A stretch of DNA of 64,000 bases from Alloalcanivorax dieselolei B5 (GTDB taxonomy: Bacteria > Pseudomonadota > Gammaproteobacteria > Pseudomonadales > Alcanivoracaceae): positions 248,001-312,000 of the forward strand of contig NC_018691.1 in assembly GCF_000300005.1 (NCBI RefSeq), in the 5' to 3' direction. Positions 1-64,000 of the stretch are shown in pieces (position 1 is the first letter of the stretch; each line of letters begins with the position of its first letter). The notes under the pieces are model-generated. The model was given only the letters and a program-made list of their open reading frames with translations. It did not search any database and was not told the origin of the DNA. A program made the position numbers and the translations under genes.

Positions 1-344
1 CCCTGACCCTGGATCAGATCCGCCGCTTCATCGCCGAAGGGCCCAGTGACGAGGAACTGGCCATGGCCAAGGACAACATTCTTGGCGGCATGGCACTGGA
101 AACCGCCGACAACAGCGATATCATCGGCCAACTCGGCGCCATCGGCTTCTACGATCTGCCTCTGGACTATCTGCAACAGTTCAACCAGCAGGTGCGGGAT
201 CTGACCGTGGCGGACATCCAGGCGGCAATGCGGAAAGCGGTGGATCCAGACCATCTGGCGATTGTCAGTATCGGCCCGGAAGCGCCCGCCCTGCCCGCCA
301 CGCAAACGGTCGAAAGCAATGAAAGCCAAGGGAAAAACCAGTAA
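1..344 (+). CDS. M16-family zinc peptidase, C-terminal fragment (5' end outside window)
   Basis: The gene enters from before base 1 and stops at a TAA at 342-344, so only about the last 113 residues are visible. They read as the inactive-half C-terminus of a pitrilysin-type M16 peptidase: a segment with SDEELAMAKDNILGG, then a helix with DNSDIIGQLGAIGFYDLP, then DYLQQFNQQVRDLT and the terminal DPDHLAIVSIGP. The HxxEH zinc site lies upstream and cannot be checked. The 3' end overlaps the rsmD start by 26 bp, and an M16 peptidase next to rsmD is a common gammaproteobacterial arrangement. Family call is fairly safe; subtype and localisation cannot be judged from the fragment. Confidence 0.75.
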   Translation, partial: LTLDQIRRFIAEGPSDEELAMAKDNILGGMALETADNSDIIGQLGAIGFYDLPLDYLQQFNQQVRDLTVADIQAAMRKAVDPDHLAIVSIGPEAPALPATQTVESNESQGKNQ

Positions 345-894
345 GGGGCAGGTGCGGATCATTGGCGGCGAATTTCGTGGCCACCGCCTGCACTTCGTCG
401 ACCAGGGGGGGGATCTGCGCCCCTCCGGGGACCGCATGCGCGAGACCCTATTCAACTGGTTGCAATGGGAGTTGTCCGGGGCCCGGGTGCTAGATCTGTT
501 CGCCGGCTCCGGAGCCCTGGGCGCGGAAGCGCTGAGCCGTGGTGCCGAGCGCGCCATTTTGGTGGAGAAAAAAAAGGAGCGCTGCTCCGATCTGTCCCGT
601 CAATTGCGCCCCTTGTTCGGCGAGCGGGTGGTGGTACAGTGCGCCGACGCTTTGAAATGGTTGCCGAGGACGGCGGAGCGTTTTGACCTGGTGTTCATTG
701 ACCCGCCCTATGATCTGGGGCTGGCGGAGCCTGCCTGCCGCGCCCTGGAGGACCTCAAGCTGCTGATGCCGGAGGCGTTGATCTACGTCGAATCCCGGCG
801 CCAGGACGGGGCGCCGCAAGTGCCGGAGAATTGGCGGCTGCTGAAGGAAAAAAGCGGCGGCGATGCGCTGGCTCGATTGTTCCAGCGGGAGTAA
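319..894 (+). CDS. rsmD: 16S rRNA (guanine966-N2)-methyltransferase RsmD
   Basis: SAM-dependent enzyme that methylates G966 of 16S rRNA during 30S assembly. Seen here: an N-terminal RIIGGEFRGHRL segment, the SAM-binding glycine motif DLFAGSGALGAEALSRGA and the catalytic FIDPPYDLGL (N6/N2-type DPPY motif). I prefer the ATG at 319, giving 191 residues, close to the family length. An upstream in-frame ATG at 262 would add a basic, unconserved extension lying inside the peptidase gene. The 26-bp overlap with the peptidase gene suggests translational coupling. Confidence 0.93.
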   Translation: MKAKGKTSKGQVRIIGGEFRGHRLHFVDQGGDLRPSGDRMRETLFNWLQWELSGARVLDLFAGSGALGAEALSRGAERAILVEKKKERCSDLSRQLRPLFGERVVVQCADALKWLPRTAERFDLVFIDPPYDLGLAEPACRALEDLKLLMPEALIYVESRRQDGAPQVPENWRLLKEKSGGDALARLFQRE

Positions 895-910
895 CGACTG
901 GAGCGGGGGC

Positions 911-1000
911 TACGAAGCCACTGTAGGAGCTTGCCCTGCAAGCGAATCTTGGCAGACGGGCCCATTCGCTTGCAGGGCAAGCTCCTACAGTGGCCTTGTA
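911..1000. repeat. REP-like palindrome, family 1 (perfect 31-bp arms)
   Basis: Bases 917-947 and 964-994 are perfect reverse complements, built on ctgtaggagcttgccc and gcaagcgaat, with a 16-base loop. Flanks (tacgaagcc / ggccttgta) extend the pairing imperfectly. The same palindrome, with variations, recurs at 4526, 8470, 11505, 27411, 38557 and 61577, always between genes. It could act as a stem-loop behind rsmD, but there is no T-tract. The rest of the 895-1099 gap holds no recognisable gene. Confidence 0.9.
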
Positions 1001-1099
1001 GTGACCCGGAATTCTAGGGTGCCAGCGAATTGCGGGGCAGCAGCGGTCCTCTTCATAAACGGAGGGTCCGCAATGTTTCAAAAACATTGAGGAAAGTGT

Positions 1100-2068
1100 A
1101 TGTGGCTTGCCGTGGCGGCAGTGGTTGCCGGCCTGATTGTTCTTGTCTGGAGTGCTGACCGGTTTGTTGATGGTGCCGCCACCACCGCCCGTTACGCGGG
1201 CATGCCGTCCCTGCTGATCGGCATGGTGGTGATCGGTTTTGGCACCTCGGCGCCGGAAATGGTGGTGTCCGCCCTGGCCGCCGCGGATGGCAATCCGGGA
1301 TTGGCATTGGGTAACGCCTATGGCTCCAACATCACCAACATTGCTTTGATTCTCGGCCTGGTGGCGGCGATCAGCCCGATTGCCGTGCATTCCTCGGTGC
1401 TGCGTAAAGAGTTGCCGATACTGCTGGTGATCACCCTGCTGTCCGCCGCGCTGATCTATGACGACCTGGTGAGCCGCATGGATGCGGTGATACTGCTACT
1501 GGTCTTCGCGTTGCTGATGGTCTGGTCCATCTACCAGGGCATGCGGGGAGAAGGCGACCCTCTGGGTGGGGATGTGGACCAGGAAGCCTTCACCCGTCCG
1601 ATGAGCAAGAGACGCGCTCTGTTCTGGCTGGTGCTGGGGTTGGTCTTTCTGGTGCTCAGTTCCCGTTTGTTGGTCTGGGGGGCGGTGGAAATCTCCCAGG
1701 CGCTGGGGGTCAGTGATCTGATCATCGGTCTGACCGTGGTGGCCATTGGTACCTCCCTGCCGGAACTGGCCTCCAGCCTGGTGGCAATCCGCAAGAACGA
1801 ACACGATCTGGCTCTGGGCAATGTGCTAGGCTCCAACCTGTTCAATACCCTGGCGGTGGTGGGGATCGCCGGTGCGATCCATCCGGTGGTGGTGGAACCG
1901 GCGGTGCTTTATCGGGATTGGGCGGTGATGACCGGTCTGACCCTGCTGCTGTTTGTGTTTGGGTATGGCTTCCGTGGGCGGGGGCGAATCAATCGTCTGG
2001 AAGGCACGGCGTTGCTGGTTATTTATGTGGCCTACACCGGCTATCTGGTGACCACCATGATGCCTTGA
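1100..2068 (+). CDS. Calcium/sodium antiporter of the CaCA superfamily (YrbG-like)
   Basis: Inner-membrane cation/Ca2+ exchanger of 322 residues, like the YrbG group. The internal two-fold repeat is clear. The first alpha-repeat carries GFGTSAPEMVVSALAA and GNAYGSNITNIALILG near residues 45-90; the second carries AIGTSLPELASSLVAI and LGNVLGSNLFNTLAVVG near 215-255. The acidic residues of the two PE(M/L) motifs are the ion ligands in this superfamily. About ten hydrophobic segments are separated by a charged loop near residues 145-170. Ion specificity cannot be read from sequence. Confidence 0.88.
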   Translation: MWLAVAAVVAGLIVLVWSADRFVDGAATTARYAGMPSLLIGMVVIGFGTSAPEMVVSALAAADGNPGLALGNAYGSNITNIALILGLVAAISPIAVHSSVLRKELPILLVITLLSAALIYDDLVSRMDAVILLLVFALLMVWSIYQGMRGEGDPLGGDVDQEAFTRPMSKRRALFWLVLGLVFLVLSSRLLVWGAVEISQALGVSDLIIGLTVVAIGTSLPELASSLVAIRKNEHDLALGNVLGSNLFNTLAVVGIAGAIHPVVVEPAVLYRDWAVMTGLTLLLFVFGYGFRGRGRINRLEGTALLVIYVAYTGYLVTTMMP

Positions 2069-2118
2069 CGCCGGGGCCGACTCCGCTGTGAAATCCGCGG
2101 TGAAAAGAGGACAACGGA

Positions 2119-3276
2119 ATGCGTGAGCGTCTGGAGCAGCAGTCTTTTCTGGTTTTTCTGATTCTGGTGACAGTGGCCTTTCTGCTGCTGCTGCGCCCTT
2201 TTTATGCGCCGGTGTTCTGGGCCTTCGCGGTGGCCCTGATCTTCTTTCCGATGCAGCGGCGCCTGTTGGCCCGCTGGCCGGGGCGGCGCAATCTGGCCGC
2301 CATGATCACCCTGCTGTTGAGCATCGTGGTGGTGGTGATCCCGGTGCTGGTGGTGGCGGCGTCCTTCATTCGGGAAGGACTGGCGGTATATGACCGTGTG
2401 CAACAGGGCGAATTTGATCCGGCCAGCTACCTGCAAAAACTGGAAGTGGCCTTCCCCTCCGCCCATTACTGGTTGGAGCGTCTGGGGGTGGATTTCTCCG
2501 ATCTTGGCGCGCAACTGATGTCGGGTCTGAAAGCCGCCGGCCAGTTTCTGGCCAAGCGGGCACTGGATGTGGGGCAGAATACGTTCCAGTTCTTCGTTAA
2601 TCTCGGCCTGATGCTGTATCTCACCTTTTTTCTGCTGCGCGACGGCCCCGCTCTGGTGGACCTGTTGATCCGGGCGTTGCCGCTGGGCGATGACCGGGAG
2701 CGGATGATCTTCAGCAAATTCGCCGAAGTGACCCGGGCCACGGTGAAGGGCAACCTGGTGATCGCGGTGATCCAGGGGGCGCTGGGGGGACTGATTTTCT
2801 GGGTCCTGGGTCTGCCGGCGGCGGTGCTGTGGGCGGTGGTGATGGCGGTGCTGTCGTTGATTCCGGCCCTGGGGGCGAGCCTGGTGTGGGTGCCGGTGGC
2901 GCTTTACATGTACGCCACCGGAGACGTGACCGAGGCGCTGATCCTGGTGTTGTTCGGTGTTTTCGTCATCGGGCTGGTGGATAATCTGCTGCGTCCGGTG
3001 CTGGTGGGCCGGGACACCAAGCTGCCGGACTATCTGGTACTGTTTTCCACCCTGGGTGGATTGACCCTGTTCGGTATTACCGGGTTCGCCCTGGGGCCTT
3101 TGCTGGCGGGGCTGTTTGTTTCGTTCTGGCAAATTTTCATTCTGGAGTTCAATGTGGAGCCGGCCGGGAACCTGGCCGCCACGGACGGGTCCACTGAGGA
3201 AGAGTCGGTGCCGGAAGCCGAAGTCCGGATTCCGGGGGGAAATAAGGACGACAACGGTGATAACGAGGGACAATGA
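2119..3276 (+). CDS. AI-2E family transporter (PerM/YhhT-type permease)
   Basis: Polytopic inner-membrane protein of 385 residues. An N-terminal cluster of hydrophobic helices (about residues 10-80) is followed by a periplasmic amphipathic region (90-150) and a C-terminal helical bundle (155-335). The bundle contains LIPALGASLVWVPVA, DNLLRPVLVG and TLGGLTLFGITGFALGPL, typical of this family. Members include the autoinducer-2 exporter TqsA and Na+(Li+)/H+ antiporters, so the substrate is open. The tail after residue 350 is acidic. Start ATG has an AGAGGA-like ribosome site. The stop overlaps the next start by 4 bp, implying co-translation with the small lipoprotein. Confidence 0.88.
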   Translation: MRERLEQQSFLVFLILVTVAFLLLLRPFYAPVFWAFAVALIFFPMQRRLLARWPGRRNLAAMITLLLSIVVVVIPVLVVAASFIREGLAVYDRVQQGEFDPASYLQKLEVAFPSAHYWLERLGVDFSDLGAQLMSGLKAAGQFLAKRALDVGQNTFQFFVNLGLMLYLTFFLLRDGPALVDLLIRALPLGDDRERMIFSKFAEVTRATVKGNLVIAVIQGALGGLIFWVLGLPAAVLWAVVMAVLSLIPALGASLVWVPVALYMYATGDVTEALILVLFGVFVIGLVDNLLRPVLVGRDTKLPDYLVLFSTLGGLTLFGITGFALGPLLAGLFVSFWQIFILEFNVEPAGNLAATDGSTEEESVPEAEVRIPGGNKDDNGDNEGQ

Positions 3277-4058
3277 TGAAATTCCTGCTGCTGCCCATGC
3301 TGCTGCCTTTTTTGATGGCCATGACCATGTCTGGTTGCGAGGACGAGGATGGTGATGGTGGTGGCCGCTTCCGGTCCAGCGCCACGGTGTACTACTACAA
3401 CCAGATCACGCATAACGGCAACGCTGATCAGACTGCGCTGACCGTGGACCTGACCATCGATGATGAAAGCATCACCGGGCAGGGCTATTCCGGTGAAGCC
3501 GAGGGGCCGAGCCTGCAAGTCACCATTGATGACTCCAACGACAATCAGGACAACAGCGTGCAGATGACCGGCGTCAGCGGTAACGGCTCGACCCTGTTCC
3601 AGCAGCGCCTGCGTCTGGCCAACGATACCGGTTACACCCTGGTGTCCTACGGTGACCTCACCACGGGCGCCGCTCAAGTCCAGTTGTTGAACCAGGAAAT
3701 CAGCGACGTGGCCAGCGGCACGGTGCGCTTCCGGGTGATCAATACGGTGACGTTTTCCGATGCGTTTTCCATCGATGTACGCGTTAACGGCGACAACAGT
3801 GCTTTCGGGACGGATCTGCAGCGTGGTGATGTCACTGGTTACCAGACCATGAACAGCGGGCGCCTGAATATGGAGGTGCTGGTTAACGGCGTTTCCCCGG
3901 AGCGCCGTATCACCCGGGTGGACTGCGCCATGAATGGTGGCCGCAGCTACGATGCCATCCTGGCGTTCAGTGACCCCCTGAACTTCCCGCTGAGTTACCA
4001 AGACGCCGACGACGGTCAACTGGTGCTGTACTGCCACGAACACGACCGGAATCCCTGA
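3273..4058 (+). CDS. Small acidic probable lipoprotein, unknown function
   Basis: 261 residues, starting at ATGATG overlapping the permease stop. The N-terminus is a hydrophobic signal ending MTMSGC, a slightly irregular lipobox, followed by an Asp-rich stretch (EDEDGDGGG). The remainder looks like secreted beta-rich sequence with many Asn, Asp, Thr and Ser residues and conserved-looking [19 protein letters not shown] and TVRFRVINT segments. It resembles periplasmic or surface proteins of a DUF4397-like Ig type, but I do not recognise it with confidence. Translational coupling suggests a joint role with the permease; this is inference only. Confidence 0.6.
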
Positions 4059-4191
4059 TTCCGGTTCGCTCCACTGTCGACGGATTTGCCGTGGCGCCCG
4101 CGGGCAGGGTCCCGCTATGGCGCCCGCCCGGCTCCGGTATATACTCGCGCTCCTTTCATACTATTCCGAGCCCGTTCCGTGGAGACCGTCA

Positions 4192-4473
4192 ATGTTCAAG
4201 GTTAACGAGTATTTTGATGCCAAGGTGGCGTCCATTGCCTTCCAGACCGAGGATAAGCCCGCCACCGTCGGCGTCATGGCCCCGGGCGACTATGAATTCG
4301 GCACCAGCCAGCATGAAACCATGACCGTGGTCAGCGGTGCCCTTACCGTGCAATTGCCGGGTGCGGATGACTGGCGCACCTACGCCGCCGGCGAAACCTT
4401 CGAAGTGGCCGCTGATCAGCGTTTCCAGGTGAAAGTGGCGGTGGATACCGCTTATCTGTGCCTGTACGGCTGA
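4192..4473 (+). CDS. ppnP: Pyrimidine/purine nucleoside phosphorylase PpnP
   Basis: 93-residue single cupin-fold protein of the YaiE/DUF1255 family, which phosphorolyses a range of nucleosides to base plus ribose-1-phosphate. Seen: [16 protein letters not shown] at the N-terminus, the signature [18 protein letters not shown], the [16 protein letters not shown] cupin strand and [13 protein letters not shown] at the end. Length matches the family almost exactly. An in-frame upstream ATG at 4117 gives an unconserved extension and was rejected. Its function fits with the nearby codBA base-salvage genes, though it is not in the same transcript as far as can be seen. Confidence 0.9.
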
Positions 4474-4525
4474 TCGCGAGATGCGAACTGCTTAAACGCA
4501 AGCACGTAAAACTCGAAAGAGGCAG

Positions 4526-4588
4526 CTGTAGGAGCCAGCCTTGCTGGCGAATAGGGTCGAGATTCGCCTGCAGGGCAGGCTCCTACAG
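4526..4588. repeat. REP-like palindrome, family 1 (imperfect arms)
   Basis: Arms 4526-4552 (ctgtaggagccagcc...) and 4562-4588 (...ggctcctacag) are imperfect reverse complements with a 9-base loop. This is a diverged copy of the element at 911; the tacgaagcc flank follows at 4595. It fills most of the gap between ppnP and the patatin-like gene. Confidence 0.8.
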
Positions 4589-4680
4589 GAGAGACTACGA
4601 AGCCAATAGCGCTCCCCCGCTTTTGCCCCACCTCCCCATTCTGATTAGTATTCCCAGCTTTCCAACGCCAGGAGTTGACG

Positions 4681-5796
4681 GTGCCCGCTATCCATAGCCG
4701 TGAACCGGCCCTGACCCTTCGAGCCGGCGAGGAGGCCATCGCGCATATCCGCGAGCATGGGCTGCGCGCGGAAGACATCGAGGTGCTGCCCGGTGCCGCC
4801 GGCGGGCCCAAGGGGATCGGGATTGCTGGTCTGGATCAGGCTATTTTCGGCGACTTTTTGTCGCGGGCACCGCGCCGGCGCACCTTGATTGGGGCCTCCA
4901 TCGGCAGCTGGCGCTTCGCCGCCGTGGCCAGTGGCAGGGATGGCGCCGCCCGCTCCAAGGCGCTGGCGCGGTTGGCGGATCTGTATACCCGCCAGCGTTT
5001 CCCCAAAGGCATTACCGCCCACGAAGTCACCCGCCGTTGCGCCGCCATGCTCGCCGACCTGCTTGATGAGCAGGACGGCACCATCCTCGATAACCCGGAC
5101 TATCGGTTGGTGGTGGTGGTGATCCGCAGCCGTGGCCTGATGACGCGGGACGGCGGCCTGGTTCTGGGGCTTGGCCTGGCCGGAGTGATTGGCGGCAATT
5201 TGCTGAGTCGCCGGGCGCTGGGTGCGTTCATGGAACGCGGCCTGGTCTACAACGGCGGCGAGGACAGCCTGCCGCTGTCTCCATTGGCGGATTTCGCCAC
5301 CCACCATGTGCCGCTGACCGCCGACAACCTGCGCGCCGCCCTGCTGGCCAGCGCCGCCATTCCCATGGTGCTGGAAGGGGTTCGGGATATTCCCGGGGCG
5401 CCACCGGGCGTCTACCGGGATGGCGGCATGCTCGATTACCATCTGGACTTGCCGTACCGCACGGAAGGGCTGGTGCTATATCCGCATTTCACCGACCGGG
5501 TGATTCCCGGCTGGTTCGACAAGCCGCTGCGCTGGCGCAATGGGGACCCCGGGCGTTTGTCCCGCACCGTATTGGTGTCGCCGTCGCCGCGGTACCTGGC
5601 CAGCCTGCCGCATGGCAAGCTGCCGGACCGCACCGACTTCAAGCGTTATCTTGATGATGATGCCGGCCGTGAACGCTATTGGCGCACGGCCATCGACGAA
5701 AGCCGGCGCCTGGGAGATGAATTTCTGGAGCTGGTGGAGTGCGGCCGTGTCGCCGATCGCCTGCATCCCCTGTTGGGCCGCCGGCCCGCGAACTGA
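4681..5796 (+). CDS. Patatin-like phospholipase/acyl hydrolase
   Basis: 371-residue patatin-fold serine hydrolase. The oxyanion-type glycine run GAAGGPKGIG is near residue 40, the nucleophile elbow is GASIGS (GxSxG), and the dyad aspartate lies in YRDGGMLDYH. These are the three hallmarks of the family. The N-terminal glycine motif differs from the canonical DGGGxRG. No signal peptide is evident, so the protein is probably cytoplasmic. The GTG at 4681 is chosen because AGGAG at 4670-4674 sits six bases ahead; the in-frame TTG at 4675 directly abuts the ribosome site. Natural lipid substrate is unknown. Confidence 0.82.
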   Translation: MPAIHSREPALTLRAGEEAIAHIREHGLRAEDIEVLPGAAGGPKGIGIAGLDQAIFGDFLSRAPRRRTLIGASIGSWRFAAVASGRDGAARSKALARLADLYTRQRFPKGITAHEVTRRCAAMLADLLDEQDGTILDNPDYRLVVVVIRSRGLMTRDGGLVLGLGLAGVIGGNLLSRRALGAFMERGLVYNGGEDSLPLSPLADFATHHVPLTADNLRAALLASAAIPMVLEGVRDIPGAPPGVYRDGGMLDYHLDLPYRTEGLVLYPHFTDRVIPGWFDKPLRWRNGDPGRLSRTVLVSPSPRYLASLPHGKLPDRTDFKRYLDDDAGRERYWRTAIDESRRLGDEFLELVECGRVADRLHPLLGRRPAN

Positions 5797-5821
5797 TTTG
5801 GCCCGCGGGTTGCACGGCCAG

Positions 5822-5850
5822 GCTCCGTGTTTCCCTGATAGTCACGGAGC
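5822..5850 (+). promoter_or_regulatory. Hairpin sequestering the codB ribosome-binding site (candidate)
   Basis: GCTCCGTG (5822-5829) and CACGGAGC (5843-5850) form a perfect 8-bp stem with a 13-base loop. The right arm contains the GGAG Shine-Dalgarno (5846-5849), six bases before the codB ATG at 5856. Folding would hide the ribosome site, so this could be a translational control element. No known riboswitch consensus was recognised. Confidence 0.5.
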
Positions 5851-5855
5851 TTGCC

Positions 5856-7112
5856 ATGTCTTCATCCGATGATTACCCGCTGAGCGCTGTTCCCAAGGAC
5901 CAGCGTAAGGGTTTGCTGTCCACCTCGGTGGTGCTGCTCGGCTTCACCTTCTTTACCGCCACCATGTGGGCCGGCGGCAATCTGGGTTCCGCGTTCTCGT
6001 TCCCGGATCTGCTCATGGTGATCCTGGTGGGCAACCTGCTGCTGGGGGCCTATGCCGCCGCGCTGGCCTACATCGCCTGCCGCAGCGGACTGAACACCGT
6101 GCTGATGGGGCGCTATTGTTTCGGGGAGAAGGGCAGCAAGCTGTCCGACTGCCTGCTGGGCTTTACCCAGATCGGCTGGTACGCCTGGGGCACCGCCACC
6201 ATCGCCATTGCGCTGGTGAAGATGACCCCGCTGCCGCAATGGCTGGAGCTGCCGTTAATGGTGGTGTTCGGCTTTGGCTTTTGCGTCACCGCCATGGTGG
6301 GGTATCGCGGGCTGGACTGGCTGTCCCGGTTCGCGGTGCCGGCCATGCTGCTGTTCATCGGTGTCAGCCTCTATCAGGGCGTGGTCGATGTGGGCGGTTT
6401 CAAGGCACTGAGCGCCCGTGCCGGTGGCGGTGACATGGGTTTCGCCGCCGCCATCACCGTGGTGATTGGCACTTTTGTTAGTGGTGGCACCATGGCCACC
6501 AACTGGAGCCGCTTTGCCCGCAATGGCCGTATCGCGGTGATCGCCACCCTGGCGGCGTTCTTCCTCGGCAACGGTTTGATGGTGCTGGTCGGCGCCATGG
6601 GCACGCTGATATACCAGCAGGCCGATATCGTCGATGTGATGATCACCCAGGGGTTCGTGGTGCTGGCGCTGTTGATGCTGTTTCTGAACATCTGGACCAC
6701 TCAGGACAATACCATCTATAACTTTTCGGTGGCCGGCTGCAATCTGCTGCGCACCGACCGGCGCCGGCTGGTAACCATCGCCGGCGCGGCCATCGGCACG
6801 GTTCTGGCGGTGTTTGGCATGTACGATCTGCTGGTGCCGTTCCTGATCCTGCTGGGAACTTTCATTCCGCCATTGGGTGGGGTGATCATGGCCGACTTCT
6901 GGGTGCGTTTCCGCGGCCAGTACCCACCTCTGGACGGCACGGTACTGCCGGCTTTCCAATGGTCGGGTCTGTGCGCCTACGCTCTCGGCGCCCTGGCGGC
7001 CTGGAGTTCGCCCGTATTGCCGCCGGTGGTCGGGGTGGTGGTGGCCTTCCTGGCCCATGCCCTGATTTCCCGTCTGTTGCCGGCCACCGATGGCGTCCCG
7101 GAGCAGTCTTGA
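5856..7112 (+). CDS. codB: Cytosine permease (NCS1 family)
   Basis: 418-residue, roughly 12-helix inner-membrane permease of the NCS1 nucleobase transporter family, which imports cytosine. Family features include FTFFTATMWAGGNLG in helix 1, the GRYCFGEKGSKL loop, QIGWYAWGTATIAIA, the WSRFARNGR loop and the WTTQDNTIYNFSVA helix. The ATG at 5856 gives the conserved DYPLSAVP N-terminus. The gene is 27 bp upstream of codA on the same strand, the usual codBA arrangement, so import and deamination are probably co-expressed. Translation may be tuned by the hairpin covering its ribosome site. Confidence 0.92.
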   Translation: MSSSDDYPLSAVPKDQRKGLLSTSVVLLGFTFFTATMWAGGNLGSAFSFPDLLMVILVGNLLLGAYAAALAYIACRSGLNTVLMGRYCFGEKGSKLSDCLLGFTQIGWYAWGTATIAIALVKMTPLPQWLELPLMVVFGFGFCVTAMVGYRGLDWLSRFAVPAMLLFIGVSLYQGVVDVGGFKALSARAGGGDMGFAAAITVVIGTFVSGGTMATNWSRFARNGRIAVIATLAAFFLGNGLMVLVGAMGTLIYQQADIVDVMITQGFVVLALLMLFLNIWTTQDNTIYNFSVAGCNLLRTDRRRLVTIAGAAIGTVLAVFGMYDLLVPFLILLGTFIPPLGGVIMADFWVRFRGQYPPLDGTVLPAFQWSGLCAYALGALAAWSSPVLPPVVGVVVAFLAHALISRLLPATDGVPEQS

Positions 7113-7139
7113 GTTTGAACCGGCTTTTTTGGAGTGATC

Positions 7140-8396
7140 ATGGAAATCGTCAACGTCCGTCTGCGTCAGCAACCTGATCTGTACACCTTGCGTATCGAGG
7201 AGGGGCGCTTCGCCGCCATCGAGCGCCAGCCGGGTTCGGTGGCGGCGGCACAGGGGCAGCGGGATGGTCAGGGGCGGCTGGCCTGTGCGCCTCTGGTGGA
7301 ACCGCACATCCATCTGGACGCGGCCTTCACCGCCGGTGAACCGGCCTGGAACCAGAGCGGCACCCTGTTCGAAGGCATCGAGCGTTGGGGCGAACGGCGC
7401 CCCATGCTCAGCAACGAGGACGTGCGCCGGCGCGCGCTACGCACCATGGAACTGTTGGTGGGACGGGGTGTGCAGCATATCCGCACCCATGCCGACACCA
7501 CCGATCCGGACCTGGTGGCGCTGCGGGCGTTGTGCGAATTGCGCGATGAGTTGAAGGATTATATCGACCTGCAGGTGGTGGCGTTTCCCCAGGAGGGGCT
7601 TTTGTCCAGCCCGGGTGGGTTGGAGCGCATGGAGCAGGCGCTGGAAATCGGCGCCGACGTGGTCGGCGGCATTCCCCATTTCGAGTTCACCCAGGAGCTG
7701 GGCAACGCCTCGATGAAGAAAGTCATCGAACTGGCGATCCGTTATGACCGGCTGGTGGACGTTCACTGCGACGAGATCGACGATCCCAATTCCCGTTTCC
7801 TGGAAGTACTGGCCAGCGAGGCGTTGTTCAACGGCCTCGGAGGGCGTGTCACCGCCAGCCACACCACCGCCATGCACTCCTATGACAACGCCTATTGCTC
7901 CAAGCTGTTCCGGTTGCTCAAGCAGTCCGGCATCAACTTCATTTCCTGTCCCACCGAGAGCCTGCATTTGCAGGGGCGTTTCGACACTTACCCGAAACGG
8001 CGCGGCCTGACCCGGGTGAAAGAACTGAACGCGGCGGGCATCAATGTGTGTTTCGGCGAGGACTCCATTTTCGACCCCTGGTATTCCCTCGGTAACGGCA
8101 GCCTGCTGCGAACGCTGGATTTCGGGCTGCACATCTGCCACATGATGGGCTATCAGGATTTCAGCCAGGCGTTGGATCTGATCACCGACAACAGCGCGCG
8201 AACCCTGAACATCCATGACCGGTACGGCATCGCCATGGGTAAGCCGGGTAATTTCATTCTCCTCGATGGCGAAGACGATTATTCGGTGCTGCGGCGTCAG
8301 GGAGAGGTGCTGCTCTCGGTGCGCGGCGGCAAAGTGATCATGGAACGCGAACCCTCCCGTCTGCTGACGCCCTCCTATCTGCCCGGCGCGGAATAA
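7140..8396 (+). CDS. codA: Cytosine deaminase
   Basis: Metal-dependent amidohydrolase-superfamily enzyme converting cytosine to uracil and ammonia. The 418-residue protein carries EPHIHLDAAFT with metal ligands His56 and His58, then DVHCDEIDDPNSRFLE (metal His and proton-shuttling Glu), ASHTTAMHSYDNAY, and GEDSIFDPWYSLGNGS with the catalytic Asp. The ATG at 7140 follows GGAG (7131-7134) by five bases and is preferred over the GTG at 7134. Transcribed with codB. A 10-bp perfect stem-loop overlaps its stop codon. Confidence 0.93.
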   Translation: MEIVNVRLRQQPDLYTLRIEEGRFAAIERQPGSVAAAQGQRDGQGRLACAPLVEPHIHLDAAFTAGEPAWNQSGTLFEGIERWGERRPMLSNEDVRRRALRTMELLVGRGVQHIRTHADTTDPDLVALRALCELRDELKDYIDLQVVAFPQEGLLSSPGGLERMEQALEIGADVVGGIPHFEFTQELGNASMKKVIELAIRYDRLVDVHCDEIDDPNSRFLEVLASEALFNGLGGRVTASHTTAMHSYDNAYCSKLFRLLKQSGINFISCPTESLHLQGRFDTYPKRRGLTRVKELNAAGINVCFGEDSIFDPWYSLGNGSLLRTLDFGLHICHMMGYQDFSQALDLITDNSARTLNIHDRYGIAMGKPGNFILLDGEDDYSVLRRQGEVLLSVRGGKVIMEREPSRLLTPSYLPGAE

Positions 8397-8407
8397 GCCG
8401 CGCCGGG
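8382..8407 (+). terminator. Stem-loop at the codA stop codon
   Basis: CCCGGCGCGG (8382-8391) pairs perfectly with CCGCGCCGGG (8398-8407) around a six-base loop containing the codA TAA. No T-tract follows, so it is either a Rho-assisted/3'-stabilising structure or a weak terminator. Confidence 0.45.
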
Positions 8408-8469
8408 AATCTGTGCTACTCTTGCTCACCGCTTCCGCGATTCGCTGGCACGCAACACGATCAAAGGTA

Positions 8470-8566
8470 GCTACAAGGCCGCTGTAGGAGCTTGCCTTGC
8501 AAGCGAATTATTGAGAAGCGAGCCCAATTCGCTTGCCAGGCAAGCTCCTACAGTGGCTTCGTAAGC
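8470..8566. repeat. REP-like palindrome, family 1
   Basis: Arms 8470-8510 and about 8525-8566 are near-perfect reverse complements (gctgtaggagcttgcctt... / ...caagctcctacagtggc). The central bases differ between the arms. It lies between codA and the MATE gene. Confidence 0.85.
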
Positions 8567-8625
8567 CCTCCCGTGGGAACGGCTGATCGACAGCGATGCC
8601 CTGACTCTCAACCCTTGACCGATCC

Positions 8626-9951
8626 GTGCAATCACAGTCTCTGACCCGCCAAATATGGCAGCAAACCTGGCCGATGACCCTGGGCGTGATGTCGCTGCTG
8701 GGGTTCAATCTGGTGGACAGCGTTTTTGTTGCCCGCCTGGGCACCGAGCCGCTGGCGGCGCAGTCGTTTACCTTCCCGCTGGTATTTCTCGGCATTGGCG
8801 TGCAGGTCGGCGTGGGCATCGCCATCGCCGCGCTGATCTCCCGTGCCATCGGCGCCGGCGAATCACATCGGGCCGGACGTCTGGGATTGCTGGTGCTGGC
8901 CGGTGGTGGCGGGCTGATGGCGTTGTTGCTGGCGCTGCTGTGGCTGGTGCAGGAGCCGGCTTTCTCTCTGCTCGGCGCCAGTGAGTCGATTCGTGAGCTG
9001 ATCCGGCCATTCTGGACCGTGCAGGTGGTGGCATCCTGGCTGGGCGCCCTGGCGTACTTTGGCTACAGCCTGTTCCGGGCGCATGGTAATACCCGTTTCC
9101 CCGGCACCATGATGGTGGTGACCAGCCTGATCAACCTGTGTCTGGACCCGTTGCTGATCTTCGGCATCGGCCCCTGGCCGGGGCTGGGGCTGATCGGCGC
9201 CGCCTGGGCGTCGCTGGTGGCATTTGGCTGCGGTGTGCTGGTGGTGGCCTGGGCGTTGCGCGGCCGTGGCTGGCTGGAGCGGGTCGGGGCCTGGCGGGAA
9301 GCGCGAGCCTCGGCGCTGCCGTTCGCCCACATTGCCGGCCCGGCCATGATCAGCCAGTTGATGCCGCCACTGGCCTCGATGCTGGCCACCGGTCTGGTGG
9401 CGCGCCTCGGCGAGAGCGCGGTGGCGGCGTGGGGGCTGACCAGCCGCCTGGAAAGCTTTTCCATCGTCCTGGTGCTGGGCATGACCATGGCGTTGCCGCC
9501 CTGGCTGGGCCGTTGTTACGGTGCCGGCAACTGGGCCGAGGTGGAGCGGCTGATGGTCAGCGCGGCGCGCATGGTGTTGTTCTGGCAACTTGCTCTGGGT
9601 GTGCTCTTCGCCCTGGCGGCGCGGCCGCTGGCGTCGGCGCTGGTGGCCAGCGGGGAAGTGCGGGACACCCTTACTATCCTGATTCGCTTCCTGCCGCCCA
9701 GTTATGGCCTGCTGGGTGTCTGCATGCTGGTGGTTTCGGCCAGCAACGCCCTGGGCTGGCCCTGGCGGGCCATGGGCATCTCGTTCCTGCGCCTGTTCGC
9801 CTGTTATCTCCCCCTGCTGTGGTTGGGGTCGGTGCTGGCCGGTTTTACCGGCCTCGCGCTGGGTGCCGCCCTCGGCAATGTTTTGGCCGGGGTGATGGCC
9901 TGGCGGATGTACCGCCGTGCGGTGGCGGTAAGGCTTGTGGTTTCGGACTAG
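8626..9951 (+). CDS. MATE-family multidrug/toxin exporter
   Basis: 441-residue polytopic exporter with the two-lobe MATE architecture of about 12 helices. The N-lobe begins WPMTLGVMSLLGFNLVDSVFVARLG, with the typical Pro and Asp of helix 1, and has VQVGVGIAIAALISRAIGAGE. The C-lobe begins IAGPAMISQLMPPLASMLATGL, followed by AAWGLTSRLESF. MATE proteins extrude cationic drugs or metabolites using H+ or Na+. The start is a GTG at 8626 without an obvious ribosome site; no in-frame ATG gives a complete first helix, so GTG is kept. Substrate unknown. Confidence 0.88.
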   Translation: MQSQSLTRQIWQQTWPMTLGVMSLLGFNLVDSVFVARLGTEPLAAQSFTFPLVFLGIGVQVGVGIAIAALISRAIGAGESHRAGRLGLLVLAGGGGLMALLLALLWLVQEPAFSLLGASESIRELIRPFWTVQVVASWLGALAYFGYSLFRAHGNTRFPGTMMVVTSLINLCLDPLLIFGIGPWPGLGLIGAAWASLVAFGCGVLVVAWALRGRGWLERVGAWREARASALPFAHIAGPAMISQLMPPLASMLATGLVARLGESAVAAWGLTSRLESFSIVLVLGMTMALPPWLGRCYGAGNWAEVERLMVSAARMVLFWQLALGVLFALAARPLASALVASGEVRDTLTILIRFLPPSYGLLGVCMLVVSASNALGWPWRAMGISFLRLFACYLPLLWLGSVLAGFTGLALGAALGNVLAGVMAWRMYRRAVAVRLVVSD

Positions 9952-9970
9952 TCCTGAAAACATGAATTCA

Positions 9971-9997
9971 CTGCCCGGCGGAGCGCCGCCCGGGCAG
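9971..9997 (+). terminator. GC-rich stem-loop after the MATE gene
   Basis: CTGCCCGG (9971-9978) and CCGGGCAG (9990-9997) are perfect complements with an 11-base loop. No T-tract follows. It is a possible transcript end for the MATE gene; evidence is structural only. Confidence 0.35.
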
Positions 9998-10130
9998 CGA
10001 ATGGTATGCACGGGTGTCGTCAGCCTAATGCGTCGTCTTTTGCACTTGGCGGACCCGCCTGTATGAGGAACAGTGTTCTGATGCCTGTTGGCGTATCACA
10101 AGAACATAAGAAAGAGCTCAAGGAGAGACC

Positions 10131-11480
10131 ATGAACCTGAGATCCGCGATCCGAGCCCCTCTGGCCGCCGCCGTGCTGTTGGCGGGCACCGTTGTTCATG
10201 CCGCCGATGCCGATCTGGTGGAACGGGTGCGGCAACTGGCCGAAGCCCAGAGCGGCGAGCTGGAAAAGACCTTCAAGCATCTGCACGCCAATCCGGAGCT
10301 GGGTTTCCAAGAAACCGAGACCGCCGCCATGGTGGCCAAGCGCCTCAACAAGCTTGGCTATCAGGTGCATACCGGTATTGGCGGTACCGGCATCGCCGCG
10401 GTGCTTGAAAACGGTGACGGCCCGGTGGTCATGTTCCGCAGCGATATGGACGCGCTGCCGCTGAAGGAAGACACCGATCTGCCTTACGCCAGTGACAAGC
10501 AGGTGACTCTGCCGGACGGCAGTCAGACCTACGTCATGCACGCCTGCGGTCATGACAGCCACGTCAGCTGGCTGTTGGGCATTGCCCAGGTAATGAAGGA
10601 AACCCGCAAGGATTGGTCCGGCACCCTGGTGCTGGTGGCGCAGCCGGCGGAAGAGTTGATCGAAGGCGCCCAGGCCATGGTGGACGACGGGCTTTATGAC
10701 AAGGTGCCCGAGCCGGAATTGCTGATCGCCGCCCACATCTTCCCGATCTGGGCGTCGGGCACGGTGGCGGTGCGCGCTGGCCGCCGCATGGCCGGCTCAG
10801 ATGCTCTGGATGTGACCCTGCATGGCGTCGGCGGCCACGGCTCCTCGCCGCAGCACACCGTCGATCCGGTGGTGCTGGGGGCTCGTTCGGTGATGGCCTA
10901 CCAGACCATCGTCAGCCGTAATGTGGATCCGCAACAGCCGGCGGTGCTGACCGTGGGCAGTGTGCAGATCGGTGAGGCCAACAACGTGATTCCGGATAAC
11001 GGCGTGCTCAAGCTGAACCTGCGCTGGTACGAAAAGCCGGTGCGCGAGCAACTGATCAGCGCGATCAAACGGGAAACCAACGGCCTGGCCAAGGCCGCCG
11101 GTGTGCCCGAGGATCGTATGCCGGAGTACACCATGAAAGGTTACGCTGAGCCGGTCTATAACGATGAAGCCCTGGTGGACTGGGCCAAGCCGGTACTGGC
11201 CTCGGTGTTGGGTGAGAAGGCCATCATGCCGGGCTTTCCGCCGGTAATGGGGTCCGAGGATTTCCCGCTGCTGGTATCCGGGTTGGAGAATACCAAGACG
11301 CTGTTCATGGAAGTGGGCGGTGGTGCTCCGGACGTGACCAAGGTTTACATGGAAACCGGCAAGTTGCCGCCGCTGAACCACAATCCCAAGTTCGAGATCA
11401 AGAACCCGGGGCTGGCGATCACCGCGGCGGTGAAGGCTGGCAGCATGCTGCTGCTGGATTCGTTGAAGCCGAAAGGCTGA
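10131..11480 (+). CDS. Secreted M20-family amidohydrolase (peptidase M20D type)
   Basis: 449-residue zinc-dependent hydrolase of the aminoacylase/hippurate-hydrolase-like M20D group. A signal peptide ends in VVHA (residues 1-24), so the enzyme is probably periplasmic, which is less usual for the group. Metal ligands sit in MHACGHDSHVSW and QPAEELIEGAQAM, with a further His in AAHIFPIW and the late GSEDFPLLV segment. The lid domain spans roughly residues 215-330 (GVGGHGSSPQ). A strong AAGGAGAG precedes the ATG. It probably releases amino or organic acids from N-acyl or amide substrates; the actual substrate is unknown. Confidence 0.87.
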   Translation: MNLRSAIRAPLAAAVLLAGTVVHAADADLVERVRQLAEAQSGELEKTFKHLHANPELGFQETETAAMVAKRLNKLGYQVHTGIGGTGIAAVLENGDGPVVMFRSDMDALPLKEDTDLPYASDKQVTLPDGSQTYVMHACGHDSHVSWLLGIAQVMKETRKDWSGTLVLVAQPAEELIEGAQAMVDDGLYDKVPEPELLIAAHIFPIWASGTVAVRAGRRMAGSDALDVTLHGVGGHGSSPQHTVDPVVLGARSVMAYQTIVSRNVDPQQPAVLTVGSVQIGEANNVIPDNGVLKLNLRWYEKPVREQLISAIKRETNGLAKAAGVPEDRMPEYTMKGYAEPVYNDEALVDWAKPVLASVLGEKAIMPGFPPVMGSEDFPLLVSGLENTKTLFMEVGGGAPDVTKVYMETGKLPPLNHNPKFEIKNPGLAITAAVKAGSMLLLDSLKPKG

Positions 11481-11504
11481 TCCCCGGGGTCAGCCAAACC
11501 CCAC

Positions 11505-11593
11505 TACGACGCTGCTGTAGGAGCTTGCCTGCAAGCGAATTGTTTGGGTCGAAAGCCGATTCGCTTGCAGGCAAGCTCCTACAGTGACTTCGT
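11505..11593. repeat. REP-like palindrome, family 1
   Basis: Arms 11505-11540 and 11559-11593 carry gctgtaggagcttgcctgc and its near-perfect complement around an 18-base loop. It sits between the convergent M20 and fghA genes and could serve either as a terminating stem-loop. Confidence 0.87.
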
Positions 11594-11628
11594 GGCCTGG
11601 CCCGCGAGCCGCGATCCTGTTTGACCGT

Positions 11629-12480
11629 TCAGGCGCTGCGCAGATGATGCGCGTGATAGCGCAAATGATCGTCAATAAAGCTGGCGATGAAGAAATAGGA
11701 ATGGTCGTAACCGGGTTGCATGCGCAACGTCAGCGGCACTTCCGCTTCCTTGCAGGCGGCCTGCAACGCTTCCGGTCTTAGCTGTCCGTCCTGGTAGAAA
11801 TTATCGGCGTCCCCCTGATCGACCATCAGTGCCAGCTTGCTGCCACGGCTTTTAACCAGTTCACAGGCATCCCATTCCCGCCAGTTGGTCTGATCCTTAC
11901 CCAAATAGCCGGTGAACGCGGATTCGCCCCAGGGGCACTGGCTCGGGTTGCAGATCGGGGCGAACGCGGACACCGACGTGTAGCGCCCCGGGTTCTTGAG
12001 GGCGCAGATCAAAGCGCCGTGCCCACCCATGGAGTGACCGCTGATCGCCGCCTTGCCATTCAGCGGGAAGTGCGCTTCCAGCAGGGCCGGCAGCTCCCCG
12101 GTGACGTAGTCGTACATGTGGTAGTGGCGGTTCCAGGGCGATTCGGTGGCGTTAACATAGAAGCCGGCGCCGGAACCGAAATCATAGCGCTCGTGCTCTC
12201 CGGGCAGATCGGTGCCGCGCGGACTGGTGTCCGGGCAGACGATGGCGATACCCAGCTCCGCGGCTATGCGCTGGGCGCCGGCTTTCTGCATGAAGTTTTC
12301 GTCGGTGCAGGTGAGGCCGGACAACCACCACAGCAACGGCACGGGCTTTTCTTCCGCCGCCGGTGGCAGGTAGATGGCGAAGACCATGTCGCAGTGCAGC
12401 GCTTCACTGCGATGCGTGTAACGTTTCAGCCAGCCGCCGAAAGACTTGGTGGCGGAGATCAGTTCCAGTTCGTCGGACAT
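11629..12480 (-). CDS. fghA: S-formylglutathione hydrolase
   Basis: 283-residue alpha/beta-hydrolase (esterase D family) that splits S-formylglutathione into formate and glutathione, the second step of formaldehyde detoxification. Seen: LLWWLSGLTCTDENFMQKAG, the nucleophile elbow GHSMGGHGAL with Ser150, the acid-residue loop DQGDADNFY and the terminal catalytic His in GYDHSYFF. The ATG at 12480 follows a GGAGAA ribosome site. It lies downstream of the formaldehyde dehydrogenase on the same strand, the expected pairing; the 107-bp gap holds a family 2 repeat. Confidence 0.94.
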   Translation of the reverse strand: MSDELELISATKSFGGWLKRYTHRSEALHCDMVFAIYLPPAAEEKPVPLLWWLSGLTCTDENFMQKAGAQRIAAELGIAIVCPDTSPRGTDLPGEHERYDFGSGAGFYVNATESPWNRHYHMYDYVTGELPALLEAHFPLNGKAAISGHSMGGHGALICALKNPGRYTSVSAFAPICNPSQCPWGESAFTGYLGKDQTNWREWDACELVKSRGSKLALMVDQGDADNFYQDGQLRPEALQAACKEAEVPLTLRMQPGYDHSYFFIASFIDDHLRYHAHHLRSA

Positions 12481-12499
12481 GTTCTTTCTCCGAAAGATT

Positions 12500-12585
12500 G
12501 CTTGCACGCTCCACGCTTGCACGCAAAGACGGTGTGAGCCCCGGGCTTAGCGTGCCAGCGTGTTGCGTGTAAGCGTGTGGGCGCG
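12500..12585. repeat. Family 2 interspersed repeat (GCGTGTTGCGTG type)
   Basis: The left part reads cttgcacgctccacgcttgc and the right part agcgtgccagcgtgttgcg, approximate reverse complements. The core agcgtgttgcgtg or its complement recurs at 16196, 17670, 18100, 20393, 20500, 33553, 34780 and 34926, always between genes. Distinct from family 1. Confidence 0.7.
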
Positions 12586-12587
12586 CC

Positions 12588-13772
<1,185 letters not shown>

Positions 13773-13787
13773 TTAAGGCATTATGGC

Positions 13788-13802
13788 GCAATTGATTATT
13801 GC
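13788..13802. promoter_or_regulatory. Candidate LysR-type operator
   Basis: GCAAT-N5-ATTGC, a perfect inverted repeat of the T-N11-A kind bound by LysR regulators, lies in the gap between frmA and the divergent LysR gene, 13 bp before the LysR start. Such a position would suit autorepression. No binding evidence. Confidence 0.45.
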
Positions 13803-13814
13803 CTGGGAGCAACA

Positions 13815-14687
13815 ATGCAGCATTGGGATCGTATCGAGGCGTTCGTGGAAGTAGTGCGGCGCGGGTCCTTTGCCGGTGCCGCCAAGCGATTGGGCGTGTC
13901 CAGTTCCCATGTCAGCCGGCTGGTGGCGCGCCTGGAAACTCAACTGGAAACCCAGCTTTTATACCGTACCACCCGGACCTTGCGGCTCACCGACGCGGGT
14001 TCGGTGTATTTCGAACACTGCGCCCAGCTGTTCGATGGTTTCCAGGAAGCCCTGGCGGCGATTGATGATTACCAGCAACAACCCTCAGGGGTATTGCGGC
14101 TGACCTGCGCTTCGACTTTCGGCGAGAAGTACATCGCGCCGGTGGTCAACGACTTCCTCGCGCGGCACAGCCGCTTGCAAGTCCATATGGAGTTCACCAA
14201 CCGGCGCGTGGATATCGTTGACGAAGGCTTCGATGTGGCGATCCGCACCGGTGCCCTGCCGGATTCGTCCCTGATCGCCCGGCGTCTGTGTGACCGCCGG
14301 GAATATATCGTTGGTTCGGCGGAGTATTTCGAGCGGCATGCCCGCCCCCATACCCTGGGGGAGCTGACGGCGCACAATTGTCTGCACGGCTCTCTGGATC
14401 ACTGGGCCTTCGATGTGGAGGGACAGCATCGCACCCAGCGGGTCGAGGGCGGCTGGCGCGCCAATTCCGGTCTGGCGCTGCTTGACGCAGTGCGTAAAGG
14501 GCTGGGTTTGGCGCAGCTACCGGATTACTACGTGGAGGAGGACCTGGCCTCGGGGCGGCTGGTGTCCGTGTTGGACCAATACGCGTGCGGCCACACCGCG
14601 GTGTGGGTGGTCTACCCCCGTCACCGGCACCTGTCGCCCAAGGTGCGTCAATTCGTGGATTTCCTGATCGAGAATCGGAGCCGCTAG
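13815..14687 (+). CDS. LysR-family transcriptional regulator
   Basis: 290-residue LTTR. The N-terminal winged HTH (residues 1-60) reads RIEAFVEVVRRGSFAGAAKRL, SSSHVSRLVARLE, LLYRTTRTLRLTDAG. The effector domain contains GVLRLTCASTFGEKYIAPVV and the SLIARRLCDRREYIVGS segment, typical of the DsdC/CrgA-like group. It is divergent from frmA with a 117-bp gap, so it could regulate formaldehyde detoxification, but many such neighbours regulate unrelated genes. The effector is unknown. Confidence 0.88.
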   Translation: MQHWDRIEAFVEVVRRGSFAGAAKRLGVSSSHVSRLVARLETQLETQLLYRTTRTLRLTDAGSVYFEHCAQLFDGFQEALAAIDDYQQQPSGVLRLTCASTFGEKYIAPVVNDFLARHSRLQVHMEFTNRRVDIVDEGFDVAIRTGALPDSSLIARRLCDRREYIVGSAEYFERHARPHTLGELTAHNCLHGSLDHWAFDVEGQHRTQRVEGGWRANSGLALLDAVRKGLGLAQLPDYYVEEDLASGRLVSVLDQYACGHTAVWVVYPRHRHLSPKVRQFVDFLIENRSR

Positions 14688-14724
14688 CGCCGATCCCTGG
14701 CGGTTTGCCCGTCCTTGCTCCGCG

Positions 14725-15192
14725 TTAGTGATGCATGGCGAAGGAGCTGGATTCCGGCTGACTCAATTTGAGGAAATCCCCCATGCCCATCTTGATTACT
14801 TCCGTATGAGAGCCGGCATTGAAAGCCAGCCAGTCCTGCTTGAGCAGGCTTTCATCGATGAAGACACGCATGTCGTAAAGAGTGCCGAAAGGCGGCTCAC
14901 CGCCCACTTCACAGAGCGGAAAACGGTCCTTGAACTGATCTTCCCGGGCGAGTGACAGGTGGCGGGCGCCCAGGGCCTGGCGCAGGCGGTCCGGGTCCAC
15001 GTATTCATTGGCGGGCAAGACCGCCATGGCCAGTTCGCCATCCACGGACACGATCACCGTTTTCGCCATGTGATCACCGGGGATGTGCGTGGATTGCGCG
15101 GTCTGCGCCGCGGTGGCGGTGGGTGGATGGTTATAGCAGTGGTAGTTCACCTGGTTGCGGTCAAGCAACTCGGTCAAAGCGCGTACGGCCAT
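14725..15192 (-). CDS. YbaK/EbsC-family aminoacyl-tRNA deacylase-like protein
   Basis: 155-residue protein of the YbaK/ProX editing-domain family, which hydrolyses mischarged aminoacyl-tRNAs in trans. The N-terminal YHCYNHPPTATAAQTAQSTH, the AKTVIVSVDGELAMAVLPAN strand with its conserved Lys, and the GGEPPFG turn (the family GxxPPFG loop) are seen. Whether it edits Ala-tRNAPro, Cys-tRNAPro or another tRNA cannot be judged. It is monocistronic here, facing the end of the LysR gene. Confidence 0.82.
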   Translation of the reverse strand: MAVRALTELLDRNQVNYHCYNHPPTATAAQTAQSTHIPGDHMAKTVIVSVDGELAMAVLPANEYVDPDRLRQALGARHLSLAREDQFKDRFPLCEVGGEPPFGTLYDMRVFIDESLLKQDWLAFNAGSHTEVIKMGMGDFLKLSQPESSSFAMHH

Positions 15193-15317
15193 GATGCACC
15201 TCCTGCCGGTACCGAGAACCGTGTTTCATCCAGAATAGGAAGGGCGGGCCGGCGGGGAAAATACCGTTGGGCTATATGGGCATATCGGGATACAACCGCA
15301 GGGTATGAGCCCGCGAG

Positions 15318-15335
15318 GGGCGGCCGAAGCCGCCC
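15318..15335 (-). terminator. UUCG-capped stem-loop ending the SAM-cycle operon
   Basis: On the minus strand, about 15 bases beyond the metF stop, GGGCGGC and GCCGCCC form a perfect 7-bp stem capped by a TTCG loop closed by C-G, an exceptionally stable tetraloop. No T-run follows, so termination may need Rho. Confidence 0.5.
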
Positions 15336-15350
15336 GGGAGCGGGGACGGG

Positions 15351-16178
15351 TTACAGGCCCAGGTTGTCCAGAATACGCAGGCTCGCCTGGGCCTGGTTCA
15401 TGGTGTAAAAGTGCAGGCCCGGCGCGCCCATGGCCAGCAGGCGCTCGCACAAGCGGGTCACCACTTCCTCACCAAAGGCCTTCACGGCCTGGTCATCGTC
15501 CTTGATGTCGTCCAATTTGCTACGCAGCCAGCGGGGAATGTCGGCGCCGCAGACACCGGAGAAGCGGATCAGGTTGGCGACGTTGAGGATCGGCATGATG
15601 CCCGGGTAGACCGGAGCGTCGCAGCCGGTGCGGCGCAAGGCGTCCATGTAGTAGCCGTAGGCGTCGGCGTTATAGAAGTATTGGGTCAGCCCGCTGTTGG
15701 CGCCGGCATCGATCTTGCGTTTGAAGTGAGCGATGTCGTCCTCGAAGCTGCGCGCCTGCGGGTGCATTTCCGGATAGGCGGCCACTTCCAGAGTGAAATG
15801 GTCGCCGGTTTCCTCGCGGATCAGGCGGACCAGGTCATCGGCGTATTTCACTTCGCTTTGTGCGTAGCCCATGCCCGAGGGCAGATCGCCACGCAGGGCG
15901 ACGATACGGCGCACGCCGCTGTCACGGTAACCGCGCACCAACTCCAGGATTTCCTCCCGGCTCTGACCGATGCAGCTCAAGTGCGGCGCGGTATCGGCGT
16001 GCTGCTCGCGCAGTTTGTCGACCATTTCCCGGGTGTTGTCACGGGTGGAGCCGCCGGCGCCGAAGGTGCAGGAAAAAAACGCCGGCGTCTTCGCCAGCAG
16101 TTTCTGCTGTGTGGTCAGCAGTTTGGTACGTCCTTCATCCGTTTTCGGCGGGAAGAACTCGAAACTGATGCGTTTCAT
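15351..16178 (-). CDS. metF: 5,10-methylenetetrahydrofolate reductase
   Basis: 275-residue FAD-dependent TIM barrel reducing methylene-THF to 5-methyl-THF, the methyl donor for methionine synthesis. Hallmarks: SFEFFPPKTDEGRTKL at the N-terminus, FFSCTFGAGGSTRDNT, HLSCIGQSREE, RRIVALRGDLPSGMGY, the EVAAYPEMHPQA strand and DAGANSGLTQYFYNAD. The ATG at 16178 is chosen; upstream in-frame sequence is repeat DNA. Last gene of the minus-strand regulator-metK-ahcY-metF cluster, linking folate one-carbon units to the SAM cycle. Confidence 0.95.
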   Translation of the reverse strand: MKRISFEFFPPKTDEGRTKLLTTQQKLLAKTPAFFSCTFGAGGSTRDNTREMVDKLREQHADTAPHLSCIGQSREEILELVRGYRDSGVRRIVALRGDLPSGMGYAQSEVKYADDLVRLIREETGDHFTLEVAAYPEMHPQARSFEDDIAHFKRKIDAGANSGLTQYFYNADAYGYYMDALRRTGCDAPVYPGIMPILNVANLIRFSGVCGADIPRWLRSKLDDIKDDDQAVKAFGEEVVTRLCERLLAMGAPGLHFYTMNQAQASLRILDNLGL

Positions 16179-16195
16179 AGAAAACTCGCTTCGCG

Positions 16196-16265
16196 AGGCA
16201 TACACGCCAGCACGCAACACGCTGGCACGCTCTCTTGGCGTGTATGCGTGTCAGCGTGCCGCGTG
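16196..16265. repeat. Family 2 interspersed repeat between ahcY and metF
   Basis: Left part acacgccagcacgcaacacg and right part ggcgtgtatgcgtgtcagcg are approximate reverse complements, giving a long imperfect hairpin. It occupies nearly all of the 93-bp gap within the operon, so it would be transcribed and might affect mRNA processing. Confidence 0.75.
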
Positions 16266-16271
16266 GAAGCC

Positions 16272-17660
16272 TTAGTACTTGTAATGATCCGGCTTGTACG
16301 GGCCGTCGACGCTGACGCCGATGTAGTCGGCCTGTTCGGCGGTCAGCCTGGTCACCACGCCACCAAAGCCCTGCACCATGTACATGGCCACTTCCTCGTC
16401 GAGATGCTTGGGCAGTACTTCCACCTTCAGCATCTTTTCCTTCACCGCGTCGGAATGGTTGGCGTAGCCCTGATCGAACAAGTACATCTGCGCCAGTACC
16501 TGGTTGGCAAAGGAGCCGTCCATGATCCGGCTGGGGTGGCCGGTGGCGTTGCCCAGGTTCACCAGGCGGCCTTCGGAGAGCAGCAGCAGGAAGTCGCCCT
16601 CCGCTTTGTCGCGCCATACCTTGTGGACCTGCGGCTTCACTTCTTCCCATTCCCAGGTCTTGCGCATGAAGGCGGTGTCCACTTCATTGTCGAAGTGGCC
16701 AATGTTGCACACCACCGCGCCTTTCTTCAGCGCCTTGAGCATGTTGGCGTCACAGACGTTGAAGTTACCGGTGGTGGTGACCAGCAGATCGGTGTTGCCG
16801 AGCAGATCGGTATTGACGGAGGCGGCGGTGCCGTCGTTGACGCCGTTTTTAAAAGCACTCACCACTTCAAAGCCGTCCATGCAGGCCTGCATGGCGCAGA
16901 TCGGGTCGACCTCGGTCACTTTGACGATCATGCCTTCCTGGCGCAGGGACTGGGCGGACCCCTTGCCCACGTCACCGTAGCCCACCACCAGTGCTTTCTT
17001 GCCGGAGAGCAGGTGATCGGTGCCGCGTTTGATGGCGTCGTTGAGCGAGTGACGGCAACCGTACTTGTTGTCGTTCTTGCTCTTGGTGACGGAGTCGTTC
17101 ACGTTCACCGCCGGTACCTTGAGGGTGCCTTTCTTGAGCATGTCATATAGACGATGCACGCCGGTGGTGGTCTCCTCGGTGATGCCGTGGATGTTATCCA
17201 GCATCTCCGGGTAGGTGTCGTGAATATAGGCAGTCAGATCGCCGCCGTCGTCCAGGATCATGTTGGCGTCCCACAGATTGCCGTCGCCGTCGCGGCAGGT
17301 CTGTTCGATGCACCACATGTACTCTTCCTCGGTTTCGCCCTTCCAGGCGAACACCGGTACGCCGGAGGCGGCGATGGCGGCGGCGGCGTGATCCTGGGTG
17401 GAAAAGATGTTGCAGCTGGACCAGCGCACTTCCGCGCCCAGTTCCTTCAACGTTTCGATCAACACCGCGGTCTGGATGGTCATGTGAATACAGCCGATGA
17501 TGCGGGCGCCTTTCAGCGGCTGCTCGGCACGATACTTGGCGCGGATCGCCATCAGTGCCGGCATCTCGGTTTCCGCGATCTCGATTTCCGAACGGCCCCA
17601 TTGGGCCAGGGAAATATCGGCGACCTTGTAGTCGGCGGTGGGGGTTGCGTTGGCGTTCAT
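16272..17660 (-). CDS. ahcY: S-adenosylhomocysteine hydrolase
   Basis: 462-residue NAD+-dependent enzyme splitting S-adenosylhomocysteine to adenosine and homocysteine, removing the product inhibitor of methyltransferases. Seen: [37 protein letters not shown], the NAD-binding [26 protein letters not shown] and the diagnostic C-terminus KPDHYKY. The ATG at 17660 follows a purine-rich GGAGGAAAAC. There is no room upstream for an SAH riboswitch (only 56 bp to the next gene, mostly repeat), consistent with control from the operon promoter. Confidence 0.97.
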
Positions 17661-17669
17661 GTTTTCCTC

Positions 17670-17702
17670 CGCTTGCACGCAACACGCTTGCACGCATCAC
17701 GC
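17670..17702. repeat. Family 2 repeat upstream of ahcY
   Basis: cgcttgcacgcaacacgctt followed by gcacgcatcacgct: two tandem copies of the complement of the family 2 core. It fills most of the gap between the four-helix-bundle gene and ahcY. Confidence 0.7.
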
Positions 17703-17716
17703 TAATAAAAACGTTG

Positions 17717-18061
17717 TCAGCTTAACCGGCGGATTAATGCCGCGAGTTGAGCAAACACCTTGTCGATGGGTTCTCGAAGCAACGTGATGTCGAGATACCC
17801 CAGCTCTGAAGCAATCAGGGCCTGCGTTTCCAGCTCGAAAAGCGAACCCCTGGCGATATAGAGAAAGCGACGCAGATCCGCATCGCTTCCCCGTCCATAT
17901 CCTTCCGCGATATTGGAAGAAATGCTTAGCGCTGAGCGCTGCATTTGTTGAGTCAGTACGAATCTTTCTTCAAGCGGAAAGGTTCTCGTGACCTCATGAG
18001 TGGCCAGGACCAGCTTGATGGCTGATTGCCACACTCGAAGCTCCTTGTAACGTCGATACAT
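17717..18061 (-). CDS. Four-helix-bundle protein (23S rRNA intervening-sequence protein family)
   Basis: 114 residues with the family pattern YKELRVWQSAIKLVLATHEVT, FPLEERFVLTQQMQRSALSI, SNIAEGYGRGSDADLRRFL and ARGSLFELETQALIA. Homologues were first noted in rRNA intervening sequences and in diversity-generating contexts; the role is unknown. Here it lies between metK and ahcY, genes usually adjacent, with family 2 repeats on both sides (18100 and 17670). This suggests insertion of a small mobile or selfish cassette. It should be co-transcribed with the SAM-cycle genes. Confidence 0.85.
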   Translation of the reverse strand: MYRRYKELRVWQSAIKLVLATHEVTRTFPLEERFVLTQQMQRSALSISSNIAEGYGRGSDADLRRFLYIARGSLFELETQALIASELGYLDITLLREPIDKVFAQLAALIRRLS

Positions 18062-18079
18062 GGCTCATCCCTGAGCCTT

Positions 18080-18140
18080 GTTTTGATCTTTCTGGCGTGC
18101 GCCCCGAAGGGGCGGCGTGCCGCGTGTTGCGTGTAAGCGG
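18080..18140. repeat. Family 2 repeat downstream of metK
   Basis: The stretch ggcgtgcgccccgaaggggc followed by gccgcgtgttgcgtgtaagc holds a CGCCCCGAAGGGGCG-type stem (GCCCC gaa GGGGC) and one family 2 core directly after the metK stop. Mirrors the copy on the other side of the four-helix-bundle gene. Confidence 0.65.
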
Positions 18141-18141
18141 T

Positions 18142-19290
18142 TTACAATGCCGCTTTCAACGCCTCCGCCTTATCCGTCGCTTCCCAGCTGAAGCCTTCCC
18201 GGCCAAAGTGGCCGTAGCTGGCGGTGGGGCGGTAGATCGGACGGCGCAGGTCGAGCATTTCGATAATGCCGCGCGGACGCAGATCGAAGTGCTCGCGTAC
18301 CAGTTGCGCGATCTTGTCGTCGCTGATCTTGCCGGTGCCGAAAGTATTGATGGAGATGGAGGTGGGCTCGGCCACGCCGATGGCGTAGCTCACCTGAATC
18401 TCGCACTTGTCGGCCAGGCCGGCGGCGACGATGTTCTTGGCCACGTAGCGGCCGGCGTAGGCGGCGGAACGGTCCACTTTGGACGGATCCTTGCCGGAGA
18501 AGGCACCGCCCCCGTGGCGCGCCATGCCGCCGTAGGTGTCGACGATGATTTTGCGTCCGGTCAGACCGCAATCCCCCATCGGGCCGCCGATGACGAAGTT
18601 GCCGGTGGGGTTGATGTGATAGAGGGTGTCCTTGTGCAGCCAGTCGGCGGGCAGCACCGGCTTGACGATCTCTTCCAGCACCGCTTCGCGCAGATCACCG
18701 AGTTTGATGTCCGGTGCGTGCTGGGTGGACAGCACCACGGCTTCCACCGCCACTGGCAAACCGTTCTCGTAGCGCAGCGTGATCTGGCTTTTGGCGTCCG
18801 GGCGCAGCCACGGCAGGGTGCCGTTCTTGCGCAGTTGCGCCTGGCGCTCCACCAGACGGTGGGAGAAATAGATCGGTGCCGGCATCAGCGTGTCGGTTTC
18901 ATTGGTGGCGTAGCCGAACATCAGGCCCTGGTCACCGGCGCCGAGGTCTTTGTTGTCCGCCTCATCCACGCCCATGGCGATGTCCGCGGACTGTTTGCCG
19001 ATACCGTTGAGCACGGCGCAGCTGGCACCGTCGAAGCCCACATCGGAACTGTCGTAACCAATGTCCAGGATCACCTGGCGGACGATGTCTTCCAGCTCCA
19101 CATAGGTATTGGTGCGCACTTCCCCGGCGACCACCGCCATACCGGTTTTTACCAGCGTCTCCACGGCCACGCGGGCGTGGGGATCGTCGGCGATGATGGC
19201 GTCCAGAACCGCATCGGAAATCTGGTCGGCCATTTTGTCCGGGTGGCCTTCGGAGACCGACTCGGAGGTAAAGATGCTGTATTCACTCAT
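18142..19290 (-). CDS. metK: S-adenosylmethionine synthetase
   Basis: 382-residue enzyme making SAM from methionine and ATP. Canonical features: [20 protein letters not shown] at the N-terminus (methionine/ATP site), [16 protein letters not shown], the [20 protein letters not shown] loop, [18 protein letters not shown], the [20 protein letters not shown] segment and ETYGHFGRE-like [14 protein letters not shown] near the end. Second gene of the minus-strand cluster, 45 bp after the regulator, so probably controlled from the regulator's promoter. Confidence 0.97.
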
Positions 19291-19335
19291 TACCGGTTTA
19301 CTCCCTCGATTGGGGTTTGACGTTCCACACGGACC

Positions 19336-20334
19336 TCAGAGTCTGTTGTCGATCTCTGCGCCACCGCGTTGAAAGCTGCGCACCTGTACCTGGAACCCGT
19401 TGCGCAGGGCCAGGAACAAACTGTCGCGCAAAACCAGGCCGGCACGACCAGCCCAACTCACCAGATCGGCTTCGTCGAAGCCGAGCCAGAAATCACCACA
19501 GGCCTCGACGGCCCACTTTTGGTTATGACGACACAAATCAGTGACCACCACCACCCCGCCCGGGGTTAATTGACGGGCGGCGGCCTCCAGCGCGGCGGCG
19601 GGGGAGGCCAGATGGTGCAGCACCATGTTCATCACCACCGCGTTCACCGGCGGTAGGGCCGCTCCCGCCTCCGGCCATTCGCCCAGTACCAGCCGCACAT
19701 TGTCCAGGCTCTGTTCCGCCACTTCCCGGCGGGCCCGCTCCAGCATGGCTTCGGCGTGATCCAGGGCCAGCACCTGCTCGAAACGCTGTGCCAGCGGCAC
19801 CAGGAAACGGCCGTCGCCGGGCCCGATCTCCAGCACCGTGTCGGTGCCGCCCGCAGCCCGATCCAATAACTCGCAGGCCTGCTCGGCGTACTGCTCGTGC
19901 TCGGCGATCAGGTCCTGATGGCGGGCCAGATCGTCCGCGTGACGCACGAAAAACGCCCGGCTCTGGGCCGCGCGCTGGGCCTGCACGCCTTTCAGGCGCT
20001 GCGCCGTCACCGTATCCAGCGGGGTCTGATCCAATTGCTCGAACAACGCCCCGTGCAGAGCGCTGGTCTGGGTATCCGCCGGCGGCAGACGGCGCCGATA
20101 GAAGATGGAATTCCCCTCCCGGCGCTTCTCCACCAGACCGGCCTGGGCCAGCACCTTGAGGTGATGACTCATGCCCGACTGCTTCATGGCCATGATTTCG
20201 CACAGCTCCAGCACGCCGAAGCTGTTCTGGCCGAGCACCTGCAAAACCTCCAGACGCAAACCGTCGCCGGCGGCCTTGAGAAAGACCGTCAGACCGTCGA
20301 GTCCGGATTGTGTGACTTCAGCGGGTGCTGTCAT
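19336..20334 (-). CDS. ArsR-type regulator fused to a SAM-dependent methyltransferase domain (SahR-like)
   Basis: 332 residues. The N-terminal winged HTH (about 8-95) has GDGLRLEVLQVLGQNSFGVL, EIMAMKQSGMSHHLKVLAQA and GLVEKRREGNSIFYRR; the C-terminal class I methyltransferase domain has VLEIGPGDGRFLVPLA and VVMNMVLHHLASP. This fusion, next to metK, ahcY and metF, matches the SahR regulators of proteobacteria, which sense S-adenosylhomocysteine and repress SAM-cycle genes. The ATG at 20334 gives the full HTH; an ATG at 20367 would add 11 residues. First gene of the operon, so probably autoregulated through the palindrome at 20366. The symbol sahR is plausible but unproven. Confidence 0.82.
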   Translation of the reverse strand: MTAPAEVTQSGLDGLTVFLKAAGDGLRLEVLQVLGQNSFGVLELCEIMAMKQSGMSHHLKVLAQAGLVEKRREGNSIFYRRRLPPADTQTSALHGALFEQLDQTPLDTVTAQRLKGVQAQRAAQSRAFFVRHADDLARHQDLIAEHEQYAEQACELLDRAAGGTDTVLEIGPGDGRFLVPLAQRFEQVLALDHAEAMLERARREVAEQSLDNVRLVLGEWPEAGAALPPVNAVVMNMVLHHLASPAAALEAAARQLTPGGVVVVTDLCRHNQKWAVEACGDFWLGFDEADLVSWAGRAGLVLRDSLFLALRNGFQVQVRSFQRGGAEIDNRL

Positions 20335-20365
20335 GGCGGCGAGTGTAGCGTATTGCCGCCAGTGC

Positions 20366-20381
20366 ATCAAAATAAATTGAT
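20366..20381. promoter_or_regulatory. Candidate SahR-type operator
   Basis: ATCAA-N6-TTGAT, a perfect 5-bp inverted repeat in an AT-rich patch (ATCAAAATAAATTGAT), lies 32-47 bp upstream of the regulator start on the minus strand. Position and symmetry suit a dimeric ArsR-type repressor controlling regulator-metK-ahcY-metF. It overlaps a TATATC -10-like hexamer. No second copy was seen in front of metK, ahcY or metF. Confidence 0.55.
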
Positions 20382-20775
20382 ATAGGTTGGACGCTAACAC
20401 GCAACACGCTTCACGCCGCCCTGCGGGCACACGCAAAATTCTGCTCTTCCGTAGCCGGACTGTAGTGAGGTGGGAGGCATTTCGGCACAAGCAAATATGG
20501 CGTGCAAGCGTGTTGCGTGCCGGCGTCCCGTTCCGGTGAGAACGTCCGCGAAGCCAGCCGTAGTCAAGTGTGAAGCGGATGTGGCCAATATGAACAAAAC
20601 GCCCAAAACGCAAAGAACGCCCATTATCGCCATTACATTTCACACCTTTTCGGTGGGGGGTAGCGTGCCGGTTGTAGAGAAACGCGTGTTTCTCCGTTCA
20701 AAGCCGGGTGGCGCCTCCGTCGCCCGGGTGGCCGGTGCGCTACGGCGCGCATAAACAAAAGAAAAGGAATGCTCG
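20382..20775. other. Intergenic region with family 2 repeats and a hairpin leader
   Basis: About 390 bp between the divergent regulator operon and the porin operon. It holds two inverted family 2 cores (cacgcaacacgcttcacg near 20398 and gcaagcgtgttgcgtgcc near 20504). GAGAAAC (20677-20683) and GTTTCTC (20688-20694) form a perfect 7-bp stem with a four-base loop in the probable porin leader. No convincing gene was found. The porin promoter must lie here but was not identified with confidence. Confidence 0.6.
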
Positions 20776-22035
20776 ATGATGCGAAGCTCCATGACCGTGG
20801 TGCTGGTGTTTGTTGGCCTCTGGCTGACCGCCGGAGCCCGTGCCGACGATGAACTGTCCCGCCTCAAGCAGCAGATCGAGGAACTGAATCAAAAGGTCGA
20901 TGCGCTCAATCAGCGCGAAACCGCGCCCGCGCCCTGGGACGGCCTTGAAATCGGCGGCGCCCTGCAACTCGACTACAACCATTTCGACGGCGCCTACAAC
21001 GCAACCCATGAGGGGCGTACCGGCTCTGATTTGTTCCCTCGTCGGGTGCGCGCCTATATCGGCTCCGAACACGGTGACTGGGATTACAAACTGCTGATGG
21101 ACTTTTCCGACGACGCCGAGATCGTCATGGCGCGTCTGCGCTACAGCGGTTTCGAGCGTGGCCCGGTGGTCCAACTGGGGAAACTGCGCGAGGACATTTC
21201 GCTGGAAGCGTTGTCCAGCAGCGCCCACCTGGTGATGATCGAGCGGTCCAGTCTGGCCAACACCGTTTCGCCCTATTTTCGCTGGGGCGCGTCGGCGTAT
21301 CAGTTTTTCCCTTCCAGCGGCCTGCGCTATGCCTTCGGCGTGTATAAGAATGACGCCTTCGGTGACAGCGGTAAGGACGACAGCGAACGCCTCAACTACG
21401 CCACCAGTGGCCGGCTCACCTGGGCCCCCAAGCGTGAGCAGGGCGAGGTGTTGCATCTGGGCCTCTGGGCCTCCTACCGGGATATGTCCGGCGATGAATT
21501 GAGCGCGTCCTGGGCCCGTGGCGAGGTTCGCGAGACGCCCGTCAGACTGGTGGATTACGCCGCCGGTGGCGCGCCAGTGGCGGTGGACCACCTGACCCAG
21601 CAGGGGCTGGAACTGGCGGCCCAATGGCACAGTCTGCTGTTTCAGGCGGAGTACGCTCGCCGTGAACTGAGCACCGAGGATAGTGCTTCCGACCTGGACG
21701 GCCGCGATTTCGACGGCTATTCCGCCTCCCTCAGTTACTTCCTGACGGGGGAAGCCCGCACTTATAAGGCCAGCCAGGGTGTGTTCCGGCAGCCGGACGG
21801 TGTGCGCAATGCCTGGGAAGTGGCGGCGCGCACCTCGCGGGTGGACGCCAGCAGCGCCAACCAGGGCACCGACGTCACCAGCCACACCCTGGGCCTGTCC
21901 TACTACTACGACACCAATCTGAAATTCATGCTCAACCTGATCCGCTCCCGGGTCAGCGGTCCCGGCGCGCCCGCGCTGGTGGGTAATGAGCGTGATGCCA
22001 ATGCCGTGGTGTTGCGGACGCAATACCAATTCTAG
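20776..22035 (+). CDS. OprO/OprP-family outer-membrane porin
   Basis: 419 residues. The signal peptide ends GARA; next comes a short coiled-coil (SRLKQQIEELNQKVDALNQR, about residues 30-50) of the type that trimerises OprP-like porins. The beta-barrel follows: GLEIGGALQLDYNHFDGAY, FPRRVRAYIGSEHGDWDYKL, QLGKLREDISLEAL, ending in the aromatic VVLRTQYQF expected for BAM recognition. A ribosome site AAGGAA precedes ATGATG. It heads the tctCBA-two-component operon, so it probably admits tri- or dicarboxylates. The OprP relatives are phosphate porins, but the neighbours here argue for carboxylates. Confidence 0.85.
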   Translation: MMRSSMTVVLVFVGLWLTAGARADDELSRLKQQIEELNQKVDALNQRETAPAPWDGLEIGGALQLDYNHFDGAYNATHEGRTGSDLFPRRVRAYIGSEHGDWDYKLLMDFSDDAEIVMARLRYSGFERGPVVQLGKLREDISLEALSSSAHLVMIERSSLANTVSPYFRWGASAYQFFPSSGLRYAFGVYKNDAFGDSGKDDSERLNYATSGRLTWAPKREQGEVLHLGLWASYRDMSGDELSASWARGEVRETPVRLVDYAAGGAPVAVDHLTQQGLELAAQWHSLLFQAEYARRELSTEDSASDLDGRDFDGYSASLSYFLTGEARTYKASQGVFRQPDGVRNAWEVAARTSRVDASSANQGTDVTSHTLGLSYYYDTNLKFMLNLIRSRVSGPGAPALVGNERDANAVVLRTQYQF

Positions 22036-22044
22036 GAGCTTGCC

Positions 22045-23022
22045 ATGAGTTTGCCTGCTCGCGCCGGCTGCCGGCGTCTGTGTCGCGGTCTGCTGGTCCT
22101 GCTGATGGTGCTCGGGGCCGCGACGGTCCGGGCGGATCTCCATTTCCTGGTGCCCGGCGGTCCCGGCGGCGGCTGGGATACCACCGCCCGGGCCGCCGGC
22201 GAGGCGTTGATCAAGTCCGGCCTGGAGAGCAATGCCTCGTTCCAGAACATGTCCGGTGGCGGGGGCGGCCGCGCTATTGCCTACATGATCAAGATGGGCA
22301 CCAAGCAGGGCGACATGGTGATGATCAATTCCACCCCCATCGTTTTGCGAGCGCTGTCCGGGCAGATTCCCAACAGCTTTCGCGATCTCAAGCCGGTGGC
22401 CAATCTGATCGCCGACTACGGTGCCTTCGTGGTGACCGCCAACTCGCCTTATCAGAGTTGGAAGGAAGTGATGGAGGCTTACCGCCGCGATCCCCGCCTG
22501 GTCAAAGTGGCCGGCGGTTCCGCCCGCGGCAGCATGGATCACCTGGTGGCGGCGCAGGCGTTCCAGGCCTCCGGTGGTGACGGCCGCAAGCTGGCATACA
22601 TTCCTTATGATGCGGGTGGCCAGGCCAAAGCCGGGTTGTTGTCCGGAGAAGTACAACTGCTGTCCACCGGTTTCAGTGAAGCGCTGGAGCTGATGCGCTC
22701 CAGTGATGCCCGTATTCTCGCCATCACCGCGCCGGAGACCATTGCCGACTACCCGGAGATTCCGACCCTGAAATCGCTGGGTTATCCGATGAGTTTCGTC
22801 AACTGGCGGGGTCTGTTCGCCGCCCCGGATACCCCGGACGAAAAAGTGGCGGCGTACTCCGAAGTATTCCGCAAACTGCTCGAGACCCCTGAGTGGGAAG
22901 CGGTACGCAAGCGCAACGGCTGGCTCAACAACTACGAGACGCCGGAGCGATTCCTCGAATCCCTGGAGCAGCAGGAAGAACAGATGGCGCGAGTGATGCG
23001 TGATCTGGGCTTCATTCGCTGA
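22045..23022 (+). CDS. tctC: Tripartite tricarboxylate transporter substrate-binding protein
   Basis: 325-residue periplasmic binding protein of the TctC/Bug family. The signal peptide ends TVRA; the mature chain begins DLHFLVPGGPGGGWDTTARA, the family P-G-G-x-x-D loop that grips carboxylate groups, with MSGGGGGRAIAYM, SPYQSWKEVMEAYRRDP and the late PDEKVAAYSEVFRKLLETPEW helix. Ribosome site TAGGAG at 22034-22039. It delivers a tricarboxylate-type ligand to TctAB; the exact ligand (citrate, tricarballylate, cis-aconitate or other) is undetermined. Confidence 0.9.
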   Translation: MSLPARAGCRRLCRGLLVLLMVLGAATVRADLHFLVPGGPGGGWDTTARAAGEALIKSGLESNASFQNMSGGGGGRAIAYMIKMGTKQGDMVMINSTPIVLRALSGQIPNSFRDLKPVANLIADYGAFVVTANSPYQSWKEVMEAYRRDPRLVKVAGGSARGSMDHLVAAQAFQASGGDGRKLAYIPYDAGGQAKAGLLSGEVQLLSTGFSEALELMRSSDARILAITAPETIADYPEIPTLKSLGYPMSFVNWRGLFAAPDTPDEKVAAYSEVFRKLLETPEWEAVRKRNGWLNNYETPERFLESLEQQEEQMARVMRDLGFIR

Positions 23023-23032
23023 AGGAGGGGCT

Positions 23033-23497
23033 ATGTCCGTCAGCAAAGACCGTATCGGTGCCTTTCTGTTTCTGGTGTTCTCCTGTGCCTATGGCATTTA
23101 CGCCTGGCAAATTCCGTTGCTGCCCACCGAACTGGGCATTTCGGTCAGCGCGTCGACCTTGCCGAAAATCTATGCCGTGGTCGGTGTCGTAGTAAGCCTG
23201 CTGGCGCTGGCCGGATCCTTCCTGCAACAAGCGACACGGCCGCAAGGCAGCTCCGGTGCGCTGGCGCTGGGGCGCACGGCGCTGCTGCTGGTGTTGATGG
23301 TGCTCTACGCCCTGATGCTGGATCCGTTCGGCTTCCTGCTGGCCACCGAAGTGTTCCTGCTGGCCGGCTATCTGCTGATGGGCGAATACCGTCCGAAGGT
23401 GCTGTTCTGGGCCTCGGTGCCGGTGGTGGTGGTGTTCTGGTTGATCATGACCCGCGTGCTGGGGATTTACCTGGCGCCGGGCACGCTGTGGAGCTGA
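23033..23497 (+). CDS. tctB: Tripartite tricarboxylate transporter small membrane subunit
   Basis: 154 residues with four predicted membrane helices: about 8-25, 42-60, 78-100 and 110-150 (the last split). This is the TctB fold. DRIGAFLFLVFSCAYGIYAW opens the protein and LLLVLMVLYALMLDPFGFLL and the GYLLMGEYRPK loop are typical. The ATG at 23033 follows GGAGGGG; an upstream ATG at 23000 lies inside tctC and is rejected. Sits between tctC and tctA in the canonical order. Confidence 0.88.
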   Translation: MSVSKDRIGAFLFLVFSCAYGIYAWQIPLLPTELGISVSASTLPKIYAVVGVVVSLLALAGSFLQQATRPQGSSGALALGRTALLLVLMVLYALMLDPFGFLLATEVFLLAGYLLMGEYRPKVLFWASVPVVVVFWLIMTRVLGIYLAPGTLWS

Positions 23498-23501
23498 GAC
23501 C

Positions 23502-25031
23502 ATGATAGAAGGCATGTTGACCGGTTTGTCCGCGGCGTTGAGCTGGCAGGGCATCCTCTACGTAATGATGGGGTGCCTGGTGGGCACTTTCATTGGCATG
23601 TTGCCGGGACTGGGGCCGATCACCGCCATCGCCCTGATGATTCCGGTGACCTACAGCATCGACCCTTCCTACGGCATGATCCTCATGGCCGGGGTGTATT
23701 ACGGTGCGATTTTTGGCGGCTCCACCTCGTCGATTCTGATCAATGCGCCGGGGGTGGCCGGTACCGTGGCGACCTCCTTCGACGGCTATCCTTTGGCGCG
23801 CAAGGGGCAGGCCGGCAAGGCGTTGGCGTTGGCCGCCTACGCCTCGTTCTCCGGCGGTACCCTGGCGGCGGTATTCCTGATGGTGGCGGCGCCGCTGCTG
23901 GCCAAGGTGTCGTTGAGTTTCTGGTCGGCGGATTATTTCGCGCTGATGGTCATGGGGCTCACCGCCATCGCCGCGTTCTCCAATCGGGGCCAGTTCCTCA
24001 AGGCGGTGATGATGACCCTGCTTGGTATCATGCTCGCCACGGTTGGCATTGACCCCTCCTCCGGCGCCGAGCGGTTCACCTTCGGCTCCAGCGATCTGCT
24101 CGATGGCATCAGCTTCCTGCTGGTGGCGATGTCGATCTTTGCCTTGTCCGAAGCGCTCTCCGGCGTACTGCGCCCGGATCAAAAAAAGGACGTGGCGGCG
24201 CCGTCCTCGAAGATGGGTGATCTGCGCTTGAGCCGGGAAGAAATCAAGGACGTGGCGCCGGTGATCGGCCGTTCCTCCATTCTTGGTTTTCTGATTGGCA
24301 TTTTGCCCGGCGCCGGCGCCACCATTGCCAGCTTCCTGGCCTACGCCACCGAGCGGAATCTGGCCCGGGGCGAGAAGAAGAAACAGTTTGGCCAGGGTTC
24401 CCTGCGCGGCTTGGCGGCGCCGGAAACCGCCAACAACGCCGCCTGTACCGGCTCCTTCGTGCCGCTGCTGACCCTGGGTATTCCCGGTTCCGGCACCACC
24501 GCGGTGATGCTTGGCGCTTTGATTGCCTACGGACTGCAACCCGGTCCGTTGTTGATGCACGATAACCCGGACGTGTTCTGGGCGGTGATCATGTCCATGT
24601 ACGTGGGCAACGTGGTGCTGCTGTTCCTCAATCTGCCGATGATCCCGTACATCGCCAAAACACTGGCGCTGCCGAAGCCGTTGCTGACCGTGCTGATTCT
24701 GTTCTTCAGCCTGATCGGTGTGTATCTGGTGTCGTTCAATACCTTCGACCTGTATCTGATGGTGGGCTTCGCGGTGTTGTCGCTGATATTGCGGCAGTTG
24801 AATTTCCCCATGGCACCGTTGATTCTGGGCTTTATTCTCGGCGGCATGCTGGAGAGTAATTTCCGCCGGGCGATGATGATCGCCGACGGTTCCATCGCGT
24901 TCCTGTGGGAGCGGCCGTTGACCCTGTGCATCACACTGGTGTCCCTGGCGCTGCTGCTGGTGCCGCTGATGGACTTCCTGCGCGGACTGAAACGGCCGGC
25001 GCCGGAAGCGGAGCTGTCCGACAACCTGTAA
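23502..25031 (+). CDS. tctA: Tripartite tricarboxylate transporter large permease subunit
   Basis: 509-residue, roughly 12-helix permease of the TctA family, driven by the proton or sodium gradient. Hallmarks: GTFIGMLPGLGPITAIALMIP, YYGAIFGGSTSSILINAPG, SFDGYPLARKGQAGKALALA, GILPGAGATIASFLAYATE and PETANNAACTGSFVPLLTLG. It starts four bases after the tctB stop. With TctC, TctB and the porin upstream it forms a complete outer-to-inner membrane route. Confidence 0.93.
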   Translation: MIEGMLTGLSAALSWQGILYVMMGCLVGTFIGMLPGLGPITAIALMIPVTYSIDPSYGMILMAGVYYGAIFGGSTSSILINAPGVAGTVATSFDGYPLARKGQAGKALALAAYASFSGGTLAAVFLMVAAPLLAKVSLSFWSADYFALMVMGLTAIAAFSNRGQFLKAVMMTLLGIMLATVGIDPSSGAERFTFGSSDLLDGISFLLVAMSIFALSEALSGVLRPDQKKDVAAPSSKMGDLRLSREEIKDVAPVIGRSSILGFLIGILPGAGATIASFLAYATERNLARGEKKKQFGQGSLRGLAAPETANNAACTGSFVPLLTLGIPGSGTTAVMLGALIAYGLQPGPLLMHDNPDVFWAVIMSMYVGNVVLLFLNLPMIPYIAKTLALPKPLLTVLILFFSLIGVYLVSFNTFDLYLMVGFAVLSLILRQLNFPMAPLILGFILGGMLESNFRRAMMIADGSIAFLWERPLTLCITLVSLALLLVPLMDFLRGLKRPAPEAELSDNL

Positions 25032-25054
25032 ACCCTTACTGGCCGGGAGGAACC

Positions 25055-26677
25055 ATGCGTCGCAGGCGTATTCAACGGTTGGAAACCCGGCTGGTCCTGT
25101 GGGTGCTGGCGTTCAGTCTGCTGCAGGTGGTGCTGTTCGCCGCTCTGGGGCAGTACCTGCTGGAGCGGGGCGTGCGGGAGGAGGCCGGCCGCAAGGCGCT
25201 GGATATGGCGCAAGTGGTGGCGGAATTGCCGCAGGTGCGCCAGGCACTGGCGGCCGGTGTCGGTTCCCCGGCCGGTGACGCGCTGGCGCCGTTCATCAGC
25301 CATCTCTGGCGGCAGACCGACGCGGATTTTATCGTGGTGGGCGATACCCGGCTGCGGCGGCTGGCGCACCCGCAGCCCGACCGCCTGGGCAAGACCATGC
25401 AGGGCGGTGACAGTCAGGAAGTGCTGACCGGGAACGCCATTATTTCCGAAGCTCAGGGCTCCCTGGGTTTTTCCGTACGCGGCAAGGCCCCGGTGCTGGA
25501 CGCCGGCGGTAATGTCATCGGTCTGGTGTCGGTGGGCTTTCTCAACCGTTCGGTGGAGTCCATCGTCGCCGGCCGCTATCTGCAGTGGCTGCCGGTGGTG
25601 CTGGCGGTGTTCCTGGTCGGGATTTTGTCTTCGCTCTGGATCGCCCGTCGTGTGCGCGCCGCTTTGTTCGGCTGGCAGCCCCATGAAATCGCCCGGGTAT
25701 TCGCCGAGCAGAGCGCCATGCTGGATACGGTGCGCTCGGGCATTGTTGCTCTGGATCTGGACGGCTGGGTGCAGCGCAGCAATCGCCGGGCGCGGGAATT
25801 GCTGGGGGTGACCACGTCGCAGGAAAGCGCATTGCACTTGCGGGATCTGTTTCCCGATCAGGCCGGTTTTCTGTTGCGGGATGTGGAGCAGGTGCTGGAT
25901 GGCGTGGAGCTGTACGCCGCTGGCCAGGAGTTGGTGCTGTTTCGGCGGCCGTTGCGGGTGGGTGGCACGGTGCGTGGCGTGTTTCTGAGTTTTCGTCCTC
26001 AGGACGAGGTGGCCCACGTCAGCCGGCAACTGGCCCAGGTGGAAGCGTTCGCCGAACTGCTGCGGGTGCAGACCCATGACTATTCCAACAAGCTCAATAC
26101 CCTGGGCGCGTTGATCCAGATGGGCGCCTACGACAAGGCGGTGGAGTTGATCGGTCTGGAAAGTCAGGGGCATCAGGCCATGGTCAACCGGCTGCTGGAC
26201 AGCACCGGGGAGCCGCTGCTGGCGGGATTGCTGCTGGGTAAATACCACAAGGCCAAGGAACAGGGCGTTGCCTTCGAGGTGGCGGAAGAGAGCGTGCTCG
26301 ACGCGGCGGCCCCCAAGGCCCTGCTGGAGCGGCTGGTGTCGATTCTGGGCAACCTGATCGACAACGCCATCGAGGCGGCGCGCGTCGGGTCACGCCAGCC
26401 GGCGCGGGTTCGGGTGACGTTCGACGATCTTGGTGACCATCTGATCTTCGATGTGGAAGACAGTGGAGAAGGGTTGCACCGAGAGCGGCTGGAGGCGCTG
26501 TTCCGGCCGGACTATTCTTCCAAGAGCGGGCGTCAACACGGTGTCGGCTTGTATCTGGTGAAGACCTACGTGAGTGCCCTGCAGGGTACCCTGGAAGTGG
26601 CCCAGGCCGATCTTGGCGGCGCCCGGTTCACGGTGTATCTGCCCCGCCGGCCAACGGACGAGGACAACCGGTCATGA
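25055..26677 (+). CDS. CitA/DcuS-type sensor histidine kinase
   Basis: 540-residue membrane kinase. Helix 1 spans about residues 14-34, an extracytoplasmic sCACHE ligand domain 35-180 (SHLWRQTDADFIVV, GFSVRGKAPVLDAGGNVIG), helix 2 about 185-207 and a cytoplasmic PAS domain 225-310. The phosphoacceptor is His341 in RVQTHDYSNKLNTLGALIQ, characteristic of the CitA/DcuS family. The ATPase boxes NLIDNAIEAA, DSGEGL and GVGLYLVKTYV follow. The ATG at 25055 follows GGGAGGA. It probably senses the carboxylate carried by TctABC. Carboxylate operons of this kind often use OmpR-type TctD/TctE instead. Confidence 0.88.
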   Translation: MRRRRIQRLETRLVLWVLAFSLLQVVLFAALGQYLLERGVREEAGRKALDMAQVVAELPQVRQALAAGVGSPAGDALAPFISHLWRQTDADFIVVGDTRLRRLAHPQPDRLGKTMQGGDSQEVLTGNAIISEAQGSLGFSVRGKAPVLDAGGNVIGLVSVGFLNRSVESIVAGRYLQWLPVVLAVFLVGILSSLWIARRVRAALFGWQPHEIARVFAEQSAMLDTVRSGIVALDLDGWVQRSNRRARELLGVTTSQESALHLRDLFPDQAGFLLRDVEQVLDGVELYAAGQELVLFRRPLRVGGTVRGVFLSFRPQDEVAHVSRQLAQVEAFAELLRVQTHDYSNKLNTLGALIQMGAYDKAVELIGLESQGHQAMVNRLLDSTGEPLLAGLLLGKYHKAKEQGVAFEVAEESVLDAAAPKALLERLVSILGNLIDNAIEAARVGSRQPARVRVTFDDLGDHLIFDVEDSGEGLHRERLEALFRPDYSSKSGRQHGVGLYLVKTYVSALQGTLEVAQADLGGARFTVYLPRRPTDEDNRS

Positions 26678-27387
26678 CCTATTCAGTGGTGATCGTCGAG
26701 GATGAAAGCGAGGTGGCCCGTTTGCTGGCGGAATACCTGCAACGGGACGATCAGTTCCGGGTCACCGCGGTGGTCGGCGATCTGGCCGGCGGGCGCGCCT
26801 TGCTGGAGCGTTATCAGCCCGATCTGCTGCTGCTCGACGTCTATCTGCCCGATGGCAGCGGCCTGGACCTGCTGGCGGAGTTGCGCGCCGCCGGCCACGG
26901 CTGTGAAGTAATGATGGTGACCGCCGCTTCCGAAGTGGCCTCCCTGGAACGGGCCTTGCAGCTGGGGGCTTTTGACTTCCTGGTGAAACCGGTGCTGCTG
27001 CAGCGGCTGGACCGGGCCTTGAACACCTTCATGCAACGCCAGCGGCGCTTGCGCCAGTCGCCGGCGGTCACTCAGTCCATGGCCGATGCACTGTTTTCCC
27101 GAGACGCGGAGGGCGAACCGGCGGCCCCGGCGAAGGGCGGGCAGGCGCGCCTGCCCAAGGGGATCGATGCGCTTACCTTGTCCCGGGTGCGGGCGGTGCT
27201 GGCCAAGGTTCCCCGGGACTTCCTCAATGCCCAGGAGGTGGGCAAACGTGCCGGCGTCAGCCGTTCCACCGCCCGCCGTTACCTGGAATACCTGCTTCAG
27301 CGCCACGAACTGGAAGCCGATCAGACCTATGGCAGCATCGGTCGCCCGGAGCGCCGTTACCGGCCTCTGTCCCGTCAGGATGGATAG
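26674..27387 (+). CDS. CitB/DcuR-type response regulator
   Basis: 237 residues overlapping the kinase stop by 4 bp. The receiver domain (1-120) has VIVEDESEVARLL, phosphoacceptor Asp55 in LLLLDVYLPDGSG, and the VKPVLLQRLDRAL lysine. The output domain is the DcuR/CitB-type winged HTH with GVSRSTARRYLEYLLQRHEL and QTYGSIGRPERRYR at the end. Likely target is the porin-tctCBA operon, in whose transcript it sits, which would make a positive feedback loop. Confidence 0.88.
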   Translation: MTYSVVIVEDESEVARLLAEYLQRDDQFRVTAVVGDLAGGRALLERYQPDLLLLDVYLPDGSGLDLLAELRAAGHGCEVMMVTAASEVASLERALQLGAFDFLVKPVLLQRLDRALNTFMQRQRRLRQSPAVTQSMADALFSRDAEGEPAAPAKGGQARLPKGIDALTLSRVRAVLAKVPRDFLNAQEVGKRAGVSRSTARRYLEYLLQRHELEADQTYGSIGRPERRYRPLSRQDG

Positions 27388-27410
27388 TCGTCCCATCGCC
27401 ACAGGCTTCG

Positions 27411-27477
27411 CTGCTAAAGCAGCTTCCCACAAAGGGGTTATGAAACCGCGGTGGGAAGCTGGCTTGCCAGCGAATAG
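27411..27477. repeat. REP-like palindrome, family 1 variant
   Basis: AGCTTCCCAC (27421-27430) and GTGGGAAGCT (27451-27460) are perfect complements. The variant core gtgggaagctggcttgcc followed by agcgaat replaces the ctgtaggagc form. It sits between the converging response regulator and NHL lipoprotein genes. Confidence 0.75.
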
Positions 27478-27478
27478 C

Positions 27479-29011
27479 CTATAGCGACTGGAATATCAGC
27501 ACGCGATGGTTTCCGGCCTCGGGAACCATCAGCTTGTCCCGGTAAAAGTAGACGCCCGTGGGAAAGTTCAGCACCCGTGCCGAGGCGGCGCCGTCATCCT
27601 CACCGTTCTGGTCGTCGTCGTTTGATTGATTGTGAGTGAGATCGCTCTGGCCCAGCACGATATCGGCTTGCTGGAAGTTATTGGTGGGGAAGCTGTTCCA
27701 GATCAGTACGCGATGATTGCGGCTGTCGGTGACCGCCAGTTGCTCGCCGTTGGAATCGATGCCGTAGGGGGTGTCCAGATTTTCCGCGGACCCGGTGACC
27801 GAGGTGAAATCCGCCTGGCCCAGCACGATATCAGCAGGTTGGAAGTGGCTGGTGGGGAAGGTATTCCAGATCAGCACCCGGTTATTATCGTTGTCCGCCA
27901 GTGCGAGACGATGGCCGTCCGTCCAGAGGCCGGTGGGGAAATCGAGCGCACGGGCGGAATGGACGACGCTGCCGTCCTGGCTGCCCTCATCTGGGGCGCA
28001 ACGGGTAAAGTCGGGCTGACCCAGTACCAGATCCGCGGGCTGGCCGTGGGTGGTGGGCAGGGCGTTCCAGATCAGCACTCGATTGTGGGAGGAGTCGGCC
28101 ACCACCAGTTTGCCGTCCGGGGTGAGCACGGCGGCTTCGGGATAGCGCAAGTGGGTGGCATCGCAAGCGGTGTCTTCGGAATCCAGACTGGTTTGCCCCA
28201 CGACGACATCGGGTTCGGCCCCGCCGCTGGTGGGGACCGTGTTGTAAATCAGGACCCGGTTGCCGTCGCTGTCCGCCACCGCCATCTTGCCGCCCGCTAT
28301 CGAAACCCCTTCCGGGCGGGGCAGCCCACCCGGCTCGTTGCTGGTGAAATCCGGCTGGCCCAGCACGAAATCGGCGGCGGCGGTGTTGACAGTGGGAAAG
28401 GTGTGGTAGCCCAGCACCCGGTAATTGTCGGTGTCACTGATGAACAGCGTGCCGGAAGAGCTTACCGCCGGATTGCCATACGGGGTGGCCAGGGAGTCGG
28501 CCGCTGGTTTGTCGTAGTCCGTCTCCGCCCCCGTCCCCTTGTTGGGGCCGGTGCCGGTGAAGTCTGCCTGGCCGATAACAGTGGCGGCGGGCTGGAACGT
28601 ATTGAATTCCAATTTGACCAGCCAGGCCGCCGTTACGGTGGGCAGGGCATTGCCGGCCCGGTCCTTGGCGTCGATGCTCAGATCAACCCCGGAACCGCGC
28701 GGCCAGGTGCCGTCGCCGGGCGTCAGGGTCAGCGTTTTGCCGTCGTCGGACCAGGCCAAAGTGCTGCTCGCCTCCAGCGCGCCGCCCAATTGCAGGCTGT
28801 CGGTATCCATGGGTTCACTGAACGTCACCACGATGCGGGCTGTCTTATCCAGCACCGGGCCGGTCTGATCGAGTGAAGCCGTGGGCGGCGTGCCATCCCG
28901 GGAACCACTGCCCCCTCCGCCTCCCCCGCAAGCGGAAAGGGTGAGGGTCGCGGCCAGGCCCAATGCCGTCAGGCCGCGCGGTGTCATGCTGATGAAGTCC
29001 TTGTCGCTCAT
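27479..29011 (-). CDS. NHL-repeat beta-propeller lipoprotein with N-terminal Ig-like domain
   Basis: 510 residues. The signal ends in lipobox LSAC followed by a Gly-rich linker. Next is a Big_5-type Ig domain (about 35-130: ARIVVTFSEPMDTDSL...). At least five propeller blades follow, built on a repeat like NRVLIWNxFPT...QPADIVLGQxDFT and VADxxNHRVL. The last strand VLIFQSL probably closes the ring. The ATG at 29011 has AAGGAAG at good spacing; an internal ATG at 28987 would leave a shorter signal. Probably an outer-membrane or periplasmic binding protein. Ligand unknown; monocistronic, divergent from tkt. Confidence 0.82.
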   Translation of the reverse strand: MSDKDFISMTPRGLTALGLAATLTLSACGGGGGGSGSRDGTPPTASLDQTGPVLDKTARIVVTFSEPMDTDSLQLGGALEASSTLAWSDDGKTLTLTPGDGTWPRGSGVDLSIDAKDRAGNALPTVTAAWLVKLEFNTFQPAATVIGQADFTGTGPNKGTGAETDYDKPAADSLATPYGNPAVSSSGTLFISDTDNYRVLGYHTFPTVNTAAADFVLGQPDFTSNEPGGLPRPEGVSIAGGKMAVADSDGNRVLIYNTVPTSGGAEPDVVVGQTSLDSEDTACDATHLRYPEAAVLTPDGKLVVADSSHNRVLIWNALPTTHGQPADLVLGQPDFTRCAPDEGSQDGSVVHSARALDFPTGLWTDGHRLALADNDNNRVLIWNTFPTSHFQPADIVLGQADFTSVTGSAENLDTPYGIDSNGEQLAVTDSRNHRVLIWNSFPTNNFQQADIVLGQSDLTHNQSNDDDQNGEDDGAASARVLNFPTGVYFYRDKLMVPEAGNHRVLIFQSL

Positions 29012-29143
29012 CGGTCTTCCTTGTGTGGTTTGGCGGATACACTCTTTTTAGGAGTATCACAAAACGGTGGAGGGGCACGAGGTTGGAACCCGTTTTTGAG
29101 AGGTTTGTTTTACAAAGGGCGGGCCGCCCCCAAGGGCGCTGAA

Positions 29144-29186
29144 AGAGGCGGGATTCCGGCGCCCGGGCCCCGCCGTCTCTTTATTT
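29144..29186 (+). terminator. Terminator-like stem-loop in the tkt leader
   Basis: AGAGGCGG (29144-29151) can pair with CCGTCTCT (29173-29180, one G-U pair), followed by TTTATTT. No gene lies upstream on this strand, so it would be either a leader attenuator for tkt or coincidence. The rest of the 29012-29253 gap shows no gene. Confidence 0.3.
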
Positions 29187-29253
29187 GCCCGCGACTCGTC
29201 CATGGGCGACAATAGCGCCCCTTTTTCAGCCACCAGTCAGTTTGGAGCCCTGC

Positions 29254-31260
29254 ATGTCCAGTGCCCCCGCCAGCCGTGATCTCGCCAATGCCATCCGTGC
29301 GCTCAGCATGGATGCGGTCCAGCAAGCCAATTCCGGCCACCCCGGCGCACCCATGGGCATGGCGGACATCGCCGAAGTGCTCTGGCGCGGTTTTCTCAAG
29401 CACAACCCCGGCAACCCGAAGTGGCCGGACCGGGACCGCTTCGTGCTGTCCAACGGCCACGGTTCCATGCTGCTGTACAGCCTGCTGCACCTGACCGGCT
29501 ACGGCGTCAGCCTGGAAGACATCAAGAACTTCCGGCAACTCGGCAGCCCCACCGCCGGGCACCCGGAATATGGCGACGCGCCGGGTATCGAGACCACCAC
29601 CGGCCCGCTGGGGCAGGGCATCGCCAACGCCGTGGGCATGGCGCTGGCGGAGAAGGTGCTGGCGGCGCAGTTCAATCGCGAAGGCCACCAGATCGTCGAT
29701 CACCATACCTACTGTTTCCTGGGTGATGGCTGCATGATGGAGGGGATTTCCCACGAAGTGGCGTCCCTGGCCGGGACCCTGGGGCTGGGTAAACTGATCG
29801 CCTTCTATGATGACAACGGCATTTCCATCGATGGCGAGGTGGAAGGCTGGTTCACCGACGATACGGTGGAACGCTTCCGCGCCTACGGCTGGCAGGTGAT
29901 CCCCAATGTGGACGGCCATGATCCGGAAGAGATCCGCATGGCGGTGGAAACCGCGCGCAAGAACAGCGAACAGCCTACCCTGATCTGCTGCAAGACCATC
30001 ATCGGCTTCGGCAGCCCCAACAAGCAGGGCAAGGAAGAATCCCACGGCGCCGCGCTGGGCGAGGACGAAATCGCCCTGACTCGTGAAGCCCTGGGATGGC
30101 AGCACGGTCCGTTCGAGATTCCCGAAGATATTCGCCAGGCCTGGGATGCTTGCGACACCGGTGCCGGGCAGGAGGCCGAATGGCAGGCCCGGTTCGACGC
30201 CTACCGGGCGGAATTCCCGGAGCTGGCGGTGGAGTACCAGCGCCGTATGGACGGCAAGCTGCCCACCGGCTTCGATCAGGCCGCCCAGGCCTTCATCAAG
30301 GCGTGTCAGGAAAAGGGCGAAAAAGTGGCCAGCCGCAAGGCCAGCCAGAATGCCCTGGACGCCTACGGTCCGCTGCTGCCGGAACTGCTTGGCGGCTCCG
30401 CCGATCTGGCCGGTTCCAACAACACGCTGTGGAAAGGCTGCAAGGCGGTGAATGCTGCTGACGCCAGCGGTAACTATGTGCATTACGGGGTGCGCGAGTT
30501 CGGGATGACCGCGATCATGAACGGCGTTTGCCTGCACGGTGGCCTGCGCCCCTACGGCGGTACCTTCCTGGTGTTCATGGAATACGCCCGCAACGCCGTG
30601 CGCATGGCGGCGCTGATGCACCAGCCCAATATTCTGGTCTACACCCATGACTCCATCGGTCTGGGCGAGGACGGCCCCACCCACCAGCCCATCGAACAGC
30701 TGGCCAACCTGCGCATGACGCCGAACATGAGCACCTGGCGCCCGTGCGACACGGTGGAAACCGCGGTGGCCTGGAAACACGCTCTGCAGCGTCAGGACGG
30801 CCCCACCGCGCTGATCTGTTCCCGCCAGGGGCTGCCCTGCATGCCCCGGGACGAGAACGTTCTGGTCCAGGTGGAAAAGGGCGGCTATACCCTGCTGCAA
30901 ACCGGTGAAGGCACCCCGGACGCACTGATCATCGCCACCGGCTCGGAAGTGGAACTGGCGGTGAAGGCCGCTGAATCGCTGGGGGCCGCCGGCCGCAATG
31001 TGCGCGTGGTATCCATGCCCAGCGTCGATGCCTTCCTGTCGCAAAGCGCGGATTACCAGGAAAGCGTGCTGCCGGCGGCGGTCAGAGCACGGGTGGCGGT
31101 GGAAGCGGCGATCAGCGATTACTGGTATCGCTTTGTCGGTCTGGACGGCAAGGTGGTAGGCATGACCGGGTTCGGCGCTTCCGCCCCCGCCGGAGACCTG
31201 TACAAGCATTTCGGCATCACCGCCGAGGCGGTGACAGAGGCCGTGGAGAGCCTGCTTTGA
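29254..31260 (+). CDS. tkt: Transketolase
   Basis: 668-residue thiamine-diphosphate enzyme shuttling two-carbon units between sugar phosphates in the pentose phosphate pathway. Seen: [34 protein letters not shown], the ThDP motif starting LGDGCMMEG and ending DDNGISIDG, the [15 protein letters not shown] segment and [20 protein letters not shown]. The ATG at 29254 follows TTTGGAGC and matches the family N-terminus. First gene of a sugar-phosphate operon with epd, pgk and fba. Confidence 0.96.
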
Positions 31261-31297
31261 GAAGAGAGAGTCCGACGTTCGGCGTCCGACCATTATT

Positions 31298-32314
31298 ATG
31301 AAAGTCGCCATCAACGGATACGGTCGTATCGGGCGCTCTTTCGTCAGGGCCCTGGCGGAGCGCTGGGAGCGGGGTTGGCAGGCGCCGTTCACGCTGACGG
31401 CGATCAACGACCTCGGCGAGGCGGAGGATCTGCTGTACCTGACCCGCTACGACACCACCCACGGCCGTTTGCCGCAGGAAGCCAGCCTGCGGGACGGCCG
31501 TTTGCATCTGGCGGAGCAGACGCCCCTGTTGCTTAACGAGCCGCAACCGGCGCGTCTGCCCTGGCGGGAACTGGGCGTGGATCTGGTGTTGGAATGCTCC
31601 GGGCATTTCCGCGCTTACCGGGATGCCGCGGTGCATCTGGAGGCCGGTGCCGGGCGGGTGATCCTCGGCGCGGTGCCGTTTGATCGCGCCGATCAGGTGG
31701 TGGTGTACGGTGTCAATCAGGAGCAGGTGGGCGGCAATGACCGCGTCCTTTCCGCGGCCTCCTGCACCACTCACTGCATCGCGCCGTTGCTGCGGGCGCT
31801 GCATGCGGATTTCGGGGTGCGTCAGGCGCTGATGCAGGAAACCCACGCCTATACCTCCGATCAGACCCTGCTGGATCACGTGCACCGGGATCCCCGCCGT
31901 GGCCGGGCCGGCGCGCAGAACATCGTGCCCACCACCAGCAGCGCCATCGGCGCGGTGCAGCAGGTGTTGCCGGAATTAGCCGGGCGTATCAGCGGTCACA
32001 GTATTCGTGTGCCGACGCTCAACGTGGCCATGGTGGAACTGACTCTGTCCCTGGAACGTCCCCCGGGCAGCGACGATCTGGACCCGTGGTTGCGCCGTCT
32101 GGCGGCGGACAGCAACGGGCTGCTGGGCTACAACGACCAGCCGCTGGTCAGCGCCGATTTCAACCACCGCCCGGAGTCCGCCATCATCGACGGCTCCCTG
32201 AGCCGGGTGCAGGGCGAGCTGGTGCAATTGGTGGCCTGGTACGACAACGAGTGGGGCTATGCCAACCGGCTGCTCGACTGGGTAAGTGAGTTGTCCAGGG
32301 CGTCGAACGTCTGA
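31298..32314 (+). CDS. epd: Erythrose-4-phosphate/glyceraldehyde-3-phosphate dehydrogenase
   Basis: 338-residue NAD-dependent aldehyde dehydrogenase of the GAPDH fold. The Rossmann motif is [18 protein letters not shown]; the nucleophile is the first Cys of [14 protein letters not shown], and the catalytic His lies in [15 protein letters not shown]. The C-terminus [16 protein letters not shown] is typical. The usual CTTNC is CTTHC here, an unusual Asn-to-His change next to the active site. Order tkt-epd-pgk-fba favours epd (pyridoxal phosphate synthesis branch) over glycolytic gap, but the two cannot be separated reliably by eye. Confidence 0.8.
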
Positions 32315-32387
32315 CGCCCGACGGAATCTTCGAACCGACAAGTTTTCATCATCCCGGATGGATGGTTTTAGACGAGGTAGCAAGACC

Positions 32388-33551
32388 ATGAACTTCAAAC
32401 GCATGACCGACCTGGACCTGAAGGGCAAGCGGGTATTGATCCGTGAAGACCTGAACGTGCCGGTCAAAGAGGGCAAGGTCACCAGTGATGCACGCATCCG
32501 TGCTTCCCTGCCGACCATTGAGCACGCGCTGAAGGCCGGTGCCCGGGTGATGCTGATGTCCCACCTGGGCCGCCCCAGTGAAGGGGAGTACGAAGAGCAG
32601 TTTTCCCTGAAACCGGTGGCCGAGCACCTGGGAACCCTGCTGGGCCGGGACGTGCCGCTGGTGAAGGACTGGCTCGACGGTGTCGAGGTGGCCGAGGGCG
32701 AGGTCGTGCTGTGCGAGAACGTGCGTTTCAATAAAGGCGAAAAGAAGGACGACGAGGCGTTGTCACAGAAGATGGCGGCGCTGTGTGATATCTATGTGAT
32801 GGATGCCTTCGGCACCGCTCACCGTGCCCAGGCGTCCACCCACGGGGTCGGCAAGTTCGCCCCGGTGGCCTGCGCCGGCCCGCTGCTGGCCAATGAGCTG
32901 GATGCGCTGGCCAAGGCGCTGGACAACCCGGCCAAGCCGCTGGTGGCGATCGTTGGCGGTTCCAAGGTGTCCACCAAACTGGAAGTGCTGGAAGCGCTGG
33001 CCGACAAAGTGGATCAGCTGATCGTCGGCGGCGGCATCGCCAACACCTTCCTGGCGGCGGAAGGGCTGCCGGTGGGCAAATCCCTGCATGAGCCGGATTT
33101 GCTCGACGCGGCGCGCAAAATCGCCACCAAGGTGCACATTCCGCTGCCGGTGGATGTGGTGGTGGCCACGGAATTTTCCGCCGACGCGGAAGCGGTGACC
33201 AAGAAGGTGGAAGAGGTGAGCGAGGATGACATGATCCTCGACGTGGGCCCGCAAACCGCCCACGTCTTCGCCGCGCTGATGAAGGAAGCCCGCACCATCA
33301 TCTGGAACGGCCCGGTGGGCGTGTTCGAGTTCGACCAGTTCGGTGAGGGCACCCAGGAAATGGCCGAGGCCATCGCCGACAGCGAAGCGTTCTCCATCGC
33401 CGGCGGCGGTGACACCCTGGCCGCGGTGGACAAGTATGAAATCGCCGACCGCATCAGCTACATTTCCACCGGCGGCGGTGCCTTCCTGGAGTTCGTGGAA
33501 GGCAAGACCTTGCCCGCGGTGGCCATGCTCGAGGCCCGGGCCAGGGACTGA
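32388..33551 (+). CDS. pgk: Phosphoglycerate kinase
   Basis: 387-residue two-lobe kinase interconverting 1,3-bisphosphoglycerate and 3-phosphoglycerate with ATP formation. Seen: [92 protein letters not shown] and the nucleotide loop [16 protein letters not shown] with [12 protein letters not shown]. The ATG at 32388 is the conserved start; an in-frame ATG at 32286 overlaps epd and adds unconserved residues. Confidence 0.97.
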
Positions 33552-33552
33552 G

Positions 33553-33625
33553 ACGCTGGCACGCAACACGCCAGCACGCGCCCACGCCAAAGCGTGCCAG
33601 CGTGAAGCGTGTTGCCTGTAAGCGA
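33553..33625. repeat. Family 2 interspersed repeat between pgk and fba
   Basis: cgctggcacgcaacacgcca on the left and gcgtgccagcgtgaagcgtg then ttgcctgtaagcg on the right are approximate reverse complements, giving an imperfect hairpin inside the sugar-phosphate operon. Confidence 0.75.
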
Positions 33626-33691
33626 AACAAGGTTACGGACGAAGTAATAGTGGTGTCGGTCACCACCAACGGATAATCAAGGGGTAAAACC

Positions 33692-34756
33692 ATGGCACTG
33701 ATCAGCATGCGCCAATTGCTGGACCACGCCGCCGAGCACGGCTACGGCGTTCCGGCGTTCAACGTGAACAACCTGGAACAGATGCGCGCCATCATGGAAG
33801 CGGCGGATAAAACCAATTCGCCGGTGATCGTGCAGGCCAGCGCCGGTGCCCGCAAGTACGCCGGTGCCCCGTTCCTGCGCCACCTGATTCTGGCGGCGGT
33901 GGAAGAATTCCCCCATATCCCGGTGGTCATGCACCAGGATCATGGCACCAGCCCCGCCGTGTGCCAGCGCTCCATTCAACTGGGCTTTTCCTCGGTGATG
34001 ATGGACGGCTCCCTGGGTGAGGACGGCAAAACCCCCACCGACTACGAGTACAACGTGCGGGTGACCCGTCAGGCGGTGGATATGGCCCACGCCTGCGGCG
34101 TCTCGGTGGAAGGGGAGCTGGGCTGTCTGGGCTCCCTGGAAACCGGCCAGGCCGGCGAGGAAGACGGTATCGGCGCGGAAGGCACCCTGAGCCATGAGCA
34201 GATGCTCACCGACCCGGAAGAGGCAGCGGACTTCGTCAAGGCCACCCATGTGGACGCCCTGGCCATCGCCATCGGTACCAGCCACGGCGCCTACAAGTTC
34301 ACCCGTCCGCCCACCGGCGACATTCTGGCCATCGAGCAGATCAAGGCGATCCATGCCCGTATCCCGGATACCCACTTGGTCATGCACGGCTCTTCTTCCG
34401 TGCCGCAGGACTGGCTCGCCATCATCAATGAGTTCGGTGGCGAGATCCCGGAAACCTATGGCGTGCCGGTGGAAGAGATTCAGGAAGGCATCAAATACGG
34501 GGTGCGCAAGGTCAACATCGATACCGACCTGCGTCTGGCGTCCACCGGCGCCATCCGCCGGTTCCTGGCCACCAACAAGGCCGAGTTTGACCCACGCAAG
34601 TACCTGAAGGAATCCGTGACCGCCATGCGCGATATCTGTATCGCCCGGTACGAAGCGTTCGGTACCGCCGGTAACGCCGACAAGATCAAGCCGGTAAACC
34701 TGGAAGTGATGTTCCAGCGTTACGAAGACGGCGAACTGGACCCGCGCGTTAAGTAA
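33692..34756 (+). CDS. fba: Fructose-bisphosphate aldolase, class II
   Basis: 354-residue zinc aldolase splitting fructose-1,6-bisphosphate. It belongs to the longer Calvin-cycle/CbbA-like subtype: [55 protein letters not shown] (Asp and His of the active site), [36 protein letters not shown], the zinc-binding [18 protein letters not shown] and the phosphate-binding [12 protein letters not shown]. Fourth gene of the tkt-epd-pgk-fba run; the 140-bp gap to pgk holds a family 2 repeat, so separate initiation is possible. Confidence 0.95.
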
Positions 34757-34774
34757 AGATCGGGCTTGGCCGTC

Positions 34775-34955
34775 CAACGCTGACACGCAACACGCAAACA
34801 CGCCTTTAACCGCCCTGTCATCCCGGGCCTGACCCGGGATCTCCCTCTGGAGGGCATCGGGCTTTGTAGAGGGAGATGCCGGATCACGTCCGGCATGACG
34901 TTTTTCACAAGAGGGCTTTGGGTTTGGCGTGCCAGCGTGTTGCTTGCCAGCGAAT
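34775..34955. repeat. Composite repeat region after fba
   Basis: Three elements. A family 2 core (cacgcaacacgcaaacacgc) lies near 34783. A separate palindromic repeat follows at 34817-34902 with ATCCCGGG/CCCGGGAT (34820-34827, 34833-34840), CTCCCTC/GAGGGAG and an ATGCCGG/CCGGCAT stem; this CCCGGGcctgaCCCGGG type is widespread in proteobacteria. Another family 2 core (gcgtgccagcgtgttgcttg) starts near 34928. The first stem could terminate fba transcription. Bases 34956-35030 show nothing recognisable. Confidence 0.7.
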
Positions 34956-35030
34956 TCGTGCCGTGACGCCTGCCTTTTCTTCCCCCATCTCCTTCCTCCT
35001 CCCGTCCTCTTGCCTGAAAGTGCCGTTCAC

Positions 35031-35094
35031 TTGGCGGATACTCCAGTCGGCGCTATGATGGTTACTTGGTGTTACACATAACAATAGTCGTAAC
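35031..35094 (+). promoter_or_regulatory. Promoter of the TetR gene with GTTAC-N14-GTAAC operator candidate
   Basis: TTGGCG (35031-35036), 17-bp spacer and TATGAT (35054-35059) make a good sigma-70 promoter. Immediately downstream, GTTAC occurs at 35061, and GTTAC (35071-35075) with GTAAC (35090-35094) form an inverted repeat 14 bp apart. The same spacing recurs at 35771-35794 in front of the neighbouring gene, suggesting autorepression by the TetR protein. Confidence 0.6.
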
Positions 35095-35131
35095 TCATCT
35101 AAGCGACGCGAGAATTTCAGGGAGAGCCTCC

Positions 35132-35758
35132 ATGGCGATCGACAATTGTGAAAACCTGCCCGGACAACGCGGGCCCGCCGACCACGAGCGGCGTACACAG
35201 ATTCTGCAGGTGGCGGATGAACTGTTCCGAGTGCACGGTTACCGCAAGACCTCGGTGACCGACATTGCCAAGGCGATTGGAGTGTCCAGCGCTTATCTGT
35301 ACCGCTTTTTCGATTCCAAACAGGCGATCGGTGAGTCGGTTTGCGCCCTGGCGTTGTCGACCATGGGCGAGGCCATCCGCGCCGTCTCCGAGCGCGACGC
35401 CTCCGCCACTCAGCGCCTGCGCGACATGCTGCACACCTTGCTTTCCGAGGGGATGCGGCTGTTTCTCAAGGAGCGGTGCATACACGATATTGTTGTTGTC
35501 TCCATTGAGAATCAGTGGGCGGTCACCGAAGAACACAATAATGAGATCTACGAGGCGATCGAGAAAATCGTCTCGGACGGCCGTGAAAGCGGGGAATTCG
35601 AGCGTAAGACGCCATTGGATGAGGTTTGCATGGCGATCCGCGTCACCGCCGCCGCCTACGCTCACCCGGTGCTGCTCAGCCGGCTGGGGAACACCGAGGA
35701 GATGGAGACCAAGCTGGCGGCGGTTACCAACCTGATCCTTCGGAGTCTGGCACCCTGA
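35132..35758 (+). CDS. TetR-family transcriptional regulator
   Basis: 208 residues. The HTH region (about 22-70) reads RRTQILQVADELFRVHGYRK, TSVTDIAKAIGVSSAYLYRF, FDSKQAIGESVC, a textbook TetR N-domain. The C-terminal ligand domain has HDIVVVSIENQWAVTEEHNN and is unassigned. The ATG at 35132 follows GGGAGAG; an in-frame ATG at 35066 is rejected because it overlaps the predicted operator and transcription start. It probably represses itself and the secreted-protein gene at 35895, whose promoter carries the same inverted repeat. Confidence 0.88.
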   Translation: MAIDNCENLPGQRGPADHERRTQILQVADELFRVHGYRKTSVTDIAKAIGVSSAYLYRFFDSKQAIGESVCALALSTMGEAIRAVSERDASATQRLRDMLHTLLSEGMRLFLKERCIHDIVVVSIENQWAVTEEHNNEIYEAIEKIVSDGRESGEFERKTPLDEVCMAIRVTAAAYAHPVLLSRLGNTEEMETKLAAVTNLILRSLAP

Positions 35759-35770
35759 AAATAATCGAAA

Positions 35771-35807
35771 GTTACAAGTTGACAATAACGTAACCTGTAA
35801 CTATACT
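35771..35807 (+). promoter_or_regulatory. Consensus sigma-70 promoter with TetR-type operator candidate
   Basis: TTGACA (35779-35784), exactly 17 bp, TATACT (35802-35807): a near-perfect sigma-70 promoter, with start expected near 35814. GTTAC (35771-35775) and GTAAC (35790-35794) flank the -35 with the same 14-bp spacing as in front of the TetR gene, and a second GTAAC lies at 35797-35801. Strong promoter under likely tight repression. Confidence 0.7.
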
Positions 35808-35894
35808 GGCTCCATCAGCGTGGGAGACCAGCAAGCACTCGCGAAATCGCCCTGACCTCCCGCGACATTCCCTGAATGTGAACGTGAGGAAAGG

Positions 35895-36350
35895 ATGATG
35901 AAAAACGTAGCCCGTTTGTCCGTTGCCGCCCTGGTCGTTGCTGGTCTGGCTGCCGCACCGCTGGCCCAGGCCAACAGTTTCGAAGATCAGGTTCGTGCCG
36001 ATTATCTGAGCGCCCGTGAGCAGATCGACTCCCCGGCGCTGGTTGACGGCCAGGTACAAAGAGCCGCCAGCGATCGCCTGCAAGCCGAGCAGCGTGGTCA
36101 GTCCCAGGGTGAAGGTCGTGATTTCCTGAGCGTCCGTGAAAATATCGACTCCCAGGACTACATCGCTTACCGCTCCCAGGAAGCTCAGCACAACCTGGCG
36201 GTCGCCAAGGAACGTGCTCCCCTGGCCAGCCAGACTCCGGTGGATCACCTGGGTCACCGCCTGAACCTGGACTCTCCGGAGAATCTGCAACGCGTCATCT
36301 CCGAAGTGCAGGCCCAGCAAGCATTGCGAGCTCAGCAGGCACAGCTGTAA
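35895..36350 (+). CDS. Secreted repeat protein, unknown function (D-Y/F-x3-R-x2-I/L-D-S repeats)
   Basis: 151 residues with a clear signal peptide ending PLAQA. The mature part has three copies of a short motif: DYLSAREQIDSPALV (about 36-50), DFLSVRENIDSQDYI (76-90) and HRLNLDSPENLQRVI (123-137). They are separated by Gln/Ala/Glu-rich helical stretches. The protein at 37929-38363 carries the same motif. No known domain is recognised. Driven by the near-consensus promoter at 35779; terminated by the stem-loop at 36414. Probably periplasmic. Confidence 0.75.
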   Translation: MMKNVARLSVAALVVAGLAAAPLAQANSFEDQVRADYLSAREQIDSPALVDGQVQRAASDRLQAEQRGQSQGEGRDFLSVRENIDSQDYIAYRSQEAQHNLAVAKERAPLASQTPVDHLGHRLNLDSPENLQRVISEVQAQQALRAQQAQL

Positions 36351-36413
36351 GAGACTCGCCAGCAAACCTGCAAGCTTGTAGTACTTCGCCCGGCTTCCCT
36401 GGCCGGGCCCATC

Positions 36414-36437
36414 AAAGCGCCCTTGACCGGGCGCTTT
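36414..36437 (+). terminator. Stem-loop terminator after the secreted repeat gene
   Basis: AAAGCGCCC (36414-36422) pairs perfectly with GGGCGCTTT (36429-36437) around a six-base loop, ending in TTTGTGG. A second stem, GCCCGGC/GCCGGGC, lies just before it near 36388-36408. Confidence 0.65.
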
Positions 36438-36519
36438 GTGGTTCGGGCGATGGCATGCCGGGCACGGAGTGCCTATCATTGACGGTTGTCATACACCGCC
36501 TGAATCGAGTTTCCCGCCT

Positions 36520-37503
36520 ATGTCGATACCGTTTTCCCGCGACGCCATCACCCGCAGTTGGCATCCTCTGAATTGGGAACGGTTCGCCCCTCTCGATGAC
36601 CCCAGCCTGGATTACGTCAGCTACTACGGCATTGATTTCGCCGCCCGGCTGCCGCGGCTGGAGCACGGTTTCGGCTATTTCGATGCCGCCGGCCATACTC
36701 TCGGTATCCATGTGTGGCGTCCCCCGTCGCCGAAGGGCACGGTGTTCGTATGTCATGGTTATTTTGATCATGTCGGTCTCTACGGTCATGTCATTGGGCA
36801 TCTGTTGGAAAAAGGCTTCGCCGTGGTCGCCTACGATCTTCCCGGGCACGGCCTCAGTTCCGGCCCGCCGGCGGATATCGATGACTTCAAGGTGTATCGG
36901 GAAGTGTTGGAGCAGTGTCTGAGCCTGGCCCGGGCGCATTTGCCCAAACCCTGGCACGTGGTGGCGCAGAGCACCGGCGGGGCCATCGTCATGGATTTCC
37001 TCCTGCACCACCGGTTCGATGCGGACGAGGCACCGTTCGACCAGGTGATCCTGCTGGCGCCCCTGGTGCGCCCATTCAAGTGGGGCACCGCTCGCTGGCT
37101 GCATACCCTGATTCGCCCCTTTGCCCGCTCGATAAAGCGGGTTTTCACCATCAATTCCGGGGATCCGGACTTCCTCGATTTCCTGGAAAACCGGGATCCC
37201 CTGCAGCCGCGGCGGCTGCCGGCCAGTTGGGTGACCGCGCTGAAGCGCTGGTTGCCCGGATTTGAACGGGCGACCCCGGTGCCGTTGTCGCCGGTGGTGA
37301 TTCAAGGTGATCAGGACGAGACGGTGGACTGGCGCTACAACCTGGATATTATCCGCCGCAAGTTCCGGGAGCCCCGCATTCATATCCTGGAGGGCGCGCG
37401 TCATCAGTTGGCCAATGAGCAGGCGGACTACCGGGAGCGCATCTTTCGTATCATCGACGATTGTCTGAATGTGCCGGAGCGCGCGGCCGGGCCGCGGGCC
37501 TGA
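36520..37503 (+). CDS. Alpha/beta hydrolase (lysophospholipase-like)
   Basis: 327 residues of the alpha/beta-hydrolase fold. The oxyanion strand is GTVFVCHGYFDHVGLYGHVI, followed by VVAYDLPGHGLSSGPP. The nucleophile elbow is AQSTGG (in VVAQSTGGAIVMDFLL), where the usual GxSxG begins with Ala instead of Gly. The acid residue lies in VVIQGDQDETVDWRYN and the His in LEGARHQLANE. No signal peptide, so probably cytoplasmic. The ATG at 36520 is chosen; a TTG at 36436 falls inside the preceding terminator. Substrate unknown; monoacylglycerol or lysophospholipid is the family guess. Confidence 0.8.
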   Translation: MSIPFSRDAITRSWHPLNWERFAPLDDPSLDYVSYYGIDFAARLPRLEHGFGYFDAAGHTLGIHVWRPPSPKGTVFVCHGYFDHVGLYGHVIGHLLEKGFAVVAYDLPGHGLSSGPPADIDDFKVYREVLEQCLSLARAHLPKPWHVVAQSTGGAIVMDFLLHHRFDADEAPFDQVILLAPLVRPFKWGTARWLHTLIRPFARSIKRVFTINSGDPDFLDFLENRDPLQPRRLPASWVTALKRWLPGFERATPVPLSPVVIQGDQDETVDWRYNLDIIRRKFREPRIHILEGARHQLANEQADYRERIFRIIDDCLNVPERAAGPRA

Positions 37504-37606
37504 AGGCGTGGGATTTTACCTTGTGTTACTTGCCTGCCACGGCGTGAAATCTGGGACAATAGTGCTACTCGGACACAGTGCCCGGGCGTGAGCAGGAGGT
37601 AAGGCC

Positions 37607-37882
37607 ATGAAGTTCAAACCAGTATGGATGGCCGCGGGTGTGATGCTGGTGACGATGGCAACGCCGGCGTTGGCTCAACTGGATAATCGAGCGGATCCCG
37701 CCACTCAGGCGGAGCAGCGGCGGCAGGATGTGCAGAACCGCCTGGACAGTCAGCGCCGCGCCGCGGAAGAGCGACGGAAGGCCCAGCAGCAACGAGCCGA
37801 TGAACGGATGGAGGCCGCCGAGCAGCGCCGCAAGGAGATGGAACAGGAAGCGCTGCGTCGTCGCGAGGCGCTGACGCGATAG
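37607..37882 (+). CDS. Small secreted, highly charged helical protein
   Basis: 91 residues. The signal peptide ends TPALAQ; the mature 66 residues are almost entirely Arg, Glu, Gln and Ala in heptad-like order (QRRAAEERRKAQQQRADER), predicting one long helix or coiled coil. No family recognised. Preceded by GGAGGTAAGGCC before the ATG. It converges on the repeat-protein gene at 37929 with a shared terminator. NRADPATQAEQ at the mature N-terminus recalls, weakly, the repeats of its neighbours. Confidence 0.7.
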   Translation: MKFKPVWMAAGVMLVTMATPALAQLDNRADPATQAEQRRQDVQNRLDSQRRAAEERRKAQQQRADERMEAAEQRRKEMEQEALRRREALTR

Positions 37883-37886
37883 CGGG

Positions 37887-37911
37887 AAAGCCCCGGGATG
37901 ACCGGGGCTTT
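37887..37911. terminator. Bidirectional terminator between convergent genes
   Basis: AAAGCCCCGG (37887-37896) and CCGGGGCTTT (37902-37911) form a perfect 10-bp stem with a five-base loop. A-rich and T-rich flanks on either side let it work in both directions, for the genes ending at 37882 and 37929. Confidence 0.85.
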
Positions 37912-37928
37912 TCGTTTCAGGAAACGGC

Positions 37929-38363
37929 TTACTCTTTGGGTTTGATCGCGCCTTCCTTCATTTCCTGCAAGCGCTCCTTGATCTGGTCCGGGTTATCCAG
38001 GTTCTCCCGATCCTTGGCGTAGTCTGGGCTTTGCATGTCCTTACCCATTTCCTTGGCTTCCTGGCGGGCCTTGTCCCGGGTTGCCCGCCCTTCCTCAAGC
38101 CGCTCCTCGATATTCTTGTCGATCTTGCTGCGGTCCTCACCGTAGTTTCTGGCCTTGTCCGAAACGCCTTCGGCGGCACGTCGCTTGGACTCGGTTTCGG
38201 CTTCGATCGCCTTTTTATATTCCTTGGAGATGTTTTCCGGACTGTCCAGATTACGGCGTTCGGTGGAGTAATCCCGCCCGGACGTGTCGTCAGCCATCGC
38301 GAGCGGCGCCGCCACGACACCGAGAGTAGCGAAAATAAGGGGGATAAATGCTGACCGTTGCAT
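37929..38363 (-). CDS. Secreted repeat protein, paralogue-like partner of 35895
   Basis: 144 residues with signal peptide ending PLAMA. Three motif copies: DYSTERRNLDSPENISKEY, NYGEDRSKIDKNIEERL and DYAKDRENLDNPDQIKERL, linked by Lys/Glu/Arg-rich helices. The motif matches that of the protein at 35895, giving the shared pattern D/N-Y/F-x3-R-x2-I/L-D-x-P/N. The ATG at 38363 follows AAGGAGA at seven bases; longer in-frame starts upstream give an unlikely N-terminus. No known domain. Probably periplasmic. Confidence 0.75.
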   Translation of the reverse strand: MQRSAFIPLIFATLGVVAAPLAMADDTSGRDYSTERRNLDSPENISKEYKKAIEAETESKRRAAEGVSDKARNYGEDRSKIDKNIEERLEEGRATRDKARQEAKEMGKDMQSPDYAKDRENLDNPDQIKERLQEMKEGAIKPKE

Positions 38364-38668
38364 GAGTCGTCTCCTTGTAGATCGATGGTTACTCCCTGAA
38401 CATTCCGTGGAGTAGCGCTTTTTTGGATTCATTGTTTTAGTTCACCGCGGAGGCCGGCATGGGGCGGTCCGTACCGGCGACACAGTGATATGTTCAAGAT
38501 GCGCGAACTGTACAAAAATTCAAGTCATACATTAGTAAAAAAGAACATCGCGGCTGGTGGAGCCGTGGCTGTGGGAAGCTGCCTTGGCAGCGAATTGCGT
38601 GACGTATTGGCGCAATATTCAGGGTAAACTGGGCGAACGTCGTGGAACTAATCGGTATGAGGTGGGAA
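38364..38668. other. Intergenic region with half REP element upstream of rpiA
   Basis: About 300 bp between the minus-strand repeat protein and rpiA. Bases 38557-38598 hold one arm of a family 1 repeat variant (gtgggaagctgccttgg then cagcgaattg), which can form only a short local stem. A single GTTAC half-site lies at 38388-38392, but its expected partner is absent. AT-rich 38500-38545 may hold promoters; none is convincing. No gene seen. Confidence 0.6.
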
Positions 38669-39322
38669 ATGGATCAGAATGCGTTGAAGCAGAAGGTGGC
38701 GGAGGCCGCCTTGCGTCATGTGCCCGAAGGCGAGGTCATCGGCGTGGGTACCGGCTCCACGGCAAACTATTTTATTGATGCCCTGGCGACCATGAAGGGC
38801 CGCCTGGCCGGCGCCGTGGCCAGCTCCGAAGCCACCGCCGAGCGGTTGCGTGGACACGGTATCGAGGTGTTGGAGCTGAACCAGGTGGGCAGTCTGCCGC
38901 TGTACGTGGACGGTGCCGACGAGGTCAACGATCACCGGGAGATGATCAAGGGCGGTGGTGGCGCCCTGACCCGCGAAAAAATCGTGGCGGCGGTGGCCGA
39001 GCGGTTTATCTGTATTGTCGACGGCTCCAAGCAGGTCAAACGCCTGGGCGGATTCCCGCTGCCGGTGGAAGTGATCCCCATGGCCCGTTCCTACGTGGCG
39101 CGCCGGCTTGTCGCGCTCGGCGGGCAGCCCCAATACCGGGAGGGTTTTGTCACCGATAATGGCAATCTGATTCTTGACGTGCGCAACCTGGATATTCTCA
39201 ACCCCATCGAGCTGGAAGAGAAAATCAACAATATTACCGGGGTCGTCACCAACGGCCTGTTTGCCCGCCGTCCCGCCGATCTGGTGCTGGTGGGGCGCGG
39301 CGACGAGGTGATCACCATCTGA
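38669..39322 (+). CDS. rpiA: Ribose-5-phosphate isomerase A
   Basis: 217-residue enzyme interconverting ribose-5-phosphate and ribulose-5-phosphate. Seen: [19 protein letters not shown] (phosphate loop), [18 protein letters not shown], the active-site [20 protein letters not shown] with catalytic Asp and [19 protein letters not shown], and [15 protein letters not shown]. The ATG at 38669 follows GAGGTG at five bases; two in-frame ATGs upstream (38657 and GTG region 38642) are less likely. Length fits the family. Confidence 0.95.
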
Positions 39323-39443
39323 TTGGCTTCAATCATGACCAAAGGGGGAGGGCATCCTTTCCCCCATCACGGATTCGCAACCGGGTATCTCTGAATTCGC
39401 GCGACGTCTCCGGTCAGGGGACGCCAGGGCTGCCAGGTGTCAT

Positions 39444-39478
39444 TTCCCACTCACTGGCCCTGTGTCCGTGGGTGGGAA
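39444..39478. promoter_or_regulatory. Candidate upstream activator site for the DctD-like regulator
   Basis: TTCCCACTCAC (39444-39454) and GTGGGTGGGAA (39468-39478) are inverted repeats matching at 10 of 11 positions, with a 13-bp spacer. The centre lies about 100 bp upstream of the start expected from the sigma-54 promoter at 39539, the usual distance for NtrC-family activator sites. Confidence 0.5.
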
Positions 39479-39538
39479 TCCGCTCATTTTCCCCTTCTTC
39501 ATTCCTGTAAGTTTTTATATTTCAACGGGTTACGGTTT

Positions 39539-39554
39539 TGGCCTGTGGATTGCT
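39539..39554 (+). promoter_or_regulatory. Sigma-54 (-24/-12) promoter of the TRAP transporter operon
   Basis: TGGCCTGTGGATTGCT carries the GG and GC dinucleotides ten bases apart required by RpoN (consensus TGGCAC-N5-TTGCW). It lies 73 bp before the TAXI binding-protein start. The operon encodes its own GAFTGA-containing sigma-54 activator at 44713, which supports the call. Confidence 0.7.
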
Positions 39555-39626
39555 TTGAGTCTTTGATCGGCGTCTCGCCGGACTCTGAAATACCCACAAC
39601 AATGACGGTCATTACTGGAGTACAAC

Positions 39627-40607
39627 ATGAACTCGTCTCTTCGCCATCTCTGTGTTGCCTTAACCGCTTCCCTTCTGATACCCGCTTCCGCCTTCGCTGG
39701 GGACCGGTCCGACTGGCCGGACAATTTTACCGTCGGCACCGCCAGTCAGGGTGGTACCTATTTCGCCTATGGCTCCGGCTGGGCGCACTTTGTCGCTGAG
39801 AATCTGGGGGTTTCCGGTGGCGCGGAAGTGACCGGCGGCCCGGTACAAAACATGGCCCTGGTGCACGCCGGTGAACTGGGATTCGGGCTGGTCACGCTGG
39901 GGCCCGCCCGCGAGGCCATCGCGGGTGAGAGCCCGCTGGCGCCCGGGGTGAAGATGGACAACGTCTGCGCCATGTTCCCGATGTACCAGACCCCGTTCTC
40001 GATCACGGTGCTGGCGGATTCCGGCATCAAGTCCATTTCGGACATCCCCGATGGCGCCCGCATTGGCTTCGGGCCCGCCGGTTCGACCTCCGACAGTTAC
40101 TTTCCGCGGATGATGGAAACCCTGGGGGTGAAATTCAAACGCCGTAATGGCAGTTGGTCCGATCTTGGCGGCCAGCTCCAGGATGGCCTGATCGATGTGG
40201 TGGCCTTTGCCGCTGGCATCCCCATCCCCGCGGTCAGCCAGTTGGAGGTGCAGTCTTCGATCAACATTCTTGAGTTCAACCCGGACGAGTTGAAAAAGGT
40301 GGTCGATGCCTTCCCGGTGGCCCCCTTCACCATCCCCCAGAGCACTTACCGCTCCCTGTCCGCGGATTCGCAGGCGGTGTCCATGTGGAACTTCGCCGCG
40401 ACCAACTGCGATATGCCGGAAAGCTTCGTGTACGAAATCACCAAGCTGACCATGGAGAACAACGACAAGATGGTGTCCATCCACAAAGCCGCCCGTTCCA
40501 CCGTGCCGGAGAATTACGACAAAAATACCGTGCTGCCCTGGCATCCGGGCGCGGCGCGCTGGTTCAACGAAAACGGCTACACCATTGACGCCAACATGAT
40601 CAAATAA
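39627..40607 (+). CDS. TAXI-family TRAP transporter solute-binding protein
   Basis: 326-residue periplasmic binding protein. The signal peptide ends SAFA. TAXI hallmarks include NFTVGTASQGGTYFAYGSGW, EVTGGPVQNMALVHAGELGF, the IPDGARIGFGPAGSTSDSYF phosphate/carboxylate-like loop, and LQDGLIDVVAFAAGIPIPAV. Ligands of TAXI proteins are poorly known (glutamate, 2-oxoglutarate and other acids in studied cases). 18 bp upstream of the fused TRAP permease. Expression is probably RpoN-dependent via the -24/-12 element at 39539. Confidence 0.9.
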   Translation: MNSSLRHLCVALTASLLIPASAFAGDRSDWPDNFTVGTASQGGTYFAYGSGWAHFVAENLGVSGGAEVTGGPVQNMALVHAGELGFGLVTLGPAREAIAGESPLAPGVKMDNVCAMFPMYQTPFSITVLADSGIKSISDIPDGARIGFGPAGSTSDSYFPRMMETLGVKFKRRNGSWSDLGGQLQDGLIDVVAFAAGIPIPAVSQLEVQSSINILEFNPDELKKVVDAFPVAPFTIPQSTYRSLSADSQAVSMWNFAATNCDMPESFVYEITKLTMENNDKMVSIHKAARSTVPENYDKNTVLPWHPGAARWFNENGYTIDANMIK

Positions 40608-40625
40608 CGCCGGCGAGGAGCTCCC

Positions 40626-42806
40626 ATGACAACCACAAAGCACGACCGGCAACCGCTGGCGTCAGCGCCGGCCAATGACCATTTGCTTGTCCACGGTGTG
40701 GATGAGGAACCGGTGGAGGCGAATCGCCGCCTCTTTCAGCGCGGATTACTGCTGGCGGTGACTGTTCTCACCATCGCGTATTCAGCGTTCCACCTGTACA
40801 CCCTGAACATTTCTCCCCTGGAGACCTGGTCCTTCCGCATCGTGCACGTCTGCGGCGCATTGGTGCTGGGGTACCTTCTGTTCTCAGGCTCCGGCTTTGC
40901 TGAAGAGGGGAGCACGGGGCCGCGCTGGACCTCGGCCGCGTCCGCCCTGCTCCTGGTGCCGGCGATGTACGCGCTGGTCCAGACCGGGCGCATGTACCTG
41001 ATGGTGCGTGAAGGGGCCATGCGCCTGCCGGTGGATCTTGAAACCTGGCACTTTGGCTGGCCGCTGCTGGTGGCCACCGGGCTGGGTATCGTGGTGAGCT
41101 GGTTTCACAAACGCGGCCGGTCGGTATTCAGTTGGCCGGACCTGGTTCTGGCAATCAGTGCGATCACGGTGGCCAGCTACTTCCTGGTGGTTTACAACAC
41201 GCCGATGCGGATGACCACGGGCACCTCCTTCGCCCCGGTGGGCATTTCTTTCGCCGCCTTTGCCGGCAGCGTACTGATCATGGAGATGACCCGGCGCCTG
41301 GCGGGGCTGGCCCTGGTGATCATCACCGTGATTTTCCTGGGCTATGTGTTCGCCGGTCCGTATCTGCCCGGCTTTCTGAGTTACCCGGGCCTTTCCGTCC
41401 AGCGCTTCTTCAGCCAGGTCTATACCGACGCCGGCGTGTTGGGGCCGACCACGGCGGTGTCGTCCACTTACATCATCCTGTTCATTATCTTCGCGGCTTT
41501 CCTGCAAGCTTCGAAAGTGGGGGATTACTTCGTCAATTTCGCCTTCGCGGCGGCGGGGCGCTCCCGGGGTGGTCCCGCCAAGGTCTCCATTTTTGCTTCC
41601 GGTTTGATGGGTATGATCAACGGCACCAGTGCCGGCAATGTGGTGTCCACCGGTTCACTGACCATTCCGCTGATGAAGAAGGTGGGCTACCGCAAGCAGA
41701 CCGCGGGAGCGATAGAGGCGGCGGCGTCCACCGGTGGTCAGATCATGCCGCCGATCATGGGTGCCGGCGCCTTCATCATGGCGGAGATCACCGGTATCCC
41801 GTACACCGAGATCGCTATTGCCGCCGTTATTCCTGCGATCCTGTACTTCGCCTCGGTTTACTTCATGGTGGATCTGGAGGCGGCCAAGACCGGCATGCGG
41901 GGAATGCGCGCGGATGAGCTGCCCTCCTTGAAGCGCCTGGCGCGCCAGTGCTACCTGTTCGCCCCGATTCTGATCCTGATCGTGGCTCTGTTCCTGGGCT
42001 ATTCGGTGATCCGTGCGGGCACTCTGGCCATGGTCTCCGCGGTGGTGGTGAGCTGGCTGTCGCCCAACAAGATGGGGATTCGTTCCATCCTCAAGGCGCT
42101 GGGGTTGTCGGGTATTATGTCGGTACAGATCATCGTGGTTTGTGCCTGCGCCGGGATAATCGTGGGTGTCATCTCGCTGACGGGGGTTGGCGCGCGCTTC
42201 TCCTCCATGTTGTTGGGCGTGGCGGAAACCAGCCAGTTGCTGGCGCTGATCTTCGCCATGGGCATCTCGGTGCTCCTGGGAATGGGCATGCCCACCACCG
42301 CGGCCTACGCCGTGGCCGCTTCGGTGGTCGCGCCGGGCTTGGTCCAGTTGGGGATTGATCCGCTTACCGCCCACTTCTTTGTGTTCTACTTTGCGGTGGT
42401 GTCGGCCATTACCCCGCCGGTGGCACTGGCGTCTTACGCGGCGGCGGGCATTTCCGGCGCCAACGCCATGGAGACCTCGGTGGCGTCCTTCCGTATCGGT
42501 CTGGCGGCGTTCATTGTGCCGTTCATGTTCTTCTACAACGGCGCTTTATTGATGGAAGCGGGGGTGCTGGAGATCGCCCGCGCCCTGGTCACCGCGACCA
42601 TCGGGGTGTATCTGCTGTCCTGTGCGGTGCAAGGTTGGTTCCTGCGCCAGCACGCGATGGGGATGGTGCGGTTGATGCTGCTGGCCTCGGCGATGATGAT
42701 GATTGCTGGAGGCCTGATAACCGATATCGGCGGCATCGCCCTGGCCCTGGCGGCGTTTTTCCTGCAGAAAAGACTGGCCGGCGCGCCCATGGCGACGCAA
42801 CCCTGA
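40626..42806 (+). CDS. TRAP transporter permease, 4TM/12TM fusion
   Basis: 726-residue membrane protein fusing the small (about residues 40-190) and large (200-660) TRAP subunits, the usual form partnered by TAXI proteins. Features: GTSFAPVGISFAAFAGSVLI, FASGLMGMINGTSAGNVVST, KKVGYRKQTAGAIEAAASTG, GQIMPPIMGAGAFIMAEITG, GMGMPTTAAYAVAASVVAPG and FYFAVVSAITPPVALASYAA. About 16-18 helices. A GGAGCTCCC sequence precedes the ATG. It probably imports an organic acid with sodium. Confidence 0.93.
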   Translation: MTTTKHDRQPLASAPANDHLLVHGVDEEPVEANRRLFQRGLLLAVTVLTIAYSAFHLYTLNISPLETWSFRIVHVCGALVLGYLLFSGSGFAEEGSTGPRWTSAASALLLVPAMYALVQTGRMYLMVREGAMRLPVDLETWHFGWPLLVATGLGIVVSWFHKRGRSVFSWPDLVLAISAITVASYFLVVYNTPMRMTTGTSFAPVGISFAAFAGSVLIMEMTRRLAGLALVIITVIFLGYVFAGPYLPGFLSYPGLSVQRFFSQVYTDAGVLGPTTAVSSTYIILFIIFAAFLQASKVGDYFVNFAFAAAGRSRGGPAKVSIFASGLMGMINGTSAGNVVSTGSLTIPLMKKVGYRKQTAGAIEAAASTGGQIMPPIMGAGAFIMAEITGIPYTEIAIAAVIPAILYFASVYFMVDLEAAKTGMRGMRADELPSLKRLARQCYLFAPILILIVALFLGYSVIRAGTLAMVSAVVVSWLSPNKMGIRSILKALGLSGIMSVQIIVVCACAGIIVGVISLTGVGARFSSMLLGVAETSQLLALIFAMGISVLLGMGMPTTAAYAVAASVVAPGLVQLGIDPLTAHFFVFYFAVVSAITPPVALASYAAAGISGANAMETSVASFRIGLAAFIVPFMFFYNGALLMEAGVLEIARALVTATIGVYLLSCAVQGWFLRQHAMGMVRLMLLASAMMMIAGGLITDIGGIALALAAFFLQKRLAGAPMATQP

Positions 42807-42811
42807 TGGGC

Positions 42812-42845
42812 GGGGCCACCCGTGACTTTTGTCGCGCGTGGCCCC
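42812..42845 (+). terminator. Intercistronic stem-loop between TRAP permease and sensor kinase
   Basis: GGGGCCAC (42812-42819) and GTGGCCCC (42838-42845) are perfect 8-bp complements around an 18-base loop, directly after the permease stop. No T-tract follows. It could reduce read-through into the kinase gene or stabilise the transporter mRNA. Confidence 0.4.
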
Positions 42846-42895
42846 TGGAATGGCCGCTACCAATAACCCGGTTTGATCGGTGAATGTGATATGCG

Positions 42896-44716
42896 ATGAC
42901 GGCTAGAGTCTGGGGAGTTGTGCTGTTTCTGGTCACCGCCTTGTTTTCCTGGCAACTGGGGGCGTGGTCCGGCTATCGGCTGTTGGAGCGGGAAAGCCTC
43001 AAAGAGTCGTTTCGTTACAGTCAGCTGGTTGATCGCGAACTCAAGCGCTATCGCCCGATTCCGGAGCTGATGGCTGAACATCCGTTATTGCGGGCGGCCC
43101 TGGAAGAACCCGCCGACCCGGAATTGGTGCTGCGCGCTAATAATCAGATGAAACGCATGGCCACCATCATCGGCAGTTCCGATGTCTACCTTATGGACCA
43201 TCGCGGCCTCACCATTGCCGCCAGCAACCACGATCGGCAGGACAGTTTCATCGGCCGGAATTTCGATTTCCGGCCATATTTCAATGATGCGATTCGCACT
43301 GGTGCGGCGGCTTTGTATTTTGCCCTCGGCTCCACCTCCGATGTGCGCGGTCTTTACTTCGCCTTTCCCATTCAGGCGGATACCGGCGGGGTTCTGGGCG
43401 TCGTTGCCGCCAAGGTTCAGGTCACCGAGCTGGAGTCCCAGTGGCAGCGTCCGGCCTCTTTCACTGACGCCGAAATGGTGGTGCTGGATGGGGATGGCTT
43501 CAGTTTCCTGGCGAGCCGCCGGCAATGGCTCTACCGGGATTTCATGGCCGATGGCGAGGGGCCGTCCGAAAGCATCTCCCGAGCGCGGCTACGTTACCCA
43601 CGCCGCGCGCTGACCCCCATGGATATCGAATATCTGGGCCGGCCTTTAGGGGTATCACCTCGATCCAGGTTGGTCCGTATCCGGGATGAGGGGGCCTGGC
43701 GGGAATACCTCAGCGTGCAAACACCGCTGCCCGAGCTGGATTGGGACCTGGAAGTCATGCTCGGTACCCGCCAGGTTTTTTGGAGTCAGGTGCGGTTCCT
43801 GGTGATGGGGCTGGTGGTGTTTCTGGGAGCCATGCTGACCTGGCTTTATCTCAAGGAACGTTATCGCAGGGAGGCGGAATTGGCGCAGCGTGGCGTGCAG
43901 CTGGAACAGCGGGTGGCCGAACGCACGGCGGATCTGGAAGCCTCCAATCGCAAGCTGATCAACGAGGTTCATCAACGCGAGGAAGCCCAGAATGAACTGC
44001 GGGAGATTCAGCAGGAATTGATCCAGGCCGCCAAGCTGGCGGTGCTGGGCCAGATGTCCGCCGGTCTCAACCATGAAATGAGCCAACCGCTGACGGCAAT
44101 ACAATCCTATGCCAGGAACAGCCAGCGCTTTCTTGAGCGCGGCGATAACGCGACGGTGGACGCGAACCTGGCGGAGATTGTCACCCTGTGTGGCAAGATG
44201 GCGGAGTTGACCCGCCAATTCAAAGTGTTTGCCCGCAAATCCGAGGGGCGTCCCGCCAGCGTCGATTTACGCCAACCGGTGGACGCGGCATTGAAAATCA
44301 TCCATGCCCAGGACAGTGGTGAAGGGGTTGGCGTGGACTGGCAAAGGCCCGCGCATCCGGTCATGTGCCATGGTGATCTGATTCGCATCGAACAGGTGAT
44401 GGTCAATCTGCTGACCAACGCCCTGCATGCCCTGGAAGGTACGGAGCAGCCGATGATCCAGATAGATATCCAGGACAATGGCGGTACCTGGCAATGTCGG
44501 GTCAGGGATAATGGCCCTGGATTGCCAGGTAATTCCGAACAGATTTTTGAGCCGTTCTTCACCACCAAATCAATGAAACAGGGGCTGGGTTTGGGGCTCT
44601 CGATATCACGACAGATCATGGATGCGCTGGGTGGACGGCTCACCGGACAGAACCGGGAGGACGGACCGGGTGCGGAATTCATCCTGACATTGCACAAACG
44701 AGAGGCAGCGGAATGA
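42896..44716 (+). CDS. dctB: DctB-type sensor histidine kinase
   Basis: 606-residue inner-membrane kinase. Helix 1 is at about residues 5-22; a periplasmic double-PAS/CACHE domain spans 25-290 (MATIIGSSDVYLMDHRGLTI, NFDFRPYFNDAI, GLYFAFPIQ); helix 2 is near 305-322; a coiled-coil linker follows. The phosphoacceptor is His393 in SAGLNHEMSQPLTAIQSYA, with the ATPase motifs NLLTNALHAL, DNGPGL and GLGLGLSISRQIM. DctB family kinases sense C4-dicarboxylates; here the partner transporter is TAXI-TRAP, so the ligand may differ. Confidence 0.88.
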   Translation: MTARVWGVVLFLVTALFSWQLGAWSGYRLLERESLKESFRYSQLVDRELKRYRPIPELMAEHPLLRAALEEPADPELVLRANNQMKRMATIIGSSDVYLMDHRGLTIAASNHDRQDSFIGRNFDFRPYFNDAIRTGAAALYFALGSTSDVRGLYFAFPIQADTGGVLGVVAAKVQVTELESQWQRPASFTDAEMVVLDGDGFSFLASRRQWLYRDFMADGEGPSESISRARLRYPRRALTPMDIEYLGRPLGVSPRSRLVRIRDEGAWREYLSVQTPLPELDWDLEVMLGTRQVFWSQVRFLVMGLVVFLGAMLTWLYLKERYRREAELAQRGVQLEQRVAERTADLEASNRKLINEVHQREEAQNELREIQQELIQAAKLAVLGQMSAGLNHEMSQPLTAIQSYARNSQRFLERGDNATVDANLAEIVTLCGKMAELTRQFKVFARKSEGRPASVDLRQPVDAALKIIHAQDSGEGVGVDWQRPAHPVMCHGDLIRIEQVMVNLLTNALHALEGTEQPMIQIDIQDNGGTWQCRVRDNGPGLPGNSEQIFEPFFTTKSMKQGLGLGLSISRQIMDALGGRLTGQNREDGPGAEFILTLHKREAAE

Positions 44717-46065
44717 GCAAGGCCGCGGTGATTTTTATCGATGACGATCCGGATATCCGGCAAGTCATGGCCCAGACCCTGACGCTGGAGGACATGACGG
44801 TGGAATGCTTCGCCGACGGCAAGTCCGGCCTTGCCGCCGTGAATGCGGAATTCGAGGGCGTGGTCCTGTGCGATTACAACATGCCGGATATGGATGGCCT
44901 GGCGGTACTGGAGGGCGTGCGTCGCCTGGATGACGTTATCCCTGTCATCATCCTGACCGGACAAGGAGACATCAGTACGGCGGTGAACGCCATGCAGCAC
45001 GGAGCCTACGACTTTATCGAGAAGCCGTTCGATCATGACGAACTGATCGAGCTGCTGCGCCACGCCCAGGAGAAGCGCCAGCTGGCTTTGGAAAACCGTC
45101 GCCTGAAGGCGCAGGTGCGCCATCTGGCCAGACCGGGGCCGCGGCTGCTCGGCGAGTCGCCCGCCATGCGCCGGGTCCTTGACACCATCGAACCCCTGCT
45201 GGGCACTTCCGCCAACATCATGTTGCGGGGAGAGACCGGCGCCGGTAAGGACGCCATCGCCCGCCACATCCATGAGAACAGTCCTCGCGGCTCCCAGAAG
45301 TTCGTCGCGATCAACTGCGGTGCGGTGCCGGAGAGCCTGATAGAGAGTGAGTTGTTTGGCCATGAGGCCGGTGCGTTCACGGGGGCGGAAAACCCCCGTA
45401 TTGGCAAGTTCGAGTATGCCCACCAGGGCACGTTGTTTCTCGACGAAGTGGAAAGCATGCCAATGCCGCTGCAAATCAAACTGCTGCGAGTGTTGGAAGA
45501 GCGCAAGGTGGAACGGCTGGGCAGTAACACGCCCATCGATGTGGATGTGCGTGTGATCGCCGCCACCAAGGGCGACCTGAAGAAGTTGAGCGAGGAAGGG
45601 GGATTCCGTGCCGACCTGTACTATCGGTTGAATGTGGTCGAGGTGGATATTCCGCCGCTGCGGGAACGCAAGGAGGATGTTCCGGTGCTGTTTCATCACT
45701 TCGCCTTGGTGGCTGCCGCCCGCCACGACCGCGAGAGCATTCCGCTTACCGCCGCCGAGACGGCCAAGTTGATGCAATACGACTGGCCAGGCAATGTCCG
45801 GGAGCTGCGCAACCTGGCGGAGCGCTATGTGTTATTGGGGCCGGCGGCGCTGGCCGGGAACGAGACGGCCCTGTTGCCGGAAATGTCTGGCCGGCAGAGC
45901 CTGTCGGAGATGATGGACGCTTTCGAGTGCTCGGTCATCACCAGTGCCCTCAACGCATGCCGGGGCAGTATCAAGGACACCATGGAACTGCTTGGCGTGG
46001 CGCGTAAGACGCTATATGACAAAATGAAGAAACACGGCCTGGACAAAGCCGAGTTCAAGGAATAA
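44713..46065 (+). CDS. dctD: DctD-type sigma-54-dependent response regulator
   Basis: 450 residues overlapping the kinase stop by 4 bp. Receiver domain has phosphoacceptor Asp54 (VVLCDYNMPDMDG). The AAA+ domain has Walker A GETGAGK at 173-179, the sigma-54-contacting GAFTGA at 220-225, Walker B in GTLFLDEVESM and ADLYYRLNVVEVDIPPLRER. The Fis-type HTH at the end includes GSIKDTMELLGVARKTLYDK. It should activate the -24/-12 promoter at 39539 in front of the TRAP genes. Confidence 0.92.
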   Translation: MSKAAVIFIDDDPDIRQVMAQTLTLEDMTVECFADGKSGLAAVNAEFEGVVLCDYNMPDMDGLAVLEGVRRLDDVIPVIILTGQGDISTAVNAMQHGAYDFIEKPFDHDELIELLRHAQEKRQLALENRRLKAQVRHLARPGPRLLGESPAMRRVLDTIEPLLGTSANIMLRGETGAGKDAIARHIHENSPRGSQKFVAINCGAVPESLIESELFGHEAGAFTGAENPRIGKFEYAHQGTLFLDEVESMPMPLQIKLLRVLEERKVERLGSNTPIDVDVRVIAATKGDLKKLSEEGGFRADLYYRLNVVEVDIPPLRERKEDVPVLFHHFALVAAARHDRESIPLTAAETAKLMQYDWPGNVRELRNLAERYVLLGPAALAGNETALLPEMSGRQSLSEMMDAFECSVITSALNACRGSIKDTMELLGVARKTLYDKMKKHGLDKAEFKE

Positions 46066-46237
46066 TACCCCACTCCCTGTCCCCTTTTTGAAACAGAGCG
46101 ACACGGTCTGTTACAGCGGCTAACCATCCGCCATCCCTGAGTACGGTTTTCCACCTTTTTTCATACGCCAATGTCTGTGCACATTTGTTTTACTGCCTGG
46201 ACTACACAACAACAATGATCCGTACCGGAGGCAGTGT

Positions 46238-47587
46238 ATGTTCGGACCTTCCCCCCTGCGTCGCGGTGGCATCGCGGCCCTGTCCCTTTCGGTCGCCGCT
46301 TCGATTGCTCCCCCGGCCTTCGCCGCCATGGGTAACACCGCCAGCAGCTATGGCCTTTTCCCTGGTGATGTGGCATCCGCTCAGGCCCTTTCCATGTTCA
46401 ATCCGCAGGCCTCGTCGCTGTATTACAACCCGTCTTATCTGATCAAGGACCCCCGTGGCGAATTGACCATCGGCTTCCTGCACGCCGAGCAGGAGCTGGA
46501 TGGCAGGAGCCTGGGGGGCGCCGCTCCGGCCACACGCGACGGTAACCTGCTTGATGACAGCCGCAGCCAGCAGCAATTGATCGCGCTGAAAACCGATCTG
46601 TCCAGCATCACCAAATTCGAACATCCGATTTACTTCGCCATCATCGCCGGCGTGGAAAAATACGGGAAAGAAATGCTCTCCTTTAATTCCACCACGTCCA
46701 TGGGCGGGCAATACATGGAGTACGGTCGTCAACCGTTGTTCCTGAATATCGGCGGTGGCACCGAGTTGCTGCACGGGATTGCCGTGGGGGCCTCCGCCCA
46801 CGTCTCCCTGCGTTCCGACGCGAAACTGGTGGCCAGCTCCAACCTGGCCGGTGAAACCCAGTACGAAACGCTCGAGGTCAACGCCAAACCGGTGATCCGG
46901 CCGGTGCTCGGCGTCACTCTGGACTGGGGCAAGCTGATCTGCGGCAAGGGCGACTGCATTACCGATGGCCTGGAAACCGCGTTCGCTTTTCGTGGCCATA
47001 CCGAGGCGCGTACTTCGGTGGATTCGCGTATCACTATTCCTGGCACCGTACCGTCTCCGGGTATCGCGCTGTTGATCGATACCGTGGATTCCTACCAACC
47101 GGATATTTACAGCGCCGGGGTGCAATACCGTTTCAATGACCGGCTGCGTGCCGGGGTGACGGTGGAGCGGCAGAACTGGTCGGATCTCATGGAGGTGCTG
47201 GAGGACGACACCGTCAAGGATCAGGCGGACATTCACTTCAAGGACATCACCGTGCCGCGGGTCGGTGTTGAGTGGAGCGCGCTCAAGAACGTGAACCTGA
47301 CCGCCGGCGTGGCGTTCCGGGAATCGCCATTGGAAAGCGACCGCAGCCTGGACGTCAATTACCTGGACGCGGACAAGACCATCTACGGCGTCGGCGGCTC
47401 CTGGACTATCGAACGGCCCCCCATCCTCGCTTACCCGATGCGGGTGGATTTCGGTTACCAGTTCCACGACATCGACCAGCGCAAGTTTGATCTGACCAGC
47501 GACCGGGCTCCGGTGAATCCCTACGAAACCATCGAAACCGGCGGCGAAGTCCACGTATTCAGCGGTTCCGTCACCCTGAAGTTCTGA
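46238..47587 (+). CDS. FadL/OmpP1-like outer-membrane barrel protein (copy 1)
   Basis: 449 residues. The signal peptide ends AFA; the mature chain begins AMGNTASSYGLFPGDVASAQ followed by SSLYYNPSYLIKDPRGELTI, the FadL-type N-terminal hatch and NPA-like motif. The strands end SGSVTLKF, an aromatic terminus for outer-membrane assembly. FadL proteins take up hydrophobic compounds such as fatty acids, alkanes or aromatics. Copy 2 at 62203 has the same motifs in the same order. Followed 11 bp later by a large lipoprotein gene, a pairing repeated at copy 2. GGAGG precedes the ATG. Confidence 0.82.
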   Translation: MFGPSPLRRGGIAALSLSVAASIAPPAFAAMGNTASSYGLFPGDVASAQALSMFNPQASSLYYNPSYLIKDPRGELTIGFLHAEQELDGRSLGGAAPATRDGNLLDDSRSQQQLIALKTDLSSITKFEHPIYFAIIAGVEKYGKEMLSFNSTTSMGGQYMEYGRQPLFLNIGGGTELLHGIAVGASAHVSLRSDAKLVASSNLAGETQYETLEVNAKPVIRPVLGVTLDWGKLICGKGDCITDGLETAFAFRGHTEARTSVDSRITIPGTVPSPGIALLIDTVDSYQPDIYSAGVQYRFNDRLRAGVTVERQNWSDLMEVLEDDTVKDQADIHFKDITVPRVGVEWSALKNVNLTAGVAFRESPLESDRSLDVNYLDADKTIYGVGGSWTIERPPILAYPMRVDFGYQFHDIDQRKFDLTSDRAPVNPYETIETGGEVHVFSGSVTLKF

Positions 47588-47598
47588 GGAGTGGTGTC

Positions 47599-50500
47599 AT
47601 GCGAAGTAAACTGATCATTGTCGCCTGCGCCGGTATCCTGGCCGGTTGCGGGGGCGGCGGTAGCAGCAATCCGAGTTTCGACGGGCCCCAGTACAATCCC
47701 AAGGAACTGTATTTCAACTATCCTTTCGACGGGCAGGCCTATGTGGCGCCGTCCGCTCCGGTGGTGCTGGAGTTCAGCGATCCCCTGGAGGTCACCGAGG
47801 ACAACTTCCGCTTCACCGGCCCCGATGGCGCGGCGGTGCCTTTTGCAATGAAGGTGATGAACGGCGGCCGCAACGTGGTACTGCAGCCGACTACGCCGCT
47901 GGCGCCGATCAGTGATTACAAGGTCGCCATCATCGACCTGGCCCCGGATGGCCGGGTGGTCAATTTCCGTGACGGTGAATTGAACTTCTCCACCCGCCCC
48001 GCCCTGGAAGGGCCGTTGTCGCGGCAGCGTGCTTCGGACACCTTCGAGATCAGCGAGATTTTTCCGGACGATGATCAGTTTCCCACCGTGGATTTCTCCA
48101 CCTTCCGGCTGCGCACCTCCCAGCCGCTGGACTCGTCTTCCGTGGCATACGGGGACACCGTCAGCCTGACGCAGGGTGGTGAACTGGTGCCGGCCCTGGT
48201 CCTGAGCGGTCGCGACACGCTCACCGTGGACCCGCTGGAGGACATGATCCCGGGGCAGCAATACGTGCTGACGGTGAGCGGGCTCACCAGTGCCTTCGGA
48301 GAGACCCTGGCGCCGTTCGAGCGCACCGTCACGCCCCTGGATACCAAATCCAGCACAGGTGAACGGGAAGTGCTGGTGACCGAGGCGCCGGCCACTCACG
48401 ACACGCTTGGCTGCCTTGAGCAGGGCGATCTGCGAACCTCCGCGCTGACCGGCGATCCGATCAACTGCGTGCCGCTGATCAGCACTCTGCTGGCCAATGG
48501 CACCGCGTCCAAGCAGTCCGGCGATATCTACGCCGAACTGGCGTTCCCGCCCAACTTTCCGGACGTGACGCCGCTGCGCATCAAACGGGGCGGCATCCTG
48601 GTGGGCGAACCGCTGGACGTGCTGATCGGCGGGGAAGTGCCGGTGGGCTTCGATTCCGGCGCGGTGACCATTCAAGTGATGTCGGACGCCACCGGTTACC
48701 TGTTTCCCAACCCCAACTCCGATTCCCCTGACGCCGCCAAGAACGTGCGTCTGTTCATGGATCTCGCCGCCAACACCAAGGATGCCCGGGCCAACGGCGC
48801 TTTCACGCAGAACCTGATGCACGTGGAATTGGTGGGCAAGGCGATCGTCGAGGATGGCAAACTGGTCACCGACGCGCTCACCGTGGTGGAGCCCCGGGTA
48901 CTCGGCGTGGAGAACAGCCATGGCGTGCTGAGCTTCCATATGGAGTCCTACCGCGACCAGGAAAACGCGCCGCCGCAGCCGGCGGACACGGTGCCGCCCA
49001 CCTTGCTGGTGATGGACGACAATGGTGAGCAGCGGCTGTCCTGGACGCCGGGAGACGTGGCCGATCGCGCCGTGCCCGGTGAACCGATCACCCTGCTGTT
49101 CAGCGAGGCGCTGGACCCGCTCAGCGTTCGACCCGGCGAGACCGTTCGGTTGACCAAGGACGACGCGGCGGAGCCGTTCTCCTGGAGCCTGGACGGCAAC
49201 GCCCTGGTGATCCAGCCGGCATTGCCGCTGGCCTTCGGCGTCCCCTATGAAATCAGCGTCACCAACGGCCTGACCGATCTGGCTGGCAACGGGCTGCAGG
49301 TTCTGGATCCGCTGACCGGCCTCAACACCATTGCATTCACCATGCCGGAATACGTGGTGGAACAGGACGGCGAGGATGTGCGCCGCGCCCCGTTCGCCAT
49401 GGTGGTCTACCCGGGCTTCCCCTGCGCCAGCAGCCCCGCCACGGCGTCCGATATCGCCGCCGGCGTGCAGGGCGTGTGCCTGTCATCGAGTTCCGAATCC
49501 GAGCAGGTGGAAGTGGACGAGCTGCCGATCGTCGGCATGCCGTCCAACCGGCCGATCCGGGTGCGTTTCTCTCAGAACATGGACGCCGGCAGCCTGACCC
49601 TGGGCACCGCCTGCGGTCAGGGCGCGTTCCGTGTCGAGCGGGTGGGCGAGGACGGCACCTGCCAAAGCGTGGTGGACGGCGAACTGCAGGTGGAGGCCCG
49701 CGCTCTGACCTTCGTGCCGGAGCTGCCCTGGGAAGAGGGGGCTTTGTATCGCTATACCTTGGCTTCGCAAAGCGATGGCTGCAGCGGTGACGTGCTGTGT
49801 TCCAGCGACGGGTTCCCTCTGCAGACTGCCTTGCTGGAAGGCAATGACGCCAAGTCCGGCGGTCCCGACATGGACATTCTGTTCCGCGGCGCTGGCGCCA
49901 TGACCACGGTGTTCCAGGAATTGAGCAACCTGCCAAGCGTCGACGCCAACAGTAACTTTGTCGTCGACGAAGGCGAGCCGAGGGTGCCGGCGGGTACCCC
50001 GGATCCGGCGACGCCGGCCAACGCCACGCTGATCCGTCCCAACGGCGATGGCGGCAGCGGCCTGGTCAGCACCGCCAACACCGGTTGCGGATTCGAGGGT
50101 ACGCCACCTTATACCGAGGAAAATCAGATCGATTGCGACAGCGAGCGGATTCTCTATCTCACCGGTGATCTGAACACGGATATTCTCAATTACGATGCCG
50201 AGGCGGGTGGTGTCCCGGTAGTGATTTATCCGACCACCGTGGCGCTGAGCAACCTGGACGCTACCGCGGTGATCGGTCTGGATCTGGACACCTCCGACGG
50301 TGACAACTCGCTGAGTGACCTGCCGATTATCGGCGGCCTGCTTGGCGGCCTGGTGCAAACGCTGGGGGATGTCCTCGACATCCTGGGGCTGGAGGAGGCT
50401 GTGCTCGGCCAGGTGGGTAACCTGGGACTGGTGCCGATCGACACCCACACCGGCCCGAACATCATGCGGGTACGCTACAACGAGGATGCCAACGGCAATC

Positions 50501-50826
50501 GCACCACGCCGCCAGTAGGGCACATCATCACAACCCCGGACGGGCCGGTGTTCCGGATCACCTTCGACCTGCTGTTCGACGCGCCGGAGCTGAGCCTGCC
50601 GCTGGGTCTGCAGCACAATGTGAAAAGCCTGCCGATCGATAACGTGCAATTGGAAGGTCCGCTGGACTTCCTGCCCGATGGCCGTCTGTTCATCGGACTG
50701 GAAAATCTGGAACCGCTGAACGTGGACCTGGAGATCACCCTGGCCGGTTTGCCCGGTGGTCAGGTGAATCTGACCATCCCCACCGGCGGCATTAACCTGA
50801 GCTACCAGAGCGGCTCGATCAAATAG
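47599..50826 (+). CDS. Large Ig-like-domain lipoprotein partnered with a FadL-like barrel (copy 1)
   Basis: 1075 residues. The signal ends in lipobox LAGC, then GGGGSSNPS. Several Big_5-type Ig-like modules are visible: AYVAPSAPVVLEFSDPLEVT (about 40-120), FRLRTSQPLDSSSVAYGD (about 160-240), PITLLFSEALDPLSVRPGET (about 495-580) and RPIRVRFSQNMDAGSL (about 650-710). The C-terminal third has paired cysteines and a beta-rich end. There is no GxSxG, so no sign of the lipase activity of FadL-linked VolA. It probably sits on the outer membrane and serves the neighbouring barrel. GGAG precedes the ATG. Confidence 0.75.
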   Translation: MRSKLIIVACAGILAGCGGGGSSNPSFDGPQYNPKELYFNYPFDGQAYVAPSAPVVLEFSDPLEVTEDNFRFTGPDGAAVPFAMKVMNGGRNVVLQPTTPLAPISDYKVAIIDLAPDGRVVNFRDGELNFSTRPALEGPLSRQRASDTFEISEIFPDDDQFPTVDFSTFRLRTSQPLDSSSVAYGDTVSLTQGGELVPALVLSGRDTLTVDPLEDMIPGQQYVLTVSGLTSAFGETLAPFERTVTPLDTKSSTGEREVLVTEAPATHDTLGCLEQGDLRTSALTGDPINCVPLISTLLANGTASKQSGDIYAELAFPPNFPDVTPLRIKRGGILVGEPLDVLIGGEVPVGFDSGAVTIQVMSDATGYLFPNPNSDSPDAAKNVRLFMDLAANTKDARANGAFTQNLMHVELVGKAIVEDGKLVTDALTVVEPRVLGVENSHGVLSFHMESYRDQENAPPQPADTVPPTLLVMDDNGEQRLSWTPGDVADRAVPGEPITLLFSEALDPLSVRPGETVRLTKDDAAEPFSWSLDGNALVIQPALPLAFGVPYEISVTNGLTDLAGNGLQVLDPLTGLNTIAFTMPEYVVEQDGEDVRRAPFAMVVYPGFPCASSPATASDIAAGVQGVCLSSSSESEQVEVDELPIVGMPSNRPIRVRFSQNMDAGSLTLGTACGQGAFRVERVGEDGTCQSVVDGELQVEARALTFVPELPWEEGALYRYTLASQSDGCSGDVLCSSDGFPLQTALLEGNDAKSGGPDMDILFRGAGAMTTVFQELSNLPSVDANSNFVVDEGEPRVPAGTPDPATPANATLIRPNGDGGSGLVSTANTGCGFEGTPPYTEENQIDCDSERILYLTGDLNTDILNYDAEAGGVPVVIYPTTVALSNLDATAVIGLDLDTSDGDNSLSDLPIIGGLLGGLVQTLGDVLDILGLEEAVLGQVGNLGLVPIDTHTGPNIMRVRYNEDANGNRTTPPVGHIITTPDGPVFRITFDLLFDAPELSLPLGLQHNVKSLPIDNVQLEGPLDFLPDGRLFIGLENLEPLNVDLEITLAGLPGGQVNLTIPTGGINLSYQSGSIK

Positions 50827-50833
50827 GCTGTCT

Positions 50834-50874
50834 CACCCTCTCCCCCGGCCCCTCTCCCCTCAAGGGAGAGGGTG
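50834..50874 (+). terminator. Terminator/repeat stem-loop after the lipoprotein gene
   Basis: CACCCTCTCCC (50834-50844) and GGGAGAGGGTG (50864-50874) are perfect 11-bp complements, with an inner alternative CCTCTCCCC pairing. This CCCTCTCCC repeat is common in gammaproteobacterial intergenic DNA. It ends the FadL-like/lipoprotein unit. Confidence 0.6.
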
Positions 50875-50966
50875 TAGCATCCGCCGGTGGACGACTTCCC
50901 CGCTCAAACCGTAAACTAGCTCCTTTCCGCCGGTCCGGCGGTCTCGCGCTGATTTTCGGAACCTCC

Positions 50967-52484
50967 ATGCTTGAAAAGTACGTCAAACGGATCCTGCAAT
51001 CCCGCGTCTATGACGTGGCCCATGAGACACCCATGCATGCCGCGCCGCTGATTTCCCGGCGTATTGGCAATCGGGTGCTGCTCAAGCGTGAGGATATGCA
51101 GCCGGTGTTTTCCTTCAAGCTGCGCGGTGCCTACAACAAGGTGGCGGGGTTGTCCGAGGAGCAGCGCCAGCGCGGTGTGATTTGCGCCTCCGCCGGCAAT
51201 CATGCCCAGGGGCTGGCCCTGGCCGCCACCTCCATGAATGTGCGCTCGGTGATCGTCATGCCGCGCACCACGCCGGACATCAAGGTCAAATCCGTGCGCC
51301 AGCTCGGCGGCAAGGCGGTGCTGGTGGGCGACAGCTTCGACGAGGCGCTGGCCCATGCCCGCAAGCTGGAAGAGAAGGAAGGCCTGACTTTCGTCCACCC
51401 CTACGATGACCCGGACGTGATCGCCGGCCAGGGCACCGTGGGCATGGAAATCCTGCGCCAGCAGAGCCGGGATCTGGACGCCATCTTCATCCCGGTGGGC
51501 GGCGGCGGCCTGGCCGCGGGTATCGCCGCCTACGTCAAATACGTGCGCCCGGACGTGAAGATTATCGCCGTGGAGCCGGAAGACGCCGCTTGCCTGAAGG
51601 CCGCCATGGAGCGCAAACGGCGGGTAACGCTGCCTGAAGTGGGCTTGTTCGCCGACGGCGTGGCGGTGAAGCAGATCGGCAAGGAAACCTTCCGGGTGTT
51701 GAAGGACACGGTGGATGAGGTGATCACCGCCACCACCGACGAGATTTGCGCGGCCATCAAGGATACCTTCGAGGATACCCGCACCGTGTGCGAACCGGCC
51801 GGCGCCCTGGCCCTGGCCGGCCTGAAAAAATGGGTGGCGCGCACCAAAGCGGAGAACAAGACGCTGGTGGCGATTCAAAGTGGTGCCAACGTCAACTTCG
51901 ATCGTCTGCGGCATATTTCCGAGCGGGCGGAGCTGGGTGAGCAGCGCGAGGCGATTCTGGCGGTGACCATTCCCGAGAAGCCGGGCGCCTACCGTAATTT
52001 CCTGCAAGTGGTGGGGCGTCGCGCCATCACCGAGTTCAATTACCGGTACGCCGGGGAACACGAAGCGAATATCTTTGTCGGTATTCAGACCAGCTCCGGT
52101 GGCGCGGATCTTGCTCCGTTGCTGGAAGAGCTGCGAGCCGCCGGTTACCCGGTGGTGGACATGACCGGCAACGAGATGGCCAAGCTGCACATCCGCCATA
52201 TGGTGGGTGGGCACACCTCGCGCCAGGACCTGGACGAAATGCTGTTCCGGGTGGAATTTCCCGAGCGCCCCGGGGCGCTGCTGAAGTTCCTCATGTCGCT
52301 TGGCCACAAGTGGAACATCAGTCTGTTCCACTATAGAAACCACGGCGCCGCCTATGGACGGGTGCTGGTGGGCTTCCAGGTGCCCTTCGGAGAAAGGGGC
52401 AACCTGCGCAAGGACCTCAAGAAAGTCCCCTATCCGATGGTGGAAGAGAGTGACAATCCGGCGTACCGGCTGTTTTTGAACTAG
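50967..52484 (+). CDS. ilvA: Threonine ammonia-lyase, biosynthetic (threonine deaminase)
   Basis: 505-residue PLP enzyme converting threonine to 2-oxobutyrate, the first step to isoleucine. The catalytic domain has KREDMQPVFSFKLRGAYNKV (PLP lysine in SFKLRGA), CASAGNHAQGLALAA and IPVGGGGLAAGIAAYVKYV. The C-terminal regulatory half holds two ACT-like modules starting near REAILAVTIPEKPGAYRNFL (about 325) and EMLFRVEFPERPGALLKFLM (about 420), the feedback sites for isoleucine and valine. Length fits the biosynthetic, not the short catabolic, enzyme. Confidence 0.96.
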   Translation: MLEKYVKRILQSRVYDVAHETPMHAAPLISRRIGNRVLLKREDMQPVFSFKLRGAYNKVAGLSEEQRQRGVICASAGNHAQGLALAATSMNVRSVIVMPRTTPDIKVKSVRQLGGKAVLVGDSFDEALAHARKLEEKEGLTFVHPYDDPDVIAGQGTVGMEILRQQSRDLDAIFIPVGGGGLAAGIAAYVKYVRPDVKIIAVEPEDAACLKAAMERKRRVTLPEVGLFADGVAVKQIGKETFRVLKDTVDEVITATTDEICAAIKDTFEDTRTVCEPAGALALAGLKKWVARTKAENKTLVAIQSGANVNFDRLRHISERAELGEQREAILAVTIPEKPGAYRNFLQVVGRRAITEFNYRYAGEHEANIFVGIQTSSGGADLAPLLEELRAAGYPVVDMTGNEMAKLHIRHMVGGHTSRQDLDEMLFRVEFPERPGALLKFLMSLGHKWNISLFHYRNHGAAYGRVLVGFQVPFGERGNLRKDLKKVPYPMVEESDNPAYRLFLN

Positions 52485-52658
52485 TCCGGACGTGAGCGAT
52501 CACACACCTCGTAAACCACGGATCACGCCAGGTGAAAGTTGAGCGGTACTTTTGTTAAGAAAGGTGAGCAGTTTGATGTAACCGCTTGACTTTTAAGAGG
52601 CAAGTGATCATTTTTCGATCCAGTTCTCGTTTTGTTACATAAATTTTGCATTAGTATT

Positions 52659-52674
52659 CCATGCTTCGGCATGG
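52659..52674 (+). other. UUCG-tetraloop hairpin upstream of a small membrane protein gene
   Basis: CCATGC-TTCG-GCATGG is a perfect 6-bp stem with a C(UUCG)G tetraloop, about 50 bp before the ATG at 52721 in an otherwise AT-rich 236-bp gap after ilvA. It might be part of a 5' leader. An ATG inside it (52661) is in frame with the small gene but would be buried in the stem. Confidence 0.5.
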
Positions 52675-52720
52675 ACAGCCTTTTGAGAGTGATGACTTTT
52701 TCTTGGGGATTGAAAACACA

Positions 52721-52873
52721 ATGAAGAAAAGACCAGATGCACTGGTTGTCCTGGCGATCATTTTTGCCACCGGCGTTTTGGTGAGCACCCTCACCCACGG
52801 TGGCAATCAGGCGGATCTGGAGCGTTACGCCCAGTCCGCCGGTGTCAGCATCAAGGCCGATCAGTCACGCTAA
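52721..52873 (+). CDS. Small single-pass membrane protein, unknown
   Basis: 50 residues: a short basic start (MKKRPDA), one hydrophobic helix (LVVLAIIFATGVLVSTL, residues 8-24) and a polar tail. It could be an anchored small protein or an uncleaved signal. An in-frame ATG at 52661 exists but lies in a strong hairpin. The ribosome site is weak (GGGGA about 12 bases away). The last 23 bp overlap the convergent 5-FCL gene. Coding status is moderately supported by composition only. Confidence 0.5.
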   Translation: MKKRPDALVVLAIIFATGVLVSTLTHGGNQADLERYAQSAGVSIKADQSR

Positions 52874-53471
52874 TCAGTTGCGAGAATCCGTTACGACCGT
52901 CCGTTACGATAAGGTCCAGCGGCTGATCCCAGGGGGCTTCCGGCACCCTGGACAGCCGTTGACACTCAAAAGCGACGCCCACCAGACGGGGGCGGCGTGG
53001 TCTTCGCGCGAAATTCGCCAAAGTCCGATCATAAAAGCCGCCGCCCATGCCCAGGCGATGGCCGCGATCATCGAATCCCACCAACGGAATCAACAGAACA
53101 TCCAGTGCCCAGTCCGCCCGTGCCCGCTCCAGGCGCCGTGGTTCGCCGATGCCGAAACGGTTGGCGCGCAACCGTTTTCCCCGGCGCCAGAGATGAAAGC
53201 GCAGGCGGCCGCGATAAACCGGATCCAGCACCGGCAGATACAGGCGCGTGCCCTGGAAGCGGCGTTGCGCCAGCCCCGGCAGCGGCGATAATTCGCCGTC
53301 GGCGGCATGGTAGACCGCCACATGGCGAGCCCGGCGCGGTCCCAACTCCCGCCGCAAATTACGCGCGAACCGCCTCTCCGCCAGACGCCGCTCACCCGCA
53401 CCCAAAGCCCGCCGCCGCGCCCGTAACTCACGGCGCAACTGCTTGCGATCGGTTAACTGGGGTTGATTCAT
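52851..53471 (-). CDS. ygfA: 5-formyltetrahydrofolate cyclo-ligase
   Basis: 206-residue enzyme turning 5-formyl-THF plus ATP into 5,10-methenyl-THF. Seen: DRKQLRRELRARRRAL at the basic N-terminus, VAVYHAADGELSPLP, LYLPVLDP, and the ATP-binding GHRLGMGGGFYDRTLA with LVGVAFECQ. Unusually Arg-rich. It lies downstream of 6S RNA and zapA on the same strand, the conserved ssrS-ygfA arrangement in which YgfA can be translated from the transcript that begins with 6S RNA. Confidence 0.93.
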   Translation of the reverse strand: MNQPQLTDRKQLRRELRARRRALGAGERRLAERRFARNLRRELGPRRARHVAVYHAADGELSPLPGLAQRRFQGTRLYLPVLDPVYRGRLRFHLWRRGKRLRANRFGIGEPRRLERARADWALDVLLIPLVGFDDRGHRLGMGGGFYDRTLANFARRPRRPRLVGVAFECQRLSRVPEAPWDQPLDLIVTDGRNGFSQLISVTDRP

Positions 53472-53535
53472 GCGAAGGAGAATTCAAGAAGGAGGGCCGG
53501 ACCGAATAGCAAAGCGCTTTCTTACAAGCACCCAG

Positions 53536-53567
53536 CTGTCCACTGTCAACTATCAACTGTCCACTGT
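53536..53567. repeat. Short direct repeat downstream of 6S RNA
   Basis: CTGTCCACTGT occurs at 53536-53546 and again at 53557-53567, separated by caactatcaa. On the minus strand it lies between the 6S RNA 3' end and ygfA. Confidence 0.6.
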
Positions 53568-53574
53568 AATAAAG

Positions 53575-53764
53575 CGTGCCCCCCGGGCCGCCGCTGCGGG
53601 TGTGGCCCTTGAACCGTCAGGTTCAAGGCGGAAACCGCAGACCGGACCATCAGGCTTTCCGCTCGATGGCGGACATGCGCACAGGCCGGTCAATATTGGT
53701 TCCCTTTTGGTACAACATCGGCTCAGGGACATAACCCGGCTGGCGAACGGACCAGGGGACACTT
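53575..53764 (-). ncRNA. ssrS: 6S RNA
   Basis: About 190 nt on the minus strand between zapA and ygfA, the classical location. Read on that strand: a closing stem GUGUCCCC near the 5' end with GGGGGGCAC near the 3' end, the conserved CCCUGAGCCGAUG, the central GUCCGC...GCGGAAAGCCU, and CCUUGAACC...GGUUCAAGGGC hairpin before the 3' stem. These match gammaproteobacterial 6S RNA, which sequesters sigma-70 RNA polymerase in stationary phase. TATACT on the minus strand (53771-53776) is a fitting -10. Ends are accurate to a few bases. Confidence 0.9.
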
Positions 53765-53795
53765 GGGCTTAGTATATCAGGGCGGGGGCAACCGG

Positions 53796-54125
53796 TCAGG
53801 GCTTGACAGAAGAGCGGTTCTGGGGGGCGAGATCCTCAAGCGCGCGCAGCTCTCCCTCCAGCCGATCAATCAGCGCCTGCATACGGGCACTGCCGGTCTC
53901 ATCGGAAGAGGCTTTGGAGCGGGCTTCCAGTAACTCGTGGCTGATGTTCAAGGCCGCCATGATGGCGATGCGTTCCAGACCAATCACATTGGCCTGTTTG
54001 ACTTCACGCATCTGGGTGTCGAGATAGCGGGCGGCGCGCAGCAGATTGTCCTGCTCGCCGACCGGGCAGGCCACGCGGTATTCCTTGCCCAGCAAGTGAA
54101 TCACCAGCGAACTGCTATCGTTCAT
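53796..54125 (-). CDS. zapA: Cell division protein ZapA
   Basis: 109-residue protein that crosslinks FtsZ filaments at the division ring. The N-terminal globular part is SLVIHLLGKEYRVACPVGEQ followed by LLRAARYLDTQMREV; the C-terminal coiled coil includes RIAIMAALNISHELLEARSK and the last helix with RMQALIDRLEGELRALED. Typical length. Its ATG overlaps the zapB-like stop by 4 bp, so the two are coupled; 6S RNA follows. Confidence 0.93.
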   Translation of the reverse strand: MNDSSSLVIHLLGKEYRVACPVGEQDNLLRAARYLDTQMREVKQANVIGLERIAIMAALNISHELLEARSKASSDETGSARMQALIDRLEGELRALEDLAPQNRSSVKP

Positions 54126-54337
54126 GAGTCCTCCTGCTCCAGGGATTGCAGGCGCGTTATGATCGCCTCCACCCGGGAGCGGGCCAAGTCGTTTTTACGG
54201 ATGAGCCGGGCCCGTTCATCGAGAAGACGGTGTTCCCGCTCGCGCAGCAGACGATTCTCTTCGCGCAAACGGTTGGACTGACGCAGCAGGGAGTCCACCT
54301 GGGCTTCCAGTTGCCGCAGTTGTTGTTCCGTCGTCAT
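54122..54337 (-). CDS. ZapB-like coiled-coil protein (TIGR02449 type)
   Basis: 71 residues, almost wholly coiled coil with heptads of Leu, Arg, Glu: QQLRQLEAQVDSLLRQSNRL, REENRLLREREHRLLDE, and RSRVEAIITRLQSLEQED. Immediately upstream of zapA with a 4-bp ATGA overlap; this pairing is characteristic in Pseudomonas-like gammaproteobacteria. Probably a division-related ZapB analogue, from position and shape. Confidence 0.82.
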   Translation of the reverse strand: MTTEQQLRQLEAQVDSLLRQSNRLREENRLLREREHRLLDERARLIRKNDLARSRVEAIITRLQSLEQEDS

Positions 54338-54524
54338 GGCAAATCGGTCGCTGTTCGCCTAAGGTTAAGCCCCCGTGTCTCACTGCCGCGTGCCGCGCGT
54401 GTGGACGGAATTGAGAGCCAGCCGCCGGGAATGACGGCTTTTTGTACTATAGGTACGGCCCTGGAAAGGGTCAATGGAATTCAAGGCTTAGCGCCTGTTC
54501 ATAAACCGTAACGTGAAGAACCCC

Positions 54525-55115
54525 ATGTCTGACACCTACGATTTCGAAAGCTGCGCGCGGGCCTTCGCCAGCGCCGGTGTCGCCCACTCCCCCAGCGAAG
54601 TGCAGGGTGTGATCTGCGGACTGCTGGCCACCGGCCACGGTCGCCGCGACGATGAATTGCTGGGCGTGCTCGCCGCCCATGTGGAGCTGCCTTCCGGCTT
54701 TGATAATGACGTCTCGGCCCTGTTGCTGGGCTGTCGCGACCAGGCGTTGTCCGCCTTCGCCGACACCGGACTCGACCTCACCCTGCTGCTGCCGGAAGAT
54801 GAAGAGGACCTGGGCCTGCGAGTGGCGGCCCTGGGACAATGGAGCGAAGGCTTCCTGGTGGGTTTCGGCACCGGTGCCGCTGGTACCAGTGACAGCGCCT
54901 TGTCCATGGGCATCCAGGAAGCCCTGTCCGATCTGGCGGCGATCAGCCAGGTGGCGACGCCGGAGGACGATGATCCGGAAGGCGAGGATATGTTTGAACA
55001 GGTGGCTGAGCATTGCCGCATGGCCGCGCTGATGATCTACACCGAACTGGTGATGAAGGCGGAACGCAAAGGACAGCCCAAGCCGAAGCCCGGAACCTCG
55101 CCCCGGCAACATTGA
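54525..55115 (+). CDS. ygfB: UPF0149 family protein YgfB
   Basis: 196-residue all-helical protein of the YgfB/YecA family, without a settled general function (in Pseudomonas it affects beta-lactam resistance regulation). Seen: HSPSEVQGVICGLLATGHG, LPEDEEDLGLRVAALGQWSE, GFLVGFGTG and EEDMFEQVAEHCRMAALMIYTEL-like end. The ATG at 54525 follows GTGAAGA; the GTG at 54513 is in frame but would consume that ribosome site. First of the conserved ygfB-pepP-ubiH-ubiI cluster. Confidence 0.9.
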   Translation: MSDTYDFESCARAFASAGVAHSPSEVQGVICGLLATGHGRRDDELLGVLAAHVELPSGFDNDVSALLLGCRDQALSAFADTGLDLTLLLPEDEEDLGLRVAALGQWSEGFLVGFGTGAAGTSDSALSMGIQEALSDLAAISQVATPEDDDPEGEDMFEQVAEHCRMAALMIYTELVMKAERKGQPKPKPGTSPRQH

Positions 55116-55175
55116 GATTCGGCGGCGACACCGCCAGTTGACGACGTTTTAAAGGCTCATGAGGAGGCCGCGTTC

Positions 55176-56498
55176 ATGTCTATTTCCGCGCAGGAATTCC
55201 AGCGCCGCCGGCGCGAGCTGATGGAACAGATGGAACCCAACAGCATCGCCATTCTGCCGGCGGCGCCGGAGCGCACCCGCAACCGGGATGTGGAACACCC
55301 CTATCGCCAGGACAGCGACTTCTGGTATCTGAGCGGCTTCCCGGAACCGGACGCGGTGATGGTGCTGTTGCCGGGGCGCGAGCATGGCGAATTCGTCCTG
55401 TTCTGCCGCGAGCGCGACCGCGCCATGGAAATCTGGAACGGCTATCGCGCCGGCCCGGAAGGGGCGGTGGCGAACTACCAGGCCGACGACGCCTTCCCGA
55501 TCAATGACATCGATGACATCCTGCCGGGCCTGATCGAAGGCCGTAACCGGGTCTATTACGACATCGGCCGTGATGACGATTTCGATCGGCAGCTGATGAG
55601 CTGGGTCAACGCCATCCGTGAGCGCGTGCGCACTGGCGCGCAGCCACCGGGGGAATTCGTCGCGCTGTCCCATCTGCTTCACGACATGCGTCTGTTCAAA
55701 AGCAAGGAAGAGCAGGCCATGATGCGCCGCGCCGCTTCCATTTCCGCAGGCGCCCATGTGCGCGCCATGCAGTCGGTGCGGCCGGGGATGCATGAGTACC
55801 AGCTGGAAGCGGAATACCTGCACGAATTCATGCGCCACGGCGCCCGCAGCCCGGCCTACCCGAGTATCGTCGGCGGCGGCGCCAACGGCTGCATTCTTCA
55901 TTACGTGGAAAACAGCGACCCACTCAAAGAGGGCGATCTGGTCTTGGTGGACGCCGGTTGTGAGCTGGGCTGTTACGCCTCGGATATTACCCGCACCTTC
56001 CCGGTGAGCGGCACGTTCTCCGCCGAACAGCGGGCGCTGTACGACGTGGTATTGAAAGCCCAACTGGCGGCCATCGCCGTCACTCACCCGGATCACCACT
56101 GGAATTATCCCCACGAGGAAGCCGTGCGCGTGCTCACCGAAGGGCTGGTGGAACTCGGACTGCTGAAAGGGGATCCGGCGGAACTGGTGGAAACCGAAGC
56201 CTATCGCCGTTTCTACATGCACCGCACCGGCCACTGGCTCGGCCTTGATGTGCATGATGTCGGCGATTACCGCATCGGCGGCGCCTGGCGGCAACTGGAA
56301 CCGGGCATGGTGCTCACCGTGGAGCCGGGGCTATATGTGGCGCCGGACGACGACACCGTGGAGGCGCGCTGGCGCGGCATTGGCATCCGCATCGAGGACG
56401 ATGTTCTGGTGACCGCGGACGGCTGCGAAGTGCTGACCCACGAGGTGCCGAAGGCCGTCGATGATATCGAAGTGCTGATGCGAGAGGCACGGGCATGA
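55176..56498 (+). CDS. pepP: Xaa-Pro aminopeptidase (aminopeptidase P)
   Basis: 440-residue dinuclear manganese peptidase removing N-terminal residues before proline. The N-domain has NSIAILPAAPERTRNRDVEH and YRQDSDFWYLSGFPEP. The pita-bread catalytic domain has metal ligands in VLVDAGCELGCYASDITRTF (two Asp), the His of HRTGHWLGLDVHDVG, and the Glu residues in VLTVEPGLYV and GIGIRIEDDVLVT. The stop overlaps the ubiH start by 4 bp (ATGA), implying translational coupling. Confidence 0.96.
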   Translation: MSISAQEFQRRRRELMEQMEPNSIAILPAAPERTRNRDVEHPYRQDSDFWYLSGFPEPDAVMVLLPGREHGEFVLFCRERDRAMEIWNGYRAGPEGAVANYQADDAFPINDIDDILPGLIEGRNRVYYDIGRDDDFDRQLMSWVNAIRERVRTGAQPPGEFVALSHLLHDMRLFKSKEEQAMMRRAASISAGAHVRAMQSVRPGMHEYQLEAEYLHEFMRHGARSPAYPSIVGGGANGCILHYVENSDPLKEGDLVLVDAGCELGCYASDITRTFPVSGTFSAEQRALYDVVLKAQLAAIAVTHPDHHWNYPHEEAVRVLTEGLVELGLLKGDPAELVETEAYRRFYMHRTGHWLGLDVHDVGDYRIGGAWRQLEPGMVLTVEPGLYVAPDDDTVEARWRGIGIRIEDDVLVTADGCEVLTHEVPKAVDDIEVLMREARA

Positions 56499-57667
56499 CC
56501 CCGGACGGGCCGCTGATCGTCGGTGGCGGCATGGCCGGCGCCTTGCTGGCATTGCTGCTGCGCCATCACGGCTGCCCTTCGGTGACGCTGGTGGAAAGTC
56601 ATCCGCTGCCCACCGAGGCGCCACCGGAAACGCCCAGCTTCGACGCCCGCAGTACCGCACTGTCCGCCGGCAGCCTGCGGGTGTTGGAACAACTGGGGCT
56701 GCTGGCGCCCTTGCTGGAGCGGGCGGCCTCCATCAACGAGGTGCATGTGTCCCGTCAGGGGCGCCTCGGTCTGACCCGCATGCTCGCCGGAGAACATCGC
56801 CTGCCGCGCCTGGGCGCGGTGGTGGAGAACCGCTGGCTCGGCTATTTGCTGGTGAACGCGCTGTACCGGGATGACGCCATCGAAGTGCGGGCGCCGGATG
56901 GTGTCCAGGCTGCCCGCCGGGTGTCCGACGGCTATGTGATGACGCTGAACGACGGCAGCGAGCGGCACACGCCTTTGCTGATCGCCGCCGACGGTGCCAA
57001 CTCGCGCACCCGGGACTGGCTCGGCATCACGGCCCGCCAGCAGGACATTGGCCATGACGCGCTGATCGCCAACGTGGCGGTGGCGGAGCCTCACCAGGGC
57101 AGGGCCTTCGAACGTTTTCTCGATGACGGTCCCATGGCGTTGCTGCCGTTGCCGGATCAACGCATGGCGCTGGTATGGACCGGCCCCCGCGATCAAGTGG
57201 ACGCCTGGATGGCCCTGGACGACGAACAGGCTCTGGACGCCCTGCATCAACGCATGGGCGCGGCGCCGCCGGCGCTGACCGCCATCGGCGAGCGTCACCG
57301 CTATCCGTTGGTGCTCACCGAGGCCTGCGCCCAGGCGGTGCCGTTCGGTGCGGTGGTGGGGAATGCCGCCCATACTTTGCATCCGGTGGCGGGCCAGGGC
57401 TTCAATCTGAGCGTGCGCGATCTGGCGGCGCTGGCCGAAGCGGTGGGCGCCGCCGCGCATCCGGGCGAGCTGGCGCGCTTGTCGCAATGGCAGCAAGCGC
57501 GGCGTGCCGATCAGGCCTGGGTAACCCGGGCTTCGCGCCAACTGCCGGAATGGTTCCGGGTGCGCCAGCCGTTGTTCGCCCACAGCCGTCAACTGGGGCT
57601 GCTGGCCCTGGATCTGCTGCCCGGCCCGCGCCGGGACTTCGCCCGCCGTGCCATGGGACTGCAATGA
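56495..57667 (+). CDS. ubiH: 2-octaprenyl-6-methoxyphenol hydroxylase UbiH
   Basis: 390-residue FAD monooxygenase for C4 hydroxylation in ubiquinone synthesis. FAD motifs: [38 protein letters not shown] and GAVVGNAAHTLHPVAGQGFN with NLSVRDLAAL, where Asn-Ala-Ala-His is the UbiH variant of the usual GDAAH. Overlaps pepP by 4 bp and ubiI by 4 bp. Works with UbiI downstream in the same pathway. Confidence 0.92.
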   Translation: MTPDGPLIVGGGMAGALLALLLRHHGCPSVTLVESHPLPTEAPPETPSFDARSTALSAGSLRVLEQLGLLAPLLERAASINEVHVSRQGRLGLTRMLAGEHRLPRLGAVVENRWLGYLLVNALYRDDAIEVRAPDGVQAARRVSDGYVMTLNDGSERHTPLLIAADGANSRTRDWLGITARQQDIGHDALIANVAVAEPHQGRAFERFLDDGPMALLPLPDQRMALVWTGPRDQVDAWMALDDEQALDALHQRMGAAPPALTAIGERHRYPLVLTEACAQAVPFGAVVGNAAHTLHPVAGQGFNLSVRDLAALAEAVGAAAHPGELARLSQWQQARRADQAWVTRASRQLPEWFRVRQPLFAHSRQLGLLALDLLPGPRRDFARRAMGLQ

Positions 57668-58935
57668 CCAAGACCCCCTCTCTTCACAGTGACGTTCTGA
57701 TTGTTGGCGGCGGTATGGCCGGGGGCCTGCTGGCGCTGCTGCTGGCCGATCAGGGATTGACGGTGCGGGTGCTGGACGGCGCCGCCGAGCCGGTCTGGCC
57801 CGAAGGCGCGCCGGCCCTGCGCGTCTCCACGTTGAATGAGGCCAGCTATTGGCTGCTCAGGCACACCGGCGCCTGGCAATACCTGAATTCGCAACGGGTG
57901 CAGCCTTATCGGCACATGCAGGTGTGGGATCACGACGGCACCGGCGAAGTGAATTTCGATGTGACCGAGGCCGGAGCGGAAGCGCTGGGCTGGTTGCTGG
58001 AAAACGACCATATCGTCGCCGCTCTGTATCGAGCCGGTACCGACCGGGAGCGCCTGGATTGGCAATGTGGCGCGCCGGTCGCCGCGGTCAGACGTACCCC
58101 GGAGGGCTGGCGGGTGAGCGCCGGAGACGGGGATTACAGCGCCGATCTGGTGGTGGGCGCCGACGGTGCCCGCTCGCTGGTGCGTGAGGCGGCGGGCATT
58201 CCCGGCGGCCCCCGCGATACCGGCCATCATGCCCTGGTGGCCACTATTGAAACCGAGCGGCCGCATGGCGGTTGCGCCCGGCAGGTGTTCCTGGAATCGG
58301 GGCCTCTGGCTTTGTTGCCGTTGTTCGATGCCGCCGCCGATGCAGAAGAAGGGGCTGGTGGCGGCCGGCACTGTTCCATTGTCTGGTCCGGCTGGCCCGG
58401 GTTTATCGAAGAGCGCCTGGCGGAAGACGACGACGCCTTCGCCCGCGCCCTGAACCAGGCCACCGCCGAAGTGCTTGGCCCGGCCCGGCCGGTGAGCCCG
58501 CGGCGGGTGTTTCCGATTCAGGAGCGACACGCCAGCAGCTACCGGGCACCGGGCCTGGCGCTGGTCGGCGACGCCGCCCATGTGATCCACCCGCTGGCCG
58601 GGCAGGGCATCAATCTGGGTTTCCTGGATGTCGGTGTGCTGGCGGAAGAGCTGGCCCGGGTTCGTCAGGCCGGGTTGCCGCTGGCCGATCCCGCCGCGCT
58701 GGCCCGTTACGAACGCCGTCGGCGCGCCGATAACCTGCTTATGCAGCAGGCCATGCGCGGCTTCAAAATCCTGTTCGAACGGCGGGAGCCGGCGCTGCGC
58801 TGGCTGCGCAATACCGGCCTTGGCATGGTGGACAAGTTGCCGCCGGCGCGGCGTCTGTTCATTGAGCATGCCCTGGGCCGGGCCGGGGATTTGCCGCGAT
58901 TGGCACGTCCTTGCCAATCGATTATGGAGCCTTGA
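57664..58935 (+). CDS. ubiI: UbiI/VisC-family ubiquinone biosynthesis hydroxylase
   Basis: 423-residue FAD monooxygenase, C5-hydroxylase type. Motifs: [60 protein letters not shown] and [20 protein letters not shown] followed by [12 protein letters not shown]. The ATG at 57664 overlaps the ubiH stop (ATGA). Its 3' end overlaps the predicted Fur site for the following iron-transport genes. Other UbiH-like paralogues (UbiF, UbiM) cannot be excluded, but position favours UbiI. Confidence 0.9.
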
Positions 58936-58953
58936 TAATCGCGAATCATTTTC
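58934..58953. promoter_or_regulatory. Candidate Fur box before the iron transporter genes
   Basis: GATAATCGCGAATCATTTTC: the left GATAAT and right ATTTTC resemble the halves of the Fur consensus GATAATGATAATCATTATC, with one extra base in the centre. It overlaps the ubiI stop and lies 20 bp before the start of the ferric-iron binding protein, so iron would repress that gene. Confidence 0.55.
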
Positions 58954-58972
58954 GTTTATGGAGCCATGCCCC

Positions 58973-59983
58973 ATGACTGTCCTGCGCCGTTTGGCCCTGC
59001 CTGCGCTCGCCCTTCTCGTCGCCGCCTGTTCCGAACAACCCGAGCCGAAAAACGAGGTGGTGGTCTACACCTCTCGTAACGACGAGCTGATCAAGCCGGT
59101 CTTCGACGCTTACACCGAGCAAACCGGGGTTTCCATTCGCTATATCACCGACAACGCCGGTGCGCTGGCCGCCCGTCTCAAAGCCGAGGGAGAACAGTCC
59201 CCGGCGGATCTGCTGGTCACCGTGGACGCCGGCAACCTGTGGCAGGCGACCCAGGAGGATCTGTTGCAATCGGTGGAGTCCACCGTACTGGAAGGCAATG
59301 TGCCGGAGCACCTGCGTGATGAGCAGGGCCGCTGGTTCGGTCTGACCCAGCGTGCCCGTACCATCGTTTATTCCACCGAGCGGGTGCAGCCGTCGGAGCT
59401 GTCCAGCTATGAAGCGCTGGCCGATGAGCAATGGAAGGGCCGTTTGTGTCTGCGCACCTCCAAGAAGGTCTATAACCAGTCCCTGGTCGCCACCATGATC
59501 GAGCGGCTTGGCGAGGAGGAAGCGGAACGCGTGGTGCGCGGCTGGGTCGATAACCTGGCCACCGATGTGTTCGCCAACGACAATGCGGTGATGGAAGCCA
59601 TCATTGCCGGCCAGTGCGACGTCGGCATCGTCAACACCTACTACTTCGGCCGTTTGCAACGTGACAATCCCCAGTTGCCACTGAAATTGTTCTGGGCCAA
59701 CCAGGACAGCAGCGGCACCCATGTGAACATTTCCGGCGGCGGCGTCACCAGGAACGCACCCAACCGGGAAGCCGCCGTGGCGTTGCTGGAATGGATGAGC
59801 AAGCCGGAAGCCCAGAAGCTGCTTGCTGACGGCAACCTGGAGTACCCGGCCAGCTCCGGCGTGGAAGCGGCGGAGCAGGTCAAAGCCTGGGGCGATTTCA
59901 AGGCCGATGATCTCAACGTCAGCGTGGCGGGCAGCCGTCAGGTGGAGGCCGTGAAGCTGATGGACCGTGCCGGTTACCGCTGA
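58973..59983 (+). CDS. Ferric-iron ABC transporter substrate-binding lipoprotein
   Basis: 336 residues of the FbpA/FutA family. The signal ends in lipobox VAAC (LLVAACSEQ), so the protein is membrane-anchored. Seen: [75 protein letters not shown], and the iron-binding tyrosine pair in [17 protein letters not shown] at 58973 follows GGAG; an ATG at 58958 would place extra residues before the signal. Permease follows with a 17-bp overlap. Iron regulation is suggested by the upstream Fur-like site. Confidence 0.9.
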
Positions 59984-61559
59984 TCGCCGTCCGGATCGCT
60001 ATCTGATTATCGCCGGGGCGCTGGCCCTGGCGGTGCTGTTGCCGGTTGCCGTGCTGTTGTCCGCCTGGCGCGGCGACGAATCGGAAACCTGGCGTCACCT
60101 GGTCGATACCGTGCTCTGGCGCCTGCTGGGGCACACCGCCTGGCTGGTGATCGGCGTGGGCATCGGTGTGCTGCTGCTGGGCGCCAGCCTGGCCTGGCTG
60201 GTAGCCACGCAGGATTTTCCCGGCCGCCGTGTGCTCGACTGGGCTCTGTTACTGCCGCTGGCGATGCCGGCCTATGTGCTGGCCTTCGTCGTGGTGCAGG
60301 GGCTGGATTACGCCGGCCCGGTGCAAACCGCGTTGCGCCAGTGGTGGCCGGGGTTTTCCGGCTTCAGCGCACGCCATCCGTTGTGGGTGATCGCCACCCT
60401 GTCCCTGGTGTTCTACCCCTATGTTTACATGCTGGCGCGGCTGGCATTTCTGACTCAGGGCCGTGCCGTGATGGAACAGGCACGGCTGCTTGGCCGTGGT
60501 CCCTGGGCGGCGTTCTTCCAGGTCGCGTTGCCGATGGCCCGTCCGGCCATTGCCGCCGGCCTGGCGCTGGCGTTGATGGAAACGCTGGCGGACTTCGGCG
60601 CCGTTTCCGTCTTCAATTTCGATACCTTCACTACCGCCATTTATAAGAGCTGGTATGGCTTGTTCAATCTGGCCGCCGCCGCTCAGCTGGCGTCATTGCT
60701 GCTGCTGTTCGTATTGTTGGCACTGTGGCTGGAACGGCGTGGCCGGGGGCGTGCCCGCTATGGGGACCGCGGTGGCCGGCCGATGGTGGCGGTGCGTTCG
60801 CGCTGGGCCTGGCTGATGACCTGCTACGCCGGGCTGGTGGTGGTGCTGGCCTTTGTATTGCCGGCGGGCCGTCTGCTGTACTGGACCCTGGATGAGGTGG
60901 CACGCGGCCTGGATGCGCGGTTTATGTCCCTGGCGCTGCGCACGCTGACGCTGGGCATCAGCGCCGGCGTGCTGGTGGTGGGGCTGGCTTCGGTGCTGGC
61001 CTGGCTGCAGCGCCTGCGCCCACACCGGTTGATGCGCGCGCTGGTGCGCACGGCGACGATGGGGTACGCGCTGCCCGGCTCGGTGCTGGCGGTGGGGATC
61101 GTCATCGGCTTCGCCGCCATCGACCGTCAACTGGGGCAGTGGTTCGGTTGGCGACAACTGTTGGTGGGCAGTCTCGGGGCGCTGTTCCTGGCCTATGTCA
61201 TCCGCTTCATGGCGGTGGCCTTTGGCCCGGTGGAAAGCGCCCTGGAGCGGGTCCGCCCGGCTTTGCTGGACGCCGCCCGGACTCTCGGCGCCCCGCCGCT
61301 GGAAGCGGCACGGCGGGTGTTGCTGCCGATGGTGGCGCCGGGGCTGATCACGGCTTTGTTACTGGTGGGCATCGACATCATGAAGGAAATGCCGGCCACG
61401 CTTCTGCTGCGCCCCTTCGGCTGGGACACCCTGGCCGTGCGCATCTATGAACTCACCGCGGAAGGGGAATGGCAACGCGCCGCTCTCCCGTCCCTGGCCC
61501 TGGTGGCGGTAGGCCTGCTGCCGGTCTATCTGCTGGTCCGCCGGCTACGCCATTCCTGA
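59967..61559 (+). CDS. Ferric-iron ABC transporter permease (fused two-domain type)
   Basis: 530-residue inner-membrane permease containing two BPD_transp_1 halves, the FbpB/HitB form. First EAA-like loop: [20 protein letters not shown] near residues 170-190; second: [20 protein letters not shown] near 430-450. About 12 helices. Starts at GTG 59967, 17 bp inside the binding-protein gene. No ATPase gene follows; the next 640 bp hold repeats and non-coding DNA. The ATPase must be elsewhere or shared. Confidence 0.9.
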
Positions 61560-61576
61560 CCGCAATCCACGGGTTG

Positions 61577-61763
61577 CCACGAAGCCGTTGTAGGAGCTTG
61601 CCCTGCAAGCGAATTTCCCCACGCCGGAGGCCCATAATTCGCCAGCAAGCTAGCTCCCACAGTTTTTGCTACGGAGCCGCTGTGGGAAGCTTGCTTGCAA
61701 GCGAATTCTTGGAACGCAGAGCTATTCGCTTGCAAGGCAAGCTCCTACAGCGACTTCGTAGCC
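61577..61763. repeat. Two adjacent REP-like palindromes, family 1
   Basis: The first unit (about 61577-61677) pairs gccgttgtaggagcttgccc with a diverged complement (tagctcccacag). The second (about 61677-61763) pairs gccgctgtgggaagcttgc with ggcaagctcctacagcgac. They sit in head-to-tail order just after the iron permease. Confidence 0.8.
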
Positions 61764-62202
61764 CTTTTGTGAGAGAGCGATCAGCGTGTGGGCGCGTTTG
61801 AGAGGTGGTCTCTTCCTGTACTGCCAGTAACCAATATGTAACTTTCGGTAACAGATTTGCGCAAAATGTATAGTTGGGACTGTCGTAAGATTCGGTGAAC
61901 AGGTGGTCACTATATGGGTTTTCATATAAAAATAATGAGTAAAAAATGCATCGCTGTTCCCGAAAATTTCCGAATTTTAGCGGCTTTTTCTAATAATAAA
62001 GAACCAGTTGGCCCTATATGACCGGATCCAAAGTAGTAAATTGAAGGATCAGTTAACAAATGAAAACTAAAGGTTGCCCAGAGCTCCATTCGCTCGTTAT
62101 CCTGTAGACGATACTTGGCAGATTGTTACCCCCTCCAGGTATCCCTCTACCTCGAATAACAAGCGTCTTGCCGTTTCCCGAACGGCGAATGGAGATGTAC
62201 CC
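61764..62202. other. AT-rich intergenic region upstream of FadL-like copy 2
   Basis: About 440 bp, clearly richer in A and T than the rest of the window between 61850 and 62070 (for example tataaaaataatgagtaaa near 61925). It probably holds the promoter and operators for the FadL-like/lipoprotein pair. No gene, sigma-54 element or well-spaced sigma-70 promoter could be assigned with confidence. Confidence 0.5.
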
Positions 62203-63561
62203 ATGAAAAAGAACAAGGTGCTTCAGGGAGCTGCCCTGGTAGCTTCCATGGGCGTGCTCAGTGGCCAGGCCATGGCGAGCATGGGCAACATCGGAACGAC
62301 CTATGGCGTGCTGCCGTCCGACATCGCTTCCGCTCAAGGGCTTTCCCTGTTCAATACCCAGGTTTCCGCCGTCTACTACAACCCGGCTTACCTCGCCAAG
62401 GATCCCCGTGGTGAGTTGACCTTCGGCTTGCTGCACGCGGAGCACGAACTGCGCGCCAACAGCCTGGGTGGCGCCGCGCCGCCGATCCGCAACGGAGACG
62501 TGCTGCAGGACTCCCCGTCACAGCACGTTCTGGTGGGGATGAAAACCGATCTGAGTTCCATGACCCGTTTCAAACATCCGATCTACATGGGTGTGATGCT
62601 GGGCGTGGAAAAATACGGTGAAGAGATGATGGCGTTCGAGTCCGCCACCTCCAACGAAGGGCAGTACTTCGAATATGGCCGCCAGCCGCTGTTCCTGGTG
62701 CTCGGCGGCGCCACTCAGATCTGGCGTGGTCTGGACGCCGGCGCCTCCGCCCGGCTGACTCTGCATTCCGACGCGGAACTGCGCGCCACCACCACCCTGG
62801 GTGGTGAGACCAGCTATGAATCCCTGAACGTTTCCGCCAAACCCTCGATCCGTCCGATCGTCAGCATGAACATGGATTGGGGCGAGAGTTTCTGCCCCGA
62901 CGGCGGGTGCTGGTACAACGGCCTGGAAACCGCGTTGTCCTATCGCGGCTACTCCAATACCAAGACCACCGTTGATGCCAACACGGTGATTCCCGGCACC
63001 ATCGGCGAACCCGGCCTGTCCCTGGCGGTGACCACCCTGGACTCCTACCAGCCGGACATCATCGCCCTGGGTCTGCTTTACGGTAAGGAGCGTTTCCGTG
63101 TCGGTGTCAGTGCGGAGCTGCAGCGCTGGTCAGACCTGGAAGACGAATTCAAAGGCGACACCATCAAGGACCAGGCCGTGGAAGACGGCATTGGTGTGCT
63201 CGAATTCAAGGACATTGTTATTCCGCGCATCGGCGCCGAGTTCAAGGTGTCGCCGAACTACACGCTCACCGGCGGGGTCGCCTACAGCAAATCGCCGCTG
63301 GACTCCGATGCCTCGCTGGACGTGAACTACCTGGATGCCGACAAACTGATCGTCGGCCTCGGGCTCACCGCCCAGTTCGATGATCCCCACTTCTTCGCCT
63401 TCCCGGTGCGCTTCGACCTGGCTTACCAGTATCAGAAGCTGCGGCCGCGGGACTTCGACCTGTACGCCACCAATTCCCCCAGCTACCCGCAATCCTACGA
63501 GCGGGTGGAAGCGGAAGGTGACGTTCACGTCTTCGCCGGTTCGGTAACCCTGAAGTTCTAA
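62203..63561 (+). CDS. FadL/OmpP1-like outer-membrane barrel protein (copy 2)
   Basis: 452 residues, clearly paralogous to copy 1 at 46238. The signal peptide ends AMA; then SMGNIGTTYGVLPSDIASAQ, VSAVYYNPAYLAKDPRGELT, FGLLHAEHELRANSLGGAAP, EYGRQPLFLVLGGATQIWRG, LDSYQPDIIALGLLYG, SLDVNYLDADKLIVGLG and the ending SVTLKF. Copy 1 has the same blocks in the same order. The ATG at 62203 follows GGAG at eight bases; an in-frame ATG at 62074 lacks a signal peptide. Likely imports hydrophobic substrate; probably co-transcribed with the lipoprotein that follows 12 bp later. Confidence 0.82.
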   Translation: MKKNKVLQGAALVASMGVLSGQAMASMGNIGTTYGVLPSDIASAQGLSLFNTQVSAVYYNPAYLAKDPRGELTFGLLHAEHELRANSLGGAAPPIRNGDVLQDSPSQHVLVGMKTDLSSMTRFKHPIYMGVMLGVEKYGEEMMAFESATSNEGQYFEYGRQPLFLVLGGATQIWRGLDAGASARLTLHSDAELRATTTLGGETSYESLNVSAKPSIRPIVSMNMDWGESFCPDGGCWYNGLETALSYRGYSNTKTTVDANTVIPGTIGEPGLSLAVTTLDSYQPDIIALGLLYGKERFRVGVSAELQRWSDLEDEFKGDTIKDQAVEDGIGVLEFKDIVIPRIGAEFKVSPNYTLTGGVAYSKSPLDSDASLDVNYLDADKLIVGLGLTAQFDDPHFFAFPVRFDLAYQYQKLRPRDFDLYATNSPSYPQSYERVEAEGDVHVFAGSVTLKF

Positions 63562-63573
63562 CGGAGGCCTCCC

Positions 63574-64000
63574 ATGAACATGCGTATCGTGTTGGCGCTG
63601 TGTGGCGCCGCGTTACTGACCGCCTGCGGCGGTGGTGGCGGCAGCAGTCAGACCGTGGACTTCAGTCCCTGGGAACAGATCGAGCTGTATTACAGCTACC
63701 CCTATAACGCCCAGGCCGGTGTGTCCCCGAACGCACCGCTGGTACTGGCGTTTTCCGAAGCCGTGCCGCAACTGAGCGCGGATCAGTTCTCCCTGCAGGG
63801 CCCGGAGGGCGCCGTCGAGCTGACTCTGAAACAGGTCAACGGCGACAAGAGTGTGGTGCTGACGCCGGCCGCGCCGTTGGCGGTGAACAGTGAATACACC
63901 CTGACCCTGAACGGGATCGGCGAGGACGGTGATAAGGAACTGCTGCCCGGCGGCCAACTGGCCTTCTCCACCCGGCCGGCGCTGGAAGGGGCCCGGCAAG
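63574..64000 (+). CDS. Ig-like-domain lipoprotein partnered with FadL-like copy 2 (cut by window end)
   Basis: The first 142 residues are visible. The signal ends in lipobox LTAC, then GGGGGSSQT; the first Ig-like module follows: SYPYNAQAGVSPNAPLVLAF, SADQFSLQGPEGAVELTLKQ, SVVLTPAAPLAVNSEYTLTL and the end LAFSTRPALEGARQ. This aligns along its length with the start of the copy 1 lipoprotein (NYPFDGQAYVAPSAPVVLEF ... LNFSTRPALEG). GGAGG precedes the ATG. Total length and the rest of the domains are outside the window. Confidence 0.8.
   Translation, partial: MNMRIVLALCGAALLTACGGGGGSSQTVDFSPWEQIELYYSYPYNAQAGVSPNAPLVLAFSEAVPQLSADQFSLQGPEGAVELTLKQVNGDKSVVLTPAAPLAVNSEYTLTLNGIGEDGDKELLPGGQLAFSTRPALEGARQ

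What the first reader, a model, noticed from the sequence alone, without database searches (positions are those of the whole stretch)
46238..64000. Two copies of a FadL-like barrel plus large Ig-like lipoprotein module
Genes at 46238 and 62203 are clear paralogues (shared MGN...YG, YYNP.YL.KDPRGELT, LDVNYLDADK and SVTLKF blocks). Each is followed 11-12 bp later by a lipoprotein gene whose products also align (YPF/Y...QA, FSTRPALEG). Conserved pairing through duplication implies the two products work together. FadL-linked VolA is a lysophospholipase, but here no GxSxG exists, so the lipoprotein may be a surface receptor, a plug or a substrate-capturing scaffold for hydrophobic compounds. It may form an uncharacterised outer-membrane uptake complex.
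Basis: partly seen in the sequence, partly recalled or inferred. Interest (0 to 1): 0.78.

Follow-up and report, generated by a model that had tools for sequence, protein, structure and literature searches.

The report
Alkane-uptake barrel and lipoprotein pair
These two gene pairs belong to a known oil-uptake system (AupA and AupB) of marine bacteria; what looks new is that the lipoprotein partner has a steady half and a half that differs sharply between close relatives, and that some of its relatives sit beside a different kind of outer-membrane channel.

Summary
In detail: two paralogous pairs, each a FadL-family barrel followed 11 or 12 bp later by a large Ig-like lipoprotein (the second runs past the window). 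The genome carries six such pairs. The system is not uncharacterised: it matches the AupA/AupB alkane-uptake operon of Mounier et al. 2018, whose two proteins co-immunoprecipitate and are needed for micellar hexadecane uptake. The window barrels score below NCBI's AupA equivalog cut-off, so I call them AupA-like. Three points I did not find in the papers searched: (1) a lipobox with Asp at +2 in only 5 of 91 copies, which predicts the outer membrane, against the published inner-membrane fractionation; (2) in 14 of 23 compared gene pairs (most chosen because they looked split), aupB DNA is 83-96% identical to codon ~461-594, then drops to 36-48%; in three loci similarity resumes downstream. Window copy 1 lacks this drop; copy 2 shows a milder one near its C-terminus; (3) seven AupB relatives sit beside an OmpW-family barrel instead of AupA, six of them also beside a DUF748/AsmA-like protein. 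Alkane uptake here is inferred by homology; AupB's side of the membrane and the role of its variable half remain open.

The parts
46238..47587 (+). aupA-like gene 1: FadL/Toluene_X outer-membrane barrel, 449 aa
   Evidence: Pfam Toluene_X 9.9e-14; NCBIfam NF041571 AupA 514 bits, E=2.2e-154, below the curated cut-off of 840
47599..50826 (+). aupB-like gene 1: Ig-like lipoprotein, 1075 aa, lipobox LAGC-G (Cys17)
   Evidence: AF2 model mean pLDDT 83.5, pTM 0.83
47695..48348 (+). AupB1 residues 33-250: two Ig/CopC-like domains (33-134, 147-250)
48361..48996 (+). AupB1 residues 255-466: conserved non-Ig beta domain, barrel-like when folded alone
48997..50823 (+). AupB1 residues 467-1075: two more Ig-like domains and a C-terminal beta domain; the half that varies sharply in other aupB loci (stable in this copy)
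62203..63561 (+). aupA-like gene 2: FadL/Toluene_X barrel, 452 aa
   Evidence: Pfam Toluene_X 1.8e-11; NCBIfam AupA 621 bits, E=8.1e-187, below the cut-off of 840
63574..64000 (+). aupB-like gene 2, first 142 codons; lipobox LTAC-G. Continues beyond the window to G000:C1:314720 (1048 aa in all)

Best explanation
The window holds two of six AupAB-type operons of an Alloalcanivorax-like oil degrader. The AupA-like protein is a FadL-family outer-membrane barrel that lets alkanes enter; the AupB-like protein is a lipid-anchored partner made of four Ig-like domains and two other beta domains, which binds AupA and is needed for alkane capture or hand-over. Shown by homology and published work on Marinobacter: barrel fold family, operon, physical interaction, need for micellar hexadecane uptake. 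Inferred here: the lipid anchor; outer-membrane sorting (Gly at +2); that the constant N-half is the part tied to AupA while the C-half faces something that changes between strains (surfactant or alkane aggregate, or a predator or phage).
For: NCBIfam AupA model covers both barrels nearly end to end, E=2.2e-154 and 8.1e-187. 11-12 bp spacing as in the published operon, 11 nt. Published deletion, 14C-hexadecane and co-IP data (PMC5989066). Six copies, as reported for some Alcanivorax. Pairing 48 of 55 in named contigs and 48 of 55 in order-level genomes. AupA-AupB distance correlation r=0.81 over 52 non-redundant pairs; 0 of 5000 within-genome reshuffles reach it, the closest being 0.809. A sixth pair of the same genome lies beside an FMO-like flavin monooxygenase, an SDR, an alpha/beta hydrolase and a PF10118 hydrolase on the same strand. 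AupA distances follow the AupB N-half more than the C-half: partial r 0.55 against 0.24.
Against: Both barrels miss NCBI's equivalog cut-off of 840 bits; so do the four other barrels tested in this genome and the Marinobacter adhaerens plasmid copy, 719 bits. No expression or growth data for this organism were seen. Published fractionation puts most AupB with the inner membrane, against the lipobox prediction. Nearest neighbours of AupA and AupB agree in only 24 of 52 pairs, and r(AupA, C-half) is still 0.73.
Confidence: 0.82

Rival explanations
1. Published model: AupB works in the periplasm as a shuttle that carries alkanes from AupA in the outer membrane to the inner membrane, where alkane oxidation happens.
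For: Sucrose-gradient fractionation and co-IP (PMC5989066). AupB relatives in six loci lie next to a DUF748/AsmA-like protein, a superfamily linked to lipid passage between membranes (search listing and abstract starts). The 255-466 domain resembles 8-stranded barrels, among them YceI-type and DynF, and many of its strands have one uncharged, hydrophobic face.
Against: Asp at +2 in only 5 of 91 AupB-type N-termini. A half that differs this sharply between close relatives is not what I would expect of a protein hidden in the periplasm. Deletion mutants grew normally on hexadecane vapour, so OM-to-IM transfer is not limiting there.
Confidence: 0.4
2. AupB is a surface-exposed lipoprotein that captures alkane-loaded micelles or droplets and feeds AupA; the C-half sets what it binds or is under attack by phages or predators.
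For: Lipobox without Asp+2 in 86 of 91. Sharp constant/variable split in 14 of 23 compared gene pairs. Mutants lose binding or uptake of micellar hexadecane but not growth on vapour (PMC5989066).
Against: Published fractionation. No surface-export signal was looked for. Window copy 1 is not variable. No AupB1 match in 50,697 phage records, and no donor pool for the C-halves was found.
Confidence: 0.4
3. The variable half reflects neutral recombination or gene conversion among aupB copies in a transposon-rich region, with no selected function.
For: The variable copies of this genome (P3-P5) lie at 2.81-2.90 Mb near IS66 and rve-type transposase genes; the copies share DNA similarity only through aupA and the N-half.
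Against: No AupB in the 90-sequence set shares a C-half closely while differing in the N-half. The C-half of copy P5 has one close match among 45 other family genomes (99%), the next being 52%. Similar splits appear in other genera and in genomes of another family (G250/G210).
Confidence: 0.25
4. A FadL-linked surface lipase pair like VolA of Vibrio cholerae.
For: Same broad arrangement of a lipoprotein beside a FadL-type gene (VolA recalled and seen in passages).
Against: No GxSxG in either lipoprotein and no lipase family in Pfam or NCBIfam up to E=10 for AupB1 and the in-window part of AupB2.
Confidence: 0.03

Closest known systems
AupA/AupB of Marinobacter hydrocarbonoclasticus SP17 (MARHY0478/MARHY0477; PMC5989066)
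   Same: FadL-family barrel followed at 11 nt by a large partner gene; multiple copies in Alcanivorax; relatives annotated Ig-like (PMC7822026 passage; Marinobacter adhaerens plasmid)
   Different: Window barrels score below the AupA equivalog cut-off; the paper's text does not use the word lipoprotein and places AupB mainly at the inner membrane; the constant/variable split of AupB was not mentioned in the parts I read
OmpT-1/-2/-3 of Alcanivorax dieselolei B5 (Wang and Shao 2014; seen only as cited in PMC5174103, PMC6304351 and PMC12472514)
   Same: FadL-family alkane importers in what is probably the same species; some may be the barrels found here
   Different: I could not match their locus tags to this genome; no lipoprotein partner is mentioned in the passages I saw
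FadL/TodX family (Pfam Toluene_X)
   Same: C-terminal ~160 residues of both barrels match
   Different: Only the C-terminal part matches; FadL is said to work alone (PMC5989066), AupA with a partner
VolA-FadL of Vibrio cholerae
   Same: Lipoprotein linked with FadL-type transport (recalled; passages)
   Different: VolA is a lipase; no lipase signature here
AlkL/OmpW family
   Same: Alkane or hydrophobic-compound channel; OmpW-family barrels adjoin the seven distant AupB relatives
   Different: Eight-stranded family unrelated to the FadL-type barrels of the window

Membership tests
AupA (NCBIfam NF041571 equivalog) | score at or above the curated cut-off of 840 bits | tested here: not met
   514 and 621 bits; so filed as AupA-like, not as the equivalog
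AupAB-type operon | full-length homology of the barrel to AupA | tested here: met
   model positions 12-444 and 14-444 of 444, E=2.2e-154 and 8.1e-187
AupAB-type operon | barrel and partner adjacent, same strand, short gap | tested here: met
   gaps of 11 and 12 bp; all six pairs of the genome adjacent, gaps 9-35 bp
AupAB-type operon | partner homologous to AupB (H8WEC0) | tested here: inconclusive
   SP17 AupB sequence was not in hand; a Marinobacter adhaerens protein, 33% identical over 95% of AupB1, follows an AupA-like barrel (719 bits)
AupAB-type operon | needed for micellar alkane uptake; co-immunoprecipitation | not testable with these tools
   published for SP17 only (PMC5989066)
FadL family (PF03349) | Toluene_X above gathering score 29.7 | tested here: met
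   51.1 and 43.7 bits
Bacterial lipoprotein, outer-membrane sorted | lipobox and residue other than Asp at +2 | tested here: met
   LAGC-G and LTAC-G; 86 of 91 relatives without Asp+2, lipobox read by pattern or by eye. The +2 rule is recalled from enteric bacteria and is not proven for this genus
VolA-type lipase | GxSxG / lipase domain | tested here: not met
   no GxSxG; no lipase family hit
YceI/lipocalin-like hydrophobic-ligand barrel (AupB residues 255-466) | fold match | tested here: inconclusive

The most novel reading that the evidence does not exclude
AupB is a surface-reaching, two-part lipoprotein: a constant N-half that docks on the barrel and an exchangeable C-half that recognises the outside target (surfactant micelle, alkane class, or the agent that selects against recognition). 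The family is a general adaptor for hydrophobic-compound channels: it sits with FadL-type barrels in most lineages and with OmpW-type barrels plus an AsmA-like bridge in others.
Probability: 0.3. Interest if true: 0.75.

Novelty: new variant of a known kind. Interest (0 to 1): 0.48.

Why it matters
How alkanes get from oil or micelles through the envelope of Gram-negative oil degraders is still poorly understood. Placing these genes in the AupAB family removes the mystery of the finding itself, but three points can be tested directly: is AupB an outer-membrane lipoprotein rather than an inner-membrane protein; why does one half of it differ so sharply between close relatives while AupA and the other half stay the same; and do OmpW-type (AlkL-like) channels also use an AupB-like partner together with an AsmA-like protein. 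If the variable half sets substrate or micelle choice, it would explain why these bacteria keep up to six copies.

Tried and rejected
Lipase (VolA-like) reading: rejected, no GxSxG and no family hit. Phage or mobile origin: AupB1 has no match in the phage collection and one in the plasmid collection, a Marinobacter plasmid. Silent C-half cassettes in the own genome: the C-halves of P5 and P3 each gave six matches at E<=1e-20, all inside five of the six aupB genes. Donors of the exchanged C-halves: none found among 90 AupB stretches. N-half and C-half as a whole internal duplication: the Ig pairs align in order (E=7.6e-16), but the two non-Ig domains do not align better than shuffled columns (3 of 40 shuffles reach the score). 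Known fold for the C-terminal domain 765-1075: no row lies mainly there; it was not folded alone. Sequence search against solved structures gave weak hits only, best S-layer SbsC E=6.8e-5. OmpT-1/2/3 identity: not resolved. One paper search on hypervariable lipoproteins in Alcanivorax gave nothing to the point in the ten titles listed of 372.
Full report
What is there. The window is G000:C1:248001-312000 of a 4,928,223-base single contig. AupB1 is 97% identical to a protein of Alloalcanivorax balearicus and 96% to one of A. xenomutans; from recall, the contig length equals that of Alcanivorax dieselolei B5. The genome carries six barrel genes, each directly followed by a lipoprotein gene, with gaps of 9 to 35 bp. 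I call them P1 (window 46238), P2 (window 62203), P3, P4, P5 (2.81-2.90 Mb) and P6 (2.24 Mb, minus strand). The lipoprotein of P4 is frameshifted.

What it is. The NCBIfam model for alkane uptake protein AupA covers both window barrels nearly end to end, E=2.2e-154 and 8.1e-187, but both score below its equivalog cut-off (514 and 621 against 840 bits). I read parts 1-3 of 7 of the text of PMC5989066 (abstract to mid Results), its section 10 and its whole Discussion. [quoted passage not shown] mutants lose growth on, and binding or uptake of, micellar hexadecane but grow normally on hexadecane vapour; the proteins co-immunoprecipitate; AupA fractionates with the outer membrane and most AupB with the inner membrane. 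The paper reports up to six copies in some Alcanivorax. So the finding is a member of a known kind of system, and 'uncharacterised' is wrong.

Pairing. A scan of genome contigs with five AupBs gave 53 loci. In them, 48 of 55 AupB stretches with more than 300 bp upstream have AupA within 700 bp upstream on the same strand; the other seven are a solo copy in strain DG881, a short fragment at a contig end, two pieces of one broken gene, and three distant Salinisphaera copies. In the other direction, 49 of 51 AupAs with enough downstream sequence are followed by AupB. These loci were found with AupB, so this is not a random sample. In 293 genomes of the order, 35 have AupA and all 35 also have AupB; two more have only AupB (at most five AupA and two AupB candidates were scored per genome, so copy numbers are lower bounds). 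Of 55 AupB stretches there, 48 have AupA within 500 bp (C-terminal fragments of four split genes were left out). Of the seven without, six are the OmpW class below and one, in G043, has no AupA in the 3.4 kb upstream. AupA and AupB distances correlate, r=0.81, over 52 non-redundant of 61 complete pairs; none of 5000 within-genome reshuffles reaches it, but the closest reaches 0.809, and nearest neighbours agree in only 24 of 52.

Lipoprotein and location. The word lipoprotein does not occur in the AupB paper. Of 91 AupB-type N-termini read here (58, 26, six of the OmpW class, one Marinobacter plasmid copy), the residue after the lipobox Cys is Gly in 80, Ser in 4, Asn in 1, Thr in 1 and Asp in 5. 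One of the 80 (locus L033) was missed by my pattern and read by eye; the set includes broken copies and may include one species twice. Two of the five Asp cases are AupA-paired (L112, L113). By the +2 rule recalled from enteric bacteria this predicts the outer membrane, against the published fractionation; I cannot say which is right.

A constant and a variable half. Comparing orthologous loci, I saw that AupA and the first half of AupB stay close while the rest of AupB does not. Among 29 non-redundant pairs of loci with AupA at least 90% identical, 20 have AupB N-halves at least 85% identical, and 7 of these 20 have C-halves below 60%. At DNA level, 14 of 23 comparisons show a change point at codon 461-594, with identity 0.83-0.96 before and 0.36-0.48 after (the 23 share members, most were picked because searches had flagged them, and 'after' includes up to 900 bp downstream). 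The nine others: P5 of this genome against A. xenomutans stays at 0.90-1.00 to the end of the gene; P1 against two species stays at 0.82-0.97; P2 against three species drops near codon 780-850 (to about 0.55-0.7 per 300 columns); two Marinobacter-like pairs fall more gently; and one pair (L044/L042) shows no inner drop. In three loci similarity resumes behind the variable stretch: DG881/L044 (77%) and L097/L107 (82%), and two P5 loci, L118/L119 (91-93%). Copies P3, P4 and P5 of this genome share DNA similarity only through aupA and the N-half. The N-half of P5 has 97-98% matches in three other genomes; its C-half is 99% in one of these and 43% and 50% in the other two, and no better than 52% elsewhere among 46 genomes. 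Leave-one-genome-out, AupA distance follows the N-half slightly more than the C-half (difference in r 0.06-0.10; partial r 0.55 against 0.24). This looks like exchange of a homologous but divergent second half; I found no donor, so very fast divergence is not excluded.

Another partner. Six genomes of one family hold an AupB relative without AupA beside it. It is homologous along its length (profile comparison over 941 columns, E=2.3e-90, 29% identity). In all six the next gene is an OmpW-family barrel (E 9.5e-24 to 1.2e-20) and the one after it a DUF748/AsmA-like protein (E 1e-197 or better). A seventh case outside the order, G351, has the OmpW-family gene (7.8e-20) but I saw no DUF748 gene next to it. 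Salinisphaera copies have neither barrel beside them; an acyl-CoA dehydrogenase gene lies upstream in L074, and an MlaD-domain gene lies further on, on the other strand. So the lipoprotein family is not bound to FadL-type barrels.

Reading. The most likely function is alkane uptake by AupA with AupB as an obligatory partner (0.82). Which side AupB works on is open: the published shuttle and the surface-capture reading are about equal to me (0.4 each). The novelty lies in the variable half and the second barrel partner, both outside or only partly inside the window, and neither was found in my paper searches (open-licence papers only).

Noticed in passing
L078-L083 (G126, G234, G173, G214, G066, G254): AupB-like lipoprotein, OmpW-family barrel and DUF748/AsmA-like gene in a row, 6 of 6 loci; a seventh lipoprotein+OmpW pair in L094.
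   Followed up: partly
L023, L021, L046, L055, L056, L118, L119 and others: aupB genes with a constant first half and an abruptly different second half between close relatives.
   Followed up: partly
L024:4451-13360 (minus strand): Pair P6 is followed on the same strand by genes for an alpha/beta hydrolase, an FMO-like flavin monooxygenase, an SDR and a PF10118 metal-dependent hydrolase, which looks like a hydrocarbon or lipid degradation operon.
   Followed up: partly
L022 (G000:C1:2871203-2874794): The aupB of pair P4 is broken by a frame change near codon 470; its aupA is intact.
   Followed up: no
window 61576-61762: Repeated 39-42 base elements in direct and inverted order upstream of pair 2, like the REP elements of pseudomonads (label recalled).
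   Followed up: no
L020:5780-10607 (downstream of pair 2): PepSY membrane protein, TonB-dependent receptor and FecR genes on the opposite strand.
   Followed up: no
NC_017507.1 (Marinobacter adhaerens HP15 plasmid pHP-187), L120:4638-9168: An AupA-like/AupB-like pair on a plasmid, so the operon can be plasmid-borne.
   Followed up: no
L074-L076 (Salinisphaera): Distant AupB relatives (25-26% identity) without a barrel beside them; Asp at +2 in two of three.
   Followed up: partly
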